Shown: in pieces, positions 1 through 64,000 of the stretch
Layout: each line of letters begins with the position of its first letter
Position numbering within the stretch: the first letter of the stretch is position 1
NCBI RefSeq assembly: GCF_030505195.1
Contig: NZ_CP129673.1
Span: 62,001 to 126,000 of the forward strand
From: Comamonas testosteroni
GTDB lineage: Bacteria; Pseudomonadota; Gammaproteobacteria; Burkholderiales; Burkholderiaceae_C
Direction of reading: 5' to 3'
Length of the DNA stretch: 64,000 nucleotides
Made by a program: the position numbers and the translations under genes
Notes under the pieces: generated by a model
Databases searched by the model: none
What the model saw: only the letters and a program-made list of their open reading frames with translations
What the model was told of the DNA's origin: nothing

Positions 1-102
1 GGAATTCTGAAGCTGAAGGAGGCAGGATATCTAGTTATCGATGCCGGGGCCGTCTTGGCTGCTCCACAAGACATTATTGTGGATCAGGAACTATTTAAAT
101 GA
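1..102 (+). CDS. C-terminal end of an unidentified protein (partial)
   Basis: Frame 1 is open from the window edge to a TGA at 100-102 and encodes the last 33 residues of a protein ending in ELFK. The stop overlaps the ATG of the next gene (ATGA), so the two are translationally coupled. In SXT/IncA/C-type transfer operons the gene before trhF is traC, so this could be the end of TraC, but the fragment is too short to recognise. Confidence 0.5.
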   Translation, partial: GILKLKEAGYLVIDAGAVLAAPQDIIVDQELFK

Positions 103-614
103 AGCTCATTGTCAAGAAGCAGGCTTGGAAGGTCTATATACCTAAGATGGCATCAGTCGCTCTTGTCATACTTCTTGGCGGTGCTGCATTTATGACTAGA
201 TTTCGTATTGGAATCGATTCTCAAATAGATAGGTGTATACCAAATTATTCGGTATACCTTATTGATCTTAACAATAATAATCTTGAGAAAGACAATATAT
301 ACGCATTCAAGGCTAAAGGACTCCAACCGTTGTTTAAGGATGGAACTTGGATGGTTAAATATCTTCGTGCAATTCCTGGTGATGTGGTCGAGGTGAGTCC
401 GCTGATGGATGTGAAAGTTAACGAACGGACACTGGCAAGCGGTTTGCCACTGATTATGAAAATTGGTGGAAATGAGAAGAACTTTGTGGGAAAGAAGAAG
501 CTTTTGGATGATCAATTCTGGGTTATGGGCAGCAGCTTCACCAGCTTTGATTCACGTTACTGGGGAACCATCAAACAGGAGCAAATAATTGGTCGCGCAT
601 ATCCGATTTTCTAA
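99..614 (+). CDS. trhF: TrhF/TraF-type signal peptidase of the conjugation system (S26 family)
   Basis: A 171-residue protein with one N-terminal membrane segment (about residues 17-32) and a periplasmic S26-like domain. MVKYLRAIPGD (about 85-95) matches the region around the catalytic lysine of signal peptidases and RP4 TraF, and SFDSRYWG (about 149-156) matches the box E region. At the place where the nucleophilic serine is expected (S-x-P) the sequence is RCIP, putting Cys46 there. The position between a coupled upstream gene and traW matches trhF in SXT and IncHI systems, where it is thought to process a transfer protein such as pilin. The next gene starts inside its 3' end. Confidence 0.75.
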   Translation: MKLIVKKQAWKVYIPKMASVALVILLGGAAFMTRFRIGIDSQIDRCIPNYSVYLIDLNNNNLEKDNIYAFKAKGLQPLFKDGTWMVKYLRAIPGDVVEVSPLMDVKVNERTLASGLPLIMKIGGNEKNFVGKKKLLDDQFWVMGSSFTSFDSRYWGTIKQEQIIGRAYPIF

Positions 615-1824
615 GGCGATTTCGCTTCTACTGCTTATTGGAGCTACTTACCCATCGATGGCCTCCGACCTCAAAGCAGCTGATGTCGAGATGATGCAGA
701 GAGGCAAGGACAAAGCGATAAGCGGTGCATCCCTGCTGGATCTCAGTACCCTCCAGAACAAGCACATGAGTGCAGCAGACAGCGATGCTCGGCAGTTCTA
801 CGAACAGCTGAAAGAACAGGGGCGCATACAGATGAGCACGCCAGGGCAAAGCTCTGCACCTGGCCAGCAGCCTAAGGACCAGACGGATAGCTATACCTCT
901 CTTGTCTTTGCATCGTTCTCCCTCGGTGAAGCGGCAATGAAAGAGCTGATGGATGATGTCGCTGGTCGTAGAGATAGCGTCATCGTCCTGCGCGGCGTGG
1001 CTCCAGGCGAGAGCTTGGCCAAGGGAATCGCCAGAGTCCAATCGATGGCAGCGAGCAGGAAGGTGATGCCTAGCATCATCATCAATCCGACGCTATTTCA
1101 AGAATTCAACGTCAACGTTGTGCCAACTGTGGTGCTTTTGAATAAACCTGACAAAAGCAAGAACTACAAAGTCAAGTCAAGAGTTTCAGGGATTGGCTCT
1201 GTTGATTGGCTTAAGAGAAAATTTGCCGAGAATAATAAAGTCGAACAAGGTAACTACGGGCCTACAAGAGATATATCAGAACCAGACATCATCGAAGTGG
1301 CTAAGGCTAGGATCGCATCGATTGATTGGGATGAGAAAAAGAAAAATGCAATTAAGAACTTCTGGAAGAATCAGAAGTTCATACCATTGCCTACGGCGAA
1401 TGAGGATGCTAAAAGAATAATTGATCCGACCGTCTTGGTGGCGAAGGATATTTCTTCAGCAGACGGGAAAGTTATTGTGAAGTCCGGCACTTCAATTAAT
1501 CCATTGAATTTGCGTTCATTCACACAAGCGGTAATAGTCTTCAATCCAAATGATCCTTGGCAAAACCGATTTGTGAAGTTGAAGGCAAGAGAGCTTTTGA
1601 AAGAGAAGAACGTATCTTCAATTTCATACATTGCTACTGAGATCAGTATTGAAGACGGTTGGAAGTCATATAAAAACATCACTGAGTCACTTGGCGCTCC
1701 AATTTTCCTTCTGACTCCTGATGTTAGAAATAGGTTTGAACTTCGTGTGACCCCCTCCGTAATTACAGCGAGAGACAGAAAATTCGAAGTTGCAGAGTTC
1801 AAGAAGGTGGAGACTCAAAAATGA
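589..1824 (+). CDS. traW: TrbC-TraW fusion, F-type pilus assembly protein
   Basis: A 411-residue protein with an N-terminal signal peptide (AISLLLLIGATYPSMAS). Residues about 100-215 resemble the TrbC F-type pilin assembly domain (VFASFSLG, VIVLRGVAPG). Residues about 240-411 resemble TraW (DPTVLVAKDI, FNPNDPWQ). In F these are two proteins acting in the periplasm; in SXT-like systems they are fused, as here. The start is a TTG at 589 with AGGAG at 577-581; the first in-frame ATG (658) would remove the signal peptide. It overlaps trhF upstream and the EAL gene downstream, so it is coupled on both sides. Confidence 0.85.
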   Translation: MVAHIRFSKAISLLLLIGATYPSMASDLKAADVEMMQRGKDKAISGASLLDLSTLQNKHMSAADSDARQFYEQLKEQGRIQMSTPGQSSAPGQQPKDQTDSYTSLVFASFSLGEAAMKELMDDVAGRRDSVIVLRGVAPGESLAKGIARVQSMAASRKVMPSIIINPTLFQEFNVNVVPTVVLLNKPDKSKNYKVKSRVSGIGSVDWLKRKFAENNKVEQGNYGPTRDISEPDIIEVAKARIASIDWDEKKKNAIKNFWKNQKFIPLPTANEDAKRIIDPTVLVAKDISSADGKVIVKSGTSINPLNLRSFTQAVIVFNPNDPWQNRFVKLKARELLKEKNVSSISYIATEISIEDGWKSYKNITESLGAPIFLLTPDVRNRFELRVTPSVITARDRKFEVAEFKKVETQK

Positions 1825-2510
1825 TTACCTTCTTGCCGGTCTTTCAACCTATCAAGAATGTCTCAGACGGATCTAGTCTGTGTGCTGAGGTGCTATCAAG
1901 ATGGAAGACTCCAGACGGTAGGCTCCATGCGCCAGGGCAGCTTAATTTGAATCGAATTGACTGGCGGAAGATCGACAGAGGGGTAATAAATTACCTGCTT
2001 TCTCATAAGGAGGACATTGTTAAGAAGATAGATCATATTTTTATCAATGTCTCTGCGCAAACATTGCTTGATGATGCCCACTTCATTCAATGGGTCGATT
2101 CAATTAAAGAATTGATTGAGGGTGGAAGACTGAAAGTCACGCTTGAGATCACGGAGCAGGTTCCTGATGAACTGCTTGAGCGCCGATGGTGTGATATGGC
2201 CATTGAGTCCATAACAATGGCTATCGATGACTTTGGTGTTTGCAACTCAACATTTTCCCGATTGAAATCGTTCCCATGGCTGTATTGCAAGGTTGAGGTG
2301 GCAGGAATTGAATCGCTGATGTCTGATAACGCGGCGCGGATATTTATTGATGCTGGAATTAATTTGATTGCAGAGAAAGTTGAAACACTTGATCAAGCAA
2401 GATTCGCATGCGATAGAAATATTTTCCTTCAGCAAGGCTATATCCACTATAAGCCCATGCCGATTCAAGCGTTGAAGTTAGAAGTCAAAGAAAGCACATA
2501 TGCATATTAA
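1821..2510 (+). CDS. EAL-domain protein, probable c-di-GMP phosphodiesterase
   Basis: A 229-residue stand-alone EAL domain without a recognisable sensor or membrane segment. The signature positions can be followed: AEVLSRW (the EAL motif, E-x-L-x-R), NVSAQ, LEITE, AIDDFG, the lysine in CKVE, the glutamate in AEKVE, and QQGY. On these motifs the enzyme should be able to bind metal and hydrolyse c-di-GMP. The ATG overlaps the end of traW and its own end overlaps traU (2500), so it is an integral member of the transfer operon. It could lower c-di-GMP locally during mating, or act as a c-di-GMP receptor; that role is inference. Confidence 0.85.
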   Translation: MITFLPVFQPIKNVSDGSSLCAEVLSRWKTPDGRLHAPGQLNLNRIDWRKIDRGVINYLLSHKEDIVKKIDHIFINVSAQTLLDDAHFIQWVDSIKELIEGGRLKVTLEITEQVPDELLERRWCDMAIESITMAIDDFGVCNSTFSRLKSFPWLYCKVEVAGIESLMSDNAARIFIDAGINLIAEKVETLDQARFACDRNIFLQQGYIHYKPMPIQALKLEVKESTYAY

Positions 2511-3516
2511 AAGAATAGTGGTCGCATTTTGGCTGTTGATGATGTCTAGCCTCAGCAATGCAGAGGTAGGTTGCTACAGCGCGGACTTGATAGGCCCAAA
2601 ACTGTTCACGGATATTTGTTGGTCATGCATTTTTCCGATACGAGTTGCCGGGATTCCAATAAGCGGCCCTGGTGGGAGCTTTCCTGAAGATTCCGTCACA
2701 TCACCTCTTTGCGCCTGTGAAGACACAAATGGTATCCCCCGGCCAGGGATTACAACTTCGATGTGGGAGCCTGCGCGACTCGTTGAGTTCCAGCGTGTGC
2801 CTGGTTGTTCATCGGTGTTGAATGGGATCAGGTTTCCGTTTGATCGTTTGAATCAGGGGAACCATTCGAACAGCACGCATGATGGCTCGGATGGGACATT
2901 CATGCATTACCATTTCTATGCTTTCCCGTTATTGATCATGATGGACTTGTTCGTGAACCAGAAATGTAATCCTGATGGGTACATGGATCTGGACGTAATG
3001 TATATGTCCGAATTAGATCCAACATGGAATAACGACGAGCTTGCATTTTTTACTAACCCAGAGGCGGCTGCAGTAGCAAATCCTATAGCAGCTGCAGCTT
3101 GTTCAGCGGATGCGATTGCATCAACTGCAGGGAAGCCACTCAAGCAAATGTTCTGGTGTGCCGGGTCCTGGGGTGCGTTGTACCCATTGAGTGGTAATCA
3201 GAATGGTGGACGAGGTGTGATCCGTGAATCCAGTCTTCTAAAAACACGCGTTCTTGCAGCTCTGCATCGCCGTGGGTTGTCGTGGAAAACAATGGGTAGC
3301 GATGCACTATGTGGTGGATATATATCTCCTACGCTTCCAAAAACTCAGTACAAATTCAATCTTGTAGCACCAATTCCTGAGGCAAATTCGTCCCATGTTG
3401 TTGGCGAATCGACGTTGACTTGGGGAATAGCCAAAACTATTCCATCAATTGGCCAAGATCCGGTTTACATGGTCTGGCGTTGGAATGATTGCTGCAATAC
3501 CAAAATAGTTCAGTGA
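2500..3516 (+). CDS. traU: TraU, mating-pair formation protein
   Basis: A 338-residue secreted protein with a signal peptide ending near SLSNA, then a cysteine-rich mature domain. ICWSCIFPIRVAGIP (about residues 38-52) is the hallmark TraU motif, and the remaining cysteines fit the disulfide-rich F-type family. TraU acts in the periplasm in DNA transfer and mating-pair assembly. It starts inside the end of the EAL gene and is followed at once by traN. Confidence 0.93.
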   Translation: MHIKRIVVAFWLLMMSSLSNAEVGCYSADLIGPKLFTDICWSCIFPIRVAGIPISGPGGSFPEDSVTSPLCACEDTNGIPRPGITTSMWEPARLVEFQRVPGCSSVLNGIRFPFDRLNQGNHSNSTHDGSDGTFMHYHFYAFPLLIMMDLFVNQKCNPDGYMDLDVMYMSELDPTWNNDELAFFTNPEAAAVANPIAAAACSADAIASTAGKPLKQMFWCAGSWGALYPLSGNQNGGRGVIRESSLLKTRVLAALHRRGLSWKTMGSDALCGGYISPTLPKTQYKFNLVAPIPEANSSHVVGESTLTWGIAKTIPSIGQDPVYMVWRWNDCCNTKIVQ

Positions 3517-3524
3517 GTCAAATA

Positions 3525-6218
3525 ATGATATTGAAGAGATTGATCTCTGCGCTTCTTGTTATTGGTCTGACAATTAGTCCGATATACCCATCAGCGCAAA
3601 CAAAAAATACTAATGACAGCTTGGCTAATGCAGGCCGTGAAGCTCAGAGCTTTGGGAAGTCTTTATCTGAAACTGTCAGAAGTAGGGATAGCTCTAACAA
3701 CAATGGCACTTTGAATCTGAACGGTAGCAGTGTCAATATTAATGATCTCTATCCTTCGACAAGCAGCTCAAACGCTAGACCACAAAACTACTATTTTCCA
3801 GGTGGTGCAGCGCCAAGCATCAACGACTTAGGAGGAGTGTATAACGACTCCAACAATATGGATAAAGTTGGCTCCACAACTGACAAATCGCTGTACCAAG
3901 ACTCTTTGAGTGATAACCCGTCTATATCGGGTGCCGCTTATAAAATATTGCTTAATGCGTCTAATCGATCTAGGCCAGATTTTTCCAATGATCCGATGTT
4001 GAATCTAAGCAAGGATACATTCAACAATATTGATGAAATCACAAAGAGCTTTGGAGATTGCTCAAGCACGAGCGAGGTCATTAAGAAAAACAGCAAAAAG
4101 CATATCCCCGAATATGAGCGTTGCGAGCGTATTGTTAAGCCAGCAGGTGCATGCAAAATTACCCATACAATGGGTATTGAGCATCAAGTTGCCGATGTAT
4201 TTGTAGCCGGTCTTGGCAGAACATGGCTTACTGTAGAGTTTGATCTAAAAAATGGTACTGGCCATACGCTTGATCCAACAGACGGCATTGCCTTCTCAAT
4301 GAACATTCCAACAGTTAAGTTTGAGGATGTTTGCACTGGTGCCAATAACTACAAGACCGACTTAGTAGGATCGTGGGACTGGATTGAACACGGCCTTGGT
4401 GGAACTGTTGACTCAACTGTGCATTATCGAGTCTTGGAATTTCCTACATGCGACAACAACCTGATTGGTAAAGTTCAGATACAAGATACATCGGTTTCTA
4501 GTGATACAAAGTTTGTTCTTGGTGGGAAATTTTCTCTTCGTTTGATTAAACAGAAGCCGGATGTCTGGGCATCGGAGTCATGCATAGCTGATGCTCAGTC
4601 AATTGGACAGAATTTCTGTACTGGGAATATTAGCGTTGATGTTGGTCCACCAAGCGATCAAGAGTGTGTAGATATTGGAGGTGTTCGTATATGCCCCGGA
4701 GATCCATTCTTCAATTCGTTGACTCCATCGCCTATAAAAGGGCTTCCAACATTAACGCAGTCCGCTTCCGTTTCTGAAATTCAATGTAATTTCAATGTTG
4801 GTCAGATGGATTGCTGGACAGACCCCCAAGGGGTACAGCATTGTCCTCATAATGATGGTACAAATCAAAATTCATGCGGAAAGTATGAGAATAATAACAA
4901 ATGCGGATTTGTTTCAACTTCGTGCCTTGATGGAGCAAAGGATGAAAACGGGAAGTGCTATGTTTTTGAAGATACCTATGATTGTGGTCATGATGTTGAT
5001 GTAATCGACTATACAAAAAATACTCAGTATTCATGCTCGGGGCCGATTAAATGCATGGGGTCAGAGTGTCTTGATATATCTTCTGAACAAAACGGTGATT
5101 TTGCAAAGGCTGCGGCCTTACTCAATGCTGCACAGTTTATTGCGCAAGATATGCAGTGCTCTGATTCTGCTGGAGAAGAGGGAGGTGATGGAAATGTGGA
5201 TGAAGGCTGTAAGGTGTTCAGTGGTACACCTGGCCAATGCAAAATTGCAGTTGGCGGAATTCAGAATTGTTGTGAGAAGCCTGAGAATATCTCGCTAGCT
5301 GATTACATCACTATGCTCATGGCCATGCCTAAGCTTGACTCGGCCATCATGAACTTGGAGTCTGGAAGTGTTGTGCGAGGCTCATATCAAGTCTTGCGTG
5401 ATCCAGTTGTTTCAGGTTGGCAAGAAGTTACCAAGCCCTTTGCTTCGTTTGCAGAGAATATTGGTGGCTCGGTCGATGCTTTTACAGCGCCTATTAAAGA
5501 GGTTTATAACCAAATTATTGATTCAGTCAAAAGTACGATACAGGATGTTATAAAGAACTCAATTCAGAATGGCATGACATCGGCAGGAGCCGAAGCCGGT
5601 GTTGCTGCAGGCACTGCAAGTGAGTTGAGTCAGCAGGCTGCAACTGATGCAGCAAATATGATGGCGCAGGTTGGGAATATCGCCAGCACTGTTATGACTG
5701 TTTATACGGTCTATGTTGTATCAATGATGATGATTCAGCTAATCTGGGCTTGCGAAAAAGAAGAGTTTGAACTTAATGCGAAAAGATCGCTAAAGAGTTG
5801 TCATTATGTAGGGTCTTACTGCAAGACAAAAGTGCTAGGTGCTTGTATCGAGAAAAGAGAGTCATACTGCTGCTACAACTCACCATTGTCACGAATAATG
5901 AATGAGCAAATACGTGGACAAATGAATCTGGGGTTCGGTACAGCAAAGGCACCTAGTTGCGATGGATTGAAGATCGAGGACATTGGAAAGGTTGATTGGG
6001 ATCAGATCAACCTGGATGAATGGCTCGGTATTCTGGGGGAGACTGGGCACTATCCGACACCTGAAACCTTGACGATGGATAAGTTGACAGGCTCTGGGAA
6101 TATTCTTAATGACGGAAATAGGGTTAACTCTGTTGAAAGAGCCAAGAATCGGTTAGAAGGGGTTAACGTAGATGAGAAGCGAAAAGAAGCAGAGCGTAAA
6201 ATAAACTCCGGTCATTAA
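3525..6218 (+). CDS. traN: TraN, mating-pair stabilisation protein
   Basis: An outer-membrane/secreted adhesin-like protein of about 897 residues with a signal peptide (LISALLVIGLTISPIYPSAQ), a serine/asparagine-rich N-terminal third, and a large cysteine-rich central and C-terminal part with repeated C-x(n)-C pairs (CKVFSGTPGQCK, CYCCYNSP-like clusters). This layout and its position after traU identify TraN, which contacts the recipient surface. I place the start at the ATG at 3525 just after the traU stop; an upstream in-frame TTG at 3489 would add 12 residues before the signal peptide. A terminator follows at 6226. Confidence 0.88.
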   Translation: MILKRLISALLVIGLTISPIYPSAQTKNTNDSLANAGREAQSFGKSLSETVRSRDSSNNNGTLNLNGSSVNINDLYPSTSSSNARPQNYYFPGGAAPSINDLGGVYNDSNNMDKVGSTTDKSLYQDSLSDNPSISGAAYKILLNASNRSRPDFSNDPMLNLSKDTFNNIDEITKSFGDCSSTSEVIKKNSKKHIPEYERCERIVKPAGACKITHTMGIEHQVADVFVAGLGRTWLTVEFDLKNGTGHTLDPTDGIAFSMNIPTVKFEDVCTGANNYKTDLVGSWDWIEHGLGGTVDSTVHYRVLEFPTCDNNLIGKVQIQDTSVSSDTKFVLGGKFSLRLIKQKPDVWASESCIADAQSIGQNFCTGNISVDVGPPSDQECVDIGGVRICPGDPFFNSLTPSPIKGLPTLTQSASVSEIQCNFNVGQMDCWTDPQGVQHCPHNDGTNQNSCGKYENNNKCGFVSTSCLDGAKDENGKCYVFEDTYDCGHDVDVIDYTKNTQYSCSGPIKCMGSECLDISSEQNGDFAKAAALLNAAQFIAQDMQCSDSAGEEGGDGNVDEGCKVFSGTPGQCKIAVGGIQNCCEKPENISLADYITMLMAMPKLDSAIMNLESGSVVRGSYQVLRDPVVSGWQEVTKPFASFAENIGGSVDAFTAPIKEVYNQIIDSVKSTIQDVIKNSIQNGMTSAGAEAGVAAGTASELSQQAATDAANMMAQVGNIASTVMTVYTVYVVSMMMIQLIWACEKEEFELNAKRSLKSCHYVGSYCKTKVLGACIEKRESYCCYNSPLSRIMNEQIRGQMNLGFGTAKAPSCDGLKIEDIGKVDWDQINLDEWLGILGETGHYPTPETLTMDKLTGSGNILNDGNRVNSVERAKNRLEGVNVDEKRKEAERKINSGH

Positions 6219-6225
6219 AAGCAAA

Positions 6226-6258
6226 AAGGCCTTGAGATTATTCCTCAAGGCCTTCTTT
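6226..6258. terminator. Bidirectional intrinsic terminator
   Basis: An 11-bp perfect stem (6226-6236 with 6244-6254) has a T-run on the plus side and an A-run before the stem that serves the minus strand. It separates the converging traN and the lipoprotein gene. Confidence 0.9.
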
Positions 6259-6265
6259 ATTGGAG

Positions 6266-7114
6266 CTACTTAACAAAGTAGTAGGCGTTGCCTTTTGACA
6301 GTATCAGAGGATACATGCTGTTCTTTTTCTTTGACCTATCAATGTATGTGTCGTTTGGACTGGAGTAGATAAATACCCAACTTGGAAGAGTTACGCTTGT
6401 ATTCTGAACTATATCCAATGTGTTAATGCTGCTCGTCCTCGAAATTTCCATTTTCATTGCGTTGTAATAGAAACCGTGACTTGATGTGAATGCCCAAGAC
6501 TCCTTCTCTCCATTCTTGACGAATTCAGGTGTTGAAGTTTTGCTGGGCTTGAAGATATTCAGATAGATCACACAAGCTTTTGCGGAGCCTTGGTCGATGG
6601 ATTCGCAATTGAGGTTGCTGTCTTCAATGAAGAACGAAGTCCCTTTTTCGCTCTTTCTTGTCTTGCTAAATTTCAAATTCTGCTTATTCAGGCTTTCATT
6701 CAGAGACTGAGTAACAATGTCAATCATCTTCGATTGAGCCTCTTCTGCGCTAGCTGCTTGAGAAGCAGGCATCCAGGCGACGATGCTGCTGCGCGCGCCA
6801 TGCGAGTTCGGCGCGATTGCGCTGGCAATTAAATTCAGCCCCAAGCCTTGGGCATTAGACAAGCCTGCCGTTGGATTCGCATATGCCACGGCTGCGGAAG
6901 CGGTGTTGAACATGCTGGACTCGGGCATCCCGGTATTGGAATTCTTGGGGGCGGATGCATCTTTTATGCCTGTTTCAAGCCCGCCTGCTCGCGCAATGTT
7001 GTATGCCAGCGAATGACCATCATCAAAAGCGGCAGGTTTCTGCTCCATGGTCACACAGCCAGATAAGGCCGCAGTAAAAGCAAGCGCTGCCGCTGTTTGA
7101 ATATTGAATTTCAT
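6266..7114 (-). CDS. Putative lipoprotein of unknown function
   Basis: A 282-residue protein with a lipoprotein signal peptide; the lipobox is ALSGC with Cys20 as the lipidation site. The mature part has an alanine-rich stretch (about 70-125), then a mixed alpha/beta region with no motif I recognise. A strong SD (GAGGGGG) lies 5-7 nt before the ATG. Lipoproteins close to tra operons are often exclusion or envelope-assembly factors, but nothing here proves that. Confidence 0.75.
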   Translation of the reverse strand: MKFNIQTAAALAFTAALSGCVTMEQKPAAFDDGHSLAYNIARAGGLETGIKDASAPKNSNTGMPESSMFNTASAAVAYANPTAGLSNAQGLGLNLIASAIAPNSHGARSSIVAWMPASQAASAEEAQSKMIDIVTQSLNESLNKQNLKFSKTRKSEKGTSFFIEDSNLNCESIDQGSAKACVIYLNIFKPSKTSTPEFVKNGEKESWAFTSSHGFYYNAMKMEISRTSSINTLDIVQNTSVTLPSWVFIYSSPNDTYIDRSKKKNSMYPLILSKGNAYYFVK

Positions 7115-7184
7115 GTCAAATCCCCCTCTGTTAACAACTACCCATAATGGTAAGGTAGCTTAAGAAAATGCAAGCTTCTGAGCG

Positions 7185-7208
7185 CAAAAAAGCCCGCCGA
7201 AGCGGGCT
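7185..7208 (-). terminator. Intrinsic terminator (minus strand)
   Basis: Stem AGCCCGC/GCGGGCT (7191-7197 with 7202-7208); on the minus strand it is followed by six T. It ends transcription of the gene at 7239-7988. Confidence 0.85.
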
Positions 7209-7238
7209 AAATCACAGATTCGAGAACCAAGTTTACCG

Positions 7239-7988
7239 TTAGGCCGGGACGGCCTCCGAAGAGGTTTCGGCCTGTCCTTCAGCCATGGCCAAAGCAACAT
7301 CATCGTTGGCGTGTTGGCTTTCATCTTGGCTGGTGCTGGCCGGTGCTTCTGCGTCTACCAGTGCGTCTTTGCCCTGCTTGCTGGCCGACCTGCGCGCGCG
7401 TTGTTCGATGCCCTGGATACGCCCAGCGAGCTTGAACATCATTTGCTGCCACTTGTAGGTTTCATTGGAGCGCTCCATGCCCTTGATCACTGTGGCCCAC
7501 CACAGGCTGTCGAAGTAAGACACGAGTTCATCCAACTGCATCACGAGTCCCAGGAAGAGGGCACTTTGGGGAGTGCTCAGCTCCACATTGAATTCGCGCG
7601 CGTGGGTGTACACAGGTTGCTGAGTGATTCCGGCCTCTTTGACCTTGGCTTTGTTGACGTTCAAGGCGTCTGCGATTGCCGCGCGGAACTGCTGCAATTG
7701 CACATTGATCATGTCATTAACTTCATCCACGAAGTCGCCCCGATCAAGGATACGCAAGATAACTTCGGTGGAGAAGAAGGCTTGTGTTGTACGAGCAAAG
7801 CTGCGGTCCATGACTCGCTGAGCCTGGACGCTCCTCAAGCTGACGGTCTGCTTGAAAACGGGGCGGGAAACAGGATCACGCTGTTGCTCGCGTGCAGGCG
7901 TGTCTGCCTTGGGCTTGGCCGCCTTCGGTTGCTCTTTTGCAGGGTTATCGGTTGCAGAGACTGCACCGCTATTCGCTTCTGTCGCCAT
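7239..7988 (-). CDS. Conserved element protein, possibly DUF1845/PFL_4669-like
   Basis: A 249-residue soluble protein. The first 45 residues are low-complexity (A, K, P rich), then a helical domain beginning QTVSLRSVQAQRVM and containing DELVSYFDSLWW (about 165-176); the C-terminus is again low-complexity (A, S, E). The overall look recalls the integrating-conjugative-element family PFL_4669 (DUF1845), but I cannot confirm this. The start is set at ATG 7988, preceded by AAGGAG; a longer frame continues upstream without an SD and across the 31-bp repeat, so it is rejected. Confidence 0.6.
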   Translation of the reverse strand: MATEANSGAVSATDNPAKEQPKAAKPKADTPAREQQRDPVSRPVFKQTVSLRSVQAQRVMDRSFARTTQAFFSTEVILRILDRGDFVDEVNDMINVQLQQFRAAIADALNVNKAKVKEAGITQQPVYTHAREFNVELSTPQSALFLGLVMQLDELVSYFDSLWWATVIKGMERSNETYKWQQMMFKLAGRIQGIEQRARRSASKQGKDALVDAEAPASTSQDESQHANDDVALAMAEGQAETSSEAVPA

Positions 7989-8146
7989 GTGTCGTGCTCC
8001 TTGTGATAGACGCACTGACGATATGGCTGGACCTTCAAAAAGCTTTACTAGATACGTGCCCATATTGGGCCATCTGAGCAACATTGAGCCGGGGCTTTTG
8101 CGATAAGCTGAAACCTCTCTTTGTTGCAGCCTCGGCTTCAACTTGA

Positions 8147-8177
8147 GTGAGGTAGCTGGCCTCCATAAACAAACAGC
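8147..8177 (+). promoter_or_regulatory. 31-bp repeat, copy 1 (candidate activator/promoter site)
   Basis: GTGAGGTAGCTGGC followed by CTCCATAAACAAACAGC. Near-identical copies lie at 13221, 19849 and 21547. Each is at the head of a plus-strand unit, 10-30 nt (or about 220 nt for 19849) before the leader hairpins. No good TATAAT/TTGACA pair is seen, which suits an activator-dependent promoter. Confidence 0.6.
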
Positions 8178-8206
8178 TTCCTTAACGTGCCTCTCGGCAC
8201 TTTCAA

Positions 8207-8263
8207 CCCACCTGGGGCATGTCTCCCAGATGGGGGTATTGCCCCTCAAACCGGAGCAATACC
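8207..8263 (+). promoter_or_regulatory. Two-hairpin leader, copy 1
   Basis: Hairpin A is CCCA-c-CTGGG, an 8-nt loop, CCCAG-a-TGGG. Hairpin B pairs GGTATTGC (8235-8242) perfectly with GCAATACC (8256-8263); the SD GGAG (8253-8256) is in its loop and the start codon follows at once. Confidence 0.75.
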
Positions 8264-8593
8264 ATGACTGCTATCACCTTCCTCTTCGTTCTGCTCTTGA
8301 TCATCGTAGCCCTCGGCTTCGCTCTCAAGCTTTTCGTTGAAGGTATGCGCGGCCTTACGGCTGAACTACTTAGCCAATTGTCGAAGGTTCAATCCTTTGA
8401 TAAGACGGCTTTCCTGAACGCGACCTTTTCATCCGTGAAAACCTCTGTTCAATCCTGCATTCAACTGTCATCGCACGTTACGCGCGGTGCCGTTGAAATG
8501 GCTTTCCCCGAGCCAATTCCAGTAGAGCCTGCTTTTGATTGGAGTGTCTATGACACTCCAGCTTGGCAGCGCAAGGGCATCCTTGTGTACTGA
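8264..8593 (+). CDS. Small membrane-anchored protein of unknown function
   Basis: A 109-residue protein with one strong N-terminal membrane helix (about residues 4-25, TFLFVLLLIIVALGFALKLF), then an amphipathic region and a proline-rich tail. The ATG at 8264 abuts leader hairpin B and has GGAG upstream. It is first in the recombination/DNA-metabolism block. No family recognised. Confidence 0.7.
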   Translation: MTAITFLFVLLLIIVALGFALKLFVEGMRGLTAELLSQLSKVQSFDKTAFLNATFSSVKTSVQSCIQLSSHVTRGAVEMAFPEPIPVEPAFDWSVYDTPAWQRKGILVY

Positions 8594-8641
8594 ACCGATT
8601 GCGCTGTCCTCGGATGGCGTTTCCCTGAAAGACGTTAATAG

Positions 8642-8699
8642 CCCACGGGCACACCAGCCCGTGAGGGTGAAGTGTGCCCAATCGAAATTGGAGTCCACC
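8642..8699 (+). promoter_or_regulatory. Two-hairpin leader, copy 2
   Basis: Hairpin A is CACGGGC/GCCCGTG (8644-8650 with 8657-8663) flanked by CCC and GGG. A smaller stem, CCAAT-cgaa-ATTGG (8678-8691), covers the first bases of the SD GGAG. Confidence 0.6.
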
Positions 8700-9704
8700 A
8701 TGTCTACACCCATCGCTCAAACAGCGAGCTTTCAAACCAGCACAATCTTTGGCATGCCAGAGATTGGCAATTCCGCGAAAACCATCGGTTTTGTGGATAT
8801 GTCCAATGCTTACATTCCCTCCGTCATGGCGGGCTTTGTGCATCGTCGTGAGTTCCTGCGTGAGGTTTTGGCCTTTCTCAACTCTCCTGACGGGGATGCC
8901 CTGTTTGTTACTGGTCCTACTGGATCGGGGAAAACATCAGGCATCCTGCAAATTCTTGGCACGCTCAACTGGCCTACACAACAAGTCACCGGCAACGGCA
9001 AGATGGAATTGTGTGACCTGGTTGGGCACCATGCCTTGGTCTCTGAAAAGCCTGGTGAAACCCCATCCATGAAATTCATGTATGGCCCACTGGCAATAGC
9101 AATGAGAGAAGGGCATGCCCTTCTAATCAACGAGGTGGATCTGATTGACCCTGCTGAGCTTGCTGGCCTGAACGATGTCCTTGAAGGGCGTCCTCTGGTC
9201 ATTGGCATGAATGGCGGTGAAATCATCAAGGCTCACCGCATGTTTCGCGTGATTGTTACGGGCAACTCGCGTGGCGCTGGTGATGTGTCTGGGCAATATC
9301 AAGGTGTTCAGATGCAGAACCTCGCGGCCATGGATCGCTATCGATTTACTGTTGTCTCTTATCCAGAGAAGGCAGTTGAGGAAGCGATAGTTACCAAAGC
9401 ATCACCGAAACTTCCAAAGCAAATTGTTGAGGGTATGGTTCGTCTGGCTGATGATGTGCGCAAGCTCTTCATGGGATCGGACGGACAAGGTGGCCAGCTG
9501 GCCATTACGTTCTCAACGCGCACGCTGGTTCGCTGGGCGAAGCTTTCAACGAAGTTCAAGGGTGCTCCTAACCCTCTGGGATATGCGCTCGATTTGGCAC
9601 TGCTCAATCGCGCGACACCCGAGGATGCCACTGCGATAACTCGCTTGGCCAAGGACATTTTTGGGGAGCAGTGGAAAGACGATACCCCGGCCACCCAGCC
9701 TTGA
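8700..9704 (+). CDS. AAA+ ATPase, MoxR/CobS-like
   Basis: A 334-residue AAA+ protein: Walker A is GPTGSGKT and Walker B is LLINEVDLID, followed by ELAGLNDVLEGRP, the arrangement of MoxR/CobS ATPases. VTGNSRG is the sensor I region. On SXT and IncA/C elements such genes are annotated cobS, but with no cobalamin genes around a role as a MoxR-type remodelling ATPase is likelier. Its natural partner is the VWA protein at 14768. The start at 8700 follows GGAG and leader copy 2; the upstream open frame overlaps the previous gene and is not used. Confidence 0.8.
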   Translation: MSTPIAQTASFQTSTIFGMPEIGNSAKTIGFVDMSNAYIPSVMAGFVHRREFLREVLAFLNSPDGDALFVTGPTGSGKTSGILQILGTLNWPTQQVTGNGKMELCDLVGHHALVSEKPGETPSMKFMYGPLAIAMREGHALLINEVDLIDPAELAGLNDVLEGRPLVIGMNGGEIIKAHRMFRVIVTGNSRGAGDVSGQYQGVQMQNLAAMDRYRFTVVSYPEKAVEEAIVTKASPKLPKQIVEGMVRLADDVRKLFMGSDGQGGQLAITFSTRTLVRWAKLSTKFKGAPNPLGYALDLALLNRATPEDATAITRLAKDIFGEQWKDDTPATQP

Positions 9705-9711
9705 GATCGCC

Positions 9712-10242
9712 ATGTCTCAAATCTTCCCTGGTCCAAAGATCAGTTGGAGCATGAAGGTGTTTACCACAGCCTCTGAAGCCAAGTTCATCGAGGTTGTGAG
9801 AAGCGCTCTCAAGAATGCAGCTCTGAAAATGGGCTGCGAGTCACCGATTGGAGATGAGCAGAATGTTGGCGTGCTCTTACGCGCTGGCGATTTGACTCTT
9901 TCCCTTTCGGGCAACACCCTAACGGGCAACTCGTTCAATTTCGTCTACCGAGACGGAGCTGGTGAGTTGCTTCCGAATGGGGATCACGCGCTCTTGTTGG
10001 CCTTGTTCTTCCTTCAGAGCGAGATCAACAAAACAGGCCTTGCAACGGATCTGATCTCCCTGAGTGACGATTCCGGCACATCCTATGCGTTCCACGTATT
10101 GGATGACTTGAAGCCACTCATGTTGGAGTGGGACATACCATGGGATGTTGTGAGATTGGATGCTGTGGCTCTTGGGCTTGCAGTGCCAATCTTCAACTTC
10201 ATGGATCTGTCCTGTGACGATACTGAGGACGCTTTTTTCTAA
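9712..10242 (+). CDS. Conserved hypothetical protein
   Basis: A 176-residue acidic soluble protein starting MSQIFPGPK and ending in an acidic tail (DDTEDAFF). It begins 7 nt after the AAA+ stop and lacks the two-hairpin leader, so it probably depends on translation of the AAA+ gene. No domain recognised. Confidence 0.65.
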
Positions 10243-10247
10243 CCAAA

Positions 10248-10309
10248 CCCAATGGGGGCTTCAACCCCCTGGCGGGGATGGCCTCTGCTTCACCAATTCG
10301 GAGGCCATC
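10248..10309 (+). promoter_or_regulatory. Two-hairpin leader, copy 3 (ssb)
   Basis: Hairpin A: CCC-aat-GGGGG, 6-nt loop, CCCCC-tggc-GGG. Hairpin B: GATGGCCTC (10277-10285) pairs over 9 bp with GAGGCCATC (10301-10309), burying the SD; ATG follows directly. Confidence 0.75.
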
Positions 10310-10942
10310 ATGGCATCAGTCAACAAGGTAATCATCGTCGGCAACCTGGGCAAAGATCCAGTTTGCCGCAACGGCAACAATGGCAGCGGCCAGCTTTTTG
10401 CGAACTTCTCCGTTGCCACGACAGAACACTGGACCGACCAGGCCTCGCAAGAGGCTAGGGAGCGCACAGAATGGCACTCGATTGTGCTGCGTGGCCGACT
10501 CGCTGAAATAGCGCGCGACTACCTGCACAAAGGCTCACAGGTTTATTTGGAAGGCACACTGCGCACGCGCAAGTGGGTCGATCAAGAAAACGGGGTTGAG
10601 CGCTTTATCACTGAGATTCACTGCGACAGCATGCAAATGCTGGGCAGCCCGAATCAAAGTTCCGGGGGGGCTCCAGCTCAGCAGAGCCATGCACACCAAC
10701 GTGCAGCGGCTCCAGCTCGTGCGCCTTCTCATGCAAGCAATGGTTATGCCCAACAGTCGCAATCTTCGTCTCGTCCCTCAGCTCGTGCTCCAGCACCAGC
10801 TCAAGGCCGTGGACAAGGATCGCAAGCTGGTGGGTCCACCAGAGCTGCTAATTCCCAACCCATTCGCGGACAAGGCGGTGGGGGAGGAAGAACTGACGAC
10901 GACATTCCGTTCGCTCGTCTTCACTACATGGCCGGTGGTTAA
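10310..10942 (+). CDS. ssb: Single-stranded DNA-binding protein
   Basis: A 210-residue SSB. Residues 1-110 are the OB fold ([43 protein letters not shown]). A long Q/A/S/P/G-rich linker follows. The acidic tip motif DDDIPF is present but not terminal: nine more residues (ARLHYMAGG) follow. In ordinary bacterial SSBs the tip ends in IPF and docks repair proteins. It sits before bet and exo, forming an ssb-bet-exo recombination module like that of SXT and IncA/C. Confidence 0.93.
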
Positions 10943-10963
10943 ACACTAGGTCCATTTCTGTAA

Positions 10964-11031
10964 CCCAACGGGGCGCTTGTATCCCCGGTGGGGGACATAG
11001 CGCCCAAATTGAATCGAGGTCACTATGTCCC
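10964..11031 (+). promoter_or_regulatory. Two-hairpin leader, copy 4 (bet), start codon inside the stem
   Basis: Hairpin A: CCC-aa-CGGGG, 9-nt loop, CCCCG-gt-GGG. Hairpin B pairs GGGACATAG (10992-11000) with CTATGTCCC (11023-11031); the ATG (11025-11027) and the next codon are within the stem and the SD GAGG is in the loop. Confidence 0.75.
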
Positions 11032-12056
11032 AAGAGCAAAGCTCGCAAAATGAATCAACACTGATGGGCCGCTTCGGCGCGCGCTTTGGTGTTGATCCTC
11101 ACAAGCTCTTCGATACCTTGAAGGCTGTTGCCTTCAGACAAAGAGAAGGGCATGCGCAGCCTACCAATGAGCAAATGATGGCTCTGATGATCGTGGCGGA
11201 GCAGTACGGTTTGAATCCCTTCTTGAAGGAGATTTACGCCTACCCAGACAAAAACAACGGGATCGTTCCTGTTGTTGGCGTCGATGGCTGGAGCAACATT
11301 GTCAACGCTCACCCTCAGTACGACGGCTTTGAAGTGGTTTATTCCGATTCCAAGGTTGAAGTAACGGGTGTGAATTTTCCAGTTCACGAGTGGATCGAAG
11401 TGGTCATACACCGTAAGGATAGGACCGTTCCCTCCCGTGTCCGTGAATTCATGGATGAGTGCTATCGCCCTCCAACTCAAAGGAATGGGGCGCACGGTGC
11501 CTATCAAATCAATGGCCCTTGGCAAACGCACGCTAGAAGGATGTTGCGCCATAAGGCTTTCATTCAGTGCGGGCGTCTGGCACTCGGCTTTACTGGAATC
11601 TTTGACCAGGATGAGGCAGAACGCATCATCGATGCTGATTCGAATGTGGTTGGAGCCTCCGTCAAGGTGGTGAAAACACAGGATGATCAACGTACTGCTA
11701 GCTCTGCTGAGAATGTGGCCAGCGCACAAGGGAATGCTCCCCCGCAGTTGACGCATGAACAACTGGAGCCGGTGCTACAGCAACTGCTGAATCGCACACT
11801 GCCAAATCAGACATGGAATGTCGCTCATCAATATGTTGAGCAACGCTTTTCAGGTGAAAACCTTGAACGAGCTAAGACCTTCCTGCATGACAAGCAGATG
11901 GAGCACATGCATGCGCCAGAGCAGGACTATGAAGCGATGCAGCAACGCAGAGCCAGTGGTCAGGTAGAACGCTCAGAACGTGTGATGCCACCACTTGATG
12001 ATCTTGTCCTGCCTCCAGGCGGGCTTGATTCTCAAGCTGAATCCAGCTTCTTCTAA
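11025..12056 (+). CDS. bet: Bet-type single-strand annealing recombinase (RecT/Bet family)
   Basis: A 343-residue protein. Residues about 20-200 match the lambda Bet/RecT family: QMMALMIVAEQYGLNPFLKEIYAYP, VVGVDGWSNIVNAHPQYDG and HARRMLRHKAFIQCGRLALGF. Lambda Bet is about 260 residues; the extra C-terminal part here is an extended tail with an acidic end. It anneals complementary strands on DNA resected by the exonuclease. It lies between ssb and exo. Confidence 0.93.
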   Translation: MSQEQSSQNESTLMGRFGARFGVDPHKLFDTLKAVAFRQREGHAQPTNEQMMALMIVAEQYGLNPFLKEIYAYPDKNNGIVPVVGVDGWSNIVNAHPQYDGFEVVYSDSKVEVTGVNFPVHEWIEVVIHRKDRTVPSRVREFMDECYRPPTQRNGAHGAYQINGPWQTHARRMLRHKAFIQCGRLALGFTGIFDQDEAERIIDADSNVVGASVKVVKTQDDQRTASSAENVASAQGNAPPQLTHEQLEPVLQQLLNRTLPNQTWNVAHQYVEQRFSGENLERAKTFLHDKQMEHMHAPEQDYEAMQQRRASGQVERSERVMPPLDDLVLPPGGLDSQAESSFF

Positions 12057-12071
12057 GGTGCTGGTTTTATC

Positions 12072-12100
12072 AACCCCGTGGGGAGAAATCCTCCGGGGTT
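12072..12100 (+). promoter_or_regulatory. Leader hairpin A, copy 5 (exo)
   Basis: AACCCC-gt-GGGG, 6-nt loop, CCTC-cg-GGGGTT. The outer arms pair over 7 bp. A second hairpin before the GTG start is not obvious in this copy. Confidence 0.6.
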
Positions 12101-12130
12101 TCTCTATTTCTTCAACAGAATGGAGTTCAT

Positions 12131-13141
12131 GTGAAATTCATTGACTTGATTCAAGGCTCTGAAGAGTGGCTTGCTTGGCGTAAAGGCGGCGTTACAGCAA
12201 CCGATGCGGCAGTGCTGGTCGATCAGTCTCCCTACAAGACCGAATGGCGCTTGTGGGCAGAGAAAACAGGGTATGCGGTCGAGCGAGATTTGAGCAGTAA
12301 TCCGTTCGTGAGGCATGGCCTTGCAATGGAGCCTGCTGCCCGAGCTGCTGCAGAGATCTATTTCGATGATCTCTTGCTGCCCATGTGTGCCCAGGCTTCG
12401 CACAACCCCTTGCTGAGGGCGTCTTTGGACGGACTCAACAAGGACAGTGAACCTGTGGAAATGAAGTGCCCATCAGAGGCTACCTGGATCGAGGTCACAA
12501 CGTTGCGTCAGAACAGTAAGGCTTTCAAGTTTTACTATCCTCAGGTGCAGCATCAGATCCTTGTTACAGGGGCCAAGAGAGGGTGGCTGGTTTTCTATTT
12601 TGATGGCCAAGTTGAAGTGTTCTGCATCCCTCGGGACCAGGCATTGATCTCTCAGATAGAGGGCGTTGCCCCAATCTTCTGGGATAAGGTGGTTAAGAGA
12701 CGAGAGCCGCAAAAGGACCCAGCGCGCGACCTCTACATCCCCCAGGGTGAAGAGATGGCCAGCTGGTTGTATCAAGCCGAGGAGTTCCGCTTGCTGCAGG
12801 GACAGATCTCGGAATTGGAAGAACGCCTAGAGGTGATGAAGGAGCGCCAGTCGGCCTCACGCGCTGCGATGCAGGGCATGATGGGCGATTACATGCACGC
12901 AGACTATTGCGGTGTCATGGTGACGCGCTATGTGCAGGTAGGGAAAATTGACTACGAGAAGCTGCTAGCCGACAAGTCTGCAGGCGTGACTCAACAGGAG
13001 ATTGACTCTTACCGACGAAAGTCAACCGAGCGATGCCGGGTTACTTTGACAAACGATATGGCACCACGCCTGATCGTTGACAAAGGGGTCACAGATCCCG
13101 TCAAGGACCTATCATTGGACGTTGAATCCTTTTACATTTAG
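12131..13141 (+). CDS. exo: YqaJ/lambda-type alkaline exonuclease
   Basis: A 336-residue nuclease of the YqaJ (lambda exonuclease-like) family. It opens with IQGSEEWLAWRKGGVTATDAA, has the catalytic SLDG (about 98-101) and the E-x-K motif VEMKCPS (about 110-116), then QVQHQ (about 139-143). The C-terminal third is a coiled-coil-prone helical region. The start is a GTG at 12131 with GGAG at 12122-12125. It would resect double-strand ends for Bet. Confidence 0.9.
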   Translation: MKFIDLIQGSEEWLAWRKGGVTATDAAVLVDQSPYKTEWRLWAEKTGYAVERDLSSNPFVRHGLAMEPAARAAAEIYFDDLLLPMCAQASHNPLLRASLDGLNKDSEPVEMKCPSEATWIEVTTLRQNSKAFKFYYPQVQHQILVTGAKRGWLVFYFDGQVEVFCIPRDQALISQIEGVAPIFWDKVVKRREPQKDPARDLYIPQGEEMASWLYQAEEFRLLQGQISELEERLEVMKERQSASRAAMQGMMGDYMHADYCGVMVTRYVQVGKIDYEKLLADKSAGVTQQEIDSYRRKSTERCRVTLTNDMAPRLIVDKGVTDPVKDLSLDVESFYI

Positions 13142-13157
13142 GGAAGTCTTTTTGGCA

Positions 13158-13185
13158 GGGGATTCGCGCAAGCGAGTCCCCTTCT
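13158..13185 (+). terminator. Probable intrinsic terminator after exo
   Basis: Stem GGGGATTCG/CGAGTCCCC (one T-G pair), 6-nt loop, followed by a weak T-rich stretch. It closes the first unit just before repeat copy 2. Confidence 0.55.
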
Positions 13186-13220
13186 GAAAAGCAGATTTTG
13201 TTCCCTCTGGGAGCGAAAGT

Positions 13221-13251
13221 GTGAGGTAGCTGGCTTCCTAAAACAAACAGC
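13221..13251 (+). promoter_or_regulatory. 31-bp repeat, copy 2
   Basis: GTGAGGTAGCTGGC followed by TTCCTAAAACAAACAGC. It lies after a terminator-like hairpin and 11 nt before the leader of the DUF3150 gene; the sequence from here to the leader is almost the same as at 21547. Confidence 0.6.
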
Positions 13252-13262
13252 ATTTTTATCAA

Positions 13263-13318
13263 CCCTTGGGGTGTGTCACACCCTTGGGGGAGTGGTGCAC
13301 CTCTTTTCGGAGAGCACC
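13263..13318 (+). promoter_or_regulatory. Two-hairpin leader, copy 6
   Basis: Hairpin A: CCC-ttg-GGGTG, 5-nt loop, CACCC-tt-GGG. Hairpin B: TGGTGC with GCACCA just before the ATG, SD GGAG in the loop. Confidence 0.7.
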
Positions 13319-14683
13319 ATGACACAAACCAATTCCACCAAGATCAACCATCTGACTCAGCTGTGTGTTGTACATGCAGACTTTGACATTTGGAGCGGGC
13401 AGGTTCGCCTGACCGCTGACGATCTGAAGCTTGGAGCTGGGGGAGAGATCCCACCTGAAAAAATTGCCCAACTGGGTACTAAGAAGATCTGCGATCCCGC
13501 ACAGCTGAAAGGCTTTCATCGGGTCAAAGCAGAGACTCGACGCACATTGCTGCGCATCGGCATGAAGTTCATGGACGGCGTAGCAATTCCATTGACCAAG
13601 ATGGATGAGGTGTGCAAAAAAATGGGCGAAGTGCAAACTGAGTTCGATGCACTGCGCACCACTTTCATCGCAAACTACAACGCTGCGATAGATAGTTGGT
13701 GCAAGGAAAATCCTCAATATGAGACGGCAATCCGCTCAGGCGCGCTTCCACAATCCGTTGTGGAAAAGCGCCTCGGGTTCGATTTCCAGATCTTCAAGAT
13801 CGCGCCTACTGATGATGCAGAGCTGAGCACTCGCCTTGAAGAAAAAGTTCATGGCCTGGGCGATGACCTCATCAACGAACTGATAGAGGAAGCAGATAAG
13901 TTCTATGAAGACCGCTTGCTGGGCCGCGACAAATGCGGCATTGGCACCAAGCAGACTTTGCAGAACCTGCGAGACAAGCTCGATGGGCTGTCGTTCCTCA
14001 ACTCAAAAATCAAACCGCTTGTCGATCTTCTCAATGAAACGTTGAATGGGTACAAAACGTATGCTGTTGGCCGCGATGTCACAGGTCCGTTTTTCCATCA
14101 GCTGACCGCCACAATGCTCATCCTGAGCAGCAAGGCGCGAATTGAGCAATATCTCAACGGAGCGATTTCAGTCAAGGCAGAAGCGGCGACTCTGGAGGCC
14201 TCAGCCTCCCAGAATCGAAGCTACGCCTCTGACTCTTCAACTGCGGAGATGCAACCGCAATCTGCAGAGGGTGATCTGTTTACCTCCGTAGACAGCGCAC
14301 TAGCACCGGCACAAGCGTCCAGCAATCCAGCTGATGCGTTTATTGCCGACCTCGACCGCTTCTTTGGCACGAACGCGCGCACAGAGACATCGATTCAGCC
14401 CCAGGCTGCAGAGGTGGTTCATCGTGTCGATGTGGAAGTGCTTGAAGCTCCTGCAGGAACTTCGTCAGAAGCCATCGAGCCTGCACAAGGCTCAGTGGTT
14501 ATCGACGTTGAAGCCACTTTTGTCCCTACTGATTCTGTTGCGCAAGCACAGACTGAGGGCCAGCAGGCAGTTGTAGTGGGAGTTGAGGAGGAGCAAGCAG
14601 AAGTTGAAGCTGGAAACAGCAACAACGATGCCTCTTTCCAGCTTGCCACCATTGGTGATGACGACGAAGACGGCTTTTTCTAA
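13319..14683 (+). CDS. DUF3150-family protein
   Basis: A 454-residue protein. The N-terminal half (FDIWSGQVRLTADDL, GGEIPPEKIAQLGTKKICDP) matches the DUF3150 family found next to cobS/cobT-like genes on SXT and IncA/C elements; the middle is helical. The last 150 residues are low-complexity and acidic, ending DDDEDGFF, much like the acidic tail at 10242. The start at 13319 abuts leader hairpin B. Function unknown; its constant company with AAA+/VWA genes suggests a shared complex. Confidence 0.75.
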   Translation: MTQTNSTKINHLTQLCVVHADFDIWSGQVRLTADDLKLGAGGEIPPEKIAQLGTKKICDPAQLKGFHRVKAETRRTLLRIGMKFMDGVAIPLTKMDEVCKKMGEVQTEFDALRTTFIANYNAAIDSWCKENPQYETAIRSGALPQSVVEKRLGFDFQIFKIAPTDDAELSTRLEEKVHGLGDDLINELIEEADKFYEDRLLGRDKCGIGTKQTLQNLRDKLDGLSFLNSKIKPLVDLLNETLNGYKTYAVGRDVTGPFFHQLTATMLILSSKARIEQYLNGAISVKAEAATLEASASQNRSYASDSSTAEMQPQSAEGDLFTSVDSALAPAQASSNPADAFIADLDRFFGTNARTETSIQPQAAEVVHRVDVEVLEAPAGTSSEAIEPAQGSVVIDVEATFVPTDSVAQAQTEGQQAVVVGVEEEQAEVEAGNSNNDASFQLATIGDDDEDGFF

Positions 14684-14709
14684 GCAGTCCTAAGCGCATC
14701 ATTTTTAAC

Positions 14710-14780
14710 CCAAGGGGAATCCTAGCCCCTTGGGGCTGGGTTCCCCATACCTCTTGAGGGAAGACCCATGGCCAAACAGA
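14710..14780 (+). promoter_or_regulatory. Two-hairpin leader, copy 7
   Basis: Hairpin A: CCAAGGGG/CCCCTTGG (14710-14717 with 14726-14733), perfect. Hairpin B: TTCCC (14741-14745) with GGGAA (14758-14762), extended by GGG/CCC to the edge of the ATG at 14768. Confidence 0.7.
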
Positions 14781-16573
14781 ACCGAAATACGATCTATACC
14801 GCATTGCCCATCGTGGCAACTGCATATGGAGACAAGTTTGGTGTGAAAGTCCGTATAGGCCAAGACGTGGCCTATACGGATGGGAAAACGATTGTTATCC
14901 CGAACGTTCCTCACGATTATCCGAACATGGATGTTGTGTGGGGCTACACAGCGCATGAAGCCGCTCATGTGCGATTCACTGATTTCAGTGCACCGCGCCG
15001 CGCAGGTCTGCATGCCGAACTGACCAACGCTTTCGAAGATTGCCGCATCGAGCGGGCGATGATGGACTTGTACCCAGGTACTGCCACGACGCTCAACGAG
15101 GTTGCGAACTACATGGCAAAGGTCGGTCACTACTCCCATCTTAGAGACGATGAGCATCCAGCTCAGATCCTGGTGGGTTACTGCCTCTACTGGCTGCAAG
15201 CGAGGGCCGTAGGTCAACCTGTGATGGCGTCTTATCTGGCGACTGCGCAGCCTGTTCTGGAGCGCACTTTCCCGCAGGGCGTTATCACTCGATTAAGTAC
15301 CATTCTCCGCAAGGTGGTGGATGCTGAATCGACTTCCGACATCTGCTACCTGGCAGATCAGGTCATTTCTATGATCGAGGAAGAGAAGGAAAAGGAAGAA
15401 GAGCAGCAACAGCAGGATCAGCAGAATCAGGATCAAAGCCAACAGCCTCAGAATGTTCCGAACGAACAGTCCTCCGGCGAAGGCGATGACTCCGATGAAG
15501 CTGATGGCCAGCAAGACTCAACACACGAAGACTCCCAACAGGGGAAAGGCCCAGGCCAATCCAATGAGGGCGATGATTCAGGTGAAGGTCAAGGTCAACG
15601 ATCCATGGCTGGTGCCGAACAGGGAGCTGAAAACGATTCTGGTATTGCCTCGCGCACTGCAAAGGAAAAGTTGGATGCACTTACGCAAGCTCTCTCAGCT
15701 GGCGCTGGGGATGTGGATGGGGATCGCGCACGCAATTCTCTGAAGCAGGAGCTGTCACAGGTGGCGCGGAAAGAGGGCAACCCCTCCTACCAGACCATTC
15801 GCAAGGGAACTGATGCATCAGATGACAAGGCCAAAGGCCTTGAGCTGATGAACCGGGTCCGGCCTGCAACATCGAAAATTCGCAATCAACTGTTCGGCCT
15901 GGTGCAAGCCAGTCTGCGTTGTGCGAAGCAATCGACCCGCAGTGGCAAACGCCTGGATATCAACCGACTGCATCGCGTAGTCTCGGGTGATACACGAGTT
16001 TTTGCAAAGCCGCAGGAAAAGCGAAAGCCGAATACAGCGGTCCACATACTTGGCGATAAAAGCGGGTCCATGACCCGTCCTACTAGGTCCGACAGCTCGC
16101 GTTCGCTGGCCGATGTTACAGATGAAGCATGCATTGCATTGGCGCTCGCGCTCGATGCGATAGCCCATGTGAATCCTGCAGTGACCTTTTTCTCAAACTC
16201 TTCGGAGTCTCCTGTTGTCTGTGCTGTGAAGCATGGGCAATCAGTTCAGGCCAATACAGGCAGGTTTCCAGTGGAACCCTCAGGTGGCACACCGATGGCT
16301 GAAGCCATTTGGTATGCAGCCTACGAACTGAGCAAAACACGCGAAGACCGCAAGATGTTGATCGTCCTTACGGATGGTGAGCCGAACAGCTCTAAAGCCA
16401 CAAAGGAAGTGATCGACCTCTGCGAACGTAGCGGAATCGATGTCATTGGTATCGGCATCCAAACGAACGCACCGGCAACTTTGTTCTCACGGAGCATTTG
16501 CATTGATGCGGTCGAAGACTTGCAGAAAACACTCTTCAAGCTCATGGAAAAGTCATTGACTGCCGTGGACTGA
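14768..16573 (+). CDS. VWA-domain protein, CobT-like
   Basis: A 601-residue protein. It carries HEAAH at 63-67 (an HExxH-like metal motif in a CobT-type N-terminal domain), a long acidic Q/E/D/S-rich linker (about 200-290), and a C-terminal von Willebrand A domain with the MIDAS motif DKSGSM near residue 430, then PSGGTPMAEA and LIVLTDGEPN. This is the layout of CobT-like partners of MoxR/CobS ATPases, so it probably works with the AAA+ protein at 8700. Real cobaltochelatase activity is unlikely in this context. Confidence 0.82.
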   Translation: MAKQNRNTIYTALPIVATAYGDKFGVKVRIGQDVAYTDGKTIVIPNVPHDYPNMDVVWGYTAHEAAHVRFTDFSAPRRAGLHAELTNAFEDCRIERAMMDLYPGTATTLNEVANYMAKVGHYSHLRDDEHPAQILVGYCLYWLQARAVGQPVMASYLATAQPVLERTFPQGVITRLSTILRKVVDAESTSDICYLADQVISMIEEEKEKEEEQQQQDQQNQDQSQQPQNVPNEQSSGEGDDSDEADGQQDSTHEDSQQGKGPGQSNEGDDSGEGQGQRSMAGAEQGAENDSGIASRTAKEKLDALTQALSAGAGDVDGDRARNSLKQELSQVARKEGNPSYQTIRKGTDASDDKAKGLELMNRVRPATSKIRNQLFGLVQASLRCAKQSTRSGKRLDINRLHRVVSGDTRVFAKPQEKRKPNTAVHILGDKSGSMTRPTRSDSSRSLADVTDEACIALALALDAIAHVNPAVTFFSNSSESPVVCAVKHGQSVQANTGRFPVEPSGGTPMAEAIWYAAYELSKTREDRKMLIVLTDGEPNSSKATKEVIDLCERSGIDVIGIGIQTNAPATLFSRSICIDAVEDLQKTLFKLMEKSLTAVD

Positions 16574-16638
16574 AGGTGGCCAACCTTATGTGCTCGAAAG
16601 AGTGCATTTCAGCCGCTGGGGAAACCCAGCAATTTCAA

Positions 16639-16696
16639 CCCTAGCGGGGTCGCACCCCCGGTAGGGGGGCGCTCCGCAAAATTTCGGAGTTCCCAC
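16639..16696 (+). promoter_or_regulatory. Two-hairpin leader, copy 8
   Basis: Hairpin A: CCC-tag-CGGGGT, 3-nt loop, ACCCC(c)G-g-TAGGG. Hairpin B: CTCCG (16672-16676) with CGGAG (16685-16689), so the SD is base-paired. A GCTGGG-gaaa-CCCAGC hairpin lies just upstream (16614-16629). Confidence 0.7.
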
Positions 16697-16936
16697 ATGC
16701 AAAACGTCATCACTATCGCTCAAGACAACAACGCTCAGGCTATTGCTGAAGCAGATTGGGGTTGCGAGCTGGCTAGTGCTTTTGAAGTCAAGGAGTCGTA
16801 TTGCGTTTCTCTGCTTCAAAAGGGTGAGCGCGATCTCACTTTCCACTACACCATGGCCACGGATCTGAAAGCAGCTCGTGCTGAAGCTCTCGACGCCTAC
16901 CCAGGCGCAGAACTCATCGCGGGAACTGTTTACTGA
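16697..16936 (+). CDS. Small hypothetical protein (79 aa)
   Basis: A 79-residue protein beginning MQNVITIAQDN with alternating beta-like and helical stretches. It has its own two-hairpin leader and SD (GGAG). No family recognised; flanked by the VWA gene and another small leader-controlled gene. A GC-rich hairpin followed by TTTT (about 16955-16983) downstream may attenuate transcription. Confidence 0.65.
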   Translation: MQNVITIAQDNNAQAIAEADWGCELASAFEVKESYCVSLLQKGERDLTFHYTMATDLKAARAEALDAYPGAELIAGTVY

Positions 16937-16995
16937 ATCGCAGCCATGTGACTGACCTCACGCCCTAAAGGGTGTGGGGTTTTGTCTTCCATCAA

Positions 16996-17048
16996 CCCAG
17001 CCGGGGCACACCCGGTAGGGCGCTGCTCCAGCACGTTTTGGAGCAGCC
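16996..17048 (+). promoter_or_regulatory. Two-hairpin leader, copy 9
   Basis: Hairpin A: CCC-ag-CCGGG, loop gcaca, CCCGG-ta-GGG. Hairpin B: GCTGCTCC (17022-17029) with GGAGCAGC (17040-17047), a perfect 8 bp that completely pairs the SD, ending one base before the ATG. Confidence 0.8.
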
Positions 17049-17396
17049 ATGAGCACTTTCGTCATTTACTCGGCCAACGAAAACGCTCTTACCGGAGCGG
17101 GCTACTGGAACGATAAAGATGGATGGTCAGTCCACGGGAATGCCACCGTGTACGTCAAAAAGAAGCTTGATATGCGCCTCCCTCATTCTGTGGGCGGGGA
17201 TGCACGTTGGCTCAAGGAAGAGGGCAAGAAGCTCCTGCACCCCATCAGTCAGCCCATTACCAAGGGCTTGGCCAAGGTGCGCAGGAAGCATGTGCAGACG
17301 GCTCAAACCCGAAGCATTCAAGTTAAGCCCATTGCAACGCCTGGATCTCAGGTGGCTGCATTTCAACAGCTGCAGATGGACCTCATCGTCAGCTAA
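17049..17396 (+). CDS. Hypothetical protein (115 aa)
   Basis: A 115-residue basic protein. The N-terminal half is beta-rich with many aromatic residues (YWNDKDGWSVHG) and the C-terminal half is lysine/arginine-rich. Preceded by the clearest copy of the two-hairpin leader. No family recognised. Confidence 0.65.
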   Translation: MSTFVIYSANENALTGAGYWNDKDGWSVHGNATVYVKKKLDMRLPHSVGGDARWLKEEGKKLLHPISQPITKGLAKVRRKHVQTAQTRSIQVKPIATPGSQVAAFQQLQMDLIVS

Positions 17397-17399
17397 TCA

Positions 17400-17456
17400 C
17401 CCATTGGGGCAGCTCGCCCCATCTGGGGCGACTGTCTCTCAATCAAGAGGCAGATC
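17400..17456 (+). promoter_or_regulatory. Two-hairpin leader, copy 10
   Basis: Hairpin A: CCC-at-TGGGGC, loop agctc, GCCCCA-tct-GGG. Hairpin B: CTGTCTC (17432-17438) with GAGGCAG (17447-17453), one T-G pair; the SD is in the 3' arm. Confidence 0.7.
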
Positions 17457-19304
17457 ATGGATTTTCAGTACTACCCAACAGGCGCATACACAACGGCTTT
17501 GCTGTGGCATCAATTCCAACGGCCCATCGTCCATGTGTGTGATCCCAGTGCAGGTAAGGGTGCGTTGTTTCGACACGCTGAGAACGGGTTCGAGGAACTG
17601 CCGGAAGGCACTGAAGTTCCTTGGTTCGATCCAAGCCTGGAAGAGCGCTTTGATCGTCGTCGTTGGTCCTATGACCAGCGCGACAAATACAAATCTTCGT
17701 CCCGAAAGAAATCGGCTGTCGAAATCGATATCAAGCACCATGCGAGCTTGCGCGAGCTGGGTGTAACGGTTCTAGGACATGACTTCTTAGAAGTTCAGTC
17801 TCTGGCCTCCGTCACACAAGTGATCATGAACCCACCCTTTAACCAGGGTGCGGAACATGTTCTTCATGCTTGGGATCTGGTTTACGACGCTGAGATCAGT
17901 GCGTGCATCAATGCTCAGACCATCAAGAATCCATACACGCGCGAGCGTAAACGCTTGGTGGAGCTGATCGAGAAGCATGGCAGTGTGTCATTCCATCAAG
18001 ATCAATTCGTTGATGATGTGGAACGTAAAACCGATGTTGAGGTAGCTATTGTCTATTTGAATAAAGTCCCGGAAGCATTTGCTGATGTGGACAATATTCT
18101 GAAGAGGCTAAAAGTGGGAGATAACTTGAGTCGTCATGAATTTGACCCTCATATCTGCAAAACTCTCGCTCTTCCAGCTAACTTCATCGAGAACACCTAC
18201 TATCACTTTAGCGCGGCTATCGAAGCAGCGCGACAATCATCTGAGTTTGAAGCCATCTTCGAGCACGCATCAGATAAATTGGGAGTGACGCTAGACGAAA
18301 TGCAGTCAAAGGGGGTAGGGTCTGACTTCAGACCAGATCCGATTGATATTCGAAAAAAAGCTATGGAGCTATTTTCGAAGAGGTATGAAGATCTCAAGCG
18401 GAAAGCTTGGGCACAGATTATCAGATCAACACTTTTAACTGAAAAATTGTCGAACCACGCAAGACGTAAGCTCGAAGCGGATGCTGAGACAATATACGCA
18501 CTTGAGTTTTCGATATCGAATGTTCACGGGTTCCTCGCTGGAATGATTCAGTCGATGGGATCTATCTACACCGATATGGTTCTGGGATTGTTTGATACGA
18601 TTATTGAACGCAGCTCTGACAACGTTGTGTTTTACAAGTCGTGGAAGTCTAACCAGAAGCACAAGGTAGGAATGCGTATTCGTAAGAAGCGCTTCATTAT
18701 TCCGCGTTTCAATACGTGGAGTAGTGGAACTCTGCATTATGAATGCGAACAGTTCCTGGGAGACATTGACAAAGTATTCGGATATCTGAACGGTATTTCC
18801 GGTAATTACTACGGACTTCGCCAATCATTTAAACAAAATAATGTCAATACCTCTGAACGGTTTACGTCAGAGTTCTTTGAATATCGTTACTACAAGGGAA
18901 CCGGCACGCTGCACTTCTTCCCCAAGAGTGACGAAGTTGTTGATCGCTTGAATCGCTTCGTTGGCCGCATACGCCAATGGCTTCCCCAGGACATGGGTGA
19001 TGCAAATGAGCATTTCAAGAAGCAATATGAACAAGCTGAGAAATATTCTGATGACTATCTCAAAGCTTTTAGCAGAGGCAAAAGCCATAGCTACTACGAA
19101 CGCAATCCGGTCTACGCACTGACTTCAGGACGCGATTCGGAAAACGTTGCCGAGCGGATGGAAAAAGCCATAGATGAAGTTCTTGCGCAGGCAGGGATGG
19201 AGTGTGGCCCGATCCTCCAAGCACCCGCTGAGGTACAGACCGTCGCAGCTTTGCCCGCACCAGCAATGGGGCAGGCCGAGCAGCTGGATCTATTGGCGGC
19301 ATAA
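17457..19304 (+). CDS. N6-adenine-type DNA methyltransferase with DUF4942-like domain
   Basis: A 615-residue protein. The N-terminal domain has SAM-binding motif I (CDPSAGKGAL, about 28-37) and catalytic motif NPPF (about 124-127) of an amino-methyltransferase. The region from about 250 to 470 (YHFSAAIEAAR, FYKSWKSNQKHKVGMRIRKKRFIIP) matches DUF4942, usual in plasmid and phage methyltransferases. No restriction gene is adjacent, so it is probably an orphan that protects the incoming plasmid or marks DNA. Codon use in the second half is more A+T-rich than neighbours. Confidence 0.82.
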   Translation: MDFQYYPTGAYTTALLWHQFQRPIVHVCDPSAGKGALFRHAENGFEELPEGTEVPWFDPSLEERFDRRRWSYDQRDKYKSSSRKKSAVEIDIKHHASLRELGVTVLGHDFLEVQSLASVTQVIMNPPFNQGAEHVLHAWDLVYDAEISACINAQTIKNPYTRERKRLVELIEKHGSVSFHQDQFVDDVERKTDVEVAIVYLNKVPEAFADVDNILKRLKVGDNLSRHEFDPHICKTLALPANFIENTYYHFSAAIEAARQSSEFEAIFEHASDKLGVTLDEMQSKGVGSDFRPDPIDIRKKAMELFSKRYEDLKRKAWAQIIRSTLLTEKLSNHARRKLEADAETIYALEFSISNVHGFLAGMIQSMGSIYTDMVLGLFDTIIERSSDNVVFYKSWKSNQKHKVGMRIRKKRFIIPRFNTWSSGTLHYECEQFLGDIDKVFGYLNGISGNYYGLRQSFKQNNVNTSERFTSEFFEYRYYKGTGTLHFFPKSDEVVDRLNRFVGRIRQWLPQDMGDANEHFKKQYEQAEKYSDDYLKAFSRGKSHSYYERNPVYALTSGRDSENVAERMEKAIDEVLAQAGMECGPILQAPAEVQTVAALPAPAMGQAEQLDLLAA

Positions 19305-19309
19305 ATCAA

Positions 19310-19363
19310 CCCATCAGGGGCTAACAGCCCCTTGGGGATGTTGGCCCCGTATACGAGGACACC
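19310..19363 (+). promoter_or_regulatory. Two-hairpin leader, copy 11
   Basis: Hairpin A: CCC-atc-AGGGGCT, loop aac, AGCCCCT-t-GGG (19310-19335). The second hairpin is weak in this copy. Confidence 0.65.
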
Positions 19364-19669
19364 ATGCAAATCGAACGACTCTACCGAATGATCAAGAATG
19401 CACGTATCGTGCGCTTGAACGGACAGATGGCAATCACCAAGGGGATCGGTACGGGCATCAAGAACAATCGCAGCCTCTCGCGGCACTTGCGAATCGATGT
19501 CTCTGACGAACCCCACGGCTGGCTCTTCTTTGAAGAGGAAACCATCTCGAAAGCACGCATAGCAGGGAATACCGTCGAGCTGAAAAGCGACGATGGCGAG
19601 AACTACACGCTATGTCTCTACCCATGGCGACAGAAGGCTGCTGCAGCCGAAGCTCTGTCAGTGAACTAA
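19364..19669 (+). CDS. Hypothetical protein (101 aa)
   Basis: A 101-residue protein, probably mostly beta strand (GWLFFEEETISKARIAGNTVELKS). It has its own leader and is the last gene before a terminator. No family recognised. Confidence 0.65.
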   Translation: MQIERLYRMIKNARIVRLNGQMAITKGIGTGIKNNRSLSRHLRIDVSDEPHGWLFFEEETISKARIAGNTVELKSDDGENYTLCLYPWRQKAAAAEALSVN

Positions 19670-19677
19670 AGAAATTA

Positions 19678-19704
19678 CACCAGGCGCTCACAAGCGCTCT
19701 GGTG
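19678..19704 (+). terminator. Strong hairpin after the 19364 gene
   Basis: CACCAG-GCGCT-caca-AGCGC-t-CTGGTG, followed by AAATTT rather than a clean T-run. It may stabilise the 3' end or work with the terminator at 19788. Confidence 0.5.
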
Positions 19705-19787
19705 AAATTTCGTCACAGCGCCCAAAGAGGGCAACTTGAGCCACGTCGTTGAACAGCGATCACCACTAGACTCCCGAAGAAGAGCAC

Positions 19788-19830
19788 AGATGCAAGGCAG
19801 CAAGCCAAGCTTTGCATCTGCGCTTTTTTT
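19788..19830 (+). terminator. Intrinsic terminator
   Basis: Stem AGATGCAA/TTGCATCT (19788-19795 with 19812-19819), then GCGC and seven T. It ends the unit just before repeat copy 3. Confidence 0.85.
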
Positions 19831-19848
19831 GTCCCTCGTGGGCAATGT

Positions 19849-19879
19849 GTGAGGTAACTGGCCTCCATAAATAAACAGC
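19849..19879 (+). promoter_or_regulatory. 31-bp repeat, copy 3
   Basis: GTGAGGTAACTGGC followed by CTCCATAAATAAACAGC. It follows a terminator by 19 nt and precedes a 220-nt hairpin-rich stretch and the gene at 20156. Confidence 0.6.
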
Positions 19880-19889
19880 ATCTCTAGTG

Positions 19890-20078
19890 CTCGGCATGAC
19901 CGAGACACCACTTAACGCTGAATGCGATCTCCCATCGCATCCCGGCAACATATGTCAGCCTCGTGAACTTGCTTCACGGTCGAGCTGACTTGTACCAGGT
20001 CCGATCTCAACTCAAAAACTATAGCGTCCATGACGCTTCAGTCTTGCGAGTTGCGACGACAACTTGATGCTCGATCAA
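19890..20078 (+). other. Array of short hairpins, candidate structured RNA
   Basis: This 190-nt non-coding stretch holds five local inverted repeats: CTCGG/CCGAG (19890), ATGCGAT/ATCGCAT (19922), CGTGAA/TTCACG (19962), AGCGTC/GACGCT (20023) and TTGAT/ATCAA (20064). Four have 5-nt loops. It lies between repeat copy 3 and a leader, so it would be transcribed as a 5' UTR or small RNA. It is not a tRNA: there is no T-arm consensus and no 7-nt anticodon loop. Confidence 0.4.
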
Positions 20079-20096
20079 TGAGTGTCTTTCAACAAT

Positions 20097-20155
20097 CCGC
20101 CAGGGTTTAGCCACCCTAGCGGGTGCGCCTTGGCAATTTCTACGGAGATTCGCCT
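20097..20155 (+). promoter_or_regulatory. Two-hairpin leader, copy 12
   Basis: Hairpin A: CCGC-c-AGGGT, loop ttagcc, ACCCT-a-GCGG (20097-20122). The SD CGGAG is 8-12 nt before the ATG. Hairpin B is not clear. Confidence 0.65.
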
Positions 20156-20446
20156 ATGCTAAAAATCAATGTGGCACTGCTTCTGCTGCCATACATCTTC
20201 ATCCTGCTTGCAGGAACTTTCCAACTGGTAACGATGACGGTGAAGGCCATTGCGTCTTCGCTTCGTCTGACTTTCCTTGTAACCGGTGTCGTGGTTCCTT
20301 ACTACGCCATCGAAGTAGCCCAAGCCGTTGTTGACTCTTTCGCAGCTGGAGACACTGCGACTGCCATCGGTGACATCATCGCCTTTGCAGTGATGCTTGA
20401 GGGTGCAGTGACAGTTCTCAAAACTCGTGAGAAAATGGCTTCATAA
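20156..20446 (+). CDS. Small integral membrane protein (96 aa)
   Basis: A 96-residue hydrophobic protein with two or three membrane helices (about 4-26, 34-52, 68-86). The ATG at 20156 follows CGGAG and the leader; the longer upstream reading runs through hairpin A and is rejected. It is followed by a second tiny membrane protein, perhaps a partner. Confidence 0.65.
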   Translation: MLKINVALLLLPYIFILLAGTFQLVTMTVKAIASSLRLTFLVTGVVVPYYAIEVAQAVVDSFAAGDTATAIGDIIAFAVMLEGAVTVLKTREKMAS

Positions 20447-20482
20447 GCCGTAGCTGACAACCCATCTACGAAAGGTCACACC

Positions 20483-20602
20483 ATGAATCACCTCTTCAGT
20501 CCCCTCGCCATCAGCATGCTCTGCATTGGAGTGTTCCTGATTGTTGGATCGATCGGCGCTCAGCGTCAGATCGATGAAGAGAAGCGTGAAGGTAAAAAAT
20601 AA
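20483..20602 (+). CDS. 39-residue single-pass membrane peptide
   Basis: ATG at 20483 (AAAGG about 8 nt upstream) opens a 39-residue frame: one hydrophobic segment (about residues 7-26, including SMLCIGVFLIVGS) and a charged C-terminal tail (RQIDEEKREGKK). It lies 36 nt after the preceding membrane-protein gene and directly before a terminator, which supports a real small gene. Confidence 0.5.
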   Translation: MNHLFSPLAISMLCIGVFLIVGSIGAQRQIDEEKREGKK

Positions 20603-20634
20603 AGCGTAGTTGACGTTACGCAGCAAAAAAGACT

Positions 20635-20660
20635 GGCCACTCTCTTGGGAGTGGCCTTTC
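20635..20660 (+). terminator. Intrinsic terminator
   Basis: Stem GGCCACTC/GAGTGGCC (20635-20642 with 20649-20656) followed by TTTCTT. Confidence 0.85.
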
Positions 20661-20745
20661 TTATTTCTGAACCGACTTGCCCATGCATGAAGAGCCTGCG
20701 CTCACAGTGCACGTCGATCACCATCTCGGGCATACATACACTCTC

Positions 20746-21084
20746 ATGAAATCCTACAGTCAACTGAAAGCTGAGCTTGCCCAGCTAGACAAGCAAATTG
20801 CACAAGCTCGCGCCTCGGAAGAGACTGACGCTCTTATCCAGGTAAGAGAGCTGGTCCAGTCTTTCGGCTTCACAGTGCATCAAGTGTTCCCACTCCCGCA
20901 GCCAGCTAAGAAGGAACCCGTGGCCAGGTACTACGACCCAGACACTGGCCAGTCTTGGAGCGGTCGCGGCAAGCCACCAAGATGGATAGATGGCAAGGAC
21001 CGCAGCCTATTCGAAATCGATAGACGACCAACCTACGACTTCAATGCCCCAAGGGATGAACGCAACCCGTTTCCAGTCCAGTAG
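20746..21084 (+). CDS. H-NS family DNA-binding protein
   Basis: A 112-residue protein: N-terminal coiled coil (SQLKAELAQLDKQIAQAR), linker, and a C-terminal DNA-binding domain YYDPDTGQSWSGRGKPPRWIDG, the W-x-G-R-G-x-P-P-x-W signature of beta-proteobacterial H-NS. Such plasmid H-NS proteins silence A+T-rich acquired DNA and reduce the plasmid's effect on the host. No strong SD is seen; the ATG at 20746 is chosen because the coiled coil begins there, but an ATG at 20683 is possible. A second paralogue lies at 25069. Confidence 0.82.
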   Translation: MKSYSQLKAELAQLDKQIAQARASEETDALIQVRELVQSFGFTVHQVFPLPQPAKKEPVARYYDPDTGQSWSGRGKPPRWIDGKDRSLFEIDRRPTYDFNAPRDERNPFPVQ

Positions 21085-21219
21085 CCTGCCTGAAGGCTAC
21101 TCAGTAATAGCTTGATCTATTTTTTAGGTCTGCCCAAATAGGGCAGCTTCATGGTGATGCCTTTTCCTGTCTATGCAGACAATGCACTTACGCGATACAG
21201 CAAAGACAGGAGAGAACTG

Positions 21220-21477
21220 ATGAAGGAAGTCCCGTTCTTCATTGAACGCAACACGGAGCAATGGCAAGCGATGTGGGGAGGGTTATCCGAGGCAGAATTG
21301 AATTCTGGCGATCATGTTTGCGAGAACCAAGAAACTGGTGATTGCTGGCACTACATGGGAAGTGACAGCAACGGCCATCATTTTAGGCATCGTAAGCATC
21401 CCAAAACGGCGAAACGCGAAACCTTGATCGTCAAATCGAACGTCACTCCAGTTCAAGAACCGGAATTGGCCCACTAG
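21220..21477 (+). CDS. Hypothetical protein (85 aa)
   Basis: A small protein rich in H, W, C and E (CENQETGDCWHYMGSDSNGHHFRHRKH), suggesting possible metal binding. The ATG at 21220 has AGGAG 6 nt upstream; another in-frame ATG at 21151 follows a CTGCCC/GGGCAG hairpin and would add 23 residues. No family recognised. Confidence 0.55.
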   Translation: MKEVPFFIERNTEQWQAMWGGLSEAELNSGDHVCENQETGDCWHYMGSDSNGHHFRHRKHPKTAKRETLIVKSNVTPVQEPELAH

Positions 21478-21490
21478 ACCTAAGACCCAT

Positions 21491-21516
21491 TACCAATGCC
21501 CGCATTGGTATTAGTA
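21491..21516 (+). terminator. Hairpin, probable terminator
   Basis: TACCAATG-cccg-CATTGGTA is a perfect 8-bp stem followed by a moderately T-rich stretch, 14 nt after the preceding stop and just before repeat copy 4. Confidence 0.55.
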
Positions 21517-21546
21517 ATGTGGTTTTGTTCCTTCTTGGAACGAAAA

Positions 21547-21577
21547 GTGAAGTAGCTGGCTTCCTTAAACAAACAGC
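21547..21577 (+). promoter_or_regulatory. 31-bp repeat, copy 4
   Basis: GTGAAGTAGCTGGC followed by TTCCTTAAACAAACAGC. From here to the leader (gcatttt-atcaaccc) the sequence matches copy 2 almost base for base. Confidence 0.6.
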
Positions 21578-21587
21578 ATTTTATCAA

Positions 21588-21643
21588 CCCTTGGGGTGCA
21601 TGCACTCCCATGGGTGGCGTGCCCTCAATTGATTAAGGCACGC
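21588..21643 (+). promoter_or_regulatory. Two-hairpin leader, copy 13
   Basis: Hairpin A: CCC-t-TGGG-GTGC, AT, GCAC-T-CCCA-t-GGG (21588-21614). Hairpin B: GCGTGCC (21617-21623) with GGCACGC (21637-21643), perfect, ending right at the ATG. Confidence 0.8.
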
Positions 21644-22531
21644 ATGTTTTCAAACTCGATTTGTTCCTACCCAAACCGGGGAAACTATGGTGACAACAAG
21701 TACCGTGGCAACTGCTCAGGGTACGTCATAAAGGACTTCATCGAGTCCTATCTAAAAGATCAGAATGGCCTCGTTGCAGATCCAAGCATTGGAGGCGGAA
21801 CGAGCGCCGATGTAGCCGCTTCACTTGGAGTGCGCTTCAAGGGCACAGACCTTCATCAGGGCTTTAATTTGCTGACTGATGACTTCTCTTCCTTCTTGGG
21901 AGAGAAAGCGAATCTGATCTGGTGGCACCCAGCTTACTGGGACATGATTCAGTATTCAGGAAGTCAATGGGGCAATGAACCACACAAATGGGACATGAGC
22001 CGCATGAAGCTAAATGAATTTGTTGAGTCGTTAGAGCTTGCTGTCATGAACATTCATGATGCCTGCGAAGTAAAAGGACACTATGGGATATTGATGGGCA
22101 ATCTCCGCAGAAACGGGGATTACTACAATCTCTCAAGTCTTGTGGAGCGTATCGCTCCAGGCAAACTGGTCGATGAAATCATCAAAGTGCAGCACAACTG
22201 CATTAGTGATTCACGACAATATTCAGGCAACATTGTTCGTATTGCGCACGAAAAGCTTTTAGTTTTTCGTCGTGATGCAAGTCACTCGTTGATCCTGCTA
22301 TCAAATTTCCATCGAAAAGCAGTCAATATGATTGCCACTACATGGAAAGCAGCTGTTCGTAGAGTCCTGCAAGGGAAACCCTCTATGGATTTAAACCAGA
22401 TTTACGAAGCTATTGAGCCATTTGCACAGTTCAGAGAGAACGTACATTGGAGGGCGAAAGTCCGACAGGTATTGCAAGACGCAAAATACTTCGAACGTCT
22501 GGAAACTGGTGTTTACAAGCTAGCCTTGTGA
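21644..22531 (+). CDS. Predicted DNA methylase with HPAYWD catalytic-region variant
   Basis: A 295-residue protein. ADPSIGGGTSADVA (about 45-58) is motif I of an SAM-dependent methyltransferase. Where N-x-P-P-Y/F would be expected it has WWHPAYWDMIQYSG (about 88-101), as in a group of predicted site-specific DNA methylases. The last 80 residues resemble a winged helix (VHWRAKVRQVLQD). The ATG at 21644 abuts leader hairpin B; the longer reading translates the leader and is rejected. Whether it methylates DNA or RNA, or is active at all, is open. Confidence 0.65.
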   Translation: MFSNSICSYPNRGNYGDNKYRGNCSGYVIKDFIESYLKDQNGLVADPSIGGGTSADVAASLGVRFKGTDLHQGFNLLTDDFSSFLGEKANLIWWHPAYWDMIQYSGSQWGNEPHKWDMSRMKLNEFVESLELAVMNIHDACEVKGHYGILMGNLRRNGDYYNLSSLVERIAPGKLVDEIIKVQHNCISDSRQYSGNIVRIAHEKLLVFRRDASHSLILLSNFHRKAVNMIATTWKAAVRRVLQGKPSMDLNQIYEAIEPFAQFRENVHWRAKVRQVLQDAKYFERLETGVYKLAL

Positions 22532-22540
22532 ATTTTTCTA

Positions 22541-22602
22541 CCCTAAGGGGGCTATGCCTCCTAACGGGGGCATGGCCTTCATTTTTGGAGTGTGGCCATG
22601 GC
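22541..22602 (+). promoter_or_regulatory. Two-hairpin leader, copy 14, start codon inside the stem
   Basis: Hairpin A: CCC-ta-AGGGGG, loop, CCTCCT-aac-GGG. Hairpin B: CATGGCC (22571-22577) with GGCCATG (22594-22600); the ATG at 22598 is the end of the 3' arm and the SD TGGAG is in the loop. Confidence 0.7.
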
Positions 22603-23104
22603 AATGATTCCCTCAATCCACAAACCGGAACTGGGGCAAATGTCGTTTGATTTTCTGGATCAAACGATGACTTCTCAGCAATATTCATACAGTGAACATG
22701 GCAAATCATATTTGTCCTTGAAGACCTGCAATAAGAATGTTGAAAGCCTCATAAATAGCTTGTCGCTTGATTTCGATATCTGCGCACCAGAGACAGGGGC
22801 TTATGTTCAAGAAACCTCAGAGCACGATGAAGTCGATGAAGAGAACTTAGACAATACGGAGAAATTCGTATGGTCTGATGATGACATCGATAAATTGCGC
22901 ACAGCGTTTTTTGATGAAAATATTCGATTGCTAGGTGATGGGCGGACAAGCCCTGAAACCAGGCAAGAGAACTACGAATGGCTAATGTCAGACGAAATAC
23001 ATCCGTTTTCGTTCCTCGTACTCTGCCGTGAAGAAATGCTGTCCCCTGACCGCATCCGTGAAGGAGTTCAAGTTGTCATGCGTAAGCTTGGCTACCTGAA
23101 CTAA
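22598..23104 (+). CDS. Hypothetical acidic protein (168 aa)
   Basis: A 168-residue acidic protein with an unstructured-looking N-terminal half and a helical C-terminal domain (DDDIDKLRTAFFDENIRLLGDG). The start at 22598 is base-paired in the leader; a second ATG at 22604 is possible. No family recognised. Confidence 0.6.
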   Translation: MAMIPSIHKPELGQMSFDFLDQTMTSQQYSYSEHGKSYLSLKTCNKNVESLINSLSLDFDICAPETGAYVQETSEHDEVDEENLDNTEKFVWSDDDIDKLRTAFFDENIRLLGDGRTSPETRQENYEWLMSDEIHPFSFLVLCREEMLSPDRIREGVQVVMRKLGYLN

Positions 23105-23111
23105 ATCAAAA

Positions 23112-23138
23112 CCCTGCCAGGGATAAGTCCCTTGCGGG
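23112..23138 (+). promoter_or_regulatory. Leader hairpin A, copy 15 (primase-like gene)
   Basis: CCC-tGCc-AGGGA, loop taag, TCCCT-tGC-GGG. In this copy hairpin A is about 100 nt from the start codon and is followed by a long palindrome instead of a start-adjacent hairpin B. Confidence 0.6.
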
Positions 23139-23168
23139 ACTACTCCTTGGTTCCACTGGTGTGGGGGT

Positions 23169-23200
23169 TTCATTAAATCCCTGTACAGGGCTTTAATGAA
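23169..23200 (+). repeat. 32-bp palindrome upstream of the primase-like gene
   Basis: TTCATTAAA-t-CCCTG-TA-CAGGG-c-TTTAATGAA pairs over 14 bp with a single mismatch and a minimal loop. It may be an operator, a cruciform, or a single-strand initiation structure. Confidence 0.6.
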
Positions 23201-23234
23201 GCCTCAATTCCAGTTAATTTTCTAAGGACTAACA

Positions 23235-24932
23235 ATGGCTAACTACGATAAAGAAGTTGTCAAAAAGGCTGCTGATGAAAATTGGCTGGCTATTTTCGCA
23301 AACCTAGCTCCTGAGCTGCGCCACGCAATTCAGCGAGTTGGCCGTCATGTTCCCTGCCCAATAAAAGGGGGCACTGATGGATTCCGCCTAATGCCTGATG
23401 CTGACGTGACTGGAGCTGCATTCCACAATGATCCAAGTATCCGTTTCTTATCGAATGGATTTGAAGTTCTGATGTGGTTACGCAACTGGTCATTTTCCGA
23501 AACTATTGATGAAGTGGGTCAAGCATTGGGGCTTCCAACTGCAAAACCAACTCAAACAAAGCGACTTGAATTAGTGGCCGCTCATGACCCAAAGAAAGCA
23601 AAGTTCTATGATGGAATTTTGATTGCCTTCGGTAAAGAGCGGTATCAGTTCAAGGATGAAAATGAGCTGAGCTTCTACGCAATTCTGCGTTACAGGAACA
23701 ATCTTGAACGTACCCTTTGGGGTGTGGACATTGAGCGTGCCCTGGCAGAGAGCGGAGCCACTTACGGTGACAGTATCACTTTGAGTAATCTGGGGCGCGT
23801 CCCCGTCACTATTGTTGTCGAGAAAAAAGACAAGGACGGTGTGATTACGGAAGAGGAGATCAAGACTCATCGCAATACTTGGGAAGTGATTCGCATCGGG
23901 GAAACTCGTCTGAAAAGCACCCAGGCTTCAAGCAGCGTTGTGAAGCATGTTCAGGTTAGCAACGGTTCACCTGTGGCCGTAACCTCTGCGAAACAAGCCG
24001 TAGAAACTGCGGATGAAGTCAGTGCTGAGCCAATTGCAGCCCATCAGAAGGTCGTGCCCATCAACAAGGCTCTGGCCGCGCCTGGTTGGTTGCAAGAAGC
24101 GCAGCAGCGTGCAGCAAACGTGCTGGCCGCGAAAGCGGCAGGGAAGGCTTATGCGAGCGAGAAGATAGAGAAGGTCTGGAATCAGTGTGTGGCGTTCCCA
24201 TCTGCGACCGCTGAACCCATGCGTCTCTACCTGCAGTCCCGTGGCGTGCTCTTCAATGAGCTGGCCAAAGGTGCTGCGGCCGACATGCGCTTTCATCCTG
24301 CCCTGGACTACTATGAAGAAGTGGATAACAAGAATACTCTGTTGGGATCTTTTCCAGCGATTGTTTGTGCTATCCGCAATGCAGAGGGGGAAATTGTTAC
24401 TCTCCATCGAACCTACCTGAATAAGGATGGCAAAAAGCTCGCAGTGTCCTATAAGGATTCAGTTGGCCAGCGTCATAAGGTAGAGAAGGTGAAGAAGATG
24501 ATGAGCATCCCTGACGATATGGATGTCAACGGATCTGCAGTAAGACTCGGTGATCCTTCTTGCGGGGGAGTACTGGGTATAGCTGAAGGACTGGAGACGG
24601 CACTCTCTGCATATCGAGCGACAAAGATACCTACTTGGTCGTCCGTCAATGCTCAGCTCATGGAAACTTTTGAGATTCCTGAGTCTGTTCATACCTTGCT
24701 GATATGGGCTGACAAGGATAAGTCTGTTCGTGGCGAAATTGCTGCAAACGTGTTGTACCAGCGTGCGAAAGCACTCGGGCTGAACGTTCACATACTTATG
24801 CCATCGATGCCAATACCAGCGAAAGCTAAAGGGGTTGACTGGAATGATGTCTTGCTCTCGCAAGGTATCTTAGGGTTCCCTAGGGTTGCGAACTTGAAGA
24901 GCTTTATAGCTAGATCTTTCGCCACTATCTAA
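23235..24932 (+). CDS. Toprim-domain primase-like protein
   Basis: A 565-residue protein. The N-terminus (GRHVPCPIKGGTDGFRL, about 36-52) looks like a degenerate P4-type primase zinc domain. Residues about 120-190 (FYDGILIAFGKERYQFKDENE, ALAESGATYGDSITL) resemble an LPD7-like domain inserted between zinc and Toprim parts. The Toprim domain follows: GIAEGLETALSAYRA (about 456-470) and WADKDKSVRGE. No helicase domain is present. It probably primes complementary-strand synthesis after transfer. A terminator follows. Confidence 0.75.
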   Translation: MANYDKEVVKKAADENWLAIFANLAPELRHAIQRVGRHVPCPIKGGTDGFRLMPDADVTGAAFHNDPSIRFLSNGFEVLMWLRNWSFSETIDEVGQALGLPTAKPTQTKRLELVAAHDPKKAKFYDGILIAFGKERYQFKDENELSFYAILRYRNNLERTLWGVDIERALAESGATYGDSITLSNLGRVPVTIVVEKKDKDGVITEEEIKTHRNTWEVIRIGETRLKSTQASSSVVKHVQVSNGSPVAVTSAKQAVETADEVSAEPIAAHQKVVPINKALAAPGWLQEAQQRAANVLAAKAAGKAYASEKIEKVWNQCVAFPSATAEPMRLYLQSRGVLFNELAKGAAADMRFHPALDYYEEVDNKNTLLGSFPAIVCAIRNAEGEIVTLHRTYLNKDGKKLAVSYKDSVGQRHKVEKVKKMMSIPDDMDVNGSAVRLGDPSCGGVLGIAEGLETALSAYRATKIPTWSSVNAQLMETFEIPESVHTLLIWADKDKSVRGEIAANVLYQRAKALGLNVHILMPSMPIPAKAKGVDWNDVLLSQGILGFPRVANLKSFIARSFATI

Positions 24933-24935
24933 TAG

Positions 24936-24974
24936 AAAGCCTTCAGCCCTCACAGGGGTTGAAGGCTTTTTTTT
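24936..24974 (+). terminator. Intrinsic terminator
   Basis: AAAGCCTTCA-gCCC-tcaca-GGG-gTTGAAGGCTTT, followed by eight T. Confidence 0.92.
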
Positions 24975-25004
24975 GGTTCTGAGCAACTTTACTTGAATTT
25001 AACT

Positions 25005-25032
25005 TTGACAGTATCATTTTTTGAGTTAGTAT
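25005..25032 (+). promoter_or_regulatory. Probable sigma-70 promoter of the second H-NS-like gene
   Basis: TTGACA (25005-25010), 16-nt spacer, TAGTAT (25027-25032). The bases ACAGTATC at the -35 recur at the slt promoter (36840-36846 region). Confidence 0.6.
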
Positions 25033-25068
25033 TCTGCCCTGTAATTCACAACCTGAAGGGTAATACTT

Positions 25069-25392
25069 ATGGCAACGTACAAAGAACTCCTGGCTCAAGC
25101 TGAAGAACTCTCTCGCCAAGCAGAAGAAATGCGCCTGAAGGAAGTGCAGGGCGTGATTTCTGACATCAAAGCCAAGATGGAAGACTACGGCATCACCATC
25201 GAAGATCTCCAGTCAAAGTCTCGTGGATCTTCGGCAGGAAAGCCTCGCGGGAAGGTCGCGGATAAATATGCCAAGGATGGAAAAACCTGGACGGGTCGCG
25301 GCATGCAGCCTAGCTGGGTGAAAGAACATATCGCTGCAGGCGGCAATCTCGATGATCTGCTGATCGACAAAAGTTCGAACGATAAAGCCTAA
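25069..25392 (+). CDS. H-NS family DNA-binding protein (second paralogue)
   Basis: A 107-residue protein: N-terminal coiled coil (KELLAQAEELSRQAEEMR), then KYAKDGKTWTGRGMQPSWVKE, the H-NS C-terminal W-x-G-R-G-x-x-P-x-W motif. It differs much from the copy at 20746, so the two were probably acquired separately or are old paralogues; they may form mixed oligomers. It has its own sigma-70 promoter and an SD (GAAGGG). Confidence 0.85.
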   Translation: MATYKELLAQAEELSRQAEEMRLKEVQGVISDIKAKMEDYGITIEDLQSKSRGSSAGKPRGKVADKYAKDGKTWTGRGMQPSWVKEHIAAGGNLDDLLIDKSSNDKA

Positions 25393-25410
25393 AGCAAAAG
25401 GGTAGTCGCC

Positions 25411-26145
25411 ATGATGCGCTTGACTACTTACTCCCAAAAACAGAGCGATGAACGCTCTGTTTTTGTTTTGTGGCGAGTAGGTATAAGTAACTTCGGTGTA
25501 CTAACTGTAGAGTTTACGCACCCGATTGAGGACATCGAGTTGGCCGCTGAGTTAGTAGCTATTCGTCATCTGGTATTCAATCAAGCTGTCTTTGACCGCA
25601 TTCCTGATAGCGGAAAAGCATTTGAACTCAATGTATCCAAAGGTGCCATAAAGAAGCTCTCCCTCAATAGATCCGATAAGAAGCATCTGCTCAAGTTTGC
25701 AGCATTCATGCAGGAAGGGGGGCGTTTCGCTGGTGCCAAAATTAATATCAAATCTGAGTCACCAATCAATCACGATGATGGCGCTAAACTCACAAAGATC
25801 ACGATAAATCCCAAAGAGTATCGTATTCAGGAGATTGTTCAGACACCCAGGATTGGTGAATTGGTCATCACCGAACATGCCGTTGATCGATATGTTCAGT
25901 ATCACTCAGCAGCTGATATGAAGAACCCATGGGCTTCCCTCATCAACAGGATGCAGCATGAAGATCTTCACAAGATCCCACTCGATCCCCGCGTTATCGA
26001 GCATAAGCGCAGAAAGTATGGACCTGACAATGAGGTTGAAATCTGGGGGCACGATTCATCTGTCCATAGATATGTGGTCATCACGGATGCCAAGACTGGA
26101 ATGAAGATCCTGGCCACACTGTTCAAGCGCGCCAGCAACGTATGA
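25411..26145 (+). CDS. Conserved hypothetical protein
   Basis: A 244-residue protein: an N-terminal alpha/beta part (RSVFVLWRVGISNFGVLTVEF) and a C-terminal domain with ITEHAVDRYVQYH (about 155-167) and DSSVHRYVVITDAKTGMKILAT. No family recognised with certainty. Its first 20 codons contain a full intrinsic-terminator structure (25435-25469). Start alternatives are ATG 25411/25414 or a later TTG at 25468. Confidence 0.65.
   Translation: MMRLTTYSQKQSDERSVFVLWRVGISNFGVLTVEFTHPIEDIELAAELVAIRHLVFNQAVFDRIPDSGKAFELNVSKGAIKKLSLNRSDKKHLLKFAAFMQEGGRFAGAKINIKSESPINHDDGAKLTKITINPKEYRIQEIVQTPRIGELVITEHAVDRYVQYHSAADMKNPWASLINRMQHEDLHKIPLDPRVIEHKRRKYGPDNEVEIWGHDSSVHRYVVITDAKTGMKILATLFKRASNV
25435..25469 (+). 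terminator. Terminator-like hairpin inside the start of the 25411 gene
   Basis: AAAAACAGAGCG-atgaa-CGCTCTGTTTTT followed by G and TTTT; 12-bp stem with a strong T-run. It would end the H-NS transcript and could attenuate the gene it lies in. Confidence 0.75.
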
Positions 26146-26260
26146 ATCTATTGCGCTCCCACAATCTAAGTCTTACTCTGTACCAAGCGCACAGACTTGA
26201 TGCATTCTGTGATGGCGCGACAGAATGAATGTGCGCTCATGACCAAATCGCATGGCCGAT

Positions 26261-26285
26261 AGCTCACGATAACAGTGAGCTTTTG
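26261..26285 (+). terminator. Probable intrinsic terminator
   Basis: AGCTCAC-gataaca-GTGAGCT followed by TTT. The remaining bases between 26146 and 26388 show nothing else I can name. Confidence 0.6.
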
Positions 26286-26388
26286 AAATACAGCTCTACT
26301 TATTAAAATAGATCTTTTGAAAAGTAGAAGTGATCAAAAAAAATGGGCTTGTCAGAAAGCCCTACAAGCGCACATCATGGAGCACCCA

Positions 26389-27420
26389 ATGCAGTCGGAT
26401 GTAAAAATGAAAAAATTCGCTATAGAGCCTCCTGGCGGCCTTCGTGAGGATTCTCTTCAAAATGAATTTTTAGCCTTGCCTGGACGCCCGGATGTAGGAC
26501 AGAACGCTGCGGTCAGATACTTGCTTTCCCTCAAATCGGACCAGAGCAAGGTCACGATGCAATCCTTTCTCAACAACGTGGCCAGAATCATTGGCTTTTC
26601 TGATCTGCACTCCTGTCCATGGGGTAGCCTGCGACGCCACCACGTTCTAGCCATAGTGTCGTTGCTCAGCAGCAAGCCTGACGAAAACGGTAGTGACATT
26701 GATCAAAGGAAAGGCAAGGCTCCAGCAACTGTAAACACCTATCTGGCAGGCATCAAAGGCGTGTGCAAGGAAGCCTGGTTCCTTCACCAGCTCAATGTTG
26801 AGGACTACCAGCAAATCAAAGAAGTCAAGGGTGACAGTGGCTCACGGCTTCCTAAGGGGCGTGCACTTCGGCCTGAGGAAGTTCGGCTTTTGTTGCAAGC
26901 CTGCGATGAAGATGAAAAAAAGCTTGGCCTTCGTGACGGCGCGATGCTGGCCATCTTGGCGGGTTGCGGATTACGTAGAGCGGAGATCGTCAACCTCGAT
27001 GTGACCAGCCTCGTGAGGAAGGATCGAATTCTCAAAGTCATTGGCAAGGGAAATAAGGAACGAATCGCCTTTATCCCAGCAGGAGCTTGGACCCGCCTCA
27101 CTGCCTGGTTGGATGTTGCTGACATTCAAGACGGCCCGATGTTCACCCGTATTCGTCGCCACGGTGCCATGACTTCCGAAAGGATGTCGAGTCAATCCGT
27201 CTATCACATCTTGCATGAGCGCAGTTTGCAGGCCGGGATTGAGAATGTCGCACCCCATGACCTTCGAAGAACCTATGCAACGACTCTTTTTGAAAAAGGG
27301 ATCGACATCATCACTGTCAAAGACAACCTAGGCCACGCCAGCATTACAACGACACAGCGTTACGACAAAAGATCTGATGAGCGCAGACGCAAGGCCAGTG
27401 AAGTCATCGATTACCTTTGA
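26389..27420 (+). CDS. Tyrosine recombinase (XerC/D-like integrase)
   Basis: A 343-residue phage-integrase family recombinase. The catalytic set is visible: Arg in GCGLRRAEI, Lys in GKGNKER, HDLRRTYAT (H-x-x-R), LGHAS (second His), and the nucleophile Tyr in TQRYDKR near the C-terminus. An N-terminal SAM-like core-binding domain precedes it. ATG 26389 has GGAG 6 nt upstream; a longer TTG reading from 26317 has no SD. It may resolve plasmid multimers or integrate the element; no att pair is identifiable here. Confidence 0.88.
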   Translation: MQSDVKMKKFAIEPPGGLREDSLQNEFLALPGRPDVGQNAAVRYLLSLKSDQSKVTMQSFLNNVARIIGFSDLHSCPWGSLRRHHVLAIVSLLSSKPDENGSDIDQRKGKAPATVNTYLAGIKGVCKEAWFLHQLNVEDYQQIKEVKGDSGSRLPKGRALRPEEVRLLLQACDEDEKKLGLRDGAMLAILAGCGLRRAEIVNLDVTSLVRKDRILKVIGKGNKERIAFIPAGAWTRLTAWLDVADIQDGPMFTRIRRHGAMTSERMSSQSVYHILHERSLQAGIENVAPHDLRRTYATTLFEKGIDIITVKDNLGHASITTTQRYDKRSDERRRKASEVIDYL

Positions 27421-27438
27421 AGCAGCTCCAAATTTCTT

Positions 27439-27461
27439 AGCACCCTCCGGGGTGCTTTTTT
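27439..27461 (+). terminator. Intrinsic terminator
   Basis: AGCACCC-tccg-GGGTGCT followed by TTTTT, 18 nt after the recombinase stop. Confidence 0.9.
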
Positions 27462-27492
27462 GTTGCGCATTTACTAGCTGCTGAAAATTCTG

Positions 27493-27539
27493 TTGCGATT
27501 TTCTATCGTAATACGATAATTATGGTAATACGGTATTAC
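27493..27539 (+). promoter_or_regulatory. kfrA promoter with two overlapping palindromic operators
   Basis: TTGCGA (27493-27498) and GATAAT (27515-27520) form a sigma-70-like promoter. TATCGT-AAT-ACGATA (27504-27518) and GTAATAC-G-GTATTAC (27525-27539) are perfect palindromes over and just after it, the expected position for KfrA autorepression. Confidence 0.7.
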
Positions 27540-27556
27540 AAACAATGGGGATTGAC

Positions 27557-28408
27557 ATGGCCAGACGAATAGCTACGAAAGAGGACGTATTCACCGCTGC
27601 AAATGAGCTTGTGAAAGCTGGCAAGCTTCCGCGTATCACGGCTGTTCATCAAATCATCGGCGGTGGCAGCTACACAACTATCTCCAACTTTCTGAAGGAG
27701 TGGGAGAGCGCAAATCTGCAGGAAGCACCAACTGAGGAAATGGTCTTGCCAGATTTCATGGCTTCGGAAGCCGATTTTCTCGTCCGCAAGCTATGGCGCA
27801 CAGCGCTGGACGGAGCCGAAATGCGGGTCCAGTCCGAGCGCGAGCAGCTGCGGAGCCGCGAGGCAGTTATCAATGAAGACATGCAGCAGGCCATAGACAT
27901 GGCCAACAGCAACAGCGAGAAAATCGATCAACTAGAAGACCAGCTGGCAAAGTGCAAAGAAGAGACAGAGAAGCTTGAACAAGATCTTCAAGCTAAAGAG
28001 CGCGCACTTCAAATGGTGGAACATGACCAGCTTGCTCTCCAAGACAAATATGACCAAGCAGCCCAAAACGGTGCCTCTTCGCAGTCGCAGATCGATGCCT
28101 TACGCAGGCAGACTATCGAGCTGGAAACGACTATCAAGGCCCAGGAAGAGCGGGCTGCTGAGCTTCGTGATGAATCGCTGGTGCTGAAGGGTGAAGTGCG
28201 TGATGCACTCGATAAGCTTAGCTATGCCAATGGCCAGTTGAGCCTCAAGGACAAGCAGATCGGCATGCTAGAGCACATGCTGAGTGAAGAACAGAAGCGC
28301 AACCGCGATATCGAATCTTTGATTCTGAGACTCAGGCAAGGCACCCTCTTCCCGGCTACTACAAAGACGCCTAGGAAGAAAACCGATGGTAATCAGACCA
28401 ACCGCTGA
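27557..28408 (+). CDS. kfrA: KfrA-like coiled-coil DNA-binding protein
   Basis: A 283-residue protein. The N-terminal 60 residues (VFTAANELVKAGKLPRITAVHQIIGGGSY, broken by helix-turn-helix) match the KfrA N-terminal domain; residues about 100-265 are a continuous coiled coil. KfrA of IncP/IncU plasmids is an autorepressor that supports stable inheritance. ATG 27557 is preferred (GGGG 6 nt upstream) over ATG 27545. It overlaps the helicase gene downstream by 23 nt, so the two are coupled. Confidence 0.85.
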   Translation: MARRIATKEDVFTAANELVKAGKLPRITAVHQIIGGGSYTTISNFLKEWESANLQEAPTEEMVLPDFMASEADFLVRKLWRTALDGAEMRVQSEREQLRSREAVINEDMQQAIDMANSNSEKIDQLEDQLAKCKEETEKLEQDLQAKERALQMVEHDQLALQDKYDQAAQNGASSQSQIDALRRQTIELETTIKAQEERAAELRDESLVLKGEVRDALDKLSYANGQLSLKDKQIGMLEHMLSEEQKRNRDIESLILRLRQGTLFPATTKTPRKKTDGNQTNR

Positions 28409-29876
28409 ACAAGCGCGCATTATTCAGTTCTCCGGCTCGCGCCTTGTCGTGAAAGCGAGGGCAGGATCTGGCAAGACGACAACATTTTTCCAGATCGCCC
28501 AAGCTTACCCCCGCGAGCGTATGCTCTACTTGGCGTATAGCCGCGCTATCCGCGATGCAGCTGCACAGCGCTTCCCAAAGCGACAGGTTGACTGCAAGAC
28601 ATCACATCAGCTTGCCTTCCCCAAGTTCGGAAAGCTGCTAAAGCACAAGATCTCACATCACGGGAACATTCCCTTACGCGAGCTGGCCAACGCTCTGGAC
28701 ACAAGCAACTGGGCATTCGTGAAGGATGTCTTGGATGTCCTGACAAATTTCATGTGCAGTGCTGACATGAAGTTCTACAGCGATCATTTCACTCGATTCA
28801 ACGGTAAGCCCAACCTCACCACCAAGATGGTTCAGTACCAGGCGGAAGTGGTTGATGCAGCTGAGAGAGTTTGGGTTCGGATGTGCGACCCTGACGACTC
28901 ATTTCCAACAGTTCACGACTGCTATCTGAAGCTCTATCAGCTTTCGATGCCAGACCTCAGCCTTCAATACAAGCGCATACTTTTTGATGAGGCTCAGGAC
29001 GCGAACCCCGTCACAAGCCAGATTGTCCTTTCTCAGAGCTGCAAACTCACCCTTGTGGGCGATGAACACCAGCAGATTTTCAGATATCGCGGCGCGGTGA
29101 ACGCCCTCGACCACCCTCTTCTCAATGATGTCCCGCGCCTGTACTTGACCAATAGTTTCCGGTTCGGCCCCAACGTCGCTATCGTTGCGAATGCGCTGCT
29201 TGAGCTGAAGGGCGAAACAGTTCCTGTGGTTGGCCGTGGACAAGCAGACACGGTTACTTTCCACGTTCCTATGGGCACTGAACATCGATGCTTAGTCTCC
29301 AGAACAGTGATGGGCGTGCTCGAATCCGCTCTTGCAGCTGCAGCTCGCGGCGAATCAATCTTTTGGGTCGGAGGCATTGAAAACTACAAAGTGCAGGATC
29401 TCCTAGATCTGCACCACTTTAGCCGTGGTGAACTCGGAAACGTAAAGAACAAGAAGCTCAAAGCCGACTACAAGGATTATGAGGAATATAAGGAAGCCGC
29501 AGAGCAGACCAAAGACCATGAGATGCAACGGTCAGTGCGAATTCTGGAAACATACGCGGCCGAAGACATCCCTGCAATGATTGATCACCTCAAGAGCCTC
29601 ACTGTTGAGGAAGAAATGGAGGCCTCAATCACTGTCACCACAGCGCATAGGAGTAAAGGTCTGGAATGGGACACTGTTCAACTGACTGATGACTACCCAG
29701 ATATCTTCGATCCAGATATGGAGCCAGAGGCTCGTGAAGACGAAATCAATTTGTTGTACGTTGGCTCTTCTCGCGCCATGCGAGTGCTGATCATCAACGG
29801 AATCATTGAAATCATCCTCAACCAAGTCGCTCAAAGACGGCGAGCACGGGCAAAAATCGAGATGGAGATAGCATGA
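28386..29876 (+). CDS. UvrD/Rep-like superfamily 1 helicase
   Basis: A 496-residue SF1 helicase. Motif I is ARAGSGKTTTF (about 25-35), motif II LFDEAQDAN (about 199-207), motif III LVGDEHQQIFRYRGA, motif V TAHRSKGLEWDTV and motif VI NLLYVGSSRAM. Length is short for UvrD (about 720), so accessory subdomains are reduced. It overlaps kfrA. A role in DNA processing or repair of the transferred strand is plausible; no nuclease domain is fused. Confidence 0.85.
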   Translation: MVIRPTAEQARIIQFSGSRLVVKARAGSGKTTTFFQIAQAYPRERMLYLAYSRAIRDAAAQRFPKRQVDCKTSHQLAFPKFGKLLKHKISHHGNIPLRELANALDTSNWAFVKDVLDVLTNFMCSADMKFYSDHFTRFNGKPNLTTKMVQYQAEVVDAAERVWVRMCDPDDSFPTVHDCYLKLYQLSMPDLSLQYKRILFDEAQDANPVTSQIVLSQSCKLTLVGDEHQQIFRYRGAVNALDHPLLNDVPRLYLTNSFRFGPNVAIVANALLELKGETVPVVGRGQADTVTFHVPMGTEHRCLVSRTVMGVLESALAAAARGESIFWVGGIENYKVQDLLDLHHFSRGELGNVKNKKLKADYKDYEEYKEAAEQTKDHEMQRSVRILETYAAEDIPAMIDHLKSLTVEEEMEASITVTTAHRSKGLEWDTVQLTDDYPDIFDPDMEPEAREDEINLLYVGSSRAMRVLIINGIIEIILNQVAQRRRARAKIEMEIA

Positions 29877-29894
29877 TTTTTCGCATGCGAAAAA
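29877..29894. repeat. 18-bp perfect palindrome after the helicase gene
   Basis: TTTTT-CGCATGCG-AAAAA begins right at the helicase stop codon. It may be an operator for the downstream traF operon or a weak terminator. Confidence 0.5.
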
Positions 29895-30040
29895 GTACAC
29901 GATCATCACCACTGCCGAGGTAGCAATAGCGTAGATATCTGGTTTGAGCCTAAAGGGGTTCACTCAGAATAGCTATGGCGCTTGCACAGCCCTATAAGGG
30001 CAGAGGCTGATGCATGCCTAGATAGCCATATCCATACGAT

Positions 30041-30064
30041 CAGTCACAAGAGGAATTGTGACTG
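30041..30064 (+). promoter_or_regulatory. SD-containing hairpin at the traF start
   Basis: CAGTCACA (30041-30048) pairs perfectly with TGTGACTG (30057-30064), holding AGAGGAAT (the SD) in the loop; ATG follows at 30065. It is the same design as hairpin B of the leaders in the 8-23 kb block. A GCCCT/AGGGC mini-hairpin lies at about 29989-30001. Confidence 0.7.
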
Positions 30065-31105
30065 ATGAAAACCACTGCATTTCAACGTAGCTGCATTCTG
30101 ATTGCCCTGGCCAACGCGATCTGTATGGGGGTTGGGCAAGCATACGCACAGCAGATCGAAGAGACCCCTGTTCGCTTCTACGACCGCAAGAGCGAAGGAT
30201 GGTTCTGGTATGCCCCAGAGCCTGAGGATGAAGAAGAAGAGCCTCCAAAGCCACCACCCAAGCCTCAGGCGGCACCAACACAGTCACCACCTGCAAAGCC
30301 TGCATCTGTTCCTCCAGCACTGGAGAAAGGGCCAGCACCTTTCTCAGCCGCGTGGGTGCGCGAAAACCTCCCCAAGTACAAGGATGCGGCCTGGGACAAC
30401 CCGACAGTGGAGAACGTTCGCGCATTCATGTATCTCCAGCGATTTGCAATCGATAGGTCGGAGCAGTTTTCAAATGCTACTGAGATGGCCGTACTGGGTG
30501 ATCCATATCTGGATGAAATTTCACGGCGTCCTGCAGCGACATTTGCATCTCAAAAGCTAGATGTTGAAGCAGGTAAAGAGAAAAGTGCCCTCATCGACTC
30601 TATTGCTCAACGTGCTGGCATCTTTTTCTTCTTTAAAGATGACGAATATAGCAACCTTCAAGCCTCTATTGTGAAGATGCTAGAGGCTCAAGGATTCACT
30701 ATCGTTCCAATCTCGGTAACTGGACGACCACTCAAAGACAACATATTCCCAAACTTCAAGACGGATAGTGGCCATGCTAAAACTCTAAATATCGTCAATT
30801 TTCCTGCAACGTTCTTAGTTTCACCAAGTGGGAAATTTGAGCCAATTGGGCAAGGGGCACTCTCTCTTCCTGAGATGAAGCACAGAATTATTATTGCTGC
30901 AAAACGGAATGGCTGGGTTTCTGAAGAAGAATATAAAAAGACGAAACCAATCTACACGACAGATAACAACATTGCAGAGAAACTAGATCCATCGATTTTT
31001 GGTAAAGACTTAGAAAGGATTCAGCAAAAGACAAATGGCAAATCCAATTTTGTTGAACCAAGCAAACTGATGGAATACATCAGAACCCGCCTGAATACCA
31101 AGTAA
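30065..31105 (+). CDS. traF: TraF, conjugal transfer pilus assembly protein
   Basis: A 346-residue periplasmic protein: signal peptide to about residue 28, RFYDRKSEGWFWY motif, then an E/P-rich spacer (PEDEEEEPPKPPPKP) and a C-terminal thioredoxin-like domain (AGIFFFFKDDEYSNL, NFPATFLVSPSG). The thioredoxin CxxC is absent, as usual in many F-type TraF proteins. It heads the traF-traH-traG operon and ends 8 nt before traH. Confidence 0.9.
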   Translation: MKTTAFQRSCILIALANAICMGVGQAYAQQIEETPVRFYDRKSEGWFWYAPEPEDEEEEPPKPPPKPQAAPTQSPPAKPASVPPALEKGPAPFSAAWVRENLPKYKDAAWDNPTVENVRAFMYLQRFAIDRSEQFSNATEMAVLGDPYLDEISRRPAATFASQKLDVEAGKEKSALIDSIAQRAGIFFFFKDDEYSNLQASIVKMLEAQGFTIVPISVTGRPLKDNIFPNFKTDSGHAKTLNIVNFPATFLVSPSGKFEPIGQGALSLPEMKHRIIIAAKRNGWVSEEEYKKTKPIYTTDNNIAEKLDPSIFGKDLERIQQKTNGKSNFVEPSKLMEYIRTRLNTK

Positions 31106-31113
31106 TTAATATC

Positions 31114-32511
31114 ATGAAACTCAAATTATCTGTTGCAGCTGTTGCTCTATCGCTATCCCCTACTCTGTTAAACGCTGGTGGCCTGCAGTCACAGCTTGAT
31201 GGCGTCTTCGGCCAGATGACGAATGTGACCCCTCCTGGTGTTTATGAATCACAACGTCGCGGCGTTCTTTCGGGTGGGAGATTCACTACCAAATCAAAGA
31301 TCTACGATACGAATTTGGTTGCGTTCACACCCCCATCATGGAAAGCCGGATGTGGAGGCGTTGATTTATTTGGTGGATCATTCAGCTTTATTAATGCAGA
31401 GCAGTTGGTCCAACTATTGAGAGCGGTTGCAGCCAATGCCAAAGGCTACGCATTCCAATTAGCACTAGACAATGTATTTCCTGATGGGGCGAAATGGATT
31501 GAATCCTTCCAGAAGAAGATTCAGGAACTCAACCAGCATCTTGGTAATTCTTGCCAACTTGCGCAAGGGTTTGTTAATGACCTGACTTCCGGCATGGATC
31601 TCAAGAACAAAACAGATGCTTCGCTCATGGGTTCTGCCAATGGTCTATTTGAAGACTTCTTCTCGACAAAGCAAGAAACAGGCGGAAAAACACCAATTAA
31701 GGAAATCAGGGATCAATCGCCTGAAGTTTATAAAAGAATGACTGGTAATATTCTGTGGAAAACCATGAAACAGAATTATGCCAGCTCTTGGTTTACATAC
31801 GGCGATACAGAGTTGCTAGAAACCATCATGTCTATGACAGGCTCGATTGTTGTTGGTGACATGGTGAATGACAAAACGGGGACTTCATCCGGCGAGGAAA
31901 ATACCAACCCGATCATTACGCTCCCAGGCGGACTCATTACTCTTAAAGACCTTATCCAAGGTGGAAATCTTGAAATTTATACTTGCAATGGTGATGATCA
32001 ATGCTACTCCCCTACCACCAAGAGAGTAACCATCAAAGGTATGAGAACCAAGATTGTTGATTTGCTTCACGGAGGGGGCACAACTCCAGGCGTAATCTAC
32101 AAGTATGCAACCAATAGTGGCGTTCTTTCTGAAACTGAGAAAGCATTCACAACTTCCATGCCTAGTGGTATGGGTGCGATCATAAGAAACCTATCAATAG
32201 TTTCTTATGACTCTGCGGTCTTGTTCGCCAATGATTCGGCAGACGCAATTTCATTAGTAATGATGAAGAAGGTTGTCGATGATTTCTTCAGAGTTGCGCT
32301 CGCTGTAATTAGCTCTTCAGACTCCGCTAACAAAAAGCAACTACTTGACGAAATTAATATTTCCAAAAGCAAGTTTGACAGTGACTATTCGGCCCTACGT
32401 GGCGAATACGGTGACTTATCAAAAATTATTGACCGATATCGCTCAATTCTGGAGATTTCAAGAAAGCAAAAGTATGCACTCTCCACATTAACCTCCGCTC
32501 CGAAGCCATAA
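31114..32511 (+). CDS. traH: TraH, conjugal transfer pilus assembly protein
   Basis: A 465-residue protein with a signal peptide (VAAVALSLSPTLLNAGG) and the TraH features PPSWKAGCGGVDLFGGSFSF (about 73-92), AFQLALDNVFP and a coiled C-terminus. TraH acts in the periplasm/outer membrane in pilus extension. It lies between traF and traG, as in F and SXT. Confidence 0.92.
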   Translation: MKLKLSVAAVALSLSPTLLNAGGLQSQLDGVFGQMTNVTPPGVYESQRRGVLSGGRFTTKSKIYDTNLVAFTPPSWKAGCGGVDLFGGSFSFINAEQLVQLLRAVAANAKGYAFQLALDNVFPDGAKWIESFQKKIQELNQHLGNSCQLAQGFVNDLTSGMDLKNKTDASLMGSANGLFEDFFSTKQETGGKTPIKEIRDQSPEVYKRMTGNILWKTMKQNYASSWFTYGDTELLETIMSMTGSIVVGDMVNDKTGTSSGEENTNPIITLPGGLITLKDLIQGGNLEIYTCNGDDQCYSPTTKRVTIKGMRTKIVDLLHGGGTTPGVIYKYATNSGVLSETEKAFTTSMPSGMGAIIRNLSIVSYDSAVLFANDSADAISLVMMKKVVDDFFRVALAVISSSDSANKKQLLDEINISKSKFDSDYSALRGEYGDLSKIIDRYRSILEISRKQKYALSTLTSAPKP

Positions 32512-32516
32512 ACATC

Positions 32517-35500
32517 ATGATGTCATTCACGATTTACTCAATAGGTGACTCGACGTTCCTAGAGCAAATACTTATTGGCATTGCAATGATCACAGGTGCA
32601 GGCGATCTGGAAAAGGCCGTCATGATTGGGATGCTTTTCGGCGTTCTAATAATTTGTGTCAAGTCGCTATTGCAAGGTGCTAAGCAAACCGAATTTCAGC
32701 AAGTTTTTGTTTGCTGGGTTTGCTACATGTGCTTCTTCGGTCCCGCTACAGTCGTGACAATTGAAGATGCATACGATGGGAATGTGCGCGTAGTTGCCAA
32801 CGTCCCGTTAGGAATTGGATTCACAGGAGGAGTAATTTCCAATGTCGGGTACACAGTCACAGATCTATTCACGACCGGATTTAGCATAATCGCACCGAGC
32901 ATTACAAGAACGGAGTTTGCAGAATCTTTAAAACTGCTCAATGACACCCGACGAAATCTTGATAAATCGGGAATTTATGTCGCAATGAATGATGCTATGG
33001 GCGGTGGTTCTGTGGATATTAGAAAGAGCTGGGACAACTATATCCGCGAATGTACTCTTACAAAAATTGACTTAGGATTAGTTTCCGTCGAATCGATGAT
33101 GACGGGCAAGGTGACGGAGGTTCTTCCTTTCATGTCATCACTCTACGGAACAAGAATCTATTTAAATCCTGGGGAAATAGATGGGGAAGAATATACCTGC
33201 TCTGAAGGGTGGTTTTATCTAAGTGCATCATTAGACTCCATATCAGATATGCGTGTTCAACAGGCTATCTCTGCAGCAATCGGCTTGAACAGACCTGATA
33301 TTGGACAAGCGACTTCGCGCATTCAAGACTCTATCCAGGCACTTGGGCAAGCGTCTACATCTGCAAACGAATATCTGAAGGCATCTATATTGGAGCCACT
33401 GTACAACGATGCTGTTGTTGGAAAATACAAGGACATGCTTGACTTCGGCTCAGCGGTAATGGTGAACCAAGCTATACAACAACGTAATACCCAATGGGCT
33501 ACTGAGCAGTCAATGTTCGTTACGGTAGCGCGGCCAATGATGGCGTTCTTTGAGGGTTTCGTGTACTCGCTCACACCCATAATGGCCATGCTCATGGTGA
33601 TGGGAAGCTTCGGTATGGGCTTGCTGATTAAGTATTTCCTGACTGTTTTATGGATTCAGCTTTGGATGCCTGTCCTCGCAGTCGTCAATCTCTACATTCA
33701 TGTGATATCGACAAATAAGATAGCTCAACTTAATCTACCAGGACTTGATTCATTCTATGCCATAAACACAGCCGGTGAAATTCTGCAGAACTGGATTGCG
33801 ACTGGCGGCATGCTTGCTGCCTCTACACCAATTATTTCTCTCTTCATCGTCACTGGAAGCACATATGCGTTTACAAGCCTTGCTGGTCGTGTGAACGGAA
33901 GCGATCATATTAACGAGAAGTTATCGAGTCCCGATGCGTTGCAAAGTGGCCCACTTGTTAGCATGATGCCGATGCATAGCGGGAATTCCTTCAGTGGAAT
34001 ACAGAAAACTGGTACAGAGAACCTAAATTCAAGTATGAATTTTGGTGATGCTGTTTCAAGCGGAATCTCTTCAGCTTCTGCAATTCAGCAATCGAAGTCT
34101 GATGCATTCAAGCAAGAAGTTTCTCGTGGCGTAACCGAAGGCGGAAGCACGCAGCAACAGTCCCAGAGACTGCAATCCTTAGGGCGCTCAGTCTCATCGA
34201 TGGGCACTAAACAGAGCCAAATGATCGATAGCAAGGCCAGAGAAATTGGTAAGCAGTACGGTTTAAGTGAATCCACGATAGACGCTATTAAAGGTGCTCT
34301 TACTCTATCTGCAATGGGCGGGGCGGGTGCAAAGGGTACAGGTCTACAGGGTGCTTTAAGCGCAGCTCTCTCAGCAGATAAATCTAACACTGCGAGCGAA
34401 GGTGGACGATTAGATAGCGTTATGAGGGCTGTACAAGGGGCAACATTCTCCACTTCCGATTCTCAAGCCCTGACAAGTGGCCTCACACATCAGGCGGTAG
34501 ATTCAGGTAGTAACTCATTCACAAAATCATGGTCTGATAGTTCATCAAATCTTGTTGCTAAATCAGCACAGGAAAGTATCGCTGCAACTGAAAGTCTTAC
34601 CTCTCTCCAAAGCATGCAAAGTTCACTGGGGCAGCAAACCAGTACAGACATGAAAACTCTTGGCGGTGCAATATCTGCATCTCCTGAAGCTGAGAGCAGG
34701 CTGAACAATGCAGTGCAAAATGCACCTCAAGCCGTAAGGCAGGAAGCAATTGCATTGGAGAATAGATTTGCGAATAGCTACAACATGGACAGAAATGTAG
34801 CCCGCAACGCAGCACAGCTTCAAGCACTGACAAACTCAAGCAACTATGCGAATGGAAATGGCAGCGCTGGATTAGCTGAAGGCATGCGTATCATCGGTCA
34901 AGCTACTGGTAGGAGTCTTGATTTCACCGGTGATCCGAACAGAAATTCCGGCCTCAAAGAACAAACACCCACAGGTGTCAATACTGATGAGATCAGATCA
35001 CGAGTAGCCGGTGCCCCTGAATTTAATGATGGGAAGTTGTCTTCAGTTACAACACAAGCTCAAAGACAGCCAGGTGGGCCAAGCTCCGTCGTTGCAGACC
35101 ATCAAAGTAGGACAGGCACATTGGTTAAAAACGGAAACCGTGCTCTTGAGGGGGTTGCCAATGAACAAAGTGATTTTATTAAAGATCAAATTATAAATAA
35201 ATCAAGCTCCACAAGTTTTGCTCAACGCGATATGGGAACACTTGATCAAATCAAGGATCTGAGCAGTTCATTTATGGAGTTCGGGAAGAGCACTGCTTCC
35301 AATATACAAACATCGAATGATCAGAATGACCGGATACTTGCCGATCCTAAGGGCGAAGGAATCAAACAGTTCCAAGAAGACTTCAAGAATCGCAGTACAG
35401 GCGAAAGAGCCGTAGGCTATCTCGGCAATACCTTGCTGGGTGTCTCAGCGAAGGCGACTAATGCTTTCAATGAATGGCGAACCGGGAAGTCAAGTTTCTC

Positions 35501-35960
35501 AGATCACACTAAGAATATGAGTATTGAGGAAACGGGTGCATTCATGGCTCAAGGCCTCGCCCAAGCGTACTCAGGCGGCGCTACTACTGCAGCAAGGTTC
35601 TTGGACGATCATAAATCGGAGATGAAAGGTCTTACGAAACGCTTTGCCCAAGAGAAGCACGGTTTACCAGGATATCAGGCTGAGATTTTCGCTTCTGCGA
35701 AGTTCAATGATCAAGCCGGACTTGATGCCGGTTATAAGGGTCTTCGTGAAAGCTTGGCGCAAAGGGATTCATCAGGAGAAATCCTCAGAAATTCGAGCGG
35801 TGAAGCAATCTTGTCAGAAAAGGACAACCGATTCGCACTCAGCATGTATAAGGATATATACAATGCGGGTGTGCACCAAGGATCGAAAGATGGGCAATCG
35901 GGACCTATTCTTAAAGATGTGAAGGCCTGGAACGCAACTCAGAATACTCCCGGCAAGTAA
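32517..35960 (+). CDS. traG: TraG, mating-pair stabilisation and entry exclusion protein
   Basis: A 1147-residue inner-membrane protein. The N-terminal 480 residues contain several membrane helices (about 20-65, 340-385, 435-465) and match TraG (FTIYSIGD at the start, FGMGLLIKYFLTVLWIQLWMPVLAV split over residues 365-390). The rest is a long S/Q/A/N-rich periplasmic part with helical segments. TraG stabilises mating pairs and is the target of entry exclusion. It is followed by a bidirectional terminator. Confidence 0.92.
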   Translation: MMSFTIYSIGDSTFLEQILIGIAMITGAGDLEKAVMIGMLFGVLIICVKSLLQGAKQTEFQQVFVCWVCYMCFFGPATVVTIEDAYDGNVRVVANVPLGIGFTGGVISNVGYTVTDLFTTGFSIIAPSITRTEFAESLKLLNDTRRNLDKSGIYVAMNDAMGGGSVDIRKSWDNYIRECTLTKIDLGLVSVESMMTGKVTEVLPFMSSLYGTRIYLNPGEIDGEEYTCSEGWFYLSASLDSISDMRVQQAISAAIGLNRPDIGQATSRIQDSIQALGQASTSANEYLKASILEPLYNDAVVGKYKDMLDFGSAVMVNQAIQQRNTQWATEQSMFVTVARPMMAFFEGFVYSLTPIMAMLMVMGSFGMGLLIKYFLTVLWIQLWMPVLAVVNLYIHVISTNKIAQLNLPGLDSFYAINTAGEILQNWIATGGMLAASTPIISLFIVTGSTYAFTSLAGRVNGSDHINEKLSSPDALQSGPLVSMMPMHSGNSFSGIQKTGTENLNSSMNFGDAVSSGISSASAIQQSKSDAFKQEVSRGVTEGGSTQQQSQRLQSLGRSVSSMGTKQSQMIDSKAREIGKQYGLSESTIDAIKGALTLSAMGGAGAKGTGLQGALSAALSADKSNTASEGGRLDSVMRAVQGATFSTSDSQALTSGLTHQAVDSGSNSFTKSWSDSSSNLVAKSAQESIAATESLTSLQSMQSSLGQQTSTDMKTLGGAISASPEAESRLNNAVQNAPQAVRQEAIALENRFANSYNMDRNVARNAAQLQALTNSSNYANGNGSAGLAEGMRIIGQATGRSLDFTGDPNRNSGLKEQTPTGVNTDEIRSRVAGAPEFNDGKLSSVTTQAQRQPGGPSSVVADHQSRTGTLVKNGNRALEGVANEQSDFIKDQIINKSSSTSFAQRDMGTLDQIKDLSSSFMEFGKSTASNIQTSNDQNDRILADPKGEGIKQFQEDFKNRSTGERAVGYLGNTLLGVSAKATNAFNEWRTGKSSFSDHTKNMSIEETGAFMAQGLAQAYSGGATTAARFLDDHKSEMKGLTKRFAQEKHGLPGYQAEIFASAKFNDQAGLDAGYKGLRESLAQRDSSGEILRNSSGEAILSEKDNRFALSMYKDIYNAGVHQGSKDGQSGPILKDVKAWNATQNTPGK

Positions 35961-35970
35961 TTACCTATAA

Positions 35971-36004
35971 AAAAGCCGCTTCTGTTCTAGAAGCGGCTTT
36001 TTTT
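35971..36004. terminator. Bidirectional intrinsic terminator
   Basis: AAAAGCCGCTTCT-gttc-TAGAAGCGGCTTTT with T-runs for both strands, between traG and the converging gene at 36003. Confidence 0.92.
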
Positions 36005-36341
36005 ATTGACCTGGAAATATTCTTTTCCTCAAGTGTGGATTTGCGACTACAGGATCTAGCAAGTCCAGATCGCTGGAAGAAACACCACCTTTAAGCGTTG
36101 CAAATATCCCTCGCATTATTGCGAAGCCGAACAATGCCAAGAATCCACCGATGAAGTAAGAGGCTCCGACCCACATCAGAATCGTGGCGACCATCGACTT
36201 GTTGATGAACTTCAACAGCAAGAAAGCCAGATACAGAGCACATGCACCCAGCGCGTACACACTCAACAGGGGAGCTACAGGTAGCGACAGCAAAGCAATT
36301 CCGGGGACATACACCAAGAAGATCTTGTTGAAATTCAGCAT
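36003..36341 (-). CDS. Membrane protein, candidate entry exclusion (Eex-like) or small tra protein
   Basis: A 112-residue protein with three hydrophobic segments (about 8-44 as two helices, 50-75) and a short charged tail. Good SD (AGAGGAA). It lies opposite the end of traG; in SXT/IncA/C elements the eex gene is the neighbour of traG, which suggests but does not prove that role. Confidence 0.5.
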   Translation of the reverse strand: MLNFNKIFLVYVPGIALLSLPVAPLLSVYALGACALYLAFLLLKFINKSMVATILMWVGASYFIGGFLALFGFAIMRGIFATLKGGVSSSDLDLLDPVVANPHLRKRIFPGQ

Positions 36342-36887
36342 TGGTTCCTCTCTCTCTTTATGTACATCTAATTTACTACAGGTTCAGAAAATGCAACTTC
36401 GGGAGCCGCTTTGCAGAACTTCATTACATGAATCTGACCACAAAAGCCACTTGCCCATTTAGGGCCATCTGTGCTTATAATGATCTCACAGCCACCTCAC
36501 GCTGCTTGCTCAGCTCAACTGGCTGCTACTGCCGAAGTGCAGTCCCTCAAGGCCTAGTGCCACACATCACCTGCATTGCAGGTTCTCTCTGCCGAAAAGG
36601 CTTCCCTACTGGGTAGGGATCAATCTGTGGCCTTGCTGCCACCAGCCTCGCATCGTTGGCCATGTCGCCTTCCTTGCTGCTTTCTCCTGCGCATCTTTCA
36701 CATCTGACATCTCGATTCAGCCGAATCGCGCCTTTCATCGCCTCGGGTACGGGCAACTGTGTACCTTCGTAACAAAACGTCTATCCCAAAAAAGACTAAC
36801 TGTTGCATTACAAGGATTTGACATTCTGATACGATTTTACAGTATCGGAAAATGAACTTCTAAACGCATTTTGGATAACCTGCATTC
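36342..36887. other. Intergenic region between the 36003 gene and slt
   Basis: No convincing gene: the frames here lack an SD and read as low-complexity. The right end holds the slt promoter (36818-36846). The rest shows no strong repeat that I can identify. Confidence 0.5.
36818..36846 (+). promoter_or_regulatory. Promoter/operator of the slt-activator operon
   Basis: TTGACA (36818-36823), 17-nt spacer, AGTATC (36841-36846). An inverted repeat GATAC (36828-36832)/GTATC (36842-36846) lies inside it. ATACGAT is shared with the kfrA operator at 27513, and ACAGTATC with the H-NS promoter at 25008. Confidence 0.55.
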
Positions 36888-37493
36888 ATGCCCCAGTCTC
36901 TGCACTTGTGCCGACCGACCTCCTCCCTGCCCAGTCGTCGCCATATCCTTTCACTTCTGACTTTTCCCCTGGCCAGCTCTGCTGGTGCTGTTCTCGCGTC
37001 TACCAACACTTCTTCAGTTGCAGATTCGTTGCGAGGGTCGTTATTTGAGCAACAAGGAAACAGCACAGGCACTGACCCTCTTCTGCTCTACACGATTGCC
37101 CTCGTTGAATCCGGTTTTGGGCGGGGCAAGGGAAACATCAGCCCCTGGCCATGGACTCTGCGCTCTACCCAATCCCATTACGCCAAGACCAAAGCAGAAG
37201 CAGAAATGAAGCTGGCGGAATGGATTGAGGCTTATGGCCGCAGGATCGATATAGGGATGTGCCAAACGAATTTGTTCTGGCATGGGCACCGCGTCAAGCA
37301 AGCTGCCGATCTGCTCGACCCCCCAACGAATCTGCGGGTCGCAAATCAAATTCTCATCGAATCCCTGAAATCGTCACCCGACGACATCGAGCTGGGCATT
37401 GGCCGTTATCACAACTGGACTGAGCCTGAACGCGCGCGTAACTACGGCGCGCGGGTCTTGGCCATCTACAGAAACTTGAAACGACTGGGTTAA
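36888..37493 (+). CDS. slt: Lytic transglycosylase (SLT/VirB1-like)
   Basis: A 201-residue exported protein with an N-terminal SRRHILSLLTFPLASSAGAVLAS signal region. The catalytic glutamate is in LYTIALVESGFG (about residue 70), with RIDIGMCQTNLFWHG and GRYHNWT matching the later GxxQ and Y motifs. It opens peptidoglycan for the transfer channel. It is first in an operon with the FlhD/FlhC-like regulators, as on IncA/C and SXT elements. No clear SD precedes the ATG. Confidence 0.82.
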   Translation: MPQSLHLCRPTSSLPSRRHILSLLTFPLASSAGAVLASTNTSSVADSLRGSLFEQQGNSTGTDPLLLYTIALVESGFGRGKGNISPWPWTLRSTQSHYAKTKAEAEMKLAEWIEAYGRRIDIGMCQTNLFWHGHRVKQAADLLDPPTNLRVANQILIESLKSSPDDIELGIGRYHNWTEPERARNYGARVLAIYRNLKRLG

Positions 37494-37497
37494 TGAC

Positions 37498-38094
37498 ATG
37501 TTGATGTTTCAAACGAACATAATTCAAGAGCTGGATGACCGAGCTGAGGATTTGACCTATGGTGAGTCTGATCCTTCAGTCAAAGAGCTGGATGCCTCGC
37601 TGTGGGGCATCCTGAGAAAGGTGTCCATTCAGAACCCAGACCTGGCTGGCAAGCTCTTTAACCTGAAAAGCCACACTGTAGAACTCGCTGCCCAGTTGTC
37701 CGATGAAGCAATTTCAAACCTTTCATCAGGCACAGTTCTGAGCTTCAAGCTCGTCGCCAACCAACACGAGATCTGCCAGTGGATAGAAGACAGAGACTAC
37801 AAGCAGACATTTGAAATCACTGACACCAGCAATTGCACAGATCTCTACTGGGTGCAGTTGGGCGTACAGGCACGAAAAGATGTGGAAACAGCTTCACAGA
37901 CCTTTGGCGTTGGCCTGAACCTGGTGCGTGCGTGTTCTAACGCCACGCTGATTCAGCTTTCCGGTATTTCCACAAATTTCGCAGTGAGTTTTGCTCTTCG
38001 TTTCGACGAATCAATCATTGCCGAAATCATTTCCGGGAGACGAAACCTTCAGTACATCCTGCTGAAAAAAATTCAACAATCGATAACTGCATAA
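37498..38094 (+). CDS. FlhD-like activator subunit with two tandem FlhD-like domains
   Basis: A 198-residue protein. Two internal segments resemble the same part of FlhD (where [21 protein letters not shown] lies, split here as reference): residues about 62-85 (AQLSDEAISNLSSGTVLSF) and about 146-170 (SNATLIQLSGISTNFAVSFA). Thus it seems to be a fused FlhD dimer. It begins 4 nt after slt and is followed by an FlhC-like gene, matching the SetD/SetC and AcaD/AcaC master activators of SXT and IncA/C. The assignment rests mainly on context and these weak matches. Confidence 0.55.
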   Translation: MLMFQTNIIQELDDRAEDLTYGESDPSVKELDASLWGILRKVSIQNPDLAGKLFNLKSHTVELAAQLSDEAISNLSSGTVLSFKLVANQHEICQWIEDRDYKQTFEITDTSNCTDLYWVQLGVQARKDVETASQTFGVGLNLVRACSNATLIQLSGISTNFAVSFALRFDESIIAEIISGRRNLQYILLKKIQQSITA

Positions 38095-38103
38095 GAGGAA
38101 GAC

Positions 38104-38688
38104 ATGTCCAGAACCACACAGATAGCACCTAAAGCGCAGATGGCGTCGCTGACGCAGTTGCTTCTCGCTCGGCAGATGACTAAAGCTGGATTCATTACGA
38201 AGATCATCATGATCGAAACCGGCCTTACGCACAAACAACTGCGCCGCATCTATAGTGGTTTTGAGCAAGATGAAGGTACTGGAGCAAGAAAAAACCACGG
38301 CACCATGCGGAGCGGCACGACACTGATCCACAACAGCGCGACAAAGATCCAGGCATCTTTGCTCATGCAGCTGTACTACAACCTGGGAGGGGACGATGTG
38401 ACTATCTCTGTACAGATCCCTGAGCTGGTCAAAGCGTTCCGCCTCTATCACACCCTGCGCAATGAAATTCCCAGCATGAAGAACGGGCGCTGGCCATCTT
38501 TCACGATCACGGATGCCTGGTGCTTGGCCTCTGAACTTCGTAGTGAAATGGCTTCTCTTTCAGTATGTAATTCCTGCAAATGCTCCTACTTCACCAGCGT
38601 CAATCAGCGCACATACATTGAGTGTCCGTTTTGCCATGATGCAGCTCGTCTCCCGATGAATGAATCAGCAAAAATGATTGCAGCCTGA
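38104..38688 (+). CDS. FlhC-like master activator subunit (SetC/AcaC type)
   Basis: A 194-residue protein. The helical N-terminal part contains ETGLTHKQLRRIY (a helix-turn-helix-like segment) and the C-terminus a four-cysteine zinc site, CNSCKCSYF and ECPFC (about 157-182), typical of FlhC. With the preceding FlhD-like protein it should form the activator of tra and DNA-metabolism operons. SD AGAGGAAG is strong. Terminator follows. Confidence 0.75.
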   Translation: MSRTTQIAPKAQMASLTQLLLARQMTKAGFITKIIMIETGLTHKQLRRIYSGFEQDEGTGARKNHGTMRSGTTLIHNSATKIQASLLMQLYYNLGGDDVTISVQIPELVKAFRLYHTLRNEIPSMKNGRWPSFTITDAWCLASELRSEMASLSVCNSCKCSYFTSVNQRTYIECPFCHDAARLPMNESAKMIAA

Positions 38689-38702
38689 TCAAGTCATAAA
38701 AA

Positions 38703-38731
38703 AAAGAGCGCTAGATTTTCTAGCGCTCTTT
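38703..38731. terminator. Bidirectional intrinsic terminator
   Basis: AAAGAGCGCTAGA-ttt-TCTAGCGCTCTTT with T- and A-runs on the two sides, between the converging activator operon and nuclease gene. Confidence 0.93.
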
Positions 38732-38732
38732 T

Positions 38733-39272
38733 TTATTGCTCAGCTCCTTCACAGGCAGCATCATTCCAGCAGTCTTTACGCCACCTCCAAGGGGCAACTT
38801 GATTTGGCAGACTCCAAACCCCCACTGCCTGCTTCTTAGCGACTACCTCCGCCTCATATACACGGGTGTCACGTACATACCTTGGGTTGGCTCTATTCGC
38901 CCACGCGAGGCCTGCATCTACCATTTTTAAGTTAACTGACTGACCACTAATGGTGATGGTGCACACGCCTCTTTTATAACGGTCATACTCATAACAGTGA
39001 GCATTGACGATCTTCCCATGTACCAATGACTTCAAATAGTCTGTAGCCTTTTGACTGAGCGGTTGCCCTGGCCGCTTGTGCCCATGCATCGACTCGGGAG
39101 CATCAATATCACTCAGTCGTATCTTTAGCCGTGAGTTATCTGAGCGAAGCAGTACAACTGTATCTCCATCGTCAACGTAGATGACTTTTCCAGTCTCAGA
39201 CCAATTTTGTGCATTTACCTGCAGTGGCAGAAAAGCACATGCAAGACTAGCTAACACGCTGATCCTCATCAT
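38733..39272 (-). CDS. Secreted staphylococcal-nuclease-like protein
   Basis: A 179-residue protein with a signal peptide (ISVLASLACAFLPLQVNAQ) and an SNase-like domain: VDDGDTVVL, IRLSDIDAPE with the catalytic Arg and Glu region, and YDRYKRGV with the second Arg. It would degrade DNA or RNA in the periplasm. The ATG (39272) overlaps the parR stop (TGATG), so it is coupled to the partition operon. Homologues are common on conjugative plasmids. Confidence 0.85.
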   Translation of the reverse strand: MMRISVLASLACAFLPLQVNAQNWSETGKVIYVDDGDTVVLLRSDNSRLKIRLSDIDAPESMHGHKRPGQPLSQKATDYLKSLVHGKIVNAHCYEYDRYKRGVCTITISGQSVNLKMVDAGLAWANRANPRYVRDTRVYEAEVVAKKQAVGVWSLPNQVAPWRWRKDCWNDAACEGAEQ

Positions 39273-39625
39273 CACATTGAGCCTAGTAATGCGTCACGGC
39301 GGCTTTTATTTACGCTCACTCTCCCCACGGTTCGATCTGATGGAGGCTGATTGGTTTCTTCAGTTGCTTGCACATTTTTCTCAGCTGAACCAGCATCACC
39401 ATTCTTCTCCGGCTCCACATTTCTGGGTACAGCTAATGGTTCACCAGTTACCAAGGCCGAGAGGTTCAACGATTGAAGGCCAAGCATTGCCAAAGTGCGC
39501 AATCTTTCCCCTCTGTCGCGTTGATTGACTTTTACCAAGTCCCCGTAAAGCTCGGGATGCGAGAACTTGGAAACCTTAATATTTGATAGTTTCCCATCCC
39601 AATCATTTTGATCTGCTTTAGACAC
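39272..39625 (-). CDS. parR: ParR/StbB-like partition adaptor
   Basis: A 117-residue protein directly after parM. The N-terminal part (SNIKVSKFSHPELYGDLVKVNQRDRGERLRTLAMLG, broken here by family comparison) looks like a small DNA-binding domain; the C-terminus is disordered, as expected for ParR tails that bind ParM filaments. GTG 39625 is chosen because AAGGAG lies 6 nt before it. Assignment is by position and layout. Confidence 0.55.
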   Translation of the reverse strand: MSKADQNDWDGKLSNIKVSKFSHPELYGDLVKVNQRDRGERLRTLAMLGLQSLNLSALVTGEPLAVPRNVEPEKNGDAGSAEKNVQATEETNQPPSDRTVGRVSVNKSRRDALLGSM

Positions 39626-39637
39626 TATCAACTCCTT

Positions 39638-40654
39638 TTAACCCAGCATCCAGAAGCCGCGAGCGTTGGCCAACTCGGGATTCGCACTCATGATGATGTG
39701 CGCCTTTGGAAAAATCCGCTTGGCAGCCTCTTTATAAAAGGTTGCCCCGCCACCAGCCAAAAGAATAACGTCAGCATCTAGTCCCTCTTCTCGCATGGAC
39801 TTCTTCATTGAAGTTAGCGCGAGGTCTGGGATCTTCTTGATGGCCTCTTCAACATAGCTCTTGATAGGGACCATCTTCCCATACAAAGGGATTTCATTCT
39901 TACCAGAGACAATTGCAGATTCTAGCTTTTCAACACTCAGTTGACCTCCGAACTCTTCTTTGATTCGGCTTGCCGCATCATCCAAAAGTACAGACATCGC
40001 TTTAAGTGATGTACCAGATGAGTTATAGCGCATTTCACCTGCAGCGATAGATACCCAGTCAACTGAGAAGAATCCAGGATCAATCACTACTGTACGGCCC
40101 TGATTGATGACAGCTTCGATTTCATCTTCCTGCACGCTTTCGCTGATGTCCATATAGGCTCCAGCAGGCTGAGGAACAACAACTACTTTTTTAACTTCAA
40201 TCGTTGTTTGATTTGCAATCTGATGATTACCCGTCAGCTTATCTTTCAGTCTTTTACGGGTGTTTTCATCTTTAAATTGATCTACTGGCAGACCTGTCAC
40301 AAGCACATCAATCACTGGTTGCTCTGTCAGAGCCAGTGCTGCATAGAACAATGCCTTATATTGGTTCGTGCTGGGATAGTCTGCGTGCAATTCCCGCTCC
40401 CAGCCTTGGATGCGTCCTGGTTCAACACAAGCAGCCCATTGCTCATTGTTCACCAGGACCTGTACAAAGTCGGAGCCGTGGCCGCCTCCAATTTTCTGAG
40501 GCATCAGCGACAGAGGGGCAGCCCCGACTGGGCGGACTAATGTCGTCATATCCGATTCACGATGGCCAAAGGCCAGCTTGAAATTCGAATAGCCAATATC
40601 CATACCGAGGATAAATTCAGAATTCTCCACTGCTTCAGTACCTTTTTTCGCCAT
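39638..40654 (-). CDS. parM: ParM/StbA-like actin-type partition ATPase
   Basis: A 338-residue actin-like protein: phosphate-1 motif LGMDIGYSNFKLAFG, adenosine/phosphate-2 motif VVIDPGFFSVDWV, and the ADP-binding VILLAGGGATFYKEA. It polymerises to push plasmid copies apart (type II partition). ATG 40654 has a near-perfect SD (GGAGGGAA); a longer upstream reading crosses the candidate centromere and is rejected. Confidence 0.85.
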   Translation of the reverse strand: MAKKGTEAVENSEFILGMDIGYSNFKLAFGHRESDMTTLVRPVGAAPLSLMPQKIGGGHGSDFVQVLVNNEQWAACVEPGRIQGWERELHADYPSTNQYKALFYAALALTEQPVIDVLVTGLPVDQFKDENTRKRLKDKLTGNHQIANQTTIEVKKVVVVPQPAGAYMDISESVQEDEIEAVINQGRTVVIDPGFFSVDWVSIAAGEMRYNSSGTSLKAMSVLLDDAASRIKEEFGGQLSVEKLESAIVSGKNEIPLYGKMVPIKSYVEEAIKKIPDLALTSMKKSMREEGLDADVILLAGGGATFYKEAAKRIFPKAHIIMSANPELANARGFWMLG

Positions 40655-40670
40655 GTTCCCTCCTGTTGAT

Positions 40671-40773
40671 ACGACTTCAAAACGACTTGTAACGCTTGGC
40701 ATCATAGCATCACAGATGCATAAAATGGAACTATCAACGGAAAATTTTCTTTTCAAAGTCGCTTTGAAGTCCG
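40671..40773. repeat. Candidate parC centromere/operator
   Basis: ACGACTT occurs at 40671 and 40682, with ACGCTT at 40692; the inverted form AAGTCG is at 40756 and AAGTCC at 40767. Within each group spacing is about 11 bp, one helical turn, as in parC sites bound by ParR. It lies just upstream of parM. Confidence 0.5.
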
Positions 40774-40889
40774 TTAGTTGCCTGGAGGATCATGGCCTGT
40801 ATCTCTGCTCCCCTCCTGCTAGGCTCGAATTCTTCGCGCCTGAGGCGGACTCAAGGCCCTGTTAGTAGATCGGGATTTTTTCTATGCTT

Positions 40890-41223
40890 CCCATATAAAA
40901 AGGGAACAACTGAGTTCTTTCCCACATTGGACCTCTTAGATTTGCTCAGATGCCTATAGATGTTCAACTCAATGCATCCAATCAATTACAGCCATGCTTG
41001 GTCACTCCCCATAGAATATGGAGAACAGAAAGTTTTTCCCACTCTTTGAGTGTTCGTGCAAAGCTGAACACACCGGCACCAGGCACGTAGTCTAGGACCT
41101 TCTCGGTGATCTACTAGAAGCCGTTTGCAGGGTAGTTTTCTTGCACCGGCCCTCTTCTATGGGAAATAGCTCTCCCAGCCCATAGAAGATAGTATCTTGG
41201 GAAGGGACACATTTTTTTCCCAA
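40890..41223. repeat. Three degenerate direct repeats and an inverted repeat, candidate oriT
   Basis: Modules starting CCCATA and ending TTTCCCA(A)C occur at 40890-40925, 41008-41042 and 41179-41223. CTTCTATGGG (41154-41163) is a perfect 10-bp inverted repeat with CCCATAGAAG (41179-41188). The region is intergenic, directly upstream of the mobI-like gene, where IncA/C plasmids and SXT have oriT. Confidence 0.5.
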
Positions 41224-41231
41224 CAACCTCT

Positions 41232-41765
41232 ATGCCCTCTTTCAACTCACTGCCGCCCAGCGCTCATATCGAACACCTCCGAACTGAACTTGAGAAGCCC
41301 TGGGAGCATCGCGTAGACATCGACTTTGAGGCCGCAGCCAAGACCTTCATGCTCAGCACTGCGGAAGGTGTGGAAGCGCAGCTGCTACTTCTTGCTCTTG
41401 AAGCAGATGTGATTGCTGCCAACTTCCATCAAACTTCGCTAACTGCCCGAAAGGAAATGCCCAAGGAGCAGCAAACTTATTTGGGCTGTCGTGTCCGTAT
41501 AAAAGATAGCTCTTTGGAGATCTCCTGGCATCGAAATAACGTAATTCCTAAAGAAAAATCAAAATCTAGTATTCGAGTTCTCTCGAAGCATATAAAAAAG
41601 GGAAAGTCTGATTCCTACGACATGTCTTCATTCCAGCGTGAACCAGCATGGGTGCAAGCTGTTGTCGCTGACGCCGAGAAGACGTTTGCAAAATTGCGGA
41701 CTCGTGCGAAGATACTCACGAAGTTTAGAAAAGCTTTGAGAGAATATGAATCCTTGTCCAGCTAA
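41232..41765 (+). CDS. mobI: MobI-like auxiliary mobilisation protein
   Basis: A 177-residue basic protein. LEISWHRNNVIPK, KHIKKGKSDSYDMSSF, and the C-terminal helix EKTFAKLRTRAKILTKFRKA resemble what I recall of MobI, the auxiliary factor that assists relaxase at oriT in SXT and IncA/C. Its position next to a long repeat-rich intergenic region agrees. No strong SD is seen. Identification is from memory of family features and needs a profile search. Confidence 0.55.
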   Translation: MPSFNSLPPSAHIEHLRTELEKPWEHRVDIDFEAAAKTFMLSTAEGVEAQLLLLALEADVIAANFHQTSLTARKEMPKEQQTYLGCRVRIKDSSLEISWHRNNVIPKEKSKSSIRVLSKHIKKGKSDSYDMSSFQREPAWVQAVVADAEKTFAKLRTRAKILTKFRKALREYESLSS

Positions 41766-41777
41766 TCGGGGGATCAC

Positions 41778-42065
41778 ATGAGCCGACACAATTCAATCTA
41801 TGGAGCCTCTGAAAAGACTAACTCTACACTGTCACCTACAACGATAGCGAGCAGGGTTAAGACTTCTAATACCGCGCGTGCAATGTCGCAAGCCACCCAA
41901 CGCTCTTGTGAACTTCGCGGCGAAATAGAACACAAGAATTACGAGAGACACGTAGGTACATTTCAGACACAAGAATCCATCAATAACACGAACTCTGCAC
42001 ATAAAGCAGTTTTTTGGGCTACATGCTTCATGCTCGCTATCGTCGCCTGGGTGCTGAATAGCTAA
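41778..42065 (+). CDS. Tail-anchored small membrane protein
   Basis: A 95-residue protein, hydrophilic (S, T, N rich) for 75 residues and then one C-terminal membrane helix (FWATCFMLAIVAWVL). GGGGA precedes the ATG; it starts 12 nt after mobI, so it is likely in the same operon. Function unknown. Confidence 0.6.
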   Translation: MSRHNSIYGASEKTNSTLSPTTIASRVKTSNTARAMSQATQRSCELRGEIEHKNYERHVGTFQTQESINNTNSAHKAVFWATCFMLAIVAWVLNS

Positions 42066-42101
42066 TCGTACTTTCAGAACCAATTTACAGACATATATTT
42101 A

Positions 42102-42533
42102 ATGCCAGTTCAAGCTGATAAGTTTCCGACATCAATCGAGGATGCTGTCGCATTCACGAAGTTAGAGCCACCCAGAGATTATTCTAAACTAGAAATCTAT
42201 GATAGATATCTAAATCAGCTGCGTATTAATTACAGAGATGATGCTCTGATTATTCTTGAAGGGCTTCTCAAAGGAATAAGCTCAGATTCAATTGAAGATA
42301 CAGAGCGCAAAATCGATATAGCTCTTGAAGAACTAAGTGAGTTAGCACCAGTACAGTGGGTACTTGAAAGAAAAAGCAAGAAGAATCTACGAGATGGTTC
42401 TTGCTCCTACCAACTAATTCGACTTGAACTCTTCATCAATCCCAATGGCGCTTTCGCAATTTATGACCAGAATAAAATGGTATGGCTTGAACAGGCGTCA
42501 AAATATGGCAAAGCATTCTCCAAACCTCGATAA
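42102..42533 (+). CDS. Hypothetical protein (143 aa)
   Basis: A 143-residue soluble protein, mostly helical in the first 90 residues, then beta-rich. Base composition is more A+T-rich than the backbone genes. No family recognised. Weak SD. Confidence 0.5.
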   Translation: MPVQADKFPTSIEDAVAFTKLEPPRDYSKLEIYDRYLNQLRINYRDDALIILEGLLKGISSDSIEDTERKIDIALEELSELAPVQWVLERKSKKNLRDGSCSYQLIRLELFINPNGAFAIYDQNKMVWLEQASKYGKAFSKPR

Positions 42534-42652
42534 GTAAGTTTCGATAAACGATGCCTTGAATTGCTCTTCGCAGTTACCTTCTGGATCTCTCAGAAATACA
42601 TAAGGAAGATCCATGTCCGCTGTGATCTTTTATTCTAAGAAACTATTTTCAT

Positions 42653-43777
42653 ATGAGTACAAATCGTGTCTGCTCCTCTTGCTTTTCCGACAAAGACTTG
42701 CGTAGCTGGATACGTGAGAACAATGGTCCTCGCGGATGCAACGCATGTCGTAAATATGACTCCCCTACCGTGGGTTTTGACGTTCTTGTGGATTACATTG
42801 AGGAGCGCCTAAGGCGCTACTATGGCAGAGCAGTTGACCAGCTTCCATATTGCTCAGCTGAAGGTGGCTACTTAGGTCCACATTGGGATTCTTGGGACAT
42901 GCTCGACAAGATTGGCCTAGATTTTCCAAGAGACTATACAGGCAGCCTGCGCTCGGATATTGCGAGTTCCATGACTGACGAACCATGGACTGATAAGGAC
43001 GTTGCCACACTTGATCTTGACGATGCCCTGTGGAGCAGCTGGGAGTCATTTTGCTCGACAGTGAAACACAAACGGAGGTTTTTCTTTCATGCTACAGGTA
43101 GCGATGATAGAGACTCCTACACCCCAGCATCCCTGCTGAATAAAATTGCTCGTTCAATTGATTTTCACGAATTGATTACAGAGCTACCAGTTGATATTCG
43201 CCTTTGGCGCGCAAGAACAGATATACCCAAACACAAGCGTGTGACAGCGACCGATTTTGGGCCTCCTCCGCCCCAATTCGCGCTTCAGAGCAATCGCCTG
43301 AACCCATCTGGGATTCCAATGTTCTATCTCGCGTCTTCCACCACAACAGCACTAAAGGAAACACGCGAAGACAAAGGGAAAGTGGGACTATGGCGCTCGG
43401 CCCGCCCAATTCGAGTACTGGATCTACGATCCTTGCCGGATATTCCTGGAATATTCTCTGATGAACCGCCAGAACTAGCCCAAACTTTGAGCTTCTTGCA
43501 CGACTTCACGAACGACATCATGAAGCCCGTACAGCGAAGCGATAAAGTACAAATTGACTATCTTCCCTCTCAAGTCGTCACCGAGTACTTTCGTGACTAT
43601 GAATTCGTAGACGGTGCACTGGATGGTGTTGCATACCGTAGTACCGTACATCGAAGTGGTTGGAATGTTGCACTCTTCCTGGGACCAGAAGATCTCGGAC
43701 TTGCAAAACGTGAGTGGGGCGTTACGCCCACTCCTGCTTTCGAGTTCGAAAAATCGGTTTGGGCAACTTCCGCTTAG
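42653..43777 (+). CDS. RES-domain protein with N-terminal zinc ribbon and HEPN-like region
   Basis: A 374-residue protein. It starts with a treble-clef-like CSSC..GCNAC zinc ribbon (residues 8-32), then a helical region like the HEPN/RES N-terminal domain, then a RES domain: RLWRARTD, RLNPSGIPMFYLASSTTTALKE (in two parts) and IDYLPSQVVTEYF. RES toxins degrade NAD+. No Xre-type antitoxin is adjacent, so it may be a self-regulated defence effector rather than a classical toxin. Confidence 0.7.
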   Translation: MSTNRVCSSCFSDKDLRSWIRENNGPRGCNACRKYDSPTVGFDVLVDYIEERLRRYYGRAVDQLPYCSAEGGYLGPHWDSWDMLDKIGLDFPRDYTGSLRSDIASSMTDEPWTDKDVATLDLDDALWSSWESFCSTVKHKRRFFFHATGSDDRDSYTPASLLNKIARSIDFHELITELPVDIRLWRARTDIPKHKRVTATDFGPPPPQFALQSNRLNPSGIPMFYLASSTTTALKETREDKGKVGLWRSARPIRVLDLRSLPDIPGIFSDEPPELAQTLSFLHDFTNDIMKPVQRSDKVQIDYLPSQVVTEYFRDYEFVDGALDGVAYRSTVHRSGWNVALFLGPEDLGLAKREWGVTPTPAFEFEKSVWATSA

Positions 43778-43864
43778 GTGTTATGCAGGAAACACAGGGG
43801 AGATGAATGGTTAGCGGGGATGGGGTGTTGGCCATCAACGGCCATCATTCCGCTACGTGATGAC

Positions 43865-44662
43865 CTAACTGCCTGCCTGATCAGCAGCTGCTATCGCCCC
43901 ATAGTTACCGTTTCCAGGTATGGGATAGCGTCTTTCAACGCTCGACATGTGAGGCCGGGGCAGTTCTTGCGGACATCTGCCCTCCAGTTCACAGAACCAG
44001 AACCGACCGAACTTTTCCCAATTGAAGGTGTAGGACCGCGCAAGCTGGATGTTTACGTCCTTCCCTCCAACTGGCACAGTGAAATGTCCCCCCTGAAAAG
44101 TGTGCCCGTGCGATGTGTCATAAGTCCAGCACTTACCATCTTTGGCTTTTGGATTGACAAACCGTTCCAGGTCGTTCATCACTAGGGCGACGCCGCGCGA
44201 TGCGACACCTTGAGCTACATACTGCTCCAGTACATGTAGATCTTCATAGACATCTTTCATGAATATGTCGTGTGCACCACGCGTGCGACCCGATGCGGCT
44301 ATCTTTCGATAGCACTTCATCTCTATGGCAATCTTCGTCTCACCGTTCGAGGACGCGCCGTGGACGAGGATATCGATGTTGTTTGAGCCAGTACCCATGT
44401 TGACGCCTGGCTCAAGCTCTATCTCCGCGCGTTCATCCGGGTGTTGAAGTGCCATAGGCAAGAGCTGCTTCAGCACAAAGGCGTACTGAAGCTGCATTGA
44501 AGCTTCCTTATTGATGGGAATAAGGGTGCTGCCAACCTTTCGCGCGAAGACGGCCCATGCTGCCGAAATGGTTGATCGAAGGCGGCTGTCAAATGATGTG
44601 TCTGTGATGAATGCGTGCATGCCCGCACTGTATCCGACCGAATCCAGCTGGCCCAAAGCCAT
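43865..44662 (-). CDS. Putative PD-(D/E)XK-fold nuclease
   Basis: A 265-residue protein. EIELEPGVN, NNIDILVHG and KIAIEMKCYRK (residues about 80-120) fit the E...D...E-x-K pattern of the PD-(D/E)XK nuclease fold; the rest is not recognised. It stands alone on the minus strand, after the RES gene (+). It may be a restriction- or defence-type nuclease. Start uncertain (44662 or 44620). Confidence 0.5.
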   Translation of the reverse strand: MALGQLDSVGYSAGMHAFITDTSFDSRLRSTISAAWAVFARKVGSTLIPINKEASMQLQYAFVLKQLLPMALQHPDERAEIELEPGVNMGTGSNNIDILVHGASSNGETKIAIEMKCYRKIAASGRTRGAHDIFMKDVYEDLHVLEQYVAQGVASRGVALVMNDLERFVNPKAKDGKCWTYDTSHGHTFQGGHFTVPVGGKDVNIQLARSYTFNWEKFGRFWFCELEGRCPQELPRPHMSSVERRYPIPGNGNYGAIAAADQAGS

Positions 44663-44731
44663 GTATTCGGAAGACCAATGTTCAATTTATTACTCCTCAG
44701 GCAGCATCAAACGGGGCGCTGTCACTTGGCA

Positions 44732-44754
44732 CAAAAAAGCCCGCAAGTGCGGGC
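44732..44754 (-). terminator. Intrinsic terminator (minus strand)
   Basis: GCCCGC-aagt-GCGGGC, followed on the minus strand by a run of T. It ends the 45609-44779 unit. Confidence 0.85.
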
Positions 44755-44778
44755 AAAGATGGCAAGCGCTGAAATCAT

Positions 44779-45231
44779 TCAGGTCTGATCACGCCTTGAG
44801 AGGTTCTGCAGCTCAAAACTCACACCGGAATATGAGTACCGACACGCAGTATCAAAGCGCACCCGCTGGAGCATGAAATGTATCGACCGTACAGCCTGCC
44901 GGCCCACATGCCGCTTGAGCGCCCTATGCAGAATCTGGTCTGAAAGCACAGCTGCGCAGTCTTGCTCGCTCATGGTTTCATAGCCTCGAAGAGCGTTCTC
45001 CACAATCACGGCCTCCATCACCATCAGTGCTTTGTAGTTCACAACACCACCACGGTGGCACACCAACTCGGCCAGCTCCAGATGGTCCAGCCGCCGGGGC
45101 CAAGCTATAGATGGCTGCTTCCAAAACGCCTTAGGCCGCGCTTGCCAAGCAAGAAAGCCTCGCACGAATGATTTGCTCGCCAGTCGAAGCGCACGGAATG
45201 TACGACCGCGAGAATTTGAAGTGCTCTGCAT
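44779..45231 (-). CDS. Hypothetical protein (150 aa)
   Basis: A 150-residue basic protein, helical. It begins 3 nt after the stop of the gene at 45235, so the two form an operon. No family recognised. Confidence 0.5.
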   Translation of the reverse strand: MQSTSNSRGRTFRALRLASKSFVRGFLAWQARPKAFWKQPSIAWPRRLDHLELAELVCHRGGVVNYKALMVMEAVIVENALRGYETMSEQDCAAVLSDQILHRALKRHVGRQAVRSIHFMLQRVRFDTACRYSYSGVSFELQNLSRRDQT

Positions 45232-45234
45232 AGT

Positions 45235-45609
45235 TCAATGCCCTTCAAACTCTGCTCTGGACACGATTTTCAGATCTCCAGCGAAATCGCCACTGCCCAC
45301 GCCTGTCCCGATCAGGATCTGCGACTCGTCCCAGCTCCAAACCTTGCCTGTGTACTTGGGACATTCACCCCCAAAGGTCGGCAACTGTCCGAAGTCAACC
45401 TTTGAACGCACCTGGTAGTCCATAGTGCGCAATTCGGTGAGCAATTCATGAAGATTTTTGGCCGTGAGCTGGATCATCACCATCCCCTTGTTGATCTGCC
45501 AAAAATCTACTGCTGGCACTTCATCAACCAGGAATGCGGACTTGTCCAGTTTGGGCAAATCAGCAGTGAAGGTTGCAATGGCGGCGCTCCTAGAGTCTGG
45601 ATTCCTCAA
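45235..45609 (-). CDS. Hypothetical protein (124 aa)
   Basis: A 124-residue protein, alpha/beta, with a glycine-rich C-terminal part (ILIGTGVGSGDFAGDLK). It heads a two-gene minus-strand operon. It is divergent from the membrane-protein gene at 45630, sharing a very short 20-nt intergenic region. No family recognised. Confidence 0.5.
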   Translation of the reverse strand: MRNPDSRSAAIATFTADLPKLDKSAFLVDEVPAVDFWQINKGMVMIQLTAKNLHELLTELRTMDYQVRSKVDFGQLPTFGGECPKYTGKVWSWDESQILIGTGVGSGDFAGDLKIVSRAEFEGH

Positions 45610-45629
45610 CAGACCGTAAATAGGTGCCC

Positions 45630-45926
45630 ATGTCCAACACCAACAAGCCTCTCATCGTCGCTGTGCCATTGGCCATCGCCAGCTGGCCCTGGTGGACCAA
45701 TCTGCTGCTGGCTGTACTGGCCTACTATCTCTTTGCCTACCTGGCTGAACCGCCCCAACTCATGATCCCTTCCAGTAATGAAGCCCCAGCCAGTGGATAC
45801 ATGGGCATCTTCAGGGGCAGCATCTGGTCCATCGTTTGCAAAATCGGCCAGTACGGACTCCCAGTGCTACTAGCCGTTGCCGCTGTCATCGACATCGGGC
45901 GAATTTTCTGCACAGACAAACCTTGA
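45630..45926 (+). CDS. Small membrane protein (98 aa)
   Basis: Two hydrophobic segments (about 8-38 and 70-88) in 98 residues. No SD is clear, and the gene nearly abuts the divergent operon, so its promoter would overlap that operon. Function unknown. Confidence 0.45.
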   Translation: MSNTNKPLIVAVPLAIASWPWWTNLLLAVLAYYLFAYLAEPPQLMIPSSNEAPASGYMGIFRGSIWSIVCKIGQYGLPVLLAVAAVIDIGRIFCTDKP

Positions 45927-46059
45927 CTCTCAAACACAAGCATTCAAGCTGGACCGAACCTAACGCGGTTGCACAATTTGCCGGGAGTTTGTCATCTATA
46001 GTTGAGTCTGATGAAGTAAGCCTTATGGGGCTTTTCTAAGAATTGCGGGGAGTGCTAGA

Positions 46060-46866
46060 TTGATCTTATATAAGTACATGAGCGCGGATGCAGCCAAAGC
46101 AATACTTGCAGGCCGATCAATTGGGTTTTCTAATCCCCATACTTTTAATGACCCTTTTGAGTTGACAGCGGCTTATCCACCGCAGGTTGATCTTCCTATT
46201 CCTTCTTTTTTCGATAGTGTTCAATCGTGGGCCAAGCAGTCCATCTGGTCTGAGAATCACGGGGTTCTGTGTCTAACGCGAAATCCATTGAACCCCTTAA
46301 TGTGGGCACACTACGGCGATGAACATCGCGGTGTAGTGCTAGGCATAGATGTAGATAAATCTGGTTTTCTTGATTCTCAACGTTGTATTGTTCCCGCACA
46401 ATACGGCAATATCATCTATACACATACGCGACCAACGCACTCCATGCTACCGTTTAAAGGGATGCCAATTCTAGTTGGCCACACGCATCACTATCCAGCT
46501 GGCCACGAAGAGAAGTTGCAACGTACATTTCTCCAAAAGCCTGCCTGCTGGGCTTACGAAGAAGAGGTTAGGGTAGTGAAGTGCTTATCGGACAGAGATG
46601 AGAATGGCACTAATCCAAGCGGCACTTTTAAAGAAATTCCAGCGGGAAATAAAACTCTCTTCTGCTACGAACTCCCAGAAGAATCGATTAAGGAGATTTA
46701 TTTTGGCATGAGACATCCCTTGCTTCAATCTTCCAGTGCTGTGGCAGATGTATTGCAGGAATATCTTGGACTTTATCCTAACCTAACAGCCTACGGTTGC
46801 CGTTTGTCTCCTACCACTTGGAATATTGATTCTTTCGATATATTGAAGCCGGTCGCAGATCAATGA
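46060..46866 (+). CDS. DUF2971-family protein
   Basis: A 268-residue protein with the DUF2971 signature: LYKYMS, FSNPHTFNDPFE (about 23-34), LCLTRNPLNPLMWAHYGD, and HRGVVLGID. These proteins are often found in accessory and defence regions; activity unknown. The start is TTG 46060 with GGGGAG 7 nt upstream. Base composition is relatively A+T-rich. Confidence 0.75.
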   Translation: MILYKYMSADAAKAILAGRSIGFSNPHTFNDPFELTAAYPPQVDLPIPSFFDSVQSWAKQSIWSENHGVLCLTRNPLNPLMWAHYGDEHRGVVLGIDVDKSGFLDSQRCIVPAQYGNIIYTHTRPTHSMLPFKGMPILVGHTHHYPAGHEEKLQRTFLQKPACWAYEEEVRVVKCLSDRDENGTNPSGTFKEIPAGNKTLFCYELPEESIKEIYFGMRHPLLQSSSAVADVLQEYLGLYPNLTAYGCRLSPTTWNIDSFDILKPVADQ

Positions 46867-47042
46867 GATAACCTGCTGAAGGCTCGGGTGCACAGTTGGC
46901 TCAGGATGTACGCTGATCGCCTTCCGAACGAAAACTCGTCTGCATTGAAAATTCTCTGGTTATTGTTGGCCGCTCTTGTCCTGGTCGCCTTTTCTGCCCC
47001 GTAGTGGCCATTTGCAACGTTGCTTCTGATCGCCTCAACGGT

Positions 47043-47059
47043 GGGTTGCATTTTTGAGG
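47043..47059 (+). promoter_or_regulatory. GGGTTGCATTT element, copy 1
   Basis: GGGTTGCATTTTTGAGG occurs 40 nt before the gene at 47098. Related copies precede genes at 53991 and 54578. Confidence 0.4.
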
Positions 47060-47097
47060 TGGCTCTTAGGCTTAAAGAGTCATCCACTCAAAAAGGC

Positions 47098-47364
47098 ATG
47101 GGCATGCCCATCACCACCATCAAAACCACCCAGGTCATATCCCAAGACCAGTTCGTCAACGGCGCTCGTGATGCAGTGCTCGATGCTCTCGACACCTACG
47201 TGCGCGGACTCACTGGCCATCCCAAGACCCTTGGGGCCACTGACGCCGAGTTGCCAGCTTTATTCGAAGTGATCGACAAGCACGCCCGCCTGGTTCATGC
47301 GCGTCTTGTCGGTGCGGAAGTCCTCTCCCCCACCCCTAACGGGTTGCATGTCGAAGCCGACTAG
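47098..47364 (+). CDS. Hypothetical protein (88 aa)
   Basis: An 88-residue protein (MGMPITTIKTTQVISQDQ..., helical middle part). ATG 47098 has AAAAGG just upstream; a reading that starts at 47020 would translate through the GGGTTGCATTT element and is rejected. It is followed closely by two more genes (47380, 47763), probably one operon. Confidence 0.5.
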   Translation: MGMPITTIKTTQVISQDQFVNGARDAVLDALDTYVRGLTGHPKTLGATDAELPALFEVIDKHARLVHARLVGAEVLSPTPNGLHVEAD

Positions 47365-47379
47365 AAAGCCACACCATCC

Positions 47380-47766
47380 ATGAATACGCGAGAACAACTC
47401 ATAGCCATCGCTGACTGGCTCGGTGATGAAGAAGAGTCCCTGTCATTTGGCCTGCGCAACGCCTTCGATGCCCTACGCTTGTATGACTATGCCCTAGCTC
47501 GACCGGAGCTGATGTGCGGTTACGTGATGGAATGGCCCGAAGCGGACCGTATCGCCGCGCTCGGCTATGACCCCATTGCCACGGTCGAAGCCATCCGGGG
47601 CCGCGATGTCAATGAGACAGGAGCCAGCCAAGCCTGCGCAGTGCTGGCACGCACGCGCGCCCTGCTCGACTCAGTTGCCTTTGTAGCCACTGAAGGGGAC
47701 AGCTCGCAGTTGCTCATTGACATCGACGACATCCTTACTCCAGAAGTACAGGAGAGCATGACATGA
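47380..47766 (+). CDS. Hypothetical protein (128 aa)
   Basis: A 128-residue acidic helical protein (REQLIAIADWLGDEEESLSFG). It overlaps the next gene by ATGA at 47763, so the two are coupled. No family recognised. Confidence 0.55.
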   Translation: MNTREQLIAIADWLGDEEESLSFGLRNAFDALRLYDYALARPELMCGYVMEWPEADRIAALGYDPIATVEAIRGRDVNETGASQACAVLARTRALLDSVAFVATEGDSSQLLIDIDDILTPEVQESMT

Positions 47767-48410
47767 CGATCACAACTGAACTTGACCTTCTCAATCGCCA
47801 GCTCGCCCTGGCCCAGGCCAAGCACACCGCAGCCGTCGCATGCCTTCGTGCAGCTGAACGCAAGGAAGATCTTGCCGATGAAAAAGTCAACGGTATCAAA
47901 GCCAAGATCGCGGCGCTGACAATCCAAAGCTGGGGAGATAAGCCCGATATTGCTGTGCTTCTGCAGCCCCGCTGCTCTTACGTCTACTACAACTATCTGT
48001 CGGCCCTGGCCAGCGATAAGGGCCTTTCAGTGAATGGCGAATGGATCGACACAAAGCAGACCGCGCTATCCATTGCCATGTCGCGCCATAAAGTCGGTGC
48101 CATTGAGCTTGTGGCCAGCGGCATCCGATTGTTTGCCCCGTTCATACGCAAAGCCAAGGGCGGATGGGTCAAGTTCGGCGTGTCCTGCCATGAAAGCGAT
48201 TGCGCATGGGAGCTGTGGTACTCCCCGGCGCGCGGCAACTGCCAGCTCGTGAAGCAAGTGCTCTGCAGCGCTGTCGAACGCATAGCGCATGGCACCCTGG
48301 AGCTGGCCCTGGCCCACATCGAACAGAACCTTTGGGCGGACAACACCTTGGATATAGAAGCCCAGCAAGTCATCGACGTTCCGGTTCTTGAGGAATCCAT
48401 GGCACATTGA
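47763..48410 (+). CDS. Hypothetical protein with N-terminal coiled coil (215 aa)
   Basis: A 215-residue protein: coiled coil in residues 3-55 (LDLLNRQLALAQAKHT), then an alpha/beta region containing CHESDCAWELWYSPARGNCQLV (as adjoining parts). Coupled to the preceding gene. No family recognised. Confidence 0.55.
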   Translation: MTITTELDLLNRQLALAQAKHTAAVACLRAAERKEDLADEKVNGIKAKIAALTIQSWGDKPDIAVLLQPRCSYVYYNYLSALASDKGLSVNGEWIDTKQTALSIAMSRHKVGAIELVASGIRLFAPFIRKAKGGWVKFGVSCHESDCAWELWYSPARGNCQLVKQVLCSAVERIAHGTLELALAHIEQNLWADNTLDIEAQQVIDVPVLEESMAH

Positions 48411-48712
48411 TGCCCTGATCGTCGCAATTCGACTCTGACCTGAAGAGCCAATCTTAGCTGGCCGTCCCTGTGACGGCCTTTCCTTTTATTGTGGGCATCG
48501 CTCACGATGAACTGAGTGCAGAAGCTATCCGTTTGCCAATGGCTTCAAACCAAGGATCTGTCTGAAAGCAGAGGGGCCTCAACCACGGTGGTTACGGCAC
48601 CTTTGCACATAAGCAGCATTTCTATCAATCATCCTCTAAACTCAACCCGTCAAAGACGAACTGAACATGCAATAGCATGTCTTCCAGTCCAAGTTAGACC
48701 TAAGGAGAATAT
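48411..48712 (+). other. Intergenic stretch with a terminator
   Basis: It contains the terminator at 48460 and, further right, A+T-richer DNA that may hold the promoter of the 48713 gene (TTGCAC about 48604, TCATCC about 48630). No gene seen. Confidence 0.4.
48460..48488 (+). terminator. Intrinsic terminator
   Basis: GGCCGTC-cctgt-GACGGCC followed by TTTCCTTTT. Confidence 0.85.
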
Positions 48713-49018
48713 ATGAGCACTTTCACTCAACTAACCGGAATACCAACCCAAGTGGGCCATGTGCCCAGATCATCTAAGCAGAACGGTTCGCCTTTCATTA
48801 CCGGCTCCGCATTCGCGCCGGAAAGCGGTAAATGCTATGAAGTGAGTTTCGAATCAATAATAGATGGTCAAGATCCTCCCAATACATCGCGTATAAGAGC
48901 CTACGGACCTGTTCATTCTCAGTGGGTCAACCTAGACACTAATACACAGTTTCAGTGTGATAGGAAATTGGTAGTTCAAGCCTACAGAGAGATTTCATGC
49001 TCTGACTGCAATGGCTGA
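48713..49018 (+). CDS. Hypothetical protein (101 aa)
   Basis: A 101-residue protein with a probable beta-rich core and a C-terminal CSDC motif. AAGGAG 6 nt before the ATG supports it. No family recognised. Confidence 0.55.
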   Translation: MSTFTQLTGIPTQVGHVPRSSKQNGSPFITGSAFAPESGKCYEVSFESIIDGQDPPNTSRIRAYGPVHSQWVNLDTNTQFQCDRKLVVQAYREISCSDCNG

Positions 49019-49162
49019 TCGGGTGACTAGCATGGTGCTCAAGCTGATCGCCAAGCCCTGACGCGGGGCATCGACAGCCTGATTCTTGCATTTGCGAATG
49101 TGCGAATGGCAGCACTCCGCCAATACAGAGTGGCCAAGTAATCTAGATAAGGTTGAGAGGTA

Positions 49163-49723
49163 ATGAAAGACGAAATGCAATCAGGCTACAAGCCTGTACA
49201 GGATGAGGTTCTGAAGACGATTGGCCTTGCGGTAATCGCTGGACAAGGCGTCGAGCGTCTGTTGCAAACATGCTTGCGATTCCCATTTCATGGACAGCCT
49301 CTACAGACAGAGGAACAGGTTAAAGCTCTGCTTGGTCTGCACTCGAAAGCCACCCTGGGGAAACTTCTCAGTGTCCTGCGTCAGCGGGTTGATCTGCTCC
49401 CCGAGTTCGGTGTGCAACTGGATCGCTTTCTCGAAAATCGCAATGTCATTGCTCATCGGCTGCACGACACCCCCGGAGGTTTGGACCTGCATTCGGACGT
49501 AGGCAGGGAAAGGCTTTTGACTTTCCTGATCCAGTTCTTGGAAGACGCACATCATGTCAACATGGTGTTGGTTGGCGTGCTTCGTGAGTGGGCGTCTCAG
49601 CAGGACATTGTTCTTCCTGGCGAGCATCATCTAAGCAGAAAGATGCATGCATACCTTGATGCCAATGTCACGCCGCACCTAGAGGACTTGATAAGCCTAA
49701 AAGATCCGCTTGTGAATTCATAA
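49163..49723 (+). CDS. HEPN-like protein
   Basis: A 186-residue all-helical protein. FLENRNVIAHRLH (about 93-105) fits the R-(N)-x(3)-H motif of HEPN ribonucleases. SD GAGAGG precedes the ATG. No MNT nucleotidyltransferase is adjacent, so it is not a standard HEPN/MNT pair. It may be a solitary RNase effector. Confidence 0.5.
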   Translation: MKDEMQSGYKPVQDEVLKTIGLAVIAGQGVERLLQTCLRFPFHGQPLQTEEQVKALLGLHSKATLGKLLSVLRQRVDLLPEFGVQLDRFLENRNVIAHRLHDTPGGLDLHSDVGRERLLTFLIQFLEDAHHVNMVLVGVLREWASQQDIVLPGEHHLSRKMHAYLDANVTPHLEDLISLKDPLVNS

Positions 49724-49746
49724 TCCTCATTGACGATGAGAAGTAA

Positions 49747-49770
49747 AAAGCGCCCCTCAGGGCGCTTTCT
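49747..49770. terminator. Bidirectional intrinsic terminator
   Basis: AAAGCGCCC-ctca-GGGCGCTTT between converging genes. Confidence 0.88.
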
Positions 49771-49778
49771 TGATGGTT

Positions 49779-50006
49779 TTAGCCTACTCGTTTGTAGCGG
49801 TAGCCTTCACCTTCCATGCAAAGCCTTTTTAGCCCTGCTTGTTCAGCAATTGGTGTCTTTTGAACCTTGATCTGATACTCGCACTTGGCCAGTGCCGACT
49901 GCGTAGCATGAGCCGATGCGCCCTCTTTGATGTAAGCATAACGGGGTTGTGACGCACATGCACAAAGTAAAACTGCGGCCCCTAAGGCGATGATTAAAGA
50001 TTTCAT
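49779..50006 (-). CDS. Small lipoprotein (75 aa)
   Basis: A 75-residue protein with a signal peptide and lipobox LLCAC (lipidated Cys likely 15 or 17), then a short basic domain. Function unknown; small lipoproteins on plasmids can act in exclusion or toxin delivery. Confidence 0.65.
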   Translation of the reverse strand: MKSLIIALGAAVLLCACASQPRYAYIKEGASAHATQSALAKCEYQIKVQKTPIAEQAGLKRLCMEGEGYRYKRVG

Positions 50007-50172
50007 GTCTCTACTATTTCTATTGAAGGCCCCTTCTGGGGATGAACCTTAGAGATTACCTCAGCTCGTTATTTTTCAAATGTCAAAATAGTCACACTCT
50101 TGATCGTCTGCTCATTGGCCGTTTCGGATGTTCAATCGCTGCAGTAGCTTTAAGCTTATCCCGCAGTCAAAT

Positions 50173-50934
50173 TTAGATGAAGAGTACTTTTTTCACTGCT
50201 GCGCGCCAAGATGCGTAAGCACTTCCCATAGTCCTCAGCAACCTTAGCATTTCGTCTGCAAGAGGATCATATTTGTCACCATCCTCCCACTGCCCTGCTC
50301 GATCAACGTTCCATTGAGGTGCCAAACAGAGCCTGTAGTTTTGCTCTCTCTGATGATACGGGTATGCGTCAAAATGTTCGTACTGAAATTTTAAGTAGTT
50401 GTCAATATCCTCTACTAATTTCAGTGTCGCACTTGAAATTTCTGGTGATAAAAATTTGTTGCCAGCCTCTTTGTTAGCATTTACGAATGCTTCCAGGGTA
50501 GTCACTTGATTCGAATAGATTGCGTGATCGGTGGCGGTATTTACAATAATATTATGCAAGTATTGCTCTTTTAATCTAGGCTCCAATTTCTGGTAAAGCT
50601 TTCTATCATGCTCCAATAGCAGATCTTGTTGCTCTTTCCTTTCCTGCCTGTTTGCCTTCTCGTTGTAGGCACCGATGATGTTCAGGATGATGTTGTAGAT
50701 CAGTGCTATGAGACATAGCATGAATCCCCAGAAAACGTCTTTCTCGCCGGTGACGGTAAAGTCAAACTGTTTTTTTAATACATGATTAACAATGTCCTCT
50801 AGCAAACTAGAGGTCATCAGCGAGATTCCAAAGAAAATCAAAACCCATGTGATTTTATTATGAAAGCTCGGTTTTATTACACGATATATCTTCAAGCCAA
50901 TATCTAGGAATTTATTCAACTTATCTTCATTCAT
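50173..50934 (-). CDS. Two-helix membrane protein with cytoplasmic domain
   Basis: A 253-residue protein with two membrane helices (about 28-45 and 68-90) and a charged helical cytoplasmic part of about 160 residues (KANRQERKEQQDLLLEHDRK). A+T-rich compared with the backbone. This layout is seen in several abortive-infection effectors, but no family is recognised. Confidence 0.6.
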   Translation of the reverse strand: MNEDKLNKFLDIGLKIYRVIKPSFHNKITWVLIFFGISLMTSSLLEDIVNHVLKKQFDFTVTGEKDVFWGFMLCLIALIYNIILNIIGAYNEKANRQERKEQQDLLLEHDRKLYQKLEPRLKEQYLHNIIVNTATDHAIYSNQVTTLEAFVNANKEAGNKFLSPEISSATLKLVEDIDNYLKFQYEHFDAYPYHQREQNYRLCLAPQWNVDRAGQWEDGDKYDPLADEMLRLLRTMGSAYASWRAAVKKVLFI

Positions 50935-51258
50935 CTTTATAAAATATCAGCACTAATACAGATAAAACCCAATTGGGAGGGTTAGGAACGACAATCAGTA
51001 CACCCAGTTGGAACCAGACACTATGTTCAATCCATACGAAATACGCTGCATAGCTGCAAAACAGATGACGACGAACTTCTATGCCCGCCTCTCTGACCAG
51101 GGAAGCTGCACGGTCGCGTCAAACATGCCTCACAAGCTAGTATTCTGCCTGAGCTGGGCGTGAAATCACTGCCAGTGAGACAGAAGGTAAGCCGCTGCTC
51201 TAGCGGAGCATTCTGTGAGGTAATCCTATTTACATGAGCGCAACTTAAAGGAATGGCA
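50935..51258. other. Intergenic region, 324 bp
   Basis: Divergent promoters for the flanking genes should lie here. A GTGAGGTAATCC string at about 51214 partly resembles the 31-bp repeat but lacks its second half. Nothing else seen. Confidence 0.35.
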
Positions 51259-51471
51259 ATGGAAATCACGATTTTCAAGGAACCCTATCATGGACAACTG
51301 GCAGTCAAGGTGAACCTCCACGAAGAAATTGACGGTCGCGGCACAGAAGTGGATGTGTCTGTCTGGGTCAAATACCAAGATTCGATATCTGCAATGCAAG
51401 CTGAAGCTAAGCAGAAGGCCTTAGAACAACTAAGACGCGCGATCACTGCTCTGGAGGGCGGGGAGGTCTAG
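51259..51471 (+). CDS. Small hypothetical protein (70 aa)
   Basis: A 70-residue protein starting MEITIFKEPYHG, beta strands followed by one helix (EAKQKALEQLRRAITALE). ATG 51259 has AAAGGA 6 nt upstream. A terminator follows. No family recognised. Confidence 0.55.
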   Translation: MEITIFKEPYHGQLAVKVNLHEEIDGRGTEVDVSVWVKYQDSISAMQAEAKQKALEQLRRAITALEGGEV

Positions 51472-51490
51472 CCTGCTCGTTCGTTACAAG

Positions 51491-51519
51491 AGGGCCGCAA
51501 TGGCCCTTTGTTTTTCTTT
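51491..51519 (+). terminator. Intrinsic terminator
   Basis: AGGGCC-gcaat-GGCCCT followed by TTGTTTTTCTTT. Confidence 0.85.
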
Positions 51520-51658
51520 GGTGACTGCAGTTCAAATTCACTCGACCTGCACCATTGGTGGGTCTGTAGATCTTCTAGTCGCTTCGGCACTCCCGGCGAA
51601 CTTGCATTTTGGCAACCCCACGTAAGCTCAATCAAAACGCCGTGAACACGAGTGCCAT

Positions 51659-52261
51659 ATGACCACCGCCCAAAACCGCTTTGTCGCCAACCTGCCACCC
51701 GAGCACCAGGAGATGTACGCCCTCATCCATCCTCTGCCTGATGCGGCATACACCATGGACTGTGCCATCGCTTCAATTGAAAAGACCCTGGCCACCATTG
51801 AGCGAGACTGCACCGATACGCCTAGCGGCTGCTTTGAGCTGGAACCGGACTTTCAGCGTGGCCATGTCTGGTCCCAGGCCCAGCAGGTTGCCTATGTGGA
51901 GGCGATTTTTCGAAAGACCGCGCCCAACCGAATCATGTTCAACTGCCCCGGCTGGACACGCGAGTCCACCACGGCTGGCGACATCAACGACAACGAATTC
52001 CAGTGCATCGACGGCCTGCAACGCCTGACCGCTTGCCGGAAATTTATGGCTGGTGAGTTCGCAGTGTTCGGAAAGTACAAAGCACAGGATCTCAAGGGCA
52101 CTCCCTTTGACCCACGTCGCTTCACGCTTCAGTTCTGCATCTACGAATTCAATTCGCGCGCAGATCTGCTCAACCACTACCTGAGAATCAATGCCGGTGG
52201 TTCTGTCCACACCCCAGAAGAGCTGGACCGCGTTCGCGCTCTGCTGGCGCTGGTCGCATGA
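51659..52261 (+). CDS. DUF262-domain protein (ParB/GmrS-like N-terminal domain only)
   Basis: A 200-residue protein. PDFQRGHVWSQAQQVAYVEAIFR (in adjoining parts, about 63-85) and QCIDGLQRLTACRKF (about 117-131) match DUF262, the ParB-like NTPase/nicking domain of GmrSD restriction systems; the usual DGQQR is DGLQR here. The C-terminal DUF1524 HNH part is absent, so this is a single-domain version. Confidence 0.75.
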   Translation: MTTAQNRFVANLPPEHQEMYALIHPLPDAAYTMDCAIASIEKTLATIERDCTDTPSGCFELEPDFQRGHVWSQAQQVAYVEAIFRKTAPNRIMFNCPGWTRESTTAGDINDNEFQCIDGLQRLTACRKFMAGEFAVFGKYKAQDLKGTPFDPRRFTLQFCIYEFNSRADLLNHYLRINAGGSVHTPEELDRVRALLALVA

Positions 52262-52330
52262 GAGCCGCAACACGCAACGTAGGCTTGTCCAAGCCATTCA
52301 GCTGTCCTTTTTTTTCGTATGTGGCAAACT

Positions 52331-52606
52331 ATGAACATGGCAAAAGCACACACTTCCTCCAAAGCAAAAGCGGGCACGAGCCGCGCTGGCGGTAGCGTGG
52401 TCGTTCAATCCGCTGAGAAGGCTCACAACGCCGATGTCGTCGCACGCAGTTTCGAGAAGAAAATGGCTGCCGCGCGCAAAGCATCCGTGAACAGCCACCT
52501 CGGTTTTGTTGTGCCCAAGTTGACGGGCCAAGAGGCATTGCACTTCATGCGCAGCGTCGGCGGATTTGCTCTGTCTCACGCGAAGACTGCCAAGTCCAAA
52601 AACTGA
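52331..52606 (+). CDS. Small basic protein, candidate antitoxin
   Basis: A 91-residue basic protein (K/A/S rich start, then helix). Its stop overlaps the ATG of the next gene (TGATG at 52604-52608), the arrangement of toxin-antitoxin pairs. No DNA-binding domain recognised. Start uncertain among ATGs at 52319, 52331 and 52337. Confidence 0.5.
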   Translation: MNMAKAHTSSKAKAGTSRAGGSVVVQSAEKAHNADVVARSFEKKMAAARKASVNSHLGFVVPKLTGQEALHFMRSVGGFALSHAKTAKSKN

Positions 52607-53418
52607 TGGGTCAGATCCTTATTGCGTATCACGGTTGTGACGCAACGGTGCGCGATTCGCTCGTGGCAAGGCGAAAGAATCCCTTACCCTCGTCCAATTC
52701 CTATGACTGGCTCTACGATGGGATGTACTTTTTCGAAGGCGACTCGGCCCGCGCCTTGAAACTTGCTACAGCATCCAGCACGCGGCCTCAACACAAGCTC
52801 ACTCGCAACCCCATAGCTACGCCTGCTGTAGTTGGGGCAATTATTGAGATTGATCGCCTGTTTGACCTGACCACACAAAGCGGTATCGAGAACTTCTCTT
52901 CTGCGGCGGAAATCATGGTCAAGGCCTATGAAGTCGATGGAGAAGATCCTCCCAAGAATAAGCCCTCCTTTGAGGGCGACACTGAGAATCTTCACAGGGC
53001 CTTTGACCGAGAAGTGTGCAAGATGGTTCATGCCTTACGCAGGCATGCGAATACCGAGGCGATTGCCCTGGCCGCGCAGATTTCTCAATCGCTCGGGTTG
53101 AATGTGAGCGGTTCACCTATGTTGACCACTGCACAGATGAAGCTACTGGAAGAAGCCACACTTCAGATAGTCAACACTGCACCATTTCAAGCTTCGCGGG
53201 GTGCGTTTGAACAAGGCAAGCAAGTTGACCCATCAAGCGCGATCTTCGATGACACACACCTCCAGCTCGCGGTCCACGATCTTTCTTGCATCAAGGGCTG
53301 GTTCCTGTGTCCTGGTGACAAGCTACTAACCCCTGACGAGTACAGCGCTGCTGAGGACGCCATGAATGCTGCCAAAGTGCAGCGCACAGCCCAGAAGCCT
53401 CGAAAACGTGCCCCCTGA
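52606..53418 (+). CDS. ADP-ribosyltransferase-like putative toxin
   Basis: A 270-residue protein. AYHGCD (7-12), then SYDWLYDGMYFFEGDSARALKLA (in adjoining parts, about 32-54) recall the H-Y-[EDQ]-type motifs of ADP-ribosyltransferase-fold enzymes (YHG..., G-x-Y-F-x-E). The rest is helical. Coupled to a small basic protein upstream. The fold assignment is from motif resemblance only. Confidence 0.45.
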   Translation: MGQILIAYHGCDATVRDSLVARRKNPLPSSNSYDWLYDGMYFFEGDSARALKLATASSTRPQHKLTRNPIATPAVVGAIIEIDRLFDLTTQSGIENFSSAAEIMVKAYEVDGEDPPKNKPSFEGDTENLHRAFDREVCKMVHALRRHANTEAIALAAQISQSLGLNVSGSPMLTTAQMKLLEEATLQIVNTAPFQASRGAFEQGKQVDPSSAIFDDTHLQLAVHDLSCIKGWFLCPGDKLLTPDEYSAAEDAMNAAKVQRTAQKPRKRAP

Positions 53419-53425
53419 TAGATCC

Positions 53426-53788
53426 ATGCGTTCCCTTCTTACTTTTGCTCTCGCCCTCTTTGTCTTCTACACAGGCCTCAACCTCGCAGCGCGGCTGCAG
53501 GTCCACGAGCAGGCCAAGCTTATCGATAAGAGCGGCCAAGTCTTCGAAGGCCGCATGAGCCGCGATATCCTGACTGGGGACTATCGAATCGACTCTCCGT
53601 CGAGCGTTGGCGAGGTCAGGATCATCCCGAAAGAACAAATTGGTGGACTGGTCTATGTTGAGAGCGATGGCTTGCCCTGGCAGTCCACGGTCACTATGTA
53701 CGGAACAATCGTTTTGATGCTGTTGCTCTTCGGATATGACATTTTCAGGAGCATGCGAAAGGGCGAGCGCCCTACCGATCGGGCCTAG
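53426..53788 (+). CDS. Membrane protein of unknown function (120 aa)
   Basis: A 120-residue protein with an N-terminal membrane helix (SLLTFALALFVFYTGLNLA), a periplasmic beta-rich stretch and a second helix (TVTMYGTIVLMLLLFGYDIF). It starts 7 nt after the toxin-like gene, so may belong to that unit. Terminator follows. Confidence 0.55.
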   Translation: MRSLLTFALALFVFYTGLNLAARLQVHEQAKLIDKSGQVFEGRMSRDILTGDYRIDSPSSVGEVRIIPKEQIGGLVYVESDGLPWQSTVTMYGTIVLMLLLFGYDIFRSMRKGERPTDRA

Positions 53789-53813
53789 AACCAGGTGCTC
53801 CCTTCCCGAACGA

Positions 53814-53835
53814 CCTGCCTTGGGCAGGTTTTTTT
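53814..53835 (+). terminator. Intrinsic terminator
   Basis: CCTGCC-ttg-GGCAGG followed by seven T. Confidence 0.88.
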
Positions 53836-53874
53836 ACGCTATTGCTGGCGCTGCCTACTTTCAGGTCCTGGAAA

Positions 53875-53892
53875 GGGTTGCAATTTATGAGG
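53875..53892 (+). promoter_or_regulatory. GGGTTGCAATTT element, copy 2
   Basis: GGGTTGCAATTTATGAGG, 40 nt after a terminator and 99 nt before the gene at 53991. Confidence 0.4.
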
Positions 53893-53990
53893 CACCCTTA
53901 AAGTGGATTTCAACTGGTTGGCTGAAGCCACGTTGTGACAACCATTAAGCAAGAATCGAACAACACATCAAGGAATATGAGGGAGCCGCT

Positions 53991-54356
53991 ATGAACTTCA
54001 AAGCAAAATTTCACGCCTATCGTCTCTTTGGACTGCACACATGCAGTTCGCTCTGGCCTCTCCTCTTCATTTTCACTGTTGGCTTGTTCTACGGAACCAC
54101 AGCAGCTGATGTGTTCTTCGAGTCCACCAGGAGCATCCGTTATTCCGCAATCATCATCGGTTCCTTCTTCGCGTATTTCGGCTCTCCAACTTTGATTGGC
54201 TTCATCCATGCTGCCAAATTACGTCGCATGTACGGACAGGACGTGAGCGAAGCTATGACGGCAAAGTTTGCACATCTGAAGGATGGCGATACTGTAGATT
54301 TCACACTTGCTGAAGTCATCGACGGCGTTTCTCGCGCGCGGCGCACAGCTCGATAG
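53991..54356 (+). CDS. Membrane protein of unknown function (121 aa)
   Basis: A 121-residue protein with two membrane helices (about 21-42 and 50-75) and a charged C-terminus. SD GGGAG precedes the ATG. It has its own terminator and a preceding GGGTTGCA element: a self-contained unit. Confidence 0.55.
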   Translation: MNFKAKFHAYRLFGLHTCSSLWPLLFIFTVGLFYGTTAADVFFESTRSIRYSAIIIGSFFAYFGSPTLIGFIHAAKLRRMYGQDVSEAMTAKFAHLKDGDTVDFTLAEVIDGVSRARRTAR

Positions 54357-54452
54357 AACAAGAAATAGATCGACTTTGAGATTACCTACCGGGGGGCGCT
54401 TGAACTCAGCACCGCGTCTCAGGACTGAACAATCCAGCGCCACTTCAAGAAA

Positions 54453-54475
54453 CCTGCCAAGTGCAGGTTTTTTTT
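54453..54475 (+). terminator. Intrinsic terminator
   Basis: CCTGC-caagt-GCAGG followed by eight T; close to a copy of the terminator at 53814. Confidence 0.88.
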
Positions 54476-54517
54476 GCGCCCCGAGGCTGAGCCTGCCCGT
54501 CCTGAGCCTACTGGAGA

Positions 54518-54533
54518 GGGTTGCATTTTCTGA
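54518..54533 (+). promoter_or_regulatory. GGGTTGCATTT element, copy 3
   Basis: GGGTTGCATTTTCTGA, 43 nt after a terminator and 45 nt before the gene at 54578. Confidence 0.4.
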
Positions 54534-54577
54534 ACTACCAGGAGACTAGAAGCGTACTCACTTCCTGAAAGAACTCC

Positions 54578-55084
54578 ATGGGACAAGCGAAGGCCAAGAA
54601 CTCTGGCCGCTCTGTACTAACCGAGGCCATGCGCGCCAACATGCTGGGCAATGACCCTTTCAACATTGCATACAAGTTCCTGTATGAACAAGTCGAGCAG
54701 GTCTACACCTCCAAAGGTGGATTCCCCAATACGCTCATAGGCATGCATTTCGATAACGGTCTGCTTGATCGCCTCTACCCCACAGTCATTCGCCGCTTGG
54801 AGGATGTGCCAGGATTGCGCCATGCCATGCTGCAGTATTCCCCGATGGTGGCGCACGTCTTTGAGGCCTGGACAGCGCCACCGGATAGGCCAGATCTTTC
54901 CCCTAGCCAACATCCTGAACGCAAGGACTGCGTGACCTTCATGCTCCACACGAGTGATCTGTGCGCAGTCGCCAGATGCATAGTTAACCCCGCTATGCGA
55001 ACCATCCAGCATGACGAACTCTTTTACCCTGACAAAGTAGGCGGTCGATTGGGCCGAGATCTTCCCAACATGATTCACCACTGA
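54578..55084 (+). CDS. Hypothetical protein (168 aa)
   Basis: A 168-residue soluble protein (MGQAKAKNSGRSVLTEAMR start, FYPDKVGGRLGRDLP near the end). No family recognised. Own upstream GGGTTGCA element. Confidence 0.5.
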   Translation: MGQAKAKNSGRSVLTEAMRANMLGNDPFNIAYKFLYEQVEQVYTSKGGFPNTLIGMHFDNGLLDRLYPTVIRRLEDVPGLRHAMLQYSPMVAHVFEAWTAPPDRPDLSPSQHPERKDCVTFMLHTSDLCAVARCIVNPAMRTIQHDELFYPDKVGGRLGRDLPNMIHH

Positions 55085-55149
55085 TTTCAGCTTTGTGCTG
55101 CTTTGACGATATAGCTTTGTGCGACACCACCACAACGAAATGAGCTGAA

Positions 55150-55386
55150 ATGGAAATTGACGATAACGATTTGGTCACGCAATTCAACCTCTGGCGCGAC
55201 TACGCTAACCGCGACTTCTGCTATGCAGACAGCCATCATGCAGGTGAGTTTCTGAACACGCTGCAGACAGAGTGGCGCAGGCGCTATCCATCTCGCTACG
55301 TACCTAACCCGGTAAGTCCTCGTGATGGCAGATCTAACTGTCAGATTCTGTGGAGCCAAGCTGAAGAGGCGCGCTACAACAGCTAA
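55150..55386 (+). CDS. Small hypothetical protein (78 aa)
   Basis: A 78-residue protein rich in aromatic and charged residues (FNLWRDYANRDFCYADSHH). No family recognised; followed by a terminator. Confidence 0.45.
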   Translation: MEIDDNDLVTQFNLWRDYANRDFCYADSHHAGEFLNTLQTEWRRRYPSRYVPNPVSPRDGRSNCQILWSQAEEARYNS

Positions 55387-55436
55387 CGCTCTAGGTCCGA
55401 AGCCGCACCCTTAGATCTACCTGTCGCACCAATACA

Positions 55437-55468
55437 AAAGCCCGCTGGCATGCCAAGCGGGCTTTTTC
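55437..55468. terminator. Bidirectional intrinsic terminator
   Basis: AAAGCCCGC, 11-nt loop, GCGGGCTTT followed by TTC; between converging genes. Confidence 0.85.
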
Positions 55469-55485
55469 TTTTGAGCTGGCGCGGT

Positions 55486-55749
55486 TTAGCGCGAAGTGCC
55501 AGACCCTTCTGGACAGGCCTTGGTCACAAAGCGGCCCGTGGTGTTTGTTGCCCCGATAGGCTTCAGCTCCACCGTCAGACCATCTGGAGCTTCTGGACCT
55601 CTAAGCCCTTTCACGCTGCCATCTTCATAGAGCGCCCAGAGCACGACTGGGATCGTTGTTTTCCAGTTCTCATTGGGATCAGGCCTGTATTCATAGCACC
55701 AGTCTCCTGCAGGCGCGATCTGAACAATCTTCGGTTGCTTGTTTTCCAT
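55486..55749 (-). CDS. Hypothetical protein (87 aa)
   Basis: An 87-residue protein, probably beta-rich (WCYEYRPDPNENWKTTIPVVLWALYEDG, broken by a proline pair). No family recognised; a minus-strand neighbour of the ASCH gene. Confidence 0.55.
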   Translation of the reverse strand: MENKQPKIVQIAPAGDWCYEYRPDPNENWKTTIPVVLWALYEDGSVKGLRGPEAPDGLTVELKPIGATNTTGRFVTKACPEGSGTSR

Positions 55750-55824
55750 AAAGGTCTTTCTGTGAGTTGGGATTTGCTGGTTGTCGGGCCTGGTTGCCTG
55801 CTTGAGCTGGCTCTATTGTGTGGA

Positions 55825-56106
55825 TTACGATATCGCGCTCACATCGATGGCATAGACATCTACCGGATCTGGCCCGAAATGAGGGTGCGTGATAGTTTTC
55901 CGTGTGTACCCACGCCAAGGAAGCACCAGGCGGCGCTCATGGTCGTCTGCGGCGGGGTAGCCCAGGGTCAGCACGATTTGAGCGTAGGAGCGCCCCTCCA
56001 GACGCTTTGACCAGTAGGGCTTGGCCAGCCGATATTCCTCATGCTTTGAACCGTCCCGGATGGCCTCGAAATATGCTCCTTTGAGCGATAGCGTCAGGAC
56101 AGGCAA
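55825..56106 (-). CDS. ASCH-domain protein
   Basis: A 93-residue ASCH domain: LTLSLKGAYFEAIRDGSKHEEYRL, RLEGRSYAQIVLTLGYPAA, ITHPHFGP and VDVYAIDV are the family's conserved blocks (listed as separate short parts of one domain). ASCH domains bind RNA or modified nucleotides. The gene is full length, but the Tn21-type inverted repeat begins only 17 bp before its ATG, so its own promoter and SD region were replaced by transposon sequence. Confidence 0.8.
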   Translation of the reverse strand: MPVLTLSLKGAYFEAIRDGSKHEEYRLAKPYWSKRLEGRSYAQIVLTLGYPAADDHERRLVLPWRGYTRKTITHPHFGPDPVDVYAIDVSAIS

Positions 56107-56123
56107 TCGAGCTTGCGCGCCCT

Positions 56124-56161
56124 GGGGTCGTCTCAGAAAACGGAAAATAAAGCACGTTAAG
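56124..56161 (+). repeat. Left 38-bp inverted repeat of the Tn21-subgroup transposon
   Basis: Starts GGGGTCGTCTCAG and ends CACGTTAAG, the typical Tn21/Tn501-type terminal repeat. It pairs with 63585-63622 with two mismatches. Flanking 5 bp is GCCCT. Confidence 0.92.
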
Positions 56162-56199
56162 GCAAAACGGCTCCACCGTTGGGCATCAATACGGCTTTG

Positions 56200-56535
56200 T
56201 CATTGACGCTCTGTTGCGCATTCCTGGCAGAACACAACAGCAGGATCGGCGTTCAACCGTTCCGGCTCCAAATCACTGTGACAGGCGCAGCACAGCCCAT
56301 AGGTGCCAGAGTCGAGGCGGGCCAGCGCAGCTTCGACCTTGCGCTTGCGAATGGTCAGCCGCTCCCGCAATCCTTGGGCGAGAGCCTGCTGTTGGAGGGC
56401 GTCGATACGCGACACCCTACCGACACAGGATTGATCCAGCTCGACCGGCGCGGCGGACTGTTGAGCCTGCTGGATTGCCTCAACGGTTTCCCTTTGCTCG
56501 ATCAGCAGTCGAGCGCGGAACTGTTCCATGTCCAT
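56200..56535 (-). CDS. DksA/TraR-family zinc-finger protein
   Basis: A 111-residue protein: N-terminal coiled coil and a C-terminal C4 zinc finger CCACHSDL...FCQEC (about 82-105). Such proteins bind in the RNA-polymerase secondary channel and alter stress and ribosomal transcription. It is the last of three minus-strand cargo genes, after usp. Confidence 0.85.
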   Translation of the reverse strand: MDMEQFRARLLIEQRETVEAIQQAQQSAAPVELDQSCVGRVSRIDALQQQALAQGLRERLTIRKRKVEAALARLDSGTYGLCCACHSDLEPERLNADPAVVFCQECATERQ

Positions 56536-56551
56536 TGAGGCGACTCCTTCG

Positions 56552-57415
56552 CTATCGCAGTAGAAGCGTGGGGACGGTCGAGGAACGCAGCAGGTCAGCG
56601 GTCTTGCTGCCGAACATCAAAGTGCGCAGCGGCGAGTGACCGAATGCGCCCATGATGAGCATGTCGATGGACTGCTCCTTGACCGTCTTGGCGATGATGT
56701 TTTCCGCATCGCCGGGGATCAGCGAGGCGGTCACATTGAAGCCAGAGGCCTCCAAGGTGGTCTTGGCCCAATCAAGCTGCTTGGGTGCGTCCTGGCTTTC
56801 CTTTCCCGACATCAGCAGGGTGATTGGCAAGCCACGGAACAGCGGGCTGCCTGCGACCATTTCGACGCCACGCCGGGTCACGGTACTACCGTCGAAGGCG
56901 ATCATCACGCGCTGCGGCTCTTTGAAGCCTTCGGTCACGGTCAGGATCGGTTTGTGCAGGGACCGCACTACCTGTTCCACATTGCGGCCCAAGTCGCGCT
57001 GTGTCGTTTCTGCGGCTTCGCCACGGCGTCCGAGTACCAGCAGGCGCACGCCGTCTTCCTGTTCGGCCAGCGTGGCTTCCAGCTCACCATGACGCTGGCG
57101 AACATCGACCAGCGCGGCACCGGCAGCGGTGGCCCGTTCGCGCAGGCGGTTCAGGAAGATGCGGCCTTGTTCACGAGCATTCTTGGTGCGGGCCTCGTCT
57201 TCTGCGGAGAGCTTGGTCAGCAGGTTTTCTTGGGCGTCGATGCCGATGGCCCCGCTGTGATCTTCGCCTGATCCCTGCTCGGGGTGGCGGTCGATGACGT
57301 GTAGGAACTCCAGCGGCGCGTCCATGCGGCGAGCGGCCCATGCGGCGTAGTCAGCCACGTATTCGGCGAAGTGGGATTGATCCACGCAGGCCAGCACTTT
57401 GTTTTCGTTCTTCAT
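56552..57415 (-). CDS. Tandem universal stress protein
   Basis: A 287-residue protein of two UspA domains. The second has the ATP-binding motif G-x2-G-x9-G-S (GAFGHS...FGSKTADLL); the first has a variant (GRRGE...). SD present (AGGAAACAGG). It lies 14 nt after sulP; usp-sulP pairs are common on transposons and resistance islands. Confidence 0.88.
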   Translation of the reverse strand: MKNENKVLACVDQSHFAEYVADYAAWAARRMDAPLEFLHVIDRHPEQGSGEDHSGAIGIDAQENLLTKLSAEDEARTKNAREQGRIFLNRLRERATAAGAALVDVRQRHGELEATLAEQEDGVRLLVLGRRGEAAETTQRDLGRNVEQVVRSLHKPILTVTEGFKEPQRVMIAFDGSTVTRRGVEMVAGSPLFRGLPITLLMSGKESQDAPKQLDWAKTTLEASGFNVTASLIPGDAENIIAKTVKEQSIDMLIMGAFGHSPLRTLMFGSKTADLLRSSTVPTLLLR

Positions 57416-57429
57416 GATCCTGTTTCCTC

Positions 57430-58908
57430 TCAGTGGCCCATCAGCATGTCGTCGGCACCGTCTTTGTCATGCACGGCGAACTTGTCCACTAGCGTGGCGC
57501 TAGCCTCGTTCAAGCCGATGACTTCTACCTCGGTGGCTTCACGGCGGAACTTGATGACCACCTTGTCCAAGGCACTGACAGCGGTGATGTCCCAGAAGTG
57601 GGCACGGCTCACGTCAATGCGCACCTTCTCGATGACCTCCTTGTAGTCGAAGGCATTGATGAAGCGTTCCGACGAGGCGAAGAACACCTGGCCGGTGATG
57701 GTGTAGGTGCGCACGCGGCCTTCGTCCTCAGTGCGAGAGGTGACGCGCAGAATCTGGCCCACCTTGTGCGCGAAGAAAAAGCCTGACAACAACACGCCGA
57801 CCAGCACGCCCTTGGCCAAGTCGTGGGTGCCGACCGTCACCACCACGGTGGCCAGCATCACCACGCTGGAGCTTTTGGGGTGCTCGCGCAGATTGCGGAT
57901 CGAGGCCCAGTTGAAGGTGCCGATGGACACCATGATCATCACCGCGACCAGTGCGGCCATCGGAATGCGGGCCACCCAGTCACCGATGAACACCACCATC
58001 AGCAGCAGGAACACGCCAGCGGCCAGCGTGGAGAGTCGGCCACGGCCGCCGGATTTCACGTTAATGACCGACTGGCCAATCATGGCGCAACCGGCCATGC
58101 CACCGAGGAAGCCGGAGGCGATATTGGCGACACCCTGGCCCACGCATTCACGGTTCTTGTTGCTGTTGGAGTCGGTCAGATCATCGACGATGGAAGCCGT
58201 CATCATGGATTCCAGCAGGCCGACGACTGCCAAGGTGGCCGAGACAGGGAAGATGATCTTGAGCGTTTCGAGGTTCAACGGCACATCAGGCAGCAGGAAC
58301 ACCGGCAGGCTGTCGGGCAGCTTGCCCATGTCGCCCACGGTGCGAATGTCGAGACCGAGGAAGATCGCTACGGCAGTCAGTACGACGATGGCGACCAGCG
58401 GCGACGGCACCGCCTTTGTGATGTAGGGGAAGCCGTAGATGATGCCCAGACCTGCCGCCGTCATGGCATAGACATGCCACGTCACGTTGGTCAGCTCGGG
58501 CAACTGAGCCATGAAGATCAGGATGGCCAGCGCGTTGACAAAGCCCGTGATGACCGAGCGAGAGACAAAGCGCATCAATGCGCCGAGCTTGAGCCAGCCC
58601 GCGAGAATTTGCAGCACGCCGGTCAGCACGGTGGCAGCCAGCAGATATTGCAGGCCGTGGTCTTTGACCAAGGTCACCATCAGCAGCGCCATTGCACCTG
58701 TGGCCCCAGACACCATGCCAGGGCGACCACCGGCAAAGGCAATGATTGCGGCAATGCTGAATGAGGCGTAAAGGCCGACCTTGGGATCGACGCCCGCAAT
58801 GATCGAGAAGGCAATCGCCTCGGGGATCAGTGCCAGCGCGACGACGATGCCCGCTAGTAGGTCGTTTCGGACATTGGAAAGCCAGTCCTGGCGTAAGGAT
58901 TTCATCAT
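57430..58908 (-). CDS. SulP-family anion transporter with STAS domain
   Basis: A 492-residue permease. About 10-12 membrane helices fill residues 20-390 ([21 protein letters not shown] is the classic SulP entry, in adjoining parts), followed by a C-terminal STAS domain ([31 protein letters not shown]). Substrate could be sulfate or bicarbonate. ATG 58908 (or 58905) is taken as start because the upstream extension is not SulP-like. Confidence 0.88.
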
Positions 58909-59321
58909 TCTTCTATTCCGTTGTGGTTGCCAGCCAGTGGTGGCAGTTGGGGCGAGCGCAAGCGCGTCTTCCCGGCCAGCGGAATAGAGAACGAACCCCG
59001 AGTGATCCGGGGCCAGCAAGACGCAGTGAATCGGACGTGCAGCCTCGTGCGAGCGTGGTGAGTGGTTGAAGCTGGCTCGCAGCGAGAAAGAGGCTTACAC
59101 GGGTAGGAACTCCGATAGTTGGCTTGCTGATTTTTTGGAAGGGGTATTTTACCTTCTTTGCGGCGGCGCAGCAATAATAATGTCAGTCTGAGCTATACCC
59201 TAACTTGGCGTCAGACCATCCGGCGCTAAATCGTCAGAATAGAGTTGCCTTCCGAATTGATTGACATGCGCCGTCAAGGGTCATAGATTTCTTCCTGACA
59301 CATTTCCCTCAGGAGGATACC
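58909..59321. other. Intergenic region with the putative res site
   Basis: 413 bp between sulP and tnpR with no gene. The right half (about 59190-59310) should hold the resolution site, since in this subgroup res lies directly upstream of tnpR; A+T-rich dyads are present but I cannot fix the three subsites. Confidence 0.5.
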
Positions 59322-59882
59322 TTGCACGGTCAGCGCATCGGTTACGTCCGCGTCAGCAGCTTCGACCAGAACCCAGAACGGCAGCTCGAACAGATCCAGG
59401 TGGATAAAGTGTTCACCGACAAGGCGTCGGGCAAGGACACACGGCGGCCCGAACTGGAACGGCTGCTCGCCTTCGTGCGCGAAGGCGACACGGTCGTGGT
59501 GCACAGCATGGATCGTCTGGCGCGCAACCTCGACGACCTGCGCCGCCTGGTGCAGGGCCTCACCCAGCGCGGCGTACGCATCGAGTTCCTTAAGGAGCAT
59601 TTGACCTTCACCGGCGAGGACTCGCCGATGGCGAACCTGATGCTGTCGGTAATGGGCGCGTTCGCCGAGTTCGAACGCGCCTTGATCCGCGAGCGGCAGC
59701 GCGAGGGCATCGCGCTCGCCAAGCAGCGCGGGGCCTACCGTGGCAGGAAGAAATCCCTGTCGTCTGAGCGTATTGCCGAACTGCGCCAACGTGTCGAGGC
59801 TGGCGAGCAAAAGACCAAGCTGGCTCGTGAATTCGGAATCAGTCGCGAAACCCTGTATCAATACTTGAGAACGGATCAGTAA
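59322..59882 (+). CDS. tnpR: TnpR serine resolvase
   Basis: A 186-residue serine recombinase of the Tn21 group: [18 protein letters not shown] with the catalytic serine, [35 protein letters not shown] (adjoining parts), and a C-terminal helix-turn-helix ([17 protein letters not shown]). It resolves cointegrates at res. TTG start at 59322 with AGGAGG 5 nt upstream. Confidence 0.95.
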
Positions 59883-59884
59883 AT

Positions 59885-60145
59885 ATGCCACGTCGTTCAA
59901 TCCTGTCCGCCGCCGAGCGCGAAAGCCTGCTGGCGTTGCCGGACACCAAGGATGAGTTGATCCGTCACTACACGTTCAGCGAAACCGACCTCTCCATCAT
60001 CCGGCAGCGGCGCGGGCCTGCGAACCGCTTGGGCTTTGCAGTTCAGCTCTGCTACCTGCGCTTTCCCGGCATCCTCCTTGGCGTCGATGAGCCGCCGTTT
60101 CCGCCCTTGCTGAAACTGGTCGCCGACCAGCTCAAGGTCAGTGTC
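59885..60145 (+). pseudogene. tnpA: tnpA N-terminal fragment of the Tn21-type transposon
   Basis: Encodes the first 87 residues of a Tn3-family transposase ([19 protein letters not shown] start), ending exactly where IS1071 begins at 60146. It starts 2 nt after tnpR, the normal arrangement. Confidence 0.92.
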
Positions 60146-60255
60146 GGGGTCTCCTCGTTTTCAGTGCAATAAGTGACGGTACGCAAAGCTAGCACTGGCG
60201 CGGGGGTGGTCTGGGTAGACCGTTGATTTCATTGACTTTCCTGTTCGCTTTGTAA
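60146..60255 (+). repeat. IS1071 left inverted repeat (about 110 bp)
   Basis: Matches the reverse complement of the right end over about 110 bp with few mismatches; the first 38 bp are perfect. Confidence 0.88.
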
Positions 60256-60290
60256 ACGGGTATGGTGGCCTCCCACTTTTGAGGTTCACG

Positions 60291-63206
60291 ATGCAGGGTT
60301 GGCACACAACGTTTTTGGGGATGCGTGGGCTCCCCCGCGATATCAGCGACTTCGAGATGAAGGCATTTTTCACCTTCGATGGTGCCGAGCGCGACGCAAT
60401 CAATGCACGCCGAGGTGATTCCCACAAGCTTGGTCTGGCGCTCCATATTGGTTTCCTGCGCATGAGTGGGCGTTTGCTCGGTGCCTTTCGGGTAATTCCA
60501 GTAGCCTTGTGGCGCCACCTTGGCAACGAGCTTGGCATTGCAGCACCAGAAGTCGCCTCGCTGAGAGCCATGTATGAACGCGGGCGCACGCTATTCGATC
60601 ACCAACAAGTAGCCTGCACGGTCCTTGGATTCCAGTGGATGAGCGAGCACCAGCGCCGCTCACTGGTACGTGAACTGCGCGACGAAGTGGCGCGCTGCGC
60701 CGACCGCGATCAGCTACTCGTGCGGGCGCGTCAATGGCTGTACAAGAACAAGCTGGTGATCGTGCACGAGCGGGCAATTCGGACACTGATTGCGGCGGCA
60801 CTTGCCCAGCTTGAAGTTGAAACAGGCACCGCCATCGCCGCCAGCGTTGATCCAGCAACACTTGATCGCTGGCGAGCCTCAGTTTCAGAGCTGCGCCCAG
60901 ATGGACAAACCCAGCAGAGTTGGCTATGGGCTGCACCGGCGAAACACTCAACCCGCCAAATCAGCGAGGTACTGGAGCGCATCGACCTGCTTTACACGCT
61001 GGACGTTCATAAGCACCTGGCAGACATCCCCGATCTCATCTTGCGCCGCTACGCGCGCCGACTTGTCTCCAGGCCGCCCTCAGCCGGAGCCAAGATCAAA
61101 GAGCCAGCGCGCACCGTGGAGGTCGCATGCTTTCTTCGGTATTGCCTGTTCACCACCACAGACCAGTTGATCCTTATGGTGCAGCGCCGGATCGCCGATC
61201 TGTGGCGTCAGGCTGCCGCCGATGTCCCCGCTACCGTCAATTGGGCCGCAATGTACAAAACGCTGCTCGGCGAACTTGTTGCCTTGAGCGCGCAAGGTGC
61301 GGTGCCAGATGCTGAGTTGCGTGCCCGTCTTGAAGCCTTGATCACCGAAACCCAGAAACGCAAACCACCGAGCAGGGCCTCCCTGGTCCGCGAGGGATTG
61401 ATTGATGGAATTCGCCCCGTGCGGTCGTTGCTCGTCGCCATTGCAAAGCTGCCCTGGCAGGCCACCGGCGAGCATCCTGCCATCGAGTACCTTGCCAAGC
61501 TGCAAGCTTTATATCTCAAAGGATCCAGAAAGCTGCCAGTTGAAGTGGTGGCACCAAGTCTGGGAATGATCTGGCAGGTTTCGATCTCCAGCCCAGACCG
61601 GGAACGGGCGTTTCAGGCGTTGGAGGTGGCCACCCTGTTTGCCCTGCGCCGCGCGGTGCGCAATGGCTCGGTCTGGATTGAGCACAGCCTGAGCTTTCGG
61701 GGTCGTGCGCGCTTGTTCTTCACGGACGAGCGTTGGCAGGCAGAGTCCAAGAAACACTATGCCCGTCTATCGTTACCCAGCAAGGCTGCCACTTTCTTGA
61801 AGCCTTTGCTGGCCAGAGTAACTGCCGGTGTCGATGCGGTGGCCGCTGCAGCCCGCAGTGGCGTACTGCGCGTGGATGATGAACTCCATTTGTCGCCATT
61901 GCCCGCAGAGGACGAAGACCCAGAAGTGACCAAGCTGCGCGCGGCTTTGGATCACCGCATCGGTGAGGTTCAATTGCCGGAAGTGATTCTGGCCGTTGAC
62001 GCCCAGGTGCGCTTTAGCTGGATCATGCTCGGACGTGAGCCGCGCTCTACCGACGAGCTGCTGATGGTCTATGCCGGCATCATGGCCCACGGCACCAGTC
62101 TGACTGCGGTCGAATGCGCGCGCATGATTCCGCAATTGTCTGCCACCAGCATTCGCCAGGCCATGCGCTGGGCGCGGGACGAACGGCGTCTGAGCCAGGC
62201 CTGCCAGGCTGTGCTGGAATTCATGCAGCGACACCCGATTGCCGCCACCTGGGGGCGGTCCGATTTGGCATCTTCTGACATGATGACCATGGAGACCACC
62301 AAACGGGTGTGGCAAGCCCGGCTTGATCCTCGGCGCAACACACCTTCCATTGGAATCTACTCCCATGTAAAAGACCGGTGGGGCATCTTCCATGCGCAGC
62401 CCTTTGTGCTCAATGAGCGCCAGGCGGGCGTGGCCATTGAAGGTGTCATCCGCCAAGAAAAGCTGGAGACCAGCCAGCTTGCTGTGGATACCCATGGCTA
62501 CACCGACTTTGCCATGTCACATGCCCGTTTGCTTGGTTTTGATCTTTGCCCGCGGTTGAAGGAACTCAAACAGCGCCACCTCTTTGTGCCACGCGGCACC
62601 AAAGTGCCCGCAGAAATCGCTGCGGTGTGCGAAGCCAATGTCGACGTCGCTTTGATCGAAAAGCATTGGGATAGTCTGGTGCACCTGGCAGCCTCGGTCA
62701 TGAGCGGACATGCCAGTGCGGTGGCAGCTCTTGCGCGGTTCGGTTCTGCCGCCCAGGGCGATCCAATCTATGAGGCTGGCGTGCAATTGGGGCGGTTGCT
62801 GCGTACGGCGTTTTTGGCTGACTACTTTGTCAAGGACGCTTTCAGGAACGAGTTGCGCCGGGTGCTCAATCGGGGCGAGGCTGTTAACGCCCTCAAGCGC
62901 GCCATTTATACCGGCCGGATCAGCCCGGCGCAGGCCAAACGTGTCGATGAAATGCAGGCTGTGGCCGATGCGTTGAGCCTGATGGCCAACATCGTGATGG
63001 CGTGGAATACCTCACAGATGCAGGCGGTCCTGGATCGCTGGTCGAACCGCCGCCAGGTCATTCCACCGGAACTGATCGGGAAGATTGCGCCCACCAGGCT
63101 GGAGAGCATCAACTTGCGGGGTGTGTTTCGCTTCCCGGTTGACCGCTATGCTGACCAAATCCTGCCTTCGCGGCCAAATGCATCGATAACTGGCACCAAT
63201 GGATGA
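60291..63206 (+). CDS. tnpA: IS1071 transposase, Tn3 family
   Basis: A 971-residue Tn3-family transposase. N-terminal DUF4158-like domain (AFFTFDGAERDAINARRGDSHK, adjoining parts) and a C-terminal DDE domain with THGYTDFAMSHARLLGFDLCPRLK (adjoining parts). The frame is uninterrupted and the length matches IS1071 TnpA, so the element is probably active. ATG 60291 is used; a TTG 12 nt upstream is possible. Confidence 0.95.
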   Translation: MQGWHTTFLGMRGLPRDISDFEMKAFFTFDGAERDAINARRGDSHKLGLALHIGFLRMSGRLLGAFRVIPVALWRHLGNELGIAAPEVASLRAMYERGRTLFDHQQVACTVLGFQWMSEHQRRSLVRELRDEVARCADRDQLLVRARQWLYKNKLVIVHERAIRTLIAAALAQLEVETGTAIAASVDPATLDRWRASVSELRPDGQTQQSWLWAAPAKHSTRQISEVLERIDLLYTLDVHKHLADIPDLILRRYARRLVSRPPSAGAKIKEPARTVEVACFLRYCLFTTTDQLILMVQRRIADLWRQAAADVPATVNWAAMYKTLLGELVALSAQGAVPDAELRARLEALITETQKRKPPSRASLVREGLIDGIRPVRSLLVAIAKLPWQATGEHPAIEYLAKLQALYLKGSRKLPVEVVAPSLGMIWQVSISSPDRERAFQALEVATLFALRRAVRNGSVWIEHSLSFRGRARLFFTDERWQAESKKHYARLSLPSKAATFLKPLLARVTAGVDAVAAAARSGVLRVDDELHLSPLPAEDEDPEVTKLRAALDHRIGEVQLPEVILAVDAQVRFSWIMLGREPRSTDELLMVYAGIMAHGTSLTAVECARMIPQLSATSIRQAMRWARDERRLSQACQAVLEFMQRHPIAATWGRSDLASSDMMTMETTKRVWQARLDPRRNTPSIGIYSHVKDRWGIFHAQPFVLNERQAGVAIEGVIRQEKLETSQLAVDTHGYTDFAMSHARLLGFDLCPRLKELKQRHLFVPRGTKVPAEIAAVCEANVDVALIEKHWDSLVHLAASVMSGHASAVAALARFGSAAQGDPIYEAGVQLGRLLRTAFLADYFVKDAFRNELRRVLNRGEAVNALKRAIYTGRISPAQAKRVDEMQAVADALSLMANIVMAWNTSQMQAVLDRWSNRRQVIPPELIGKIAPTRLESINLRGVFRFPVDRYADQILPSRPNASITGTNG

Positions 63207-63239
63207 AACCGACCACGGTTTGACGCCACGAATCGCAGA

Positions 63240-63349
63240 TTTGAAAGTGAACAGGAAAGTCAATGAAATCAACGATCTACCAACACCACCTCCGCGCCAG
63301 TGCTAGCTTTTCGTACCGTCACTTATTGCACTGAAAACGAGGAGACCCC
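63240..63349 (-). repeat. IS1071 right inverted repeat (about 110 bp)
   Basis: Ends GGAGACCCC at 63349. Pairs with 60146-60255; a mismatch is seen at the CGCAAAG/CGAAAAG position. Confidence 0.88.
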
Positions 63350-63589
63350 TACCGGGCTAGCGGCCTCAATCTGGTAACGGCTGCCGTCGTGTTGTGGAAC
63401 ACGGTCTATCTGGAACGGGCTGCGCACGCGCTGCGTGGCAACGGCCATGCCGTTGATGACGCGCTGTTGCAGTACCTGTCGCCGCTCGGTTGGGAGCACA
63501 TCAACCTCACCGGCGATTACCTCTGGCGCAGCAGCGCCAAGATCGGCGCGGGCAAGTTCAGGCCGCTACGACCGCTGCAACCGGCTTAG
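63350..63589 (+). pseudogene. tnpA: tnpA C-terminal fragment of the Tn21-type transposon
   Basis: Right after IS1071 an open frame encodes [20 protein letters not shown] and onward to LRPLQPA and a stop, the C-terminal 79 residues of a Tn21-type TnpA. With the 87-residue N-terminal piece, roughly 800 codons of the usual ~990 are missing. Confidence 0.9.
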
Positions 63590-63622
63590 CGTGCTTTATT
63601 TTCCGTTTTCTGAGGCGACCCC
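63585..63622 (-). repeat. Right 38-bp inverted repeat of the Tn21-subgroup transposon
   Basis: Reads CTTAGCGTGC ... GCGACCCC, the complement of the left repeat; it overlaps the tnpA stop codon as usual. Flanking 5 bp is TTGGT. Confidence 0.92.
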
Positions 63623-63649
63623 TTGGTGAAAACTTTGCCAAGTTGGTGA

Positions 63650-63677
63650 AAAAAAGGGGGCTCATGCCCCCTTTTTC
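63650..63677. terminator. Bidirectional intrinsic terminator
   Basis: AAAAAGGGGGC-tcat-GCCCCCTTTTT just outside the transposon; it ends the partial minus-strand gene that follows. Confidence 0.9.
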
Positions 63678-63691
63678 CTTGATTTCCTTGG

Positions 63692-64000
63692 TCACTTGAC
63701 GGGATGAAGCACTGCCGGTAGTGGCTCATTCTCTTTGACGTTCACAGCCACAGGCGGAAGCCAACGCAAATCAAAGGTTCGATCCCCATCCCTGGGGCCA
63801 AGCCAGTACCCGTGCCAATGAGCACGCCTTATGTGAGGCCGCACCGTCCCCTGGCTACTTTGGCTATCCCCAGATGGGCAAGATTCAGTTTTTAGTGCGG
63901 ATTCCGGTTGCATTGACCGCCTGTGCCGGTCGCGGCTGACCAGCCTGCTGGTCGTGACCGGCTTGGGATCGGCCAGAAGCTGGCGTCCGGTCGGTAGCAG
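63692..64000 (-). CDS. C-terminal part of an unidentified plasmid protein (partial)
   Basis: The minus-strand frame is open from the right window edge to the stop at 63692, giving the last 102 residues. VRPHIRRAHWHGYWLGPRDGD and FDLRWLPPVAVN recall the C-terminus of a family of uncharacterised beta-proteobacterial plasmid proteins. An internal ATG at 63913 exists but the frame continues past it, so the gene starts outside the window. Confidence 0.65.
   Translation of the reverse strand: MLPTGRQLLADPKPVTTSRLVSRDRHRRSMQPESALKTESCPSGDSQSSQGTVRPHIRRAHWHGYWLGPRDGDRTFDLRWLPPVAVNVKENEPLPAVLHPVK

Follow-up and report, generated by a model that had tools for sequence, protein, structure and literature searches.

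The window analyzed here, a 64,000-nucleotide stretch (64 kb) of a Comamonas testosteroni plasmid (contig NZ_CP129673.1), carries a block of DNA-metabolism genes, most of which are preceded by a structured leader. A preliminary description had reported 15 such leaders with the layout CCC-nn-stem-loop-stem-nn-GGG, and both the layout and the positions hold in the covariance-model search and in the predicted folds. The covariance model, R1, was built from 18 seeds, six of them window leaders. A MAFFT alignment of 30 leaders (A1) had misaligned hairpin 2, and the seed set was chosen by geometry instead; the filter passed 22 of 66 leaders, 18 of which were used. At E ≤ 1, R1 recovers 13 of the 15 leaders, all on the sense (+) strand and all within the DNA-metabolism block. 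Seven of these are non-seeds, and the scan of the whole 64 kb returned nothing beyond the 13. A fourteenth leader, at 20091, was recognized by eye; the element at 23112 proved to be the first hairpin only.

The first leader (8203–8266; 52.5 bits, a seed) precedes the first gene of the block, which encodes 109 amino acids with no Pfam family. In its fold the 5′ CCC run, termed CCC0, lies at 8207 and the second hairpin ends at the ATG at 8264. Downstream are the leaders of an AAA+ ATPase gene (8638–8702, ATG at 8700; 13.9 bits, E = 0.28; Pfam AAA_5/CbbQ_C), of ssb (10244–10312; 43.9 bits, seed), named from the annotated relative NZ_CP101744, of bet (10960–11027, ATG at 11025; 25.1 bits), assigned by DNA similarity to annotated bet genes, and of a lambda-exonuclease-family gene (12070–12131, GTG at 12131), whose assignment follows the relative's annotation and whose score (12.8 bits, E = 0.56) is the weakest of the 13. 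The series continues with a DUF3150 gene (13259–13321; 40.1 bits, seed), a VWA-domain gene (14705–14770, ATG at 14768; 45.9 bits, seed), two genes of unassigned function encoding 79 amino acids (16635–16699, ATG at 16697; 44.7 bits, seed) and 115 amino acids (16992–17051, ATG at 17049; 24.8 bits), a DUF4942 gene identified by Pfam (17396–17459, ATG at 17457; 40.9 bits, seed), a 101-residue gene (19306–19366, ATG at 19364; 24.8 bits), a DNA methylase gene (21584–21646, ATG at 21644; 18.8 bits; Pfam N6_N4_Mtase) and a 168-residue gene (22537–22600, ATG at 22598; 28.4 bits). The divergent leader of a 96-residue gene (20091–20158, +, ATG at 20156) keeps the layout in its fold with an outer stem CCG/CGG, yet it gives no R1 match at E ≤ 1, and its best inter-arm helix is only 6 bp. 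At 23112–23139 (+), 5′ of the toprim gene (ATG at 23235), a text-pattern match marks a hairpin-1-like element that is not a full family member: it has no R1 match, lies about 120 nt from the start codon and failed two-hairpin parsing. The claim that the leaders mark ssb, bet, exo, AAA+, VWA and methylase genes is borne out; the primase-like (toprim) gene, also named, has no full leader. A second leader cluster lies outside the window on the same contig (C2, about 12.6–17 kb).

A promoter-like box occurs at 8150–8178 (+), with further copies at 13224, 19852 and 21550, 5′ of leader genes. These four window matches compare with none in 100 shuffles, and a similar box occurs five times in the IncC locus L002. 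As a candidate AcaCD site the box is unlike the sequences in Table 1 of PMC4207636, which are mostly of the TGCCC-A/T-rich-GGGCA type.

Architecture, conservation and distribution of the leaders

Each full leader presents two hairpins. Hairpin 1 has the CCC-nn-stem-loop-stem-nn-GGG layout; hairpin 2 follows and contains the Shine–Dalgarno sequence (SD) in its 3′ arm, and the start codon comes next. The preliminary description had captured half of this structure, as hairpin 2 and the alternative pairing presented below were overlooked. Predicted two-hairpin folds adjoin start codons in the window and in IncC, R997 and Vibrio elements alike. Five alignments supplied 324 non-redundant leaders; the 3′ end is an ATG in 314, and the final 20 nt contain an SD-like motif in 311 (a raw count, given without a shuffled baseline). 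Conservation extends past the fold into the 5′ flank: in 264 leaders, A is found at −1 in 89% and at −2 in 76%, U or C at −3 in 81%, and G in at most 10% at each of positions −10 to −1. The constant spacing to the start codon and the placement of the SD inside hairpin 2 point to control at the level of translation.

Covariation was examined in 146 R1 matches from 25 loci, none of them a seed source. Of the cells at positions paired in the closed (OFF) fold, 78.4% are paired, compared with 65.0% after shuffling, and 476 are double-changed, compared with 230.5; both counts lean towards the structure because the alignment was fitted to it. Variation is almost absent from two outer C-G pairs, present in 137 and 135 of the 146. 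The OFF helices show no strong preference for G.U over A.C (80:47 in hairpin 1 and 102:82 in hairpin 2, without a permuted baseline). The non-seed relatives, these pair counts and an excess of G.U in the alternative helix all support the initial proposal of a conserved RNA fold before most genes of the block. The loose CCC/GGG text pattern was discarded as proof of the family: it matches 30 times on the + strand and 29 times on the − strand of the 64 kb, some matches being overlapping double counts, and the excess over 13–27 (mean 19.1) on one strand of 20 Markov-shuffled windows is only modest.

R1 searches found the same leaders in IncC, SXT/R391-family, Vibrio, Aeromonas and Methylomonas elements and at further loci, so that the regulon cannot be called plasmid-specific, as had been suggested; the leaders occur on many other mobile elements and in many hosts. 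The wider search covered 53 of 80 loci, with 300 of 390 matches listed. The further loci, reached by genome scanning, appear from their gene content to be conjugative elements. Across elements, the leader-bearing genes include ssb, bet, exo, VWA/AAA+, RadC, ArdC-like, DUF6573, DUF6094 and DUF3577. An R1 search of the IncT block found no such leaders. The R997 bet leader (L007:5453–5519) has the two-hairpin form; as an R1 seed, it is matched by construction. Among the matches listed, non-seed matches lie at the corresponding bet positions of other loci, for example L100:4249–4315 with 41.4 bits. No Rfam 15 family reached its gathering score in the window or in loci L002, L007 and L008, and none matched at E ≤ 1 within 8100–23400.

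Complementarity between the two hairpins

In the proposed scheme the leader would comprise, from 5′ to 3′, CCC0, segment a (the G-run and the 5′ part of the hairpin-1 loop), b1 (the C-run), b2 (GGG), c (the anti-SD arm), d (the SD) and the AUG. In the OFF state CCC0 would pair with b2 and a with b1, forming hairpin 1, and c would pair with d, forming hairpin 2 and hiding the SD. The new observation is a match within individual leaders: the 5′ arm and loop of hairpin 1 complement the 5′ arm of the hairpin 2 that follows. By virtue of this a:c complementarity a second fold could free the SD. This ON state would consist of the a:c helix capped by a b1:b2 mini-hairpin, with CCC0 and the SD unpaired.

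The a:c pairing is not contained in the R1 model. Its fixed-register covariation is weak because the register differs between leaders, and per-leader energies and the longest helix were measured in place of the fixed-register test. In alignment A6 (142 of 146 rows usable, 135 leaders after de-duplication) the arms of the same leader pair with −12.04 kcal/mol, compared with −7.83 kcal/mol for permuted arms (z = −21.1), a value reached in none of 5000 permutations. The same holds, each time with 0 of 5000 permutations, for alignment A7 (90 of 96 rows usable, 86 leaders, seeds included; z = −17.0), for leaders from model-scanned genomes in A8 (62 of 68 rows usable, 58 leaders; z = −13.3) and for the 13 window leaders by themselves (z = −4.1); with R997 alone the observed value was reached in 5 of 5000. 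Contiguous helices of at least 8 bp occur in 69 of 144 own pairs versus 8.4% of mismatched pairs, and of at least 10 bp in 32 of 144 versus 1.9%. The non-Watson–Crick pairs in 219 a:c helices are 195 G.U and 21 A.C, where the permuted means are 68.6 and 30.4 in 111.6 helices; this G.U excess may come in part from the fixed A of the SD.

Within the window the alternative helix is formed by GGGCACAC (8647–8654) with GTGTGCCC (8672–8679) in the AAA+ ATPase leader, by GGGCGCT (10971–10977) with AGCGCCC (10999–11005) in the bet leader, and by 12 bp (13268–13279 with 13292–13303) in the DUF3150 leader. In the 19306 leader GGGGCTAACA (19317–19326) pairs with TGTTGGCCCC (19339–19348) in the minimum free energy (MFE) fold itself, and in the 22537 leader the a:c and b1:b2 pairs give an alternative hairpin of 15 bp in total (22547–22561 with 22566–22580). 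OFF and ON folds were both computed for the VWA leader. Pairing is poor in the 20091 leader and in several IncC leaders. The a:c match is real, not exclusive: a pairs best with the c arm of its own leader in just 8 of 66 leaders; by median rank this arm falls within the best 9–10% of partners. A control with a reversed retains a weaker signal (z = −4.4, −3.4 and −5.4), so that some of the a:c signal reflects shared composition.

Fold parsing was given 69 starts (15 from the window, 20 of 24 from IncC, 10 of 13 from R997 and 24 of 28 from Vibrio; IncC, R997 and Vibrio starts without visible hairpins were left out), and 66 were parsed. In these 66 leaders ON is predicted to be less stable than OFF by a median of 7.1 kcal/mol (IQR 3.6–10.0), with a difference within 5 kcal/mol in 24; ON should therefore be rare without a trigger or kinetics. 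The predicted number of paired nucleotides in the SD region falls from 7.1 in OFF to 5.0 in ON, so ON would release the SD only partly, and in some leaders not at all. In a set of 235 leaders, not de-duplicated, the MFE fold of the full-length leader is OFF in 197 and ON in 32. If the leaders are cut off after c, ON becomes the MFE fold in 97 of the 235, compared with 9.5% of 1407 chimeras, and hairpin 1 rather than ON in the other 138.

Proposed attenuation mechanism and its alternatives

The computed family, with its OFF folds, its leader-specific a:c pairing and the G.U bias of that pairing, and the predicted stability order, is probably best read as a set of bistable cis-acting translational attenuators of about 60–70 nt on early genes of mobile elements. 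We infer that translation is shut off in the OFF state and allowed in the ON state, with the RNA moving between the two in cells. From the SD a chain of complementarity would run through d (GGAG), c (CUCC), a (GGGG), b1 (CCCC) and b2 (GGG) to CCC0, and such a six-segment chain anchored on the SD would explain the CCC-nn-GGGG...CCCC-nn-GGG layout. Most likely, hairpin 1 would form first during transcription; the synthesis of c would then favor ON in many leaders, and after d OFF would prevail at equilibrium. Ribosomes would thus initiate chiefly while the mRNA is nascent, or after a factor has released CCC0 or opened hairpin 1. A tentative extension is that the leaders are self-timed switches, which need no regulator protein: translation would take place mainly from fresh mRNA through a metastable, ribosome-accessible state, and the leader would then lock itself.

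What triggers the switch could differ while the bistable fold is retained. In a trans-acting regulon all leaders would switch at once when a factor from the element or its host, either a protein or an sRNA, bound to hairpin 1 or to the U-Y-A-A-CCC flank; we regard this as less likely than not. The conserved 5′ flank of the 264 leaders and the two nearly invariant outer C-G pairs would suit it, and freeing CCC0 would release the SD through the relay. The near-invariance is equally explained by the chain of pairings, however, and the wide range of hosts and elements speaks against an element-specific factor. Neither of the two regulators searched for is a plasmid-coded candidate: CsrA was not found in the genome, and ProQ is present as a single, chromosomal copy. 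Of the post-transcriptional regulon first suggested, the shared control, which the fold implies, is supported. A ribosome terminating at the preceding gene might instead open CCC0 and hairpin 1 and so license the next gene. In 194 of 264 leaders an upstream ORF does stop no more than 160 nt away (within 30 nt in 130 of them, directly against CCC0 in 21), but the stop is at most 10 nt 5′ of CCC0, or overlaps the leader, in only 51 of 264, judged by the usual ribosome footprint. The leaders at 13259 and 21584 lie just 3′ of promoter-like boxes, with the nearest upstream ORF ending more than 100 nt away, and a short SD-led ORF ends near CCC0 in only 5 of 93 leaders without an upstream gene. We consider this trigger unlikely. 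A leader peptide as a general feature was rejected, since such an ORF ends near CCC0 in only 22 of 324 leaders.

Other readings dispense with the switch. Hairpin 2 might simply lower translation and hairpin 1 shield or stabilize the 5′ end, with a:c functionless; the prediction of OFF at equilibrium for 197 of 235 leaders agrees with this. Neither hairpin requires a and c to match, yet they match leader by leader in three alignments, with a G.U:A.C ratio well above permuted, and a static attenuator of this kind is improbable. Phage T7 RNase III sites are repeated hairpins between genes. The leaders, too, are hairpins repeated between genes of operon-like blocks, and could be RNase III or E sites or protect 5′ ends, but their tie to the start codon and the SD within the 3′ arm make a processing or stability element quite improbable. 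The preliminary description had allowed for an RNA or an ssDNA fold. The early-type functions of the genes would suit the latter, such as a single-stranded promoter that works as the DNA enters; we deem it very unlikely, as 195 G.U against 21 A.C in the alternative helix fits sense-strand RNA and the element keeps its place at the ATG. Chance GC hairpins or intrinsic terminators can practically be dismissed: the text pattern exceeds its frequency in shuffled windows by only a modest margin, but the R1 matches go well beyond random GC hairpins in placement, conservation and covariation, and a U5 run follows hairpin 1 in only 2 of 324 leaders.

Known systems offer partial parallels to a bistable attenuator. 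Attenuators of the erm/cat type work through a leader peptide and ribosome stalling. There, too, the SD is hidden or freed by hairpins that exclude one another, and in the present leaders the SD is predicted to sit in a hairpin with which the alternative helix would, as pairing potential, be mutually exclusive; the difference is that these leaders have no general upstream ORF (5 of 93). Riboswitches likewise have two alternative folds in a 5′ leader. Here no conserved ligand-binding aptamer was found in the leader alignments or by the Rfam search; what is conserved are the pairing runs, the SD and a short flank. The hok, AapA1 and MS2 maturation genes have metastable mRNA leaders, each acting on a single gene. 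Folding order would likewise decide translatability in our set of similar leaders across a block. A passage of PMC4542580, drawing on Garriss et al. 2013, places a strong translational attenuator upstream of bet in SXT and notes one, then untested, in IncA/C. The SXT/R391 attenuator has the same position and the same gene as the two-hairpin leader of R997 and, judged by its place, is presumably one member of the family. That passage describes a single attenuator before bet, whereas the leaders found here form a family that precedes most block genes, occurs in many elements and has an alternative helix. In the literature covered, whose scope took in few subscription papers, such a leader family was not found beyond this statement.

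IncC plasmids and SXT/R391 elements matter as carriers of multidrug resistance, and one post-transcriptional layer across different mobile elements would constitute a common control of early expression. If the leaders are self-timed, entry or induction would bring a burst of SSB, annealase, exonuclease, methylase and anti-restriction proteins and later silence, with the level of each gene set by its pairing strengths. The mechanism, if true, would be a natural six-segment relay through which an event at the 5′ end reaches the SD by branch migration.

Setting and architecture of the leaders

The window spans positions 62001-126000 of C2, the second contig of the genome (175,835 bp), which appears to be a plasmid judging by its likeness to others. 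By sequence comparison, its DNA-metabolism block (AAA+, ssb, bet, exo, DUF3150, VWA, DUF4942 and methylase genes) and the IncC recombination block are homologous. Among the records listed, DUF3150 shares 48-50% identity with IncC-type proteins over 81-85% of length, and VWA about 55% with its IncC-type counterparts. Among named relatives, the closest are Comamonas testosteroni JL40 (100% for VWA) and three Comamonas plasmids, which match 100%, 68% and 50% of the block at 98.0-98.6% identity.

Folding of each leader reveals two adjacent hairpins, not one, in most of them. Hairpin 1 is the CCC-nn-stem-loop-stem-nn-GGG layout of the preliminary description, which was correct in reporting structured leaders but understated the case: hairpin 2 and the potential for an alternative pairing are also present. 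In most of the 66 leaders whose geometry was compiled, hairpin 2 starts 0-4 nt after hairpin 1; the SD sits in its 3′ arm, and the start codon mostly lies no more than a few nt from its end. From the 5′ end we designate the segments CCC0, a (the G-run and 5′ part of the hairpin-1 loop), b1 (C-run), b2 (GGG), c (the 5′, anti-SD arm of hairpin 2) and d (SD). At the toprim gene (23112-23235), a hairpin-1-like element comes first, and the place of hairpin 2 is taken by a long inverted repeat (TTCATTAAATCCCTGTACAGGGCTTTAATGAA) separate from that element.

A 29-nt promoter-like box (AGGTAGCTGGCYTCC..AAACAAACAGCA, two mismatches at most) lies upstream of leader genes at 8150, 13224, 19852 and 21550, and a similar box occurs five times in the IncC block. 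The box is unlike the AcaCD sequences tabulated in PMC4207636. Inverted repeats of the TTTTGTTCC..GGAACGAAAA type, at ~13195-13225 and ~21520-21550, are found just upstream of such boxes, and a like repeat (~3544-3568 of the IncC locus, L002) precedes an IncC box.

A predicted alternative helix between a and c

Leader after leader, segment a is able to pair with c (in the window, for example, at 8638, 13259, 19306 and 22537). As a control, a of one leader was set against c of another, with composition preserved (5000 permutations). In the first set (66 parsed leaders) own a:c pairing gives -11.13 versus -7.24 kcal/mol for permuted arms (z -13.7). The corresponding z is -21.1 in alignment A6 (loci without a covariance-model seed, n=135 after de-duplication), -17.0 in A7 (seeds included, n=86) and -13.3 in A8 (genome scan, n=58); in each of these sets 0/5000 permutations match the observed energy. 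By element, the first set yields z -4.1 for the window, -6.5 for IncC and -8.5 for Vibrio (each 0/5000), and -3.2 for R997 (5/5000). Matching is not confined to own arms: c of the same leader ranks first among all partners in 8 of the 66 leaders, and its median rank falls in the best 9-10% (A6, A7). Tested with the hairpin-1 loop and 3′ arm together, c gives z -1.2. Reversed a keeps signal (z -4.4, -3.4 and -5.4), so shared composition explains part of it.

A G.U pair holds in sense-strand RNA, while the opposite strand would read A.C. When only Watson-Crick pairs are used to set the register, a:c helices form in 219 of 247 leaders and contain 195 G.U versus 21 A.C pairs; with permuted arms the means are 68.6 and 30.4, in 111.6 helices. 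This mismatch pattern points to RNA rather than DNA. The OFF helices have a weaker bias, with G.U to A.C counts, taken without a permuted baseline, of 80:47 (hairpin 1) and 102:82 (hairpin 2). In hairpin 2 the most frequent mismatch sets C against A (74 cells). By our reading, c in these cells probably matches a and sacrifices pairing with the A of the SD, and a U at that place in c would pair with the SD and form G.U with a. Such an imperfect fit to both is the compromise to be predicted for an arm with two partners, and a single position may account for part of the a:c G.U excess.

A proposed bistable attenuator and its possible triggers

The best-supported mechanism is a bistable attenuator that hides the SD. 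Complementarity runs as a chain through the six segments and is tied to the SD: three pairings (CCC0:b2, a:b1 and c:d) make the predicted OFF fold, and the two intervening ones (b1:b2 and a:c) the ON fold, in which CCC0 and the SD would be unpaired. The OFF fold is predicted to be more stable by a median of 7.1 kcal/mol, and is the MFE fold in 197/235 complete leaders. For RNA truncated behind c, the MFE fold is ON in 97/235 leaders, versus 9.5% of chimeras, and hairpin 1 is still preferred in 138/235. A path from hairpin 1 through ON to OFF would thus be open during transcription to many leaders, though not to those 138. Because of this accessible path, leader folding may act as a timer. Another possible trigger is action at CCC0 by a factor or by a ribosome, with which the conserved, G-poor 5′ flank is consistent; however, only about one-fifth of upstream stops (51/264) lie near enough for ribosome termination to play a role.

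Distribution of the leader family

The hairpin pair precedes most genes of the IncC block, and likewise those of R997, an SXT/R391-family element, and of a Vibrio harveyi plasmid. The covariance model R1 was built from 18 seeds (6 window, 4 IncC, 3 R997 and 5 Vibrio), and its E-values are rough because calibration was short. At E <= 1 it finds 13 leaders in the window, all inside the block and 0 elsewhere, 15 in an unannotated Methylomonas plasmid stretch, and 0 in the equivalent IncT block, where the hairpin pair is also absent on inspection. In place of the hairpins, several genes of that block (L010 6767-19380, minus strand) are preceded by copies of a different, AT-rich leader motif (ATTAAATATATAAACTTAT type). 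Rfam has no match to leaders of the window or of three further loci (IncC, R997 and L008).

Of 80 loci fetched via the VWA protein, R1 was run on 53 and gave 390 matches at E <= 0.1, with 2 on the minus strand among the 300 listed. Many of these loci show R997-like spacing of matches, and hosts include Alcanivorax, Pseudomonas, Azomonas, Methylobacter, Thiocapsa, Lamprobacter and Marinobacterium. Even sampling of the class gave a match at E <= 1e-4 in 26/369 genomes, including the window's own. In loci found by genome scan, leaders also precede RadC, DUF6573, DUF6094, DUF3577, RecT and ArdC-like genes and, by eye, a single-strand-binding protein gene; VWA-type genes recur in some of these loci. 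This gene content suggests conjugative elements. The window's own plasmid holds a second leader cluster (L105 4641-8981, C2 ~12.6-17 kb), before a 572 aa protein matching DndC/PRK06850 models below cut-offs and before genes without known function. In two contigs of same-genus genomes (L101, L103), leaders precede unknown genes near a DUF6094-like methyltransferase (by eye).

The literature searched yielded no description of a multi-gene leader family or alternative helix, the SXT attenuator being compared through part of PMC4542580 only. The leaders had been proposed to mark a plasmid-specific post-transcriptional regulon; the post-transcriptional character, common to the block, stands, but the scope is wider, with R1 matches in many other loci and hosts. 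The strong translational attenuator that is reported upstream of bet in SXT, and also from IncA/C plasmids (PMC4542580), is, from its place, presumably one member of this family.
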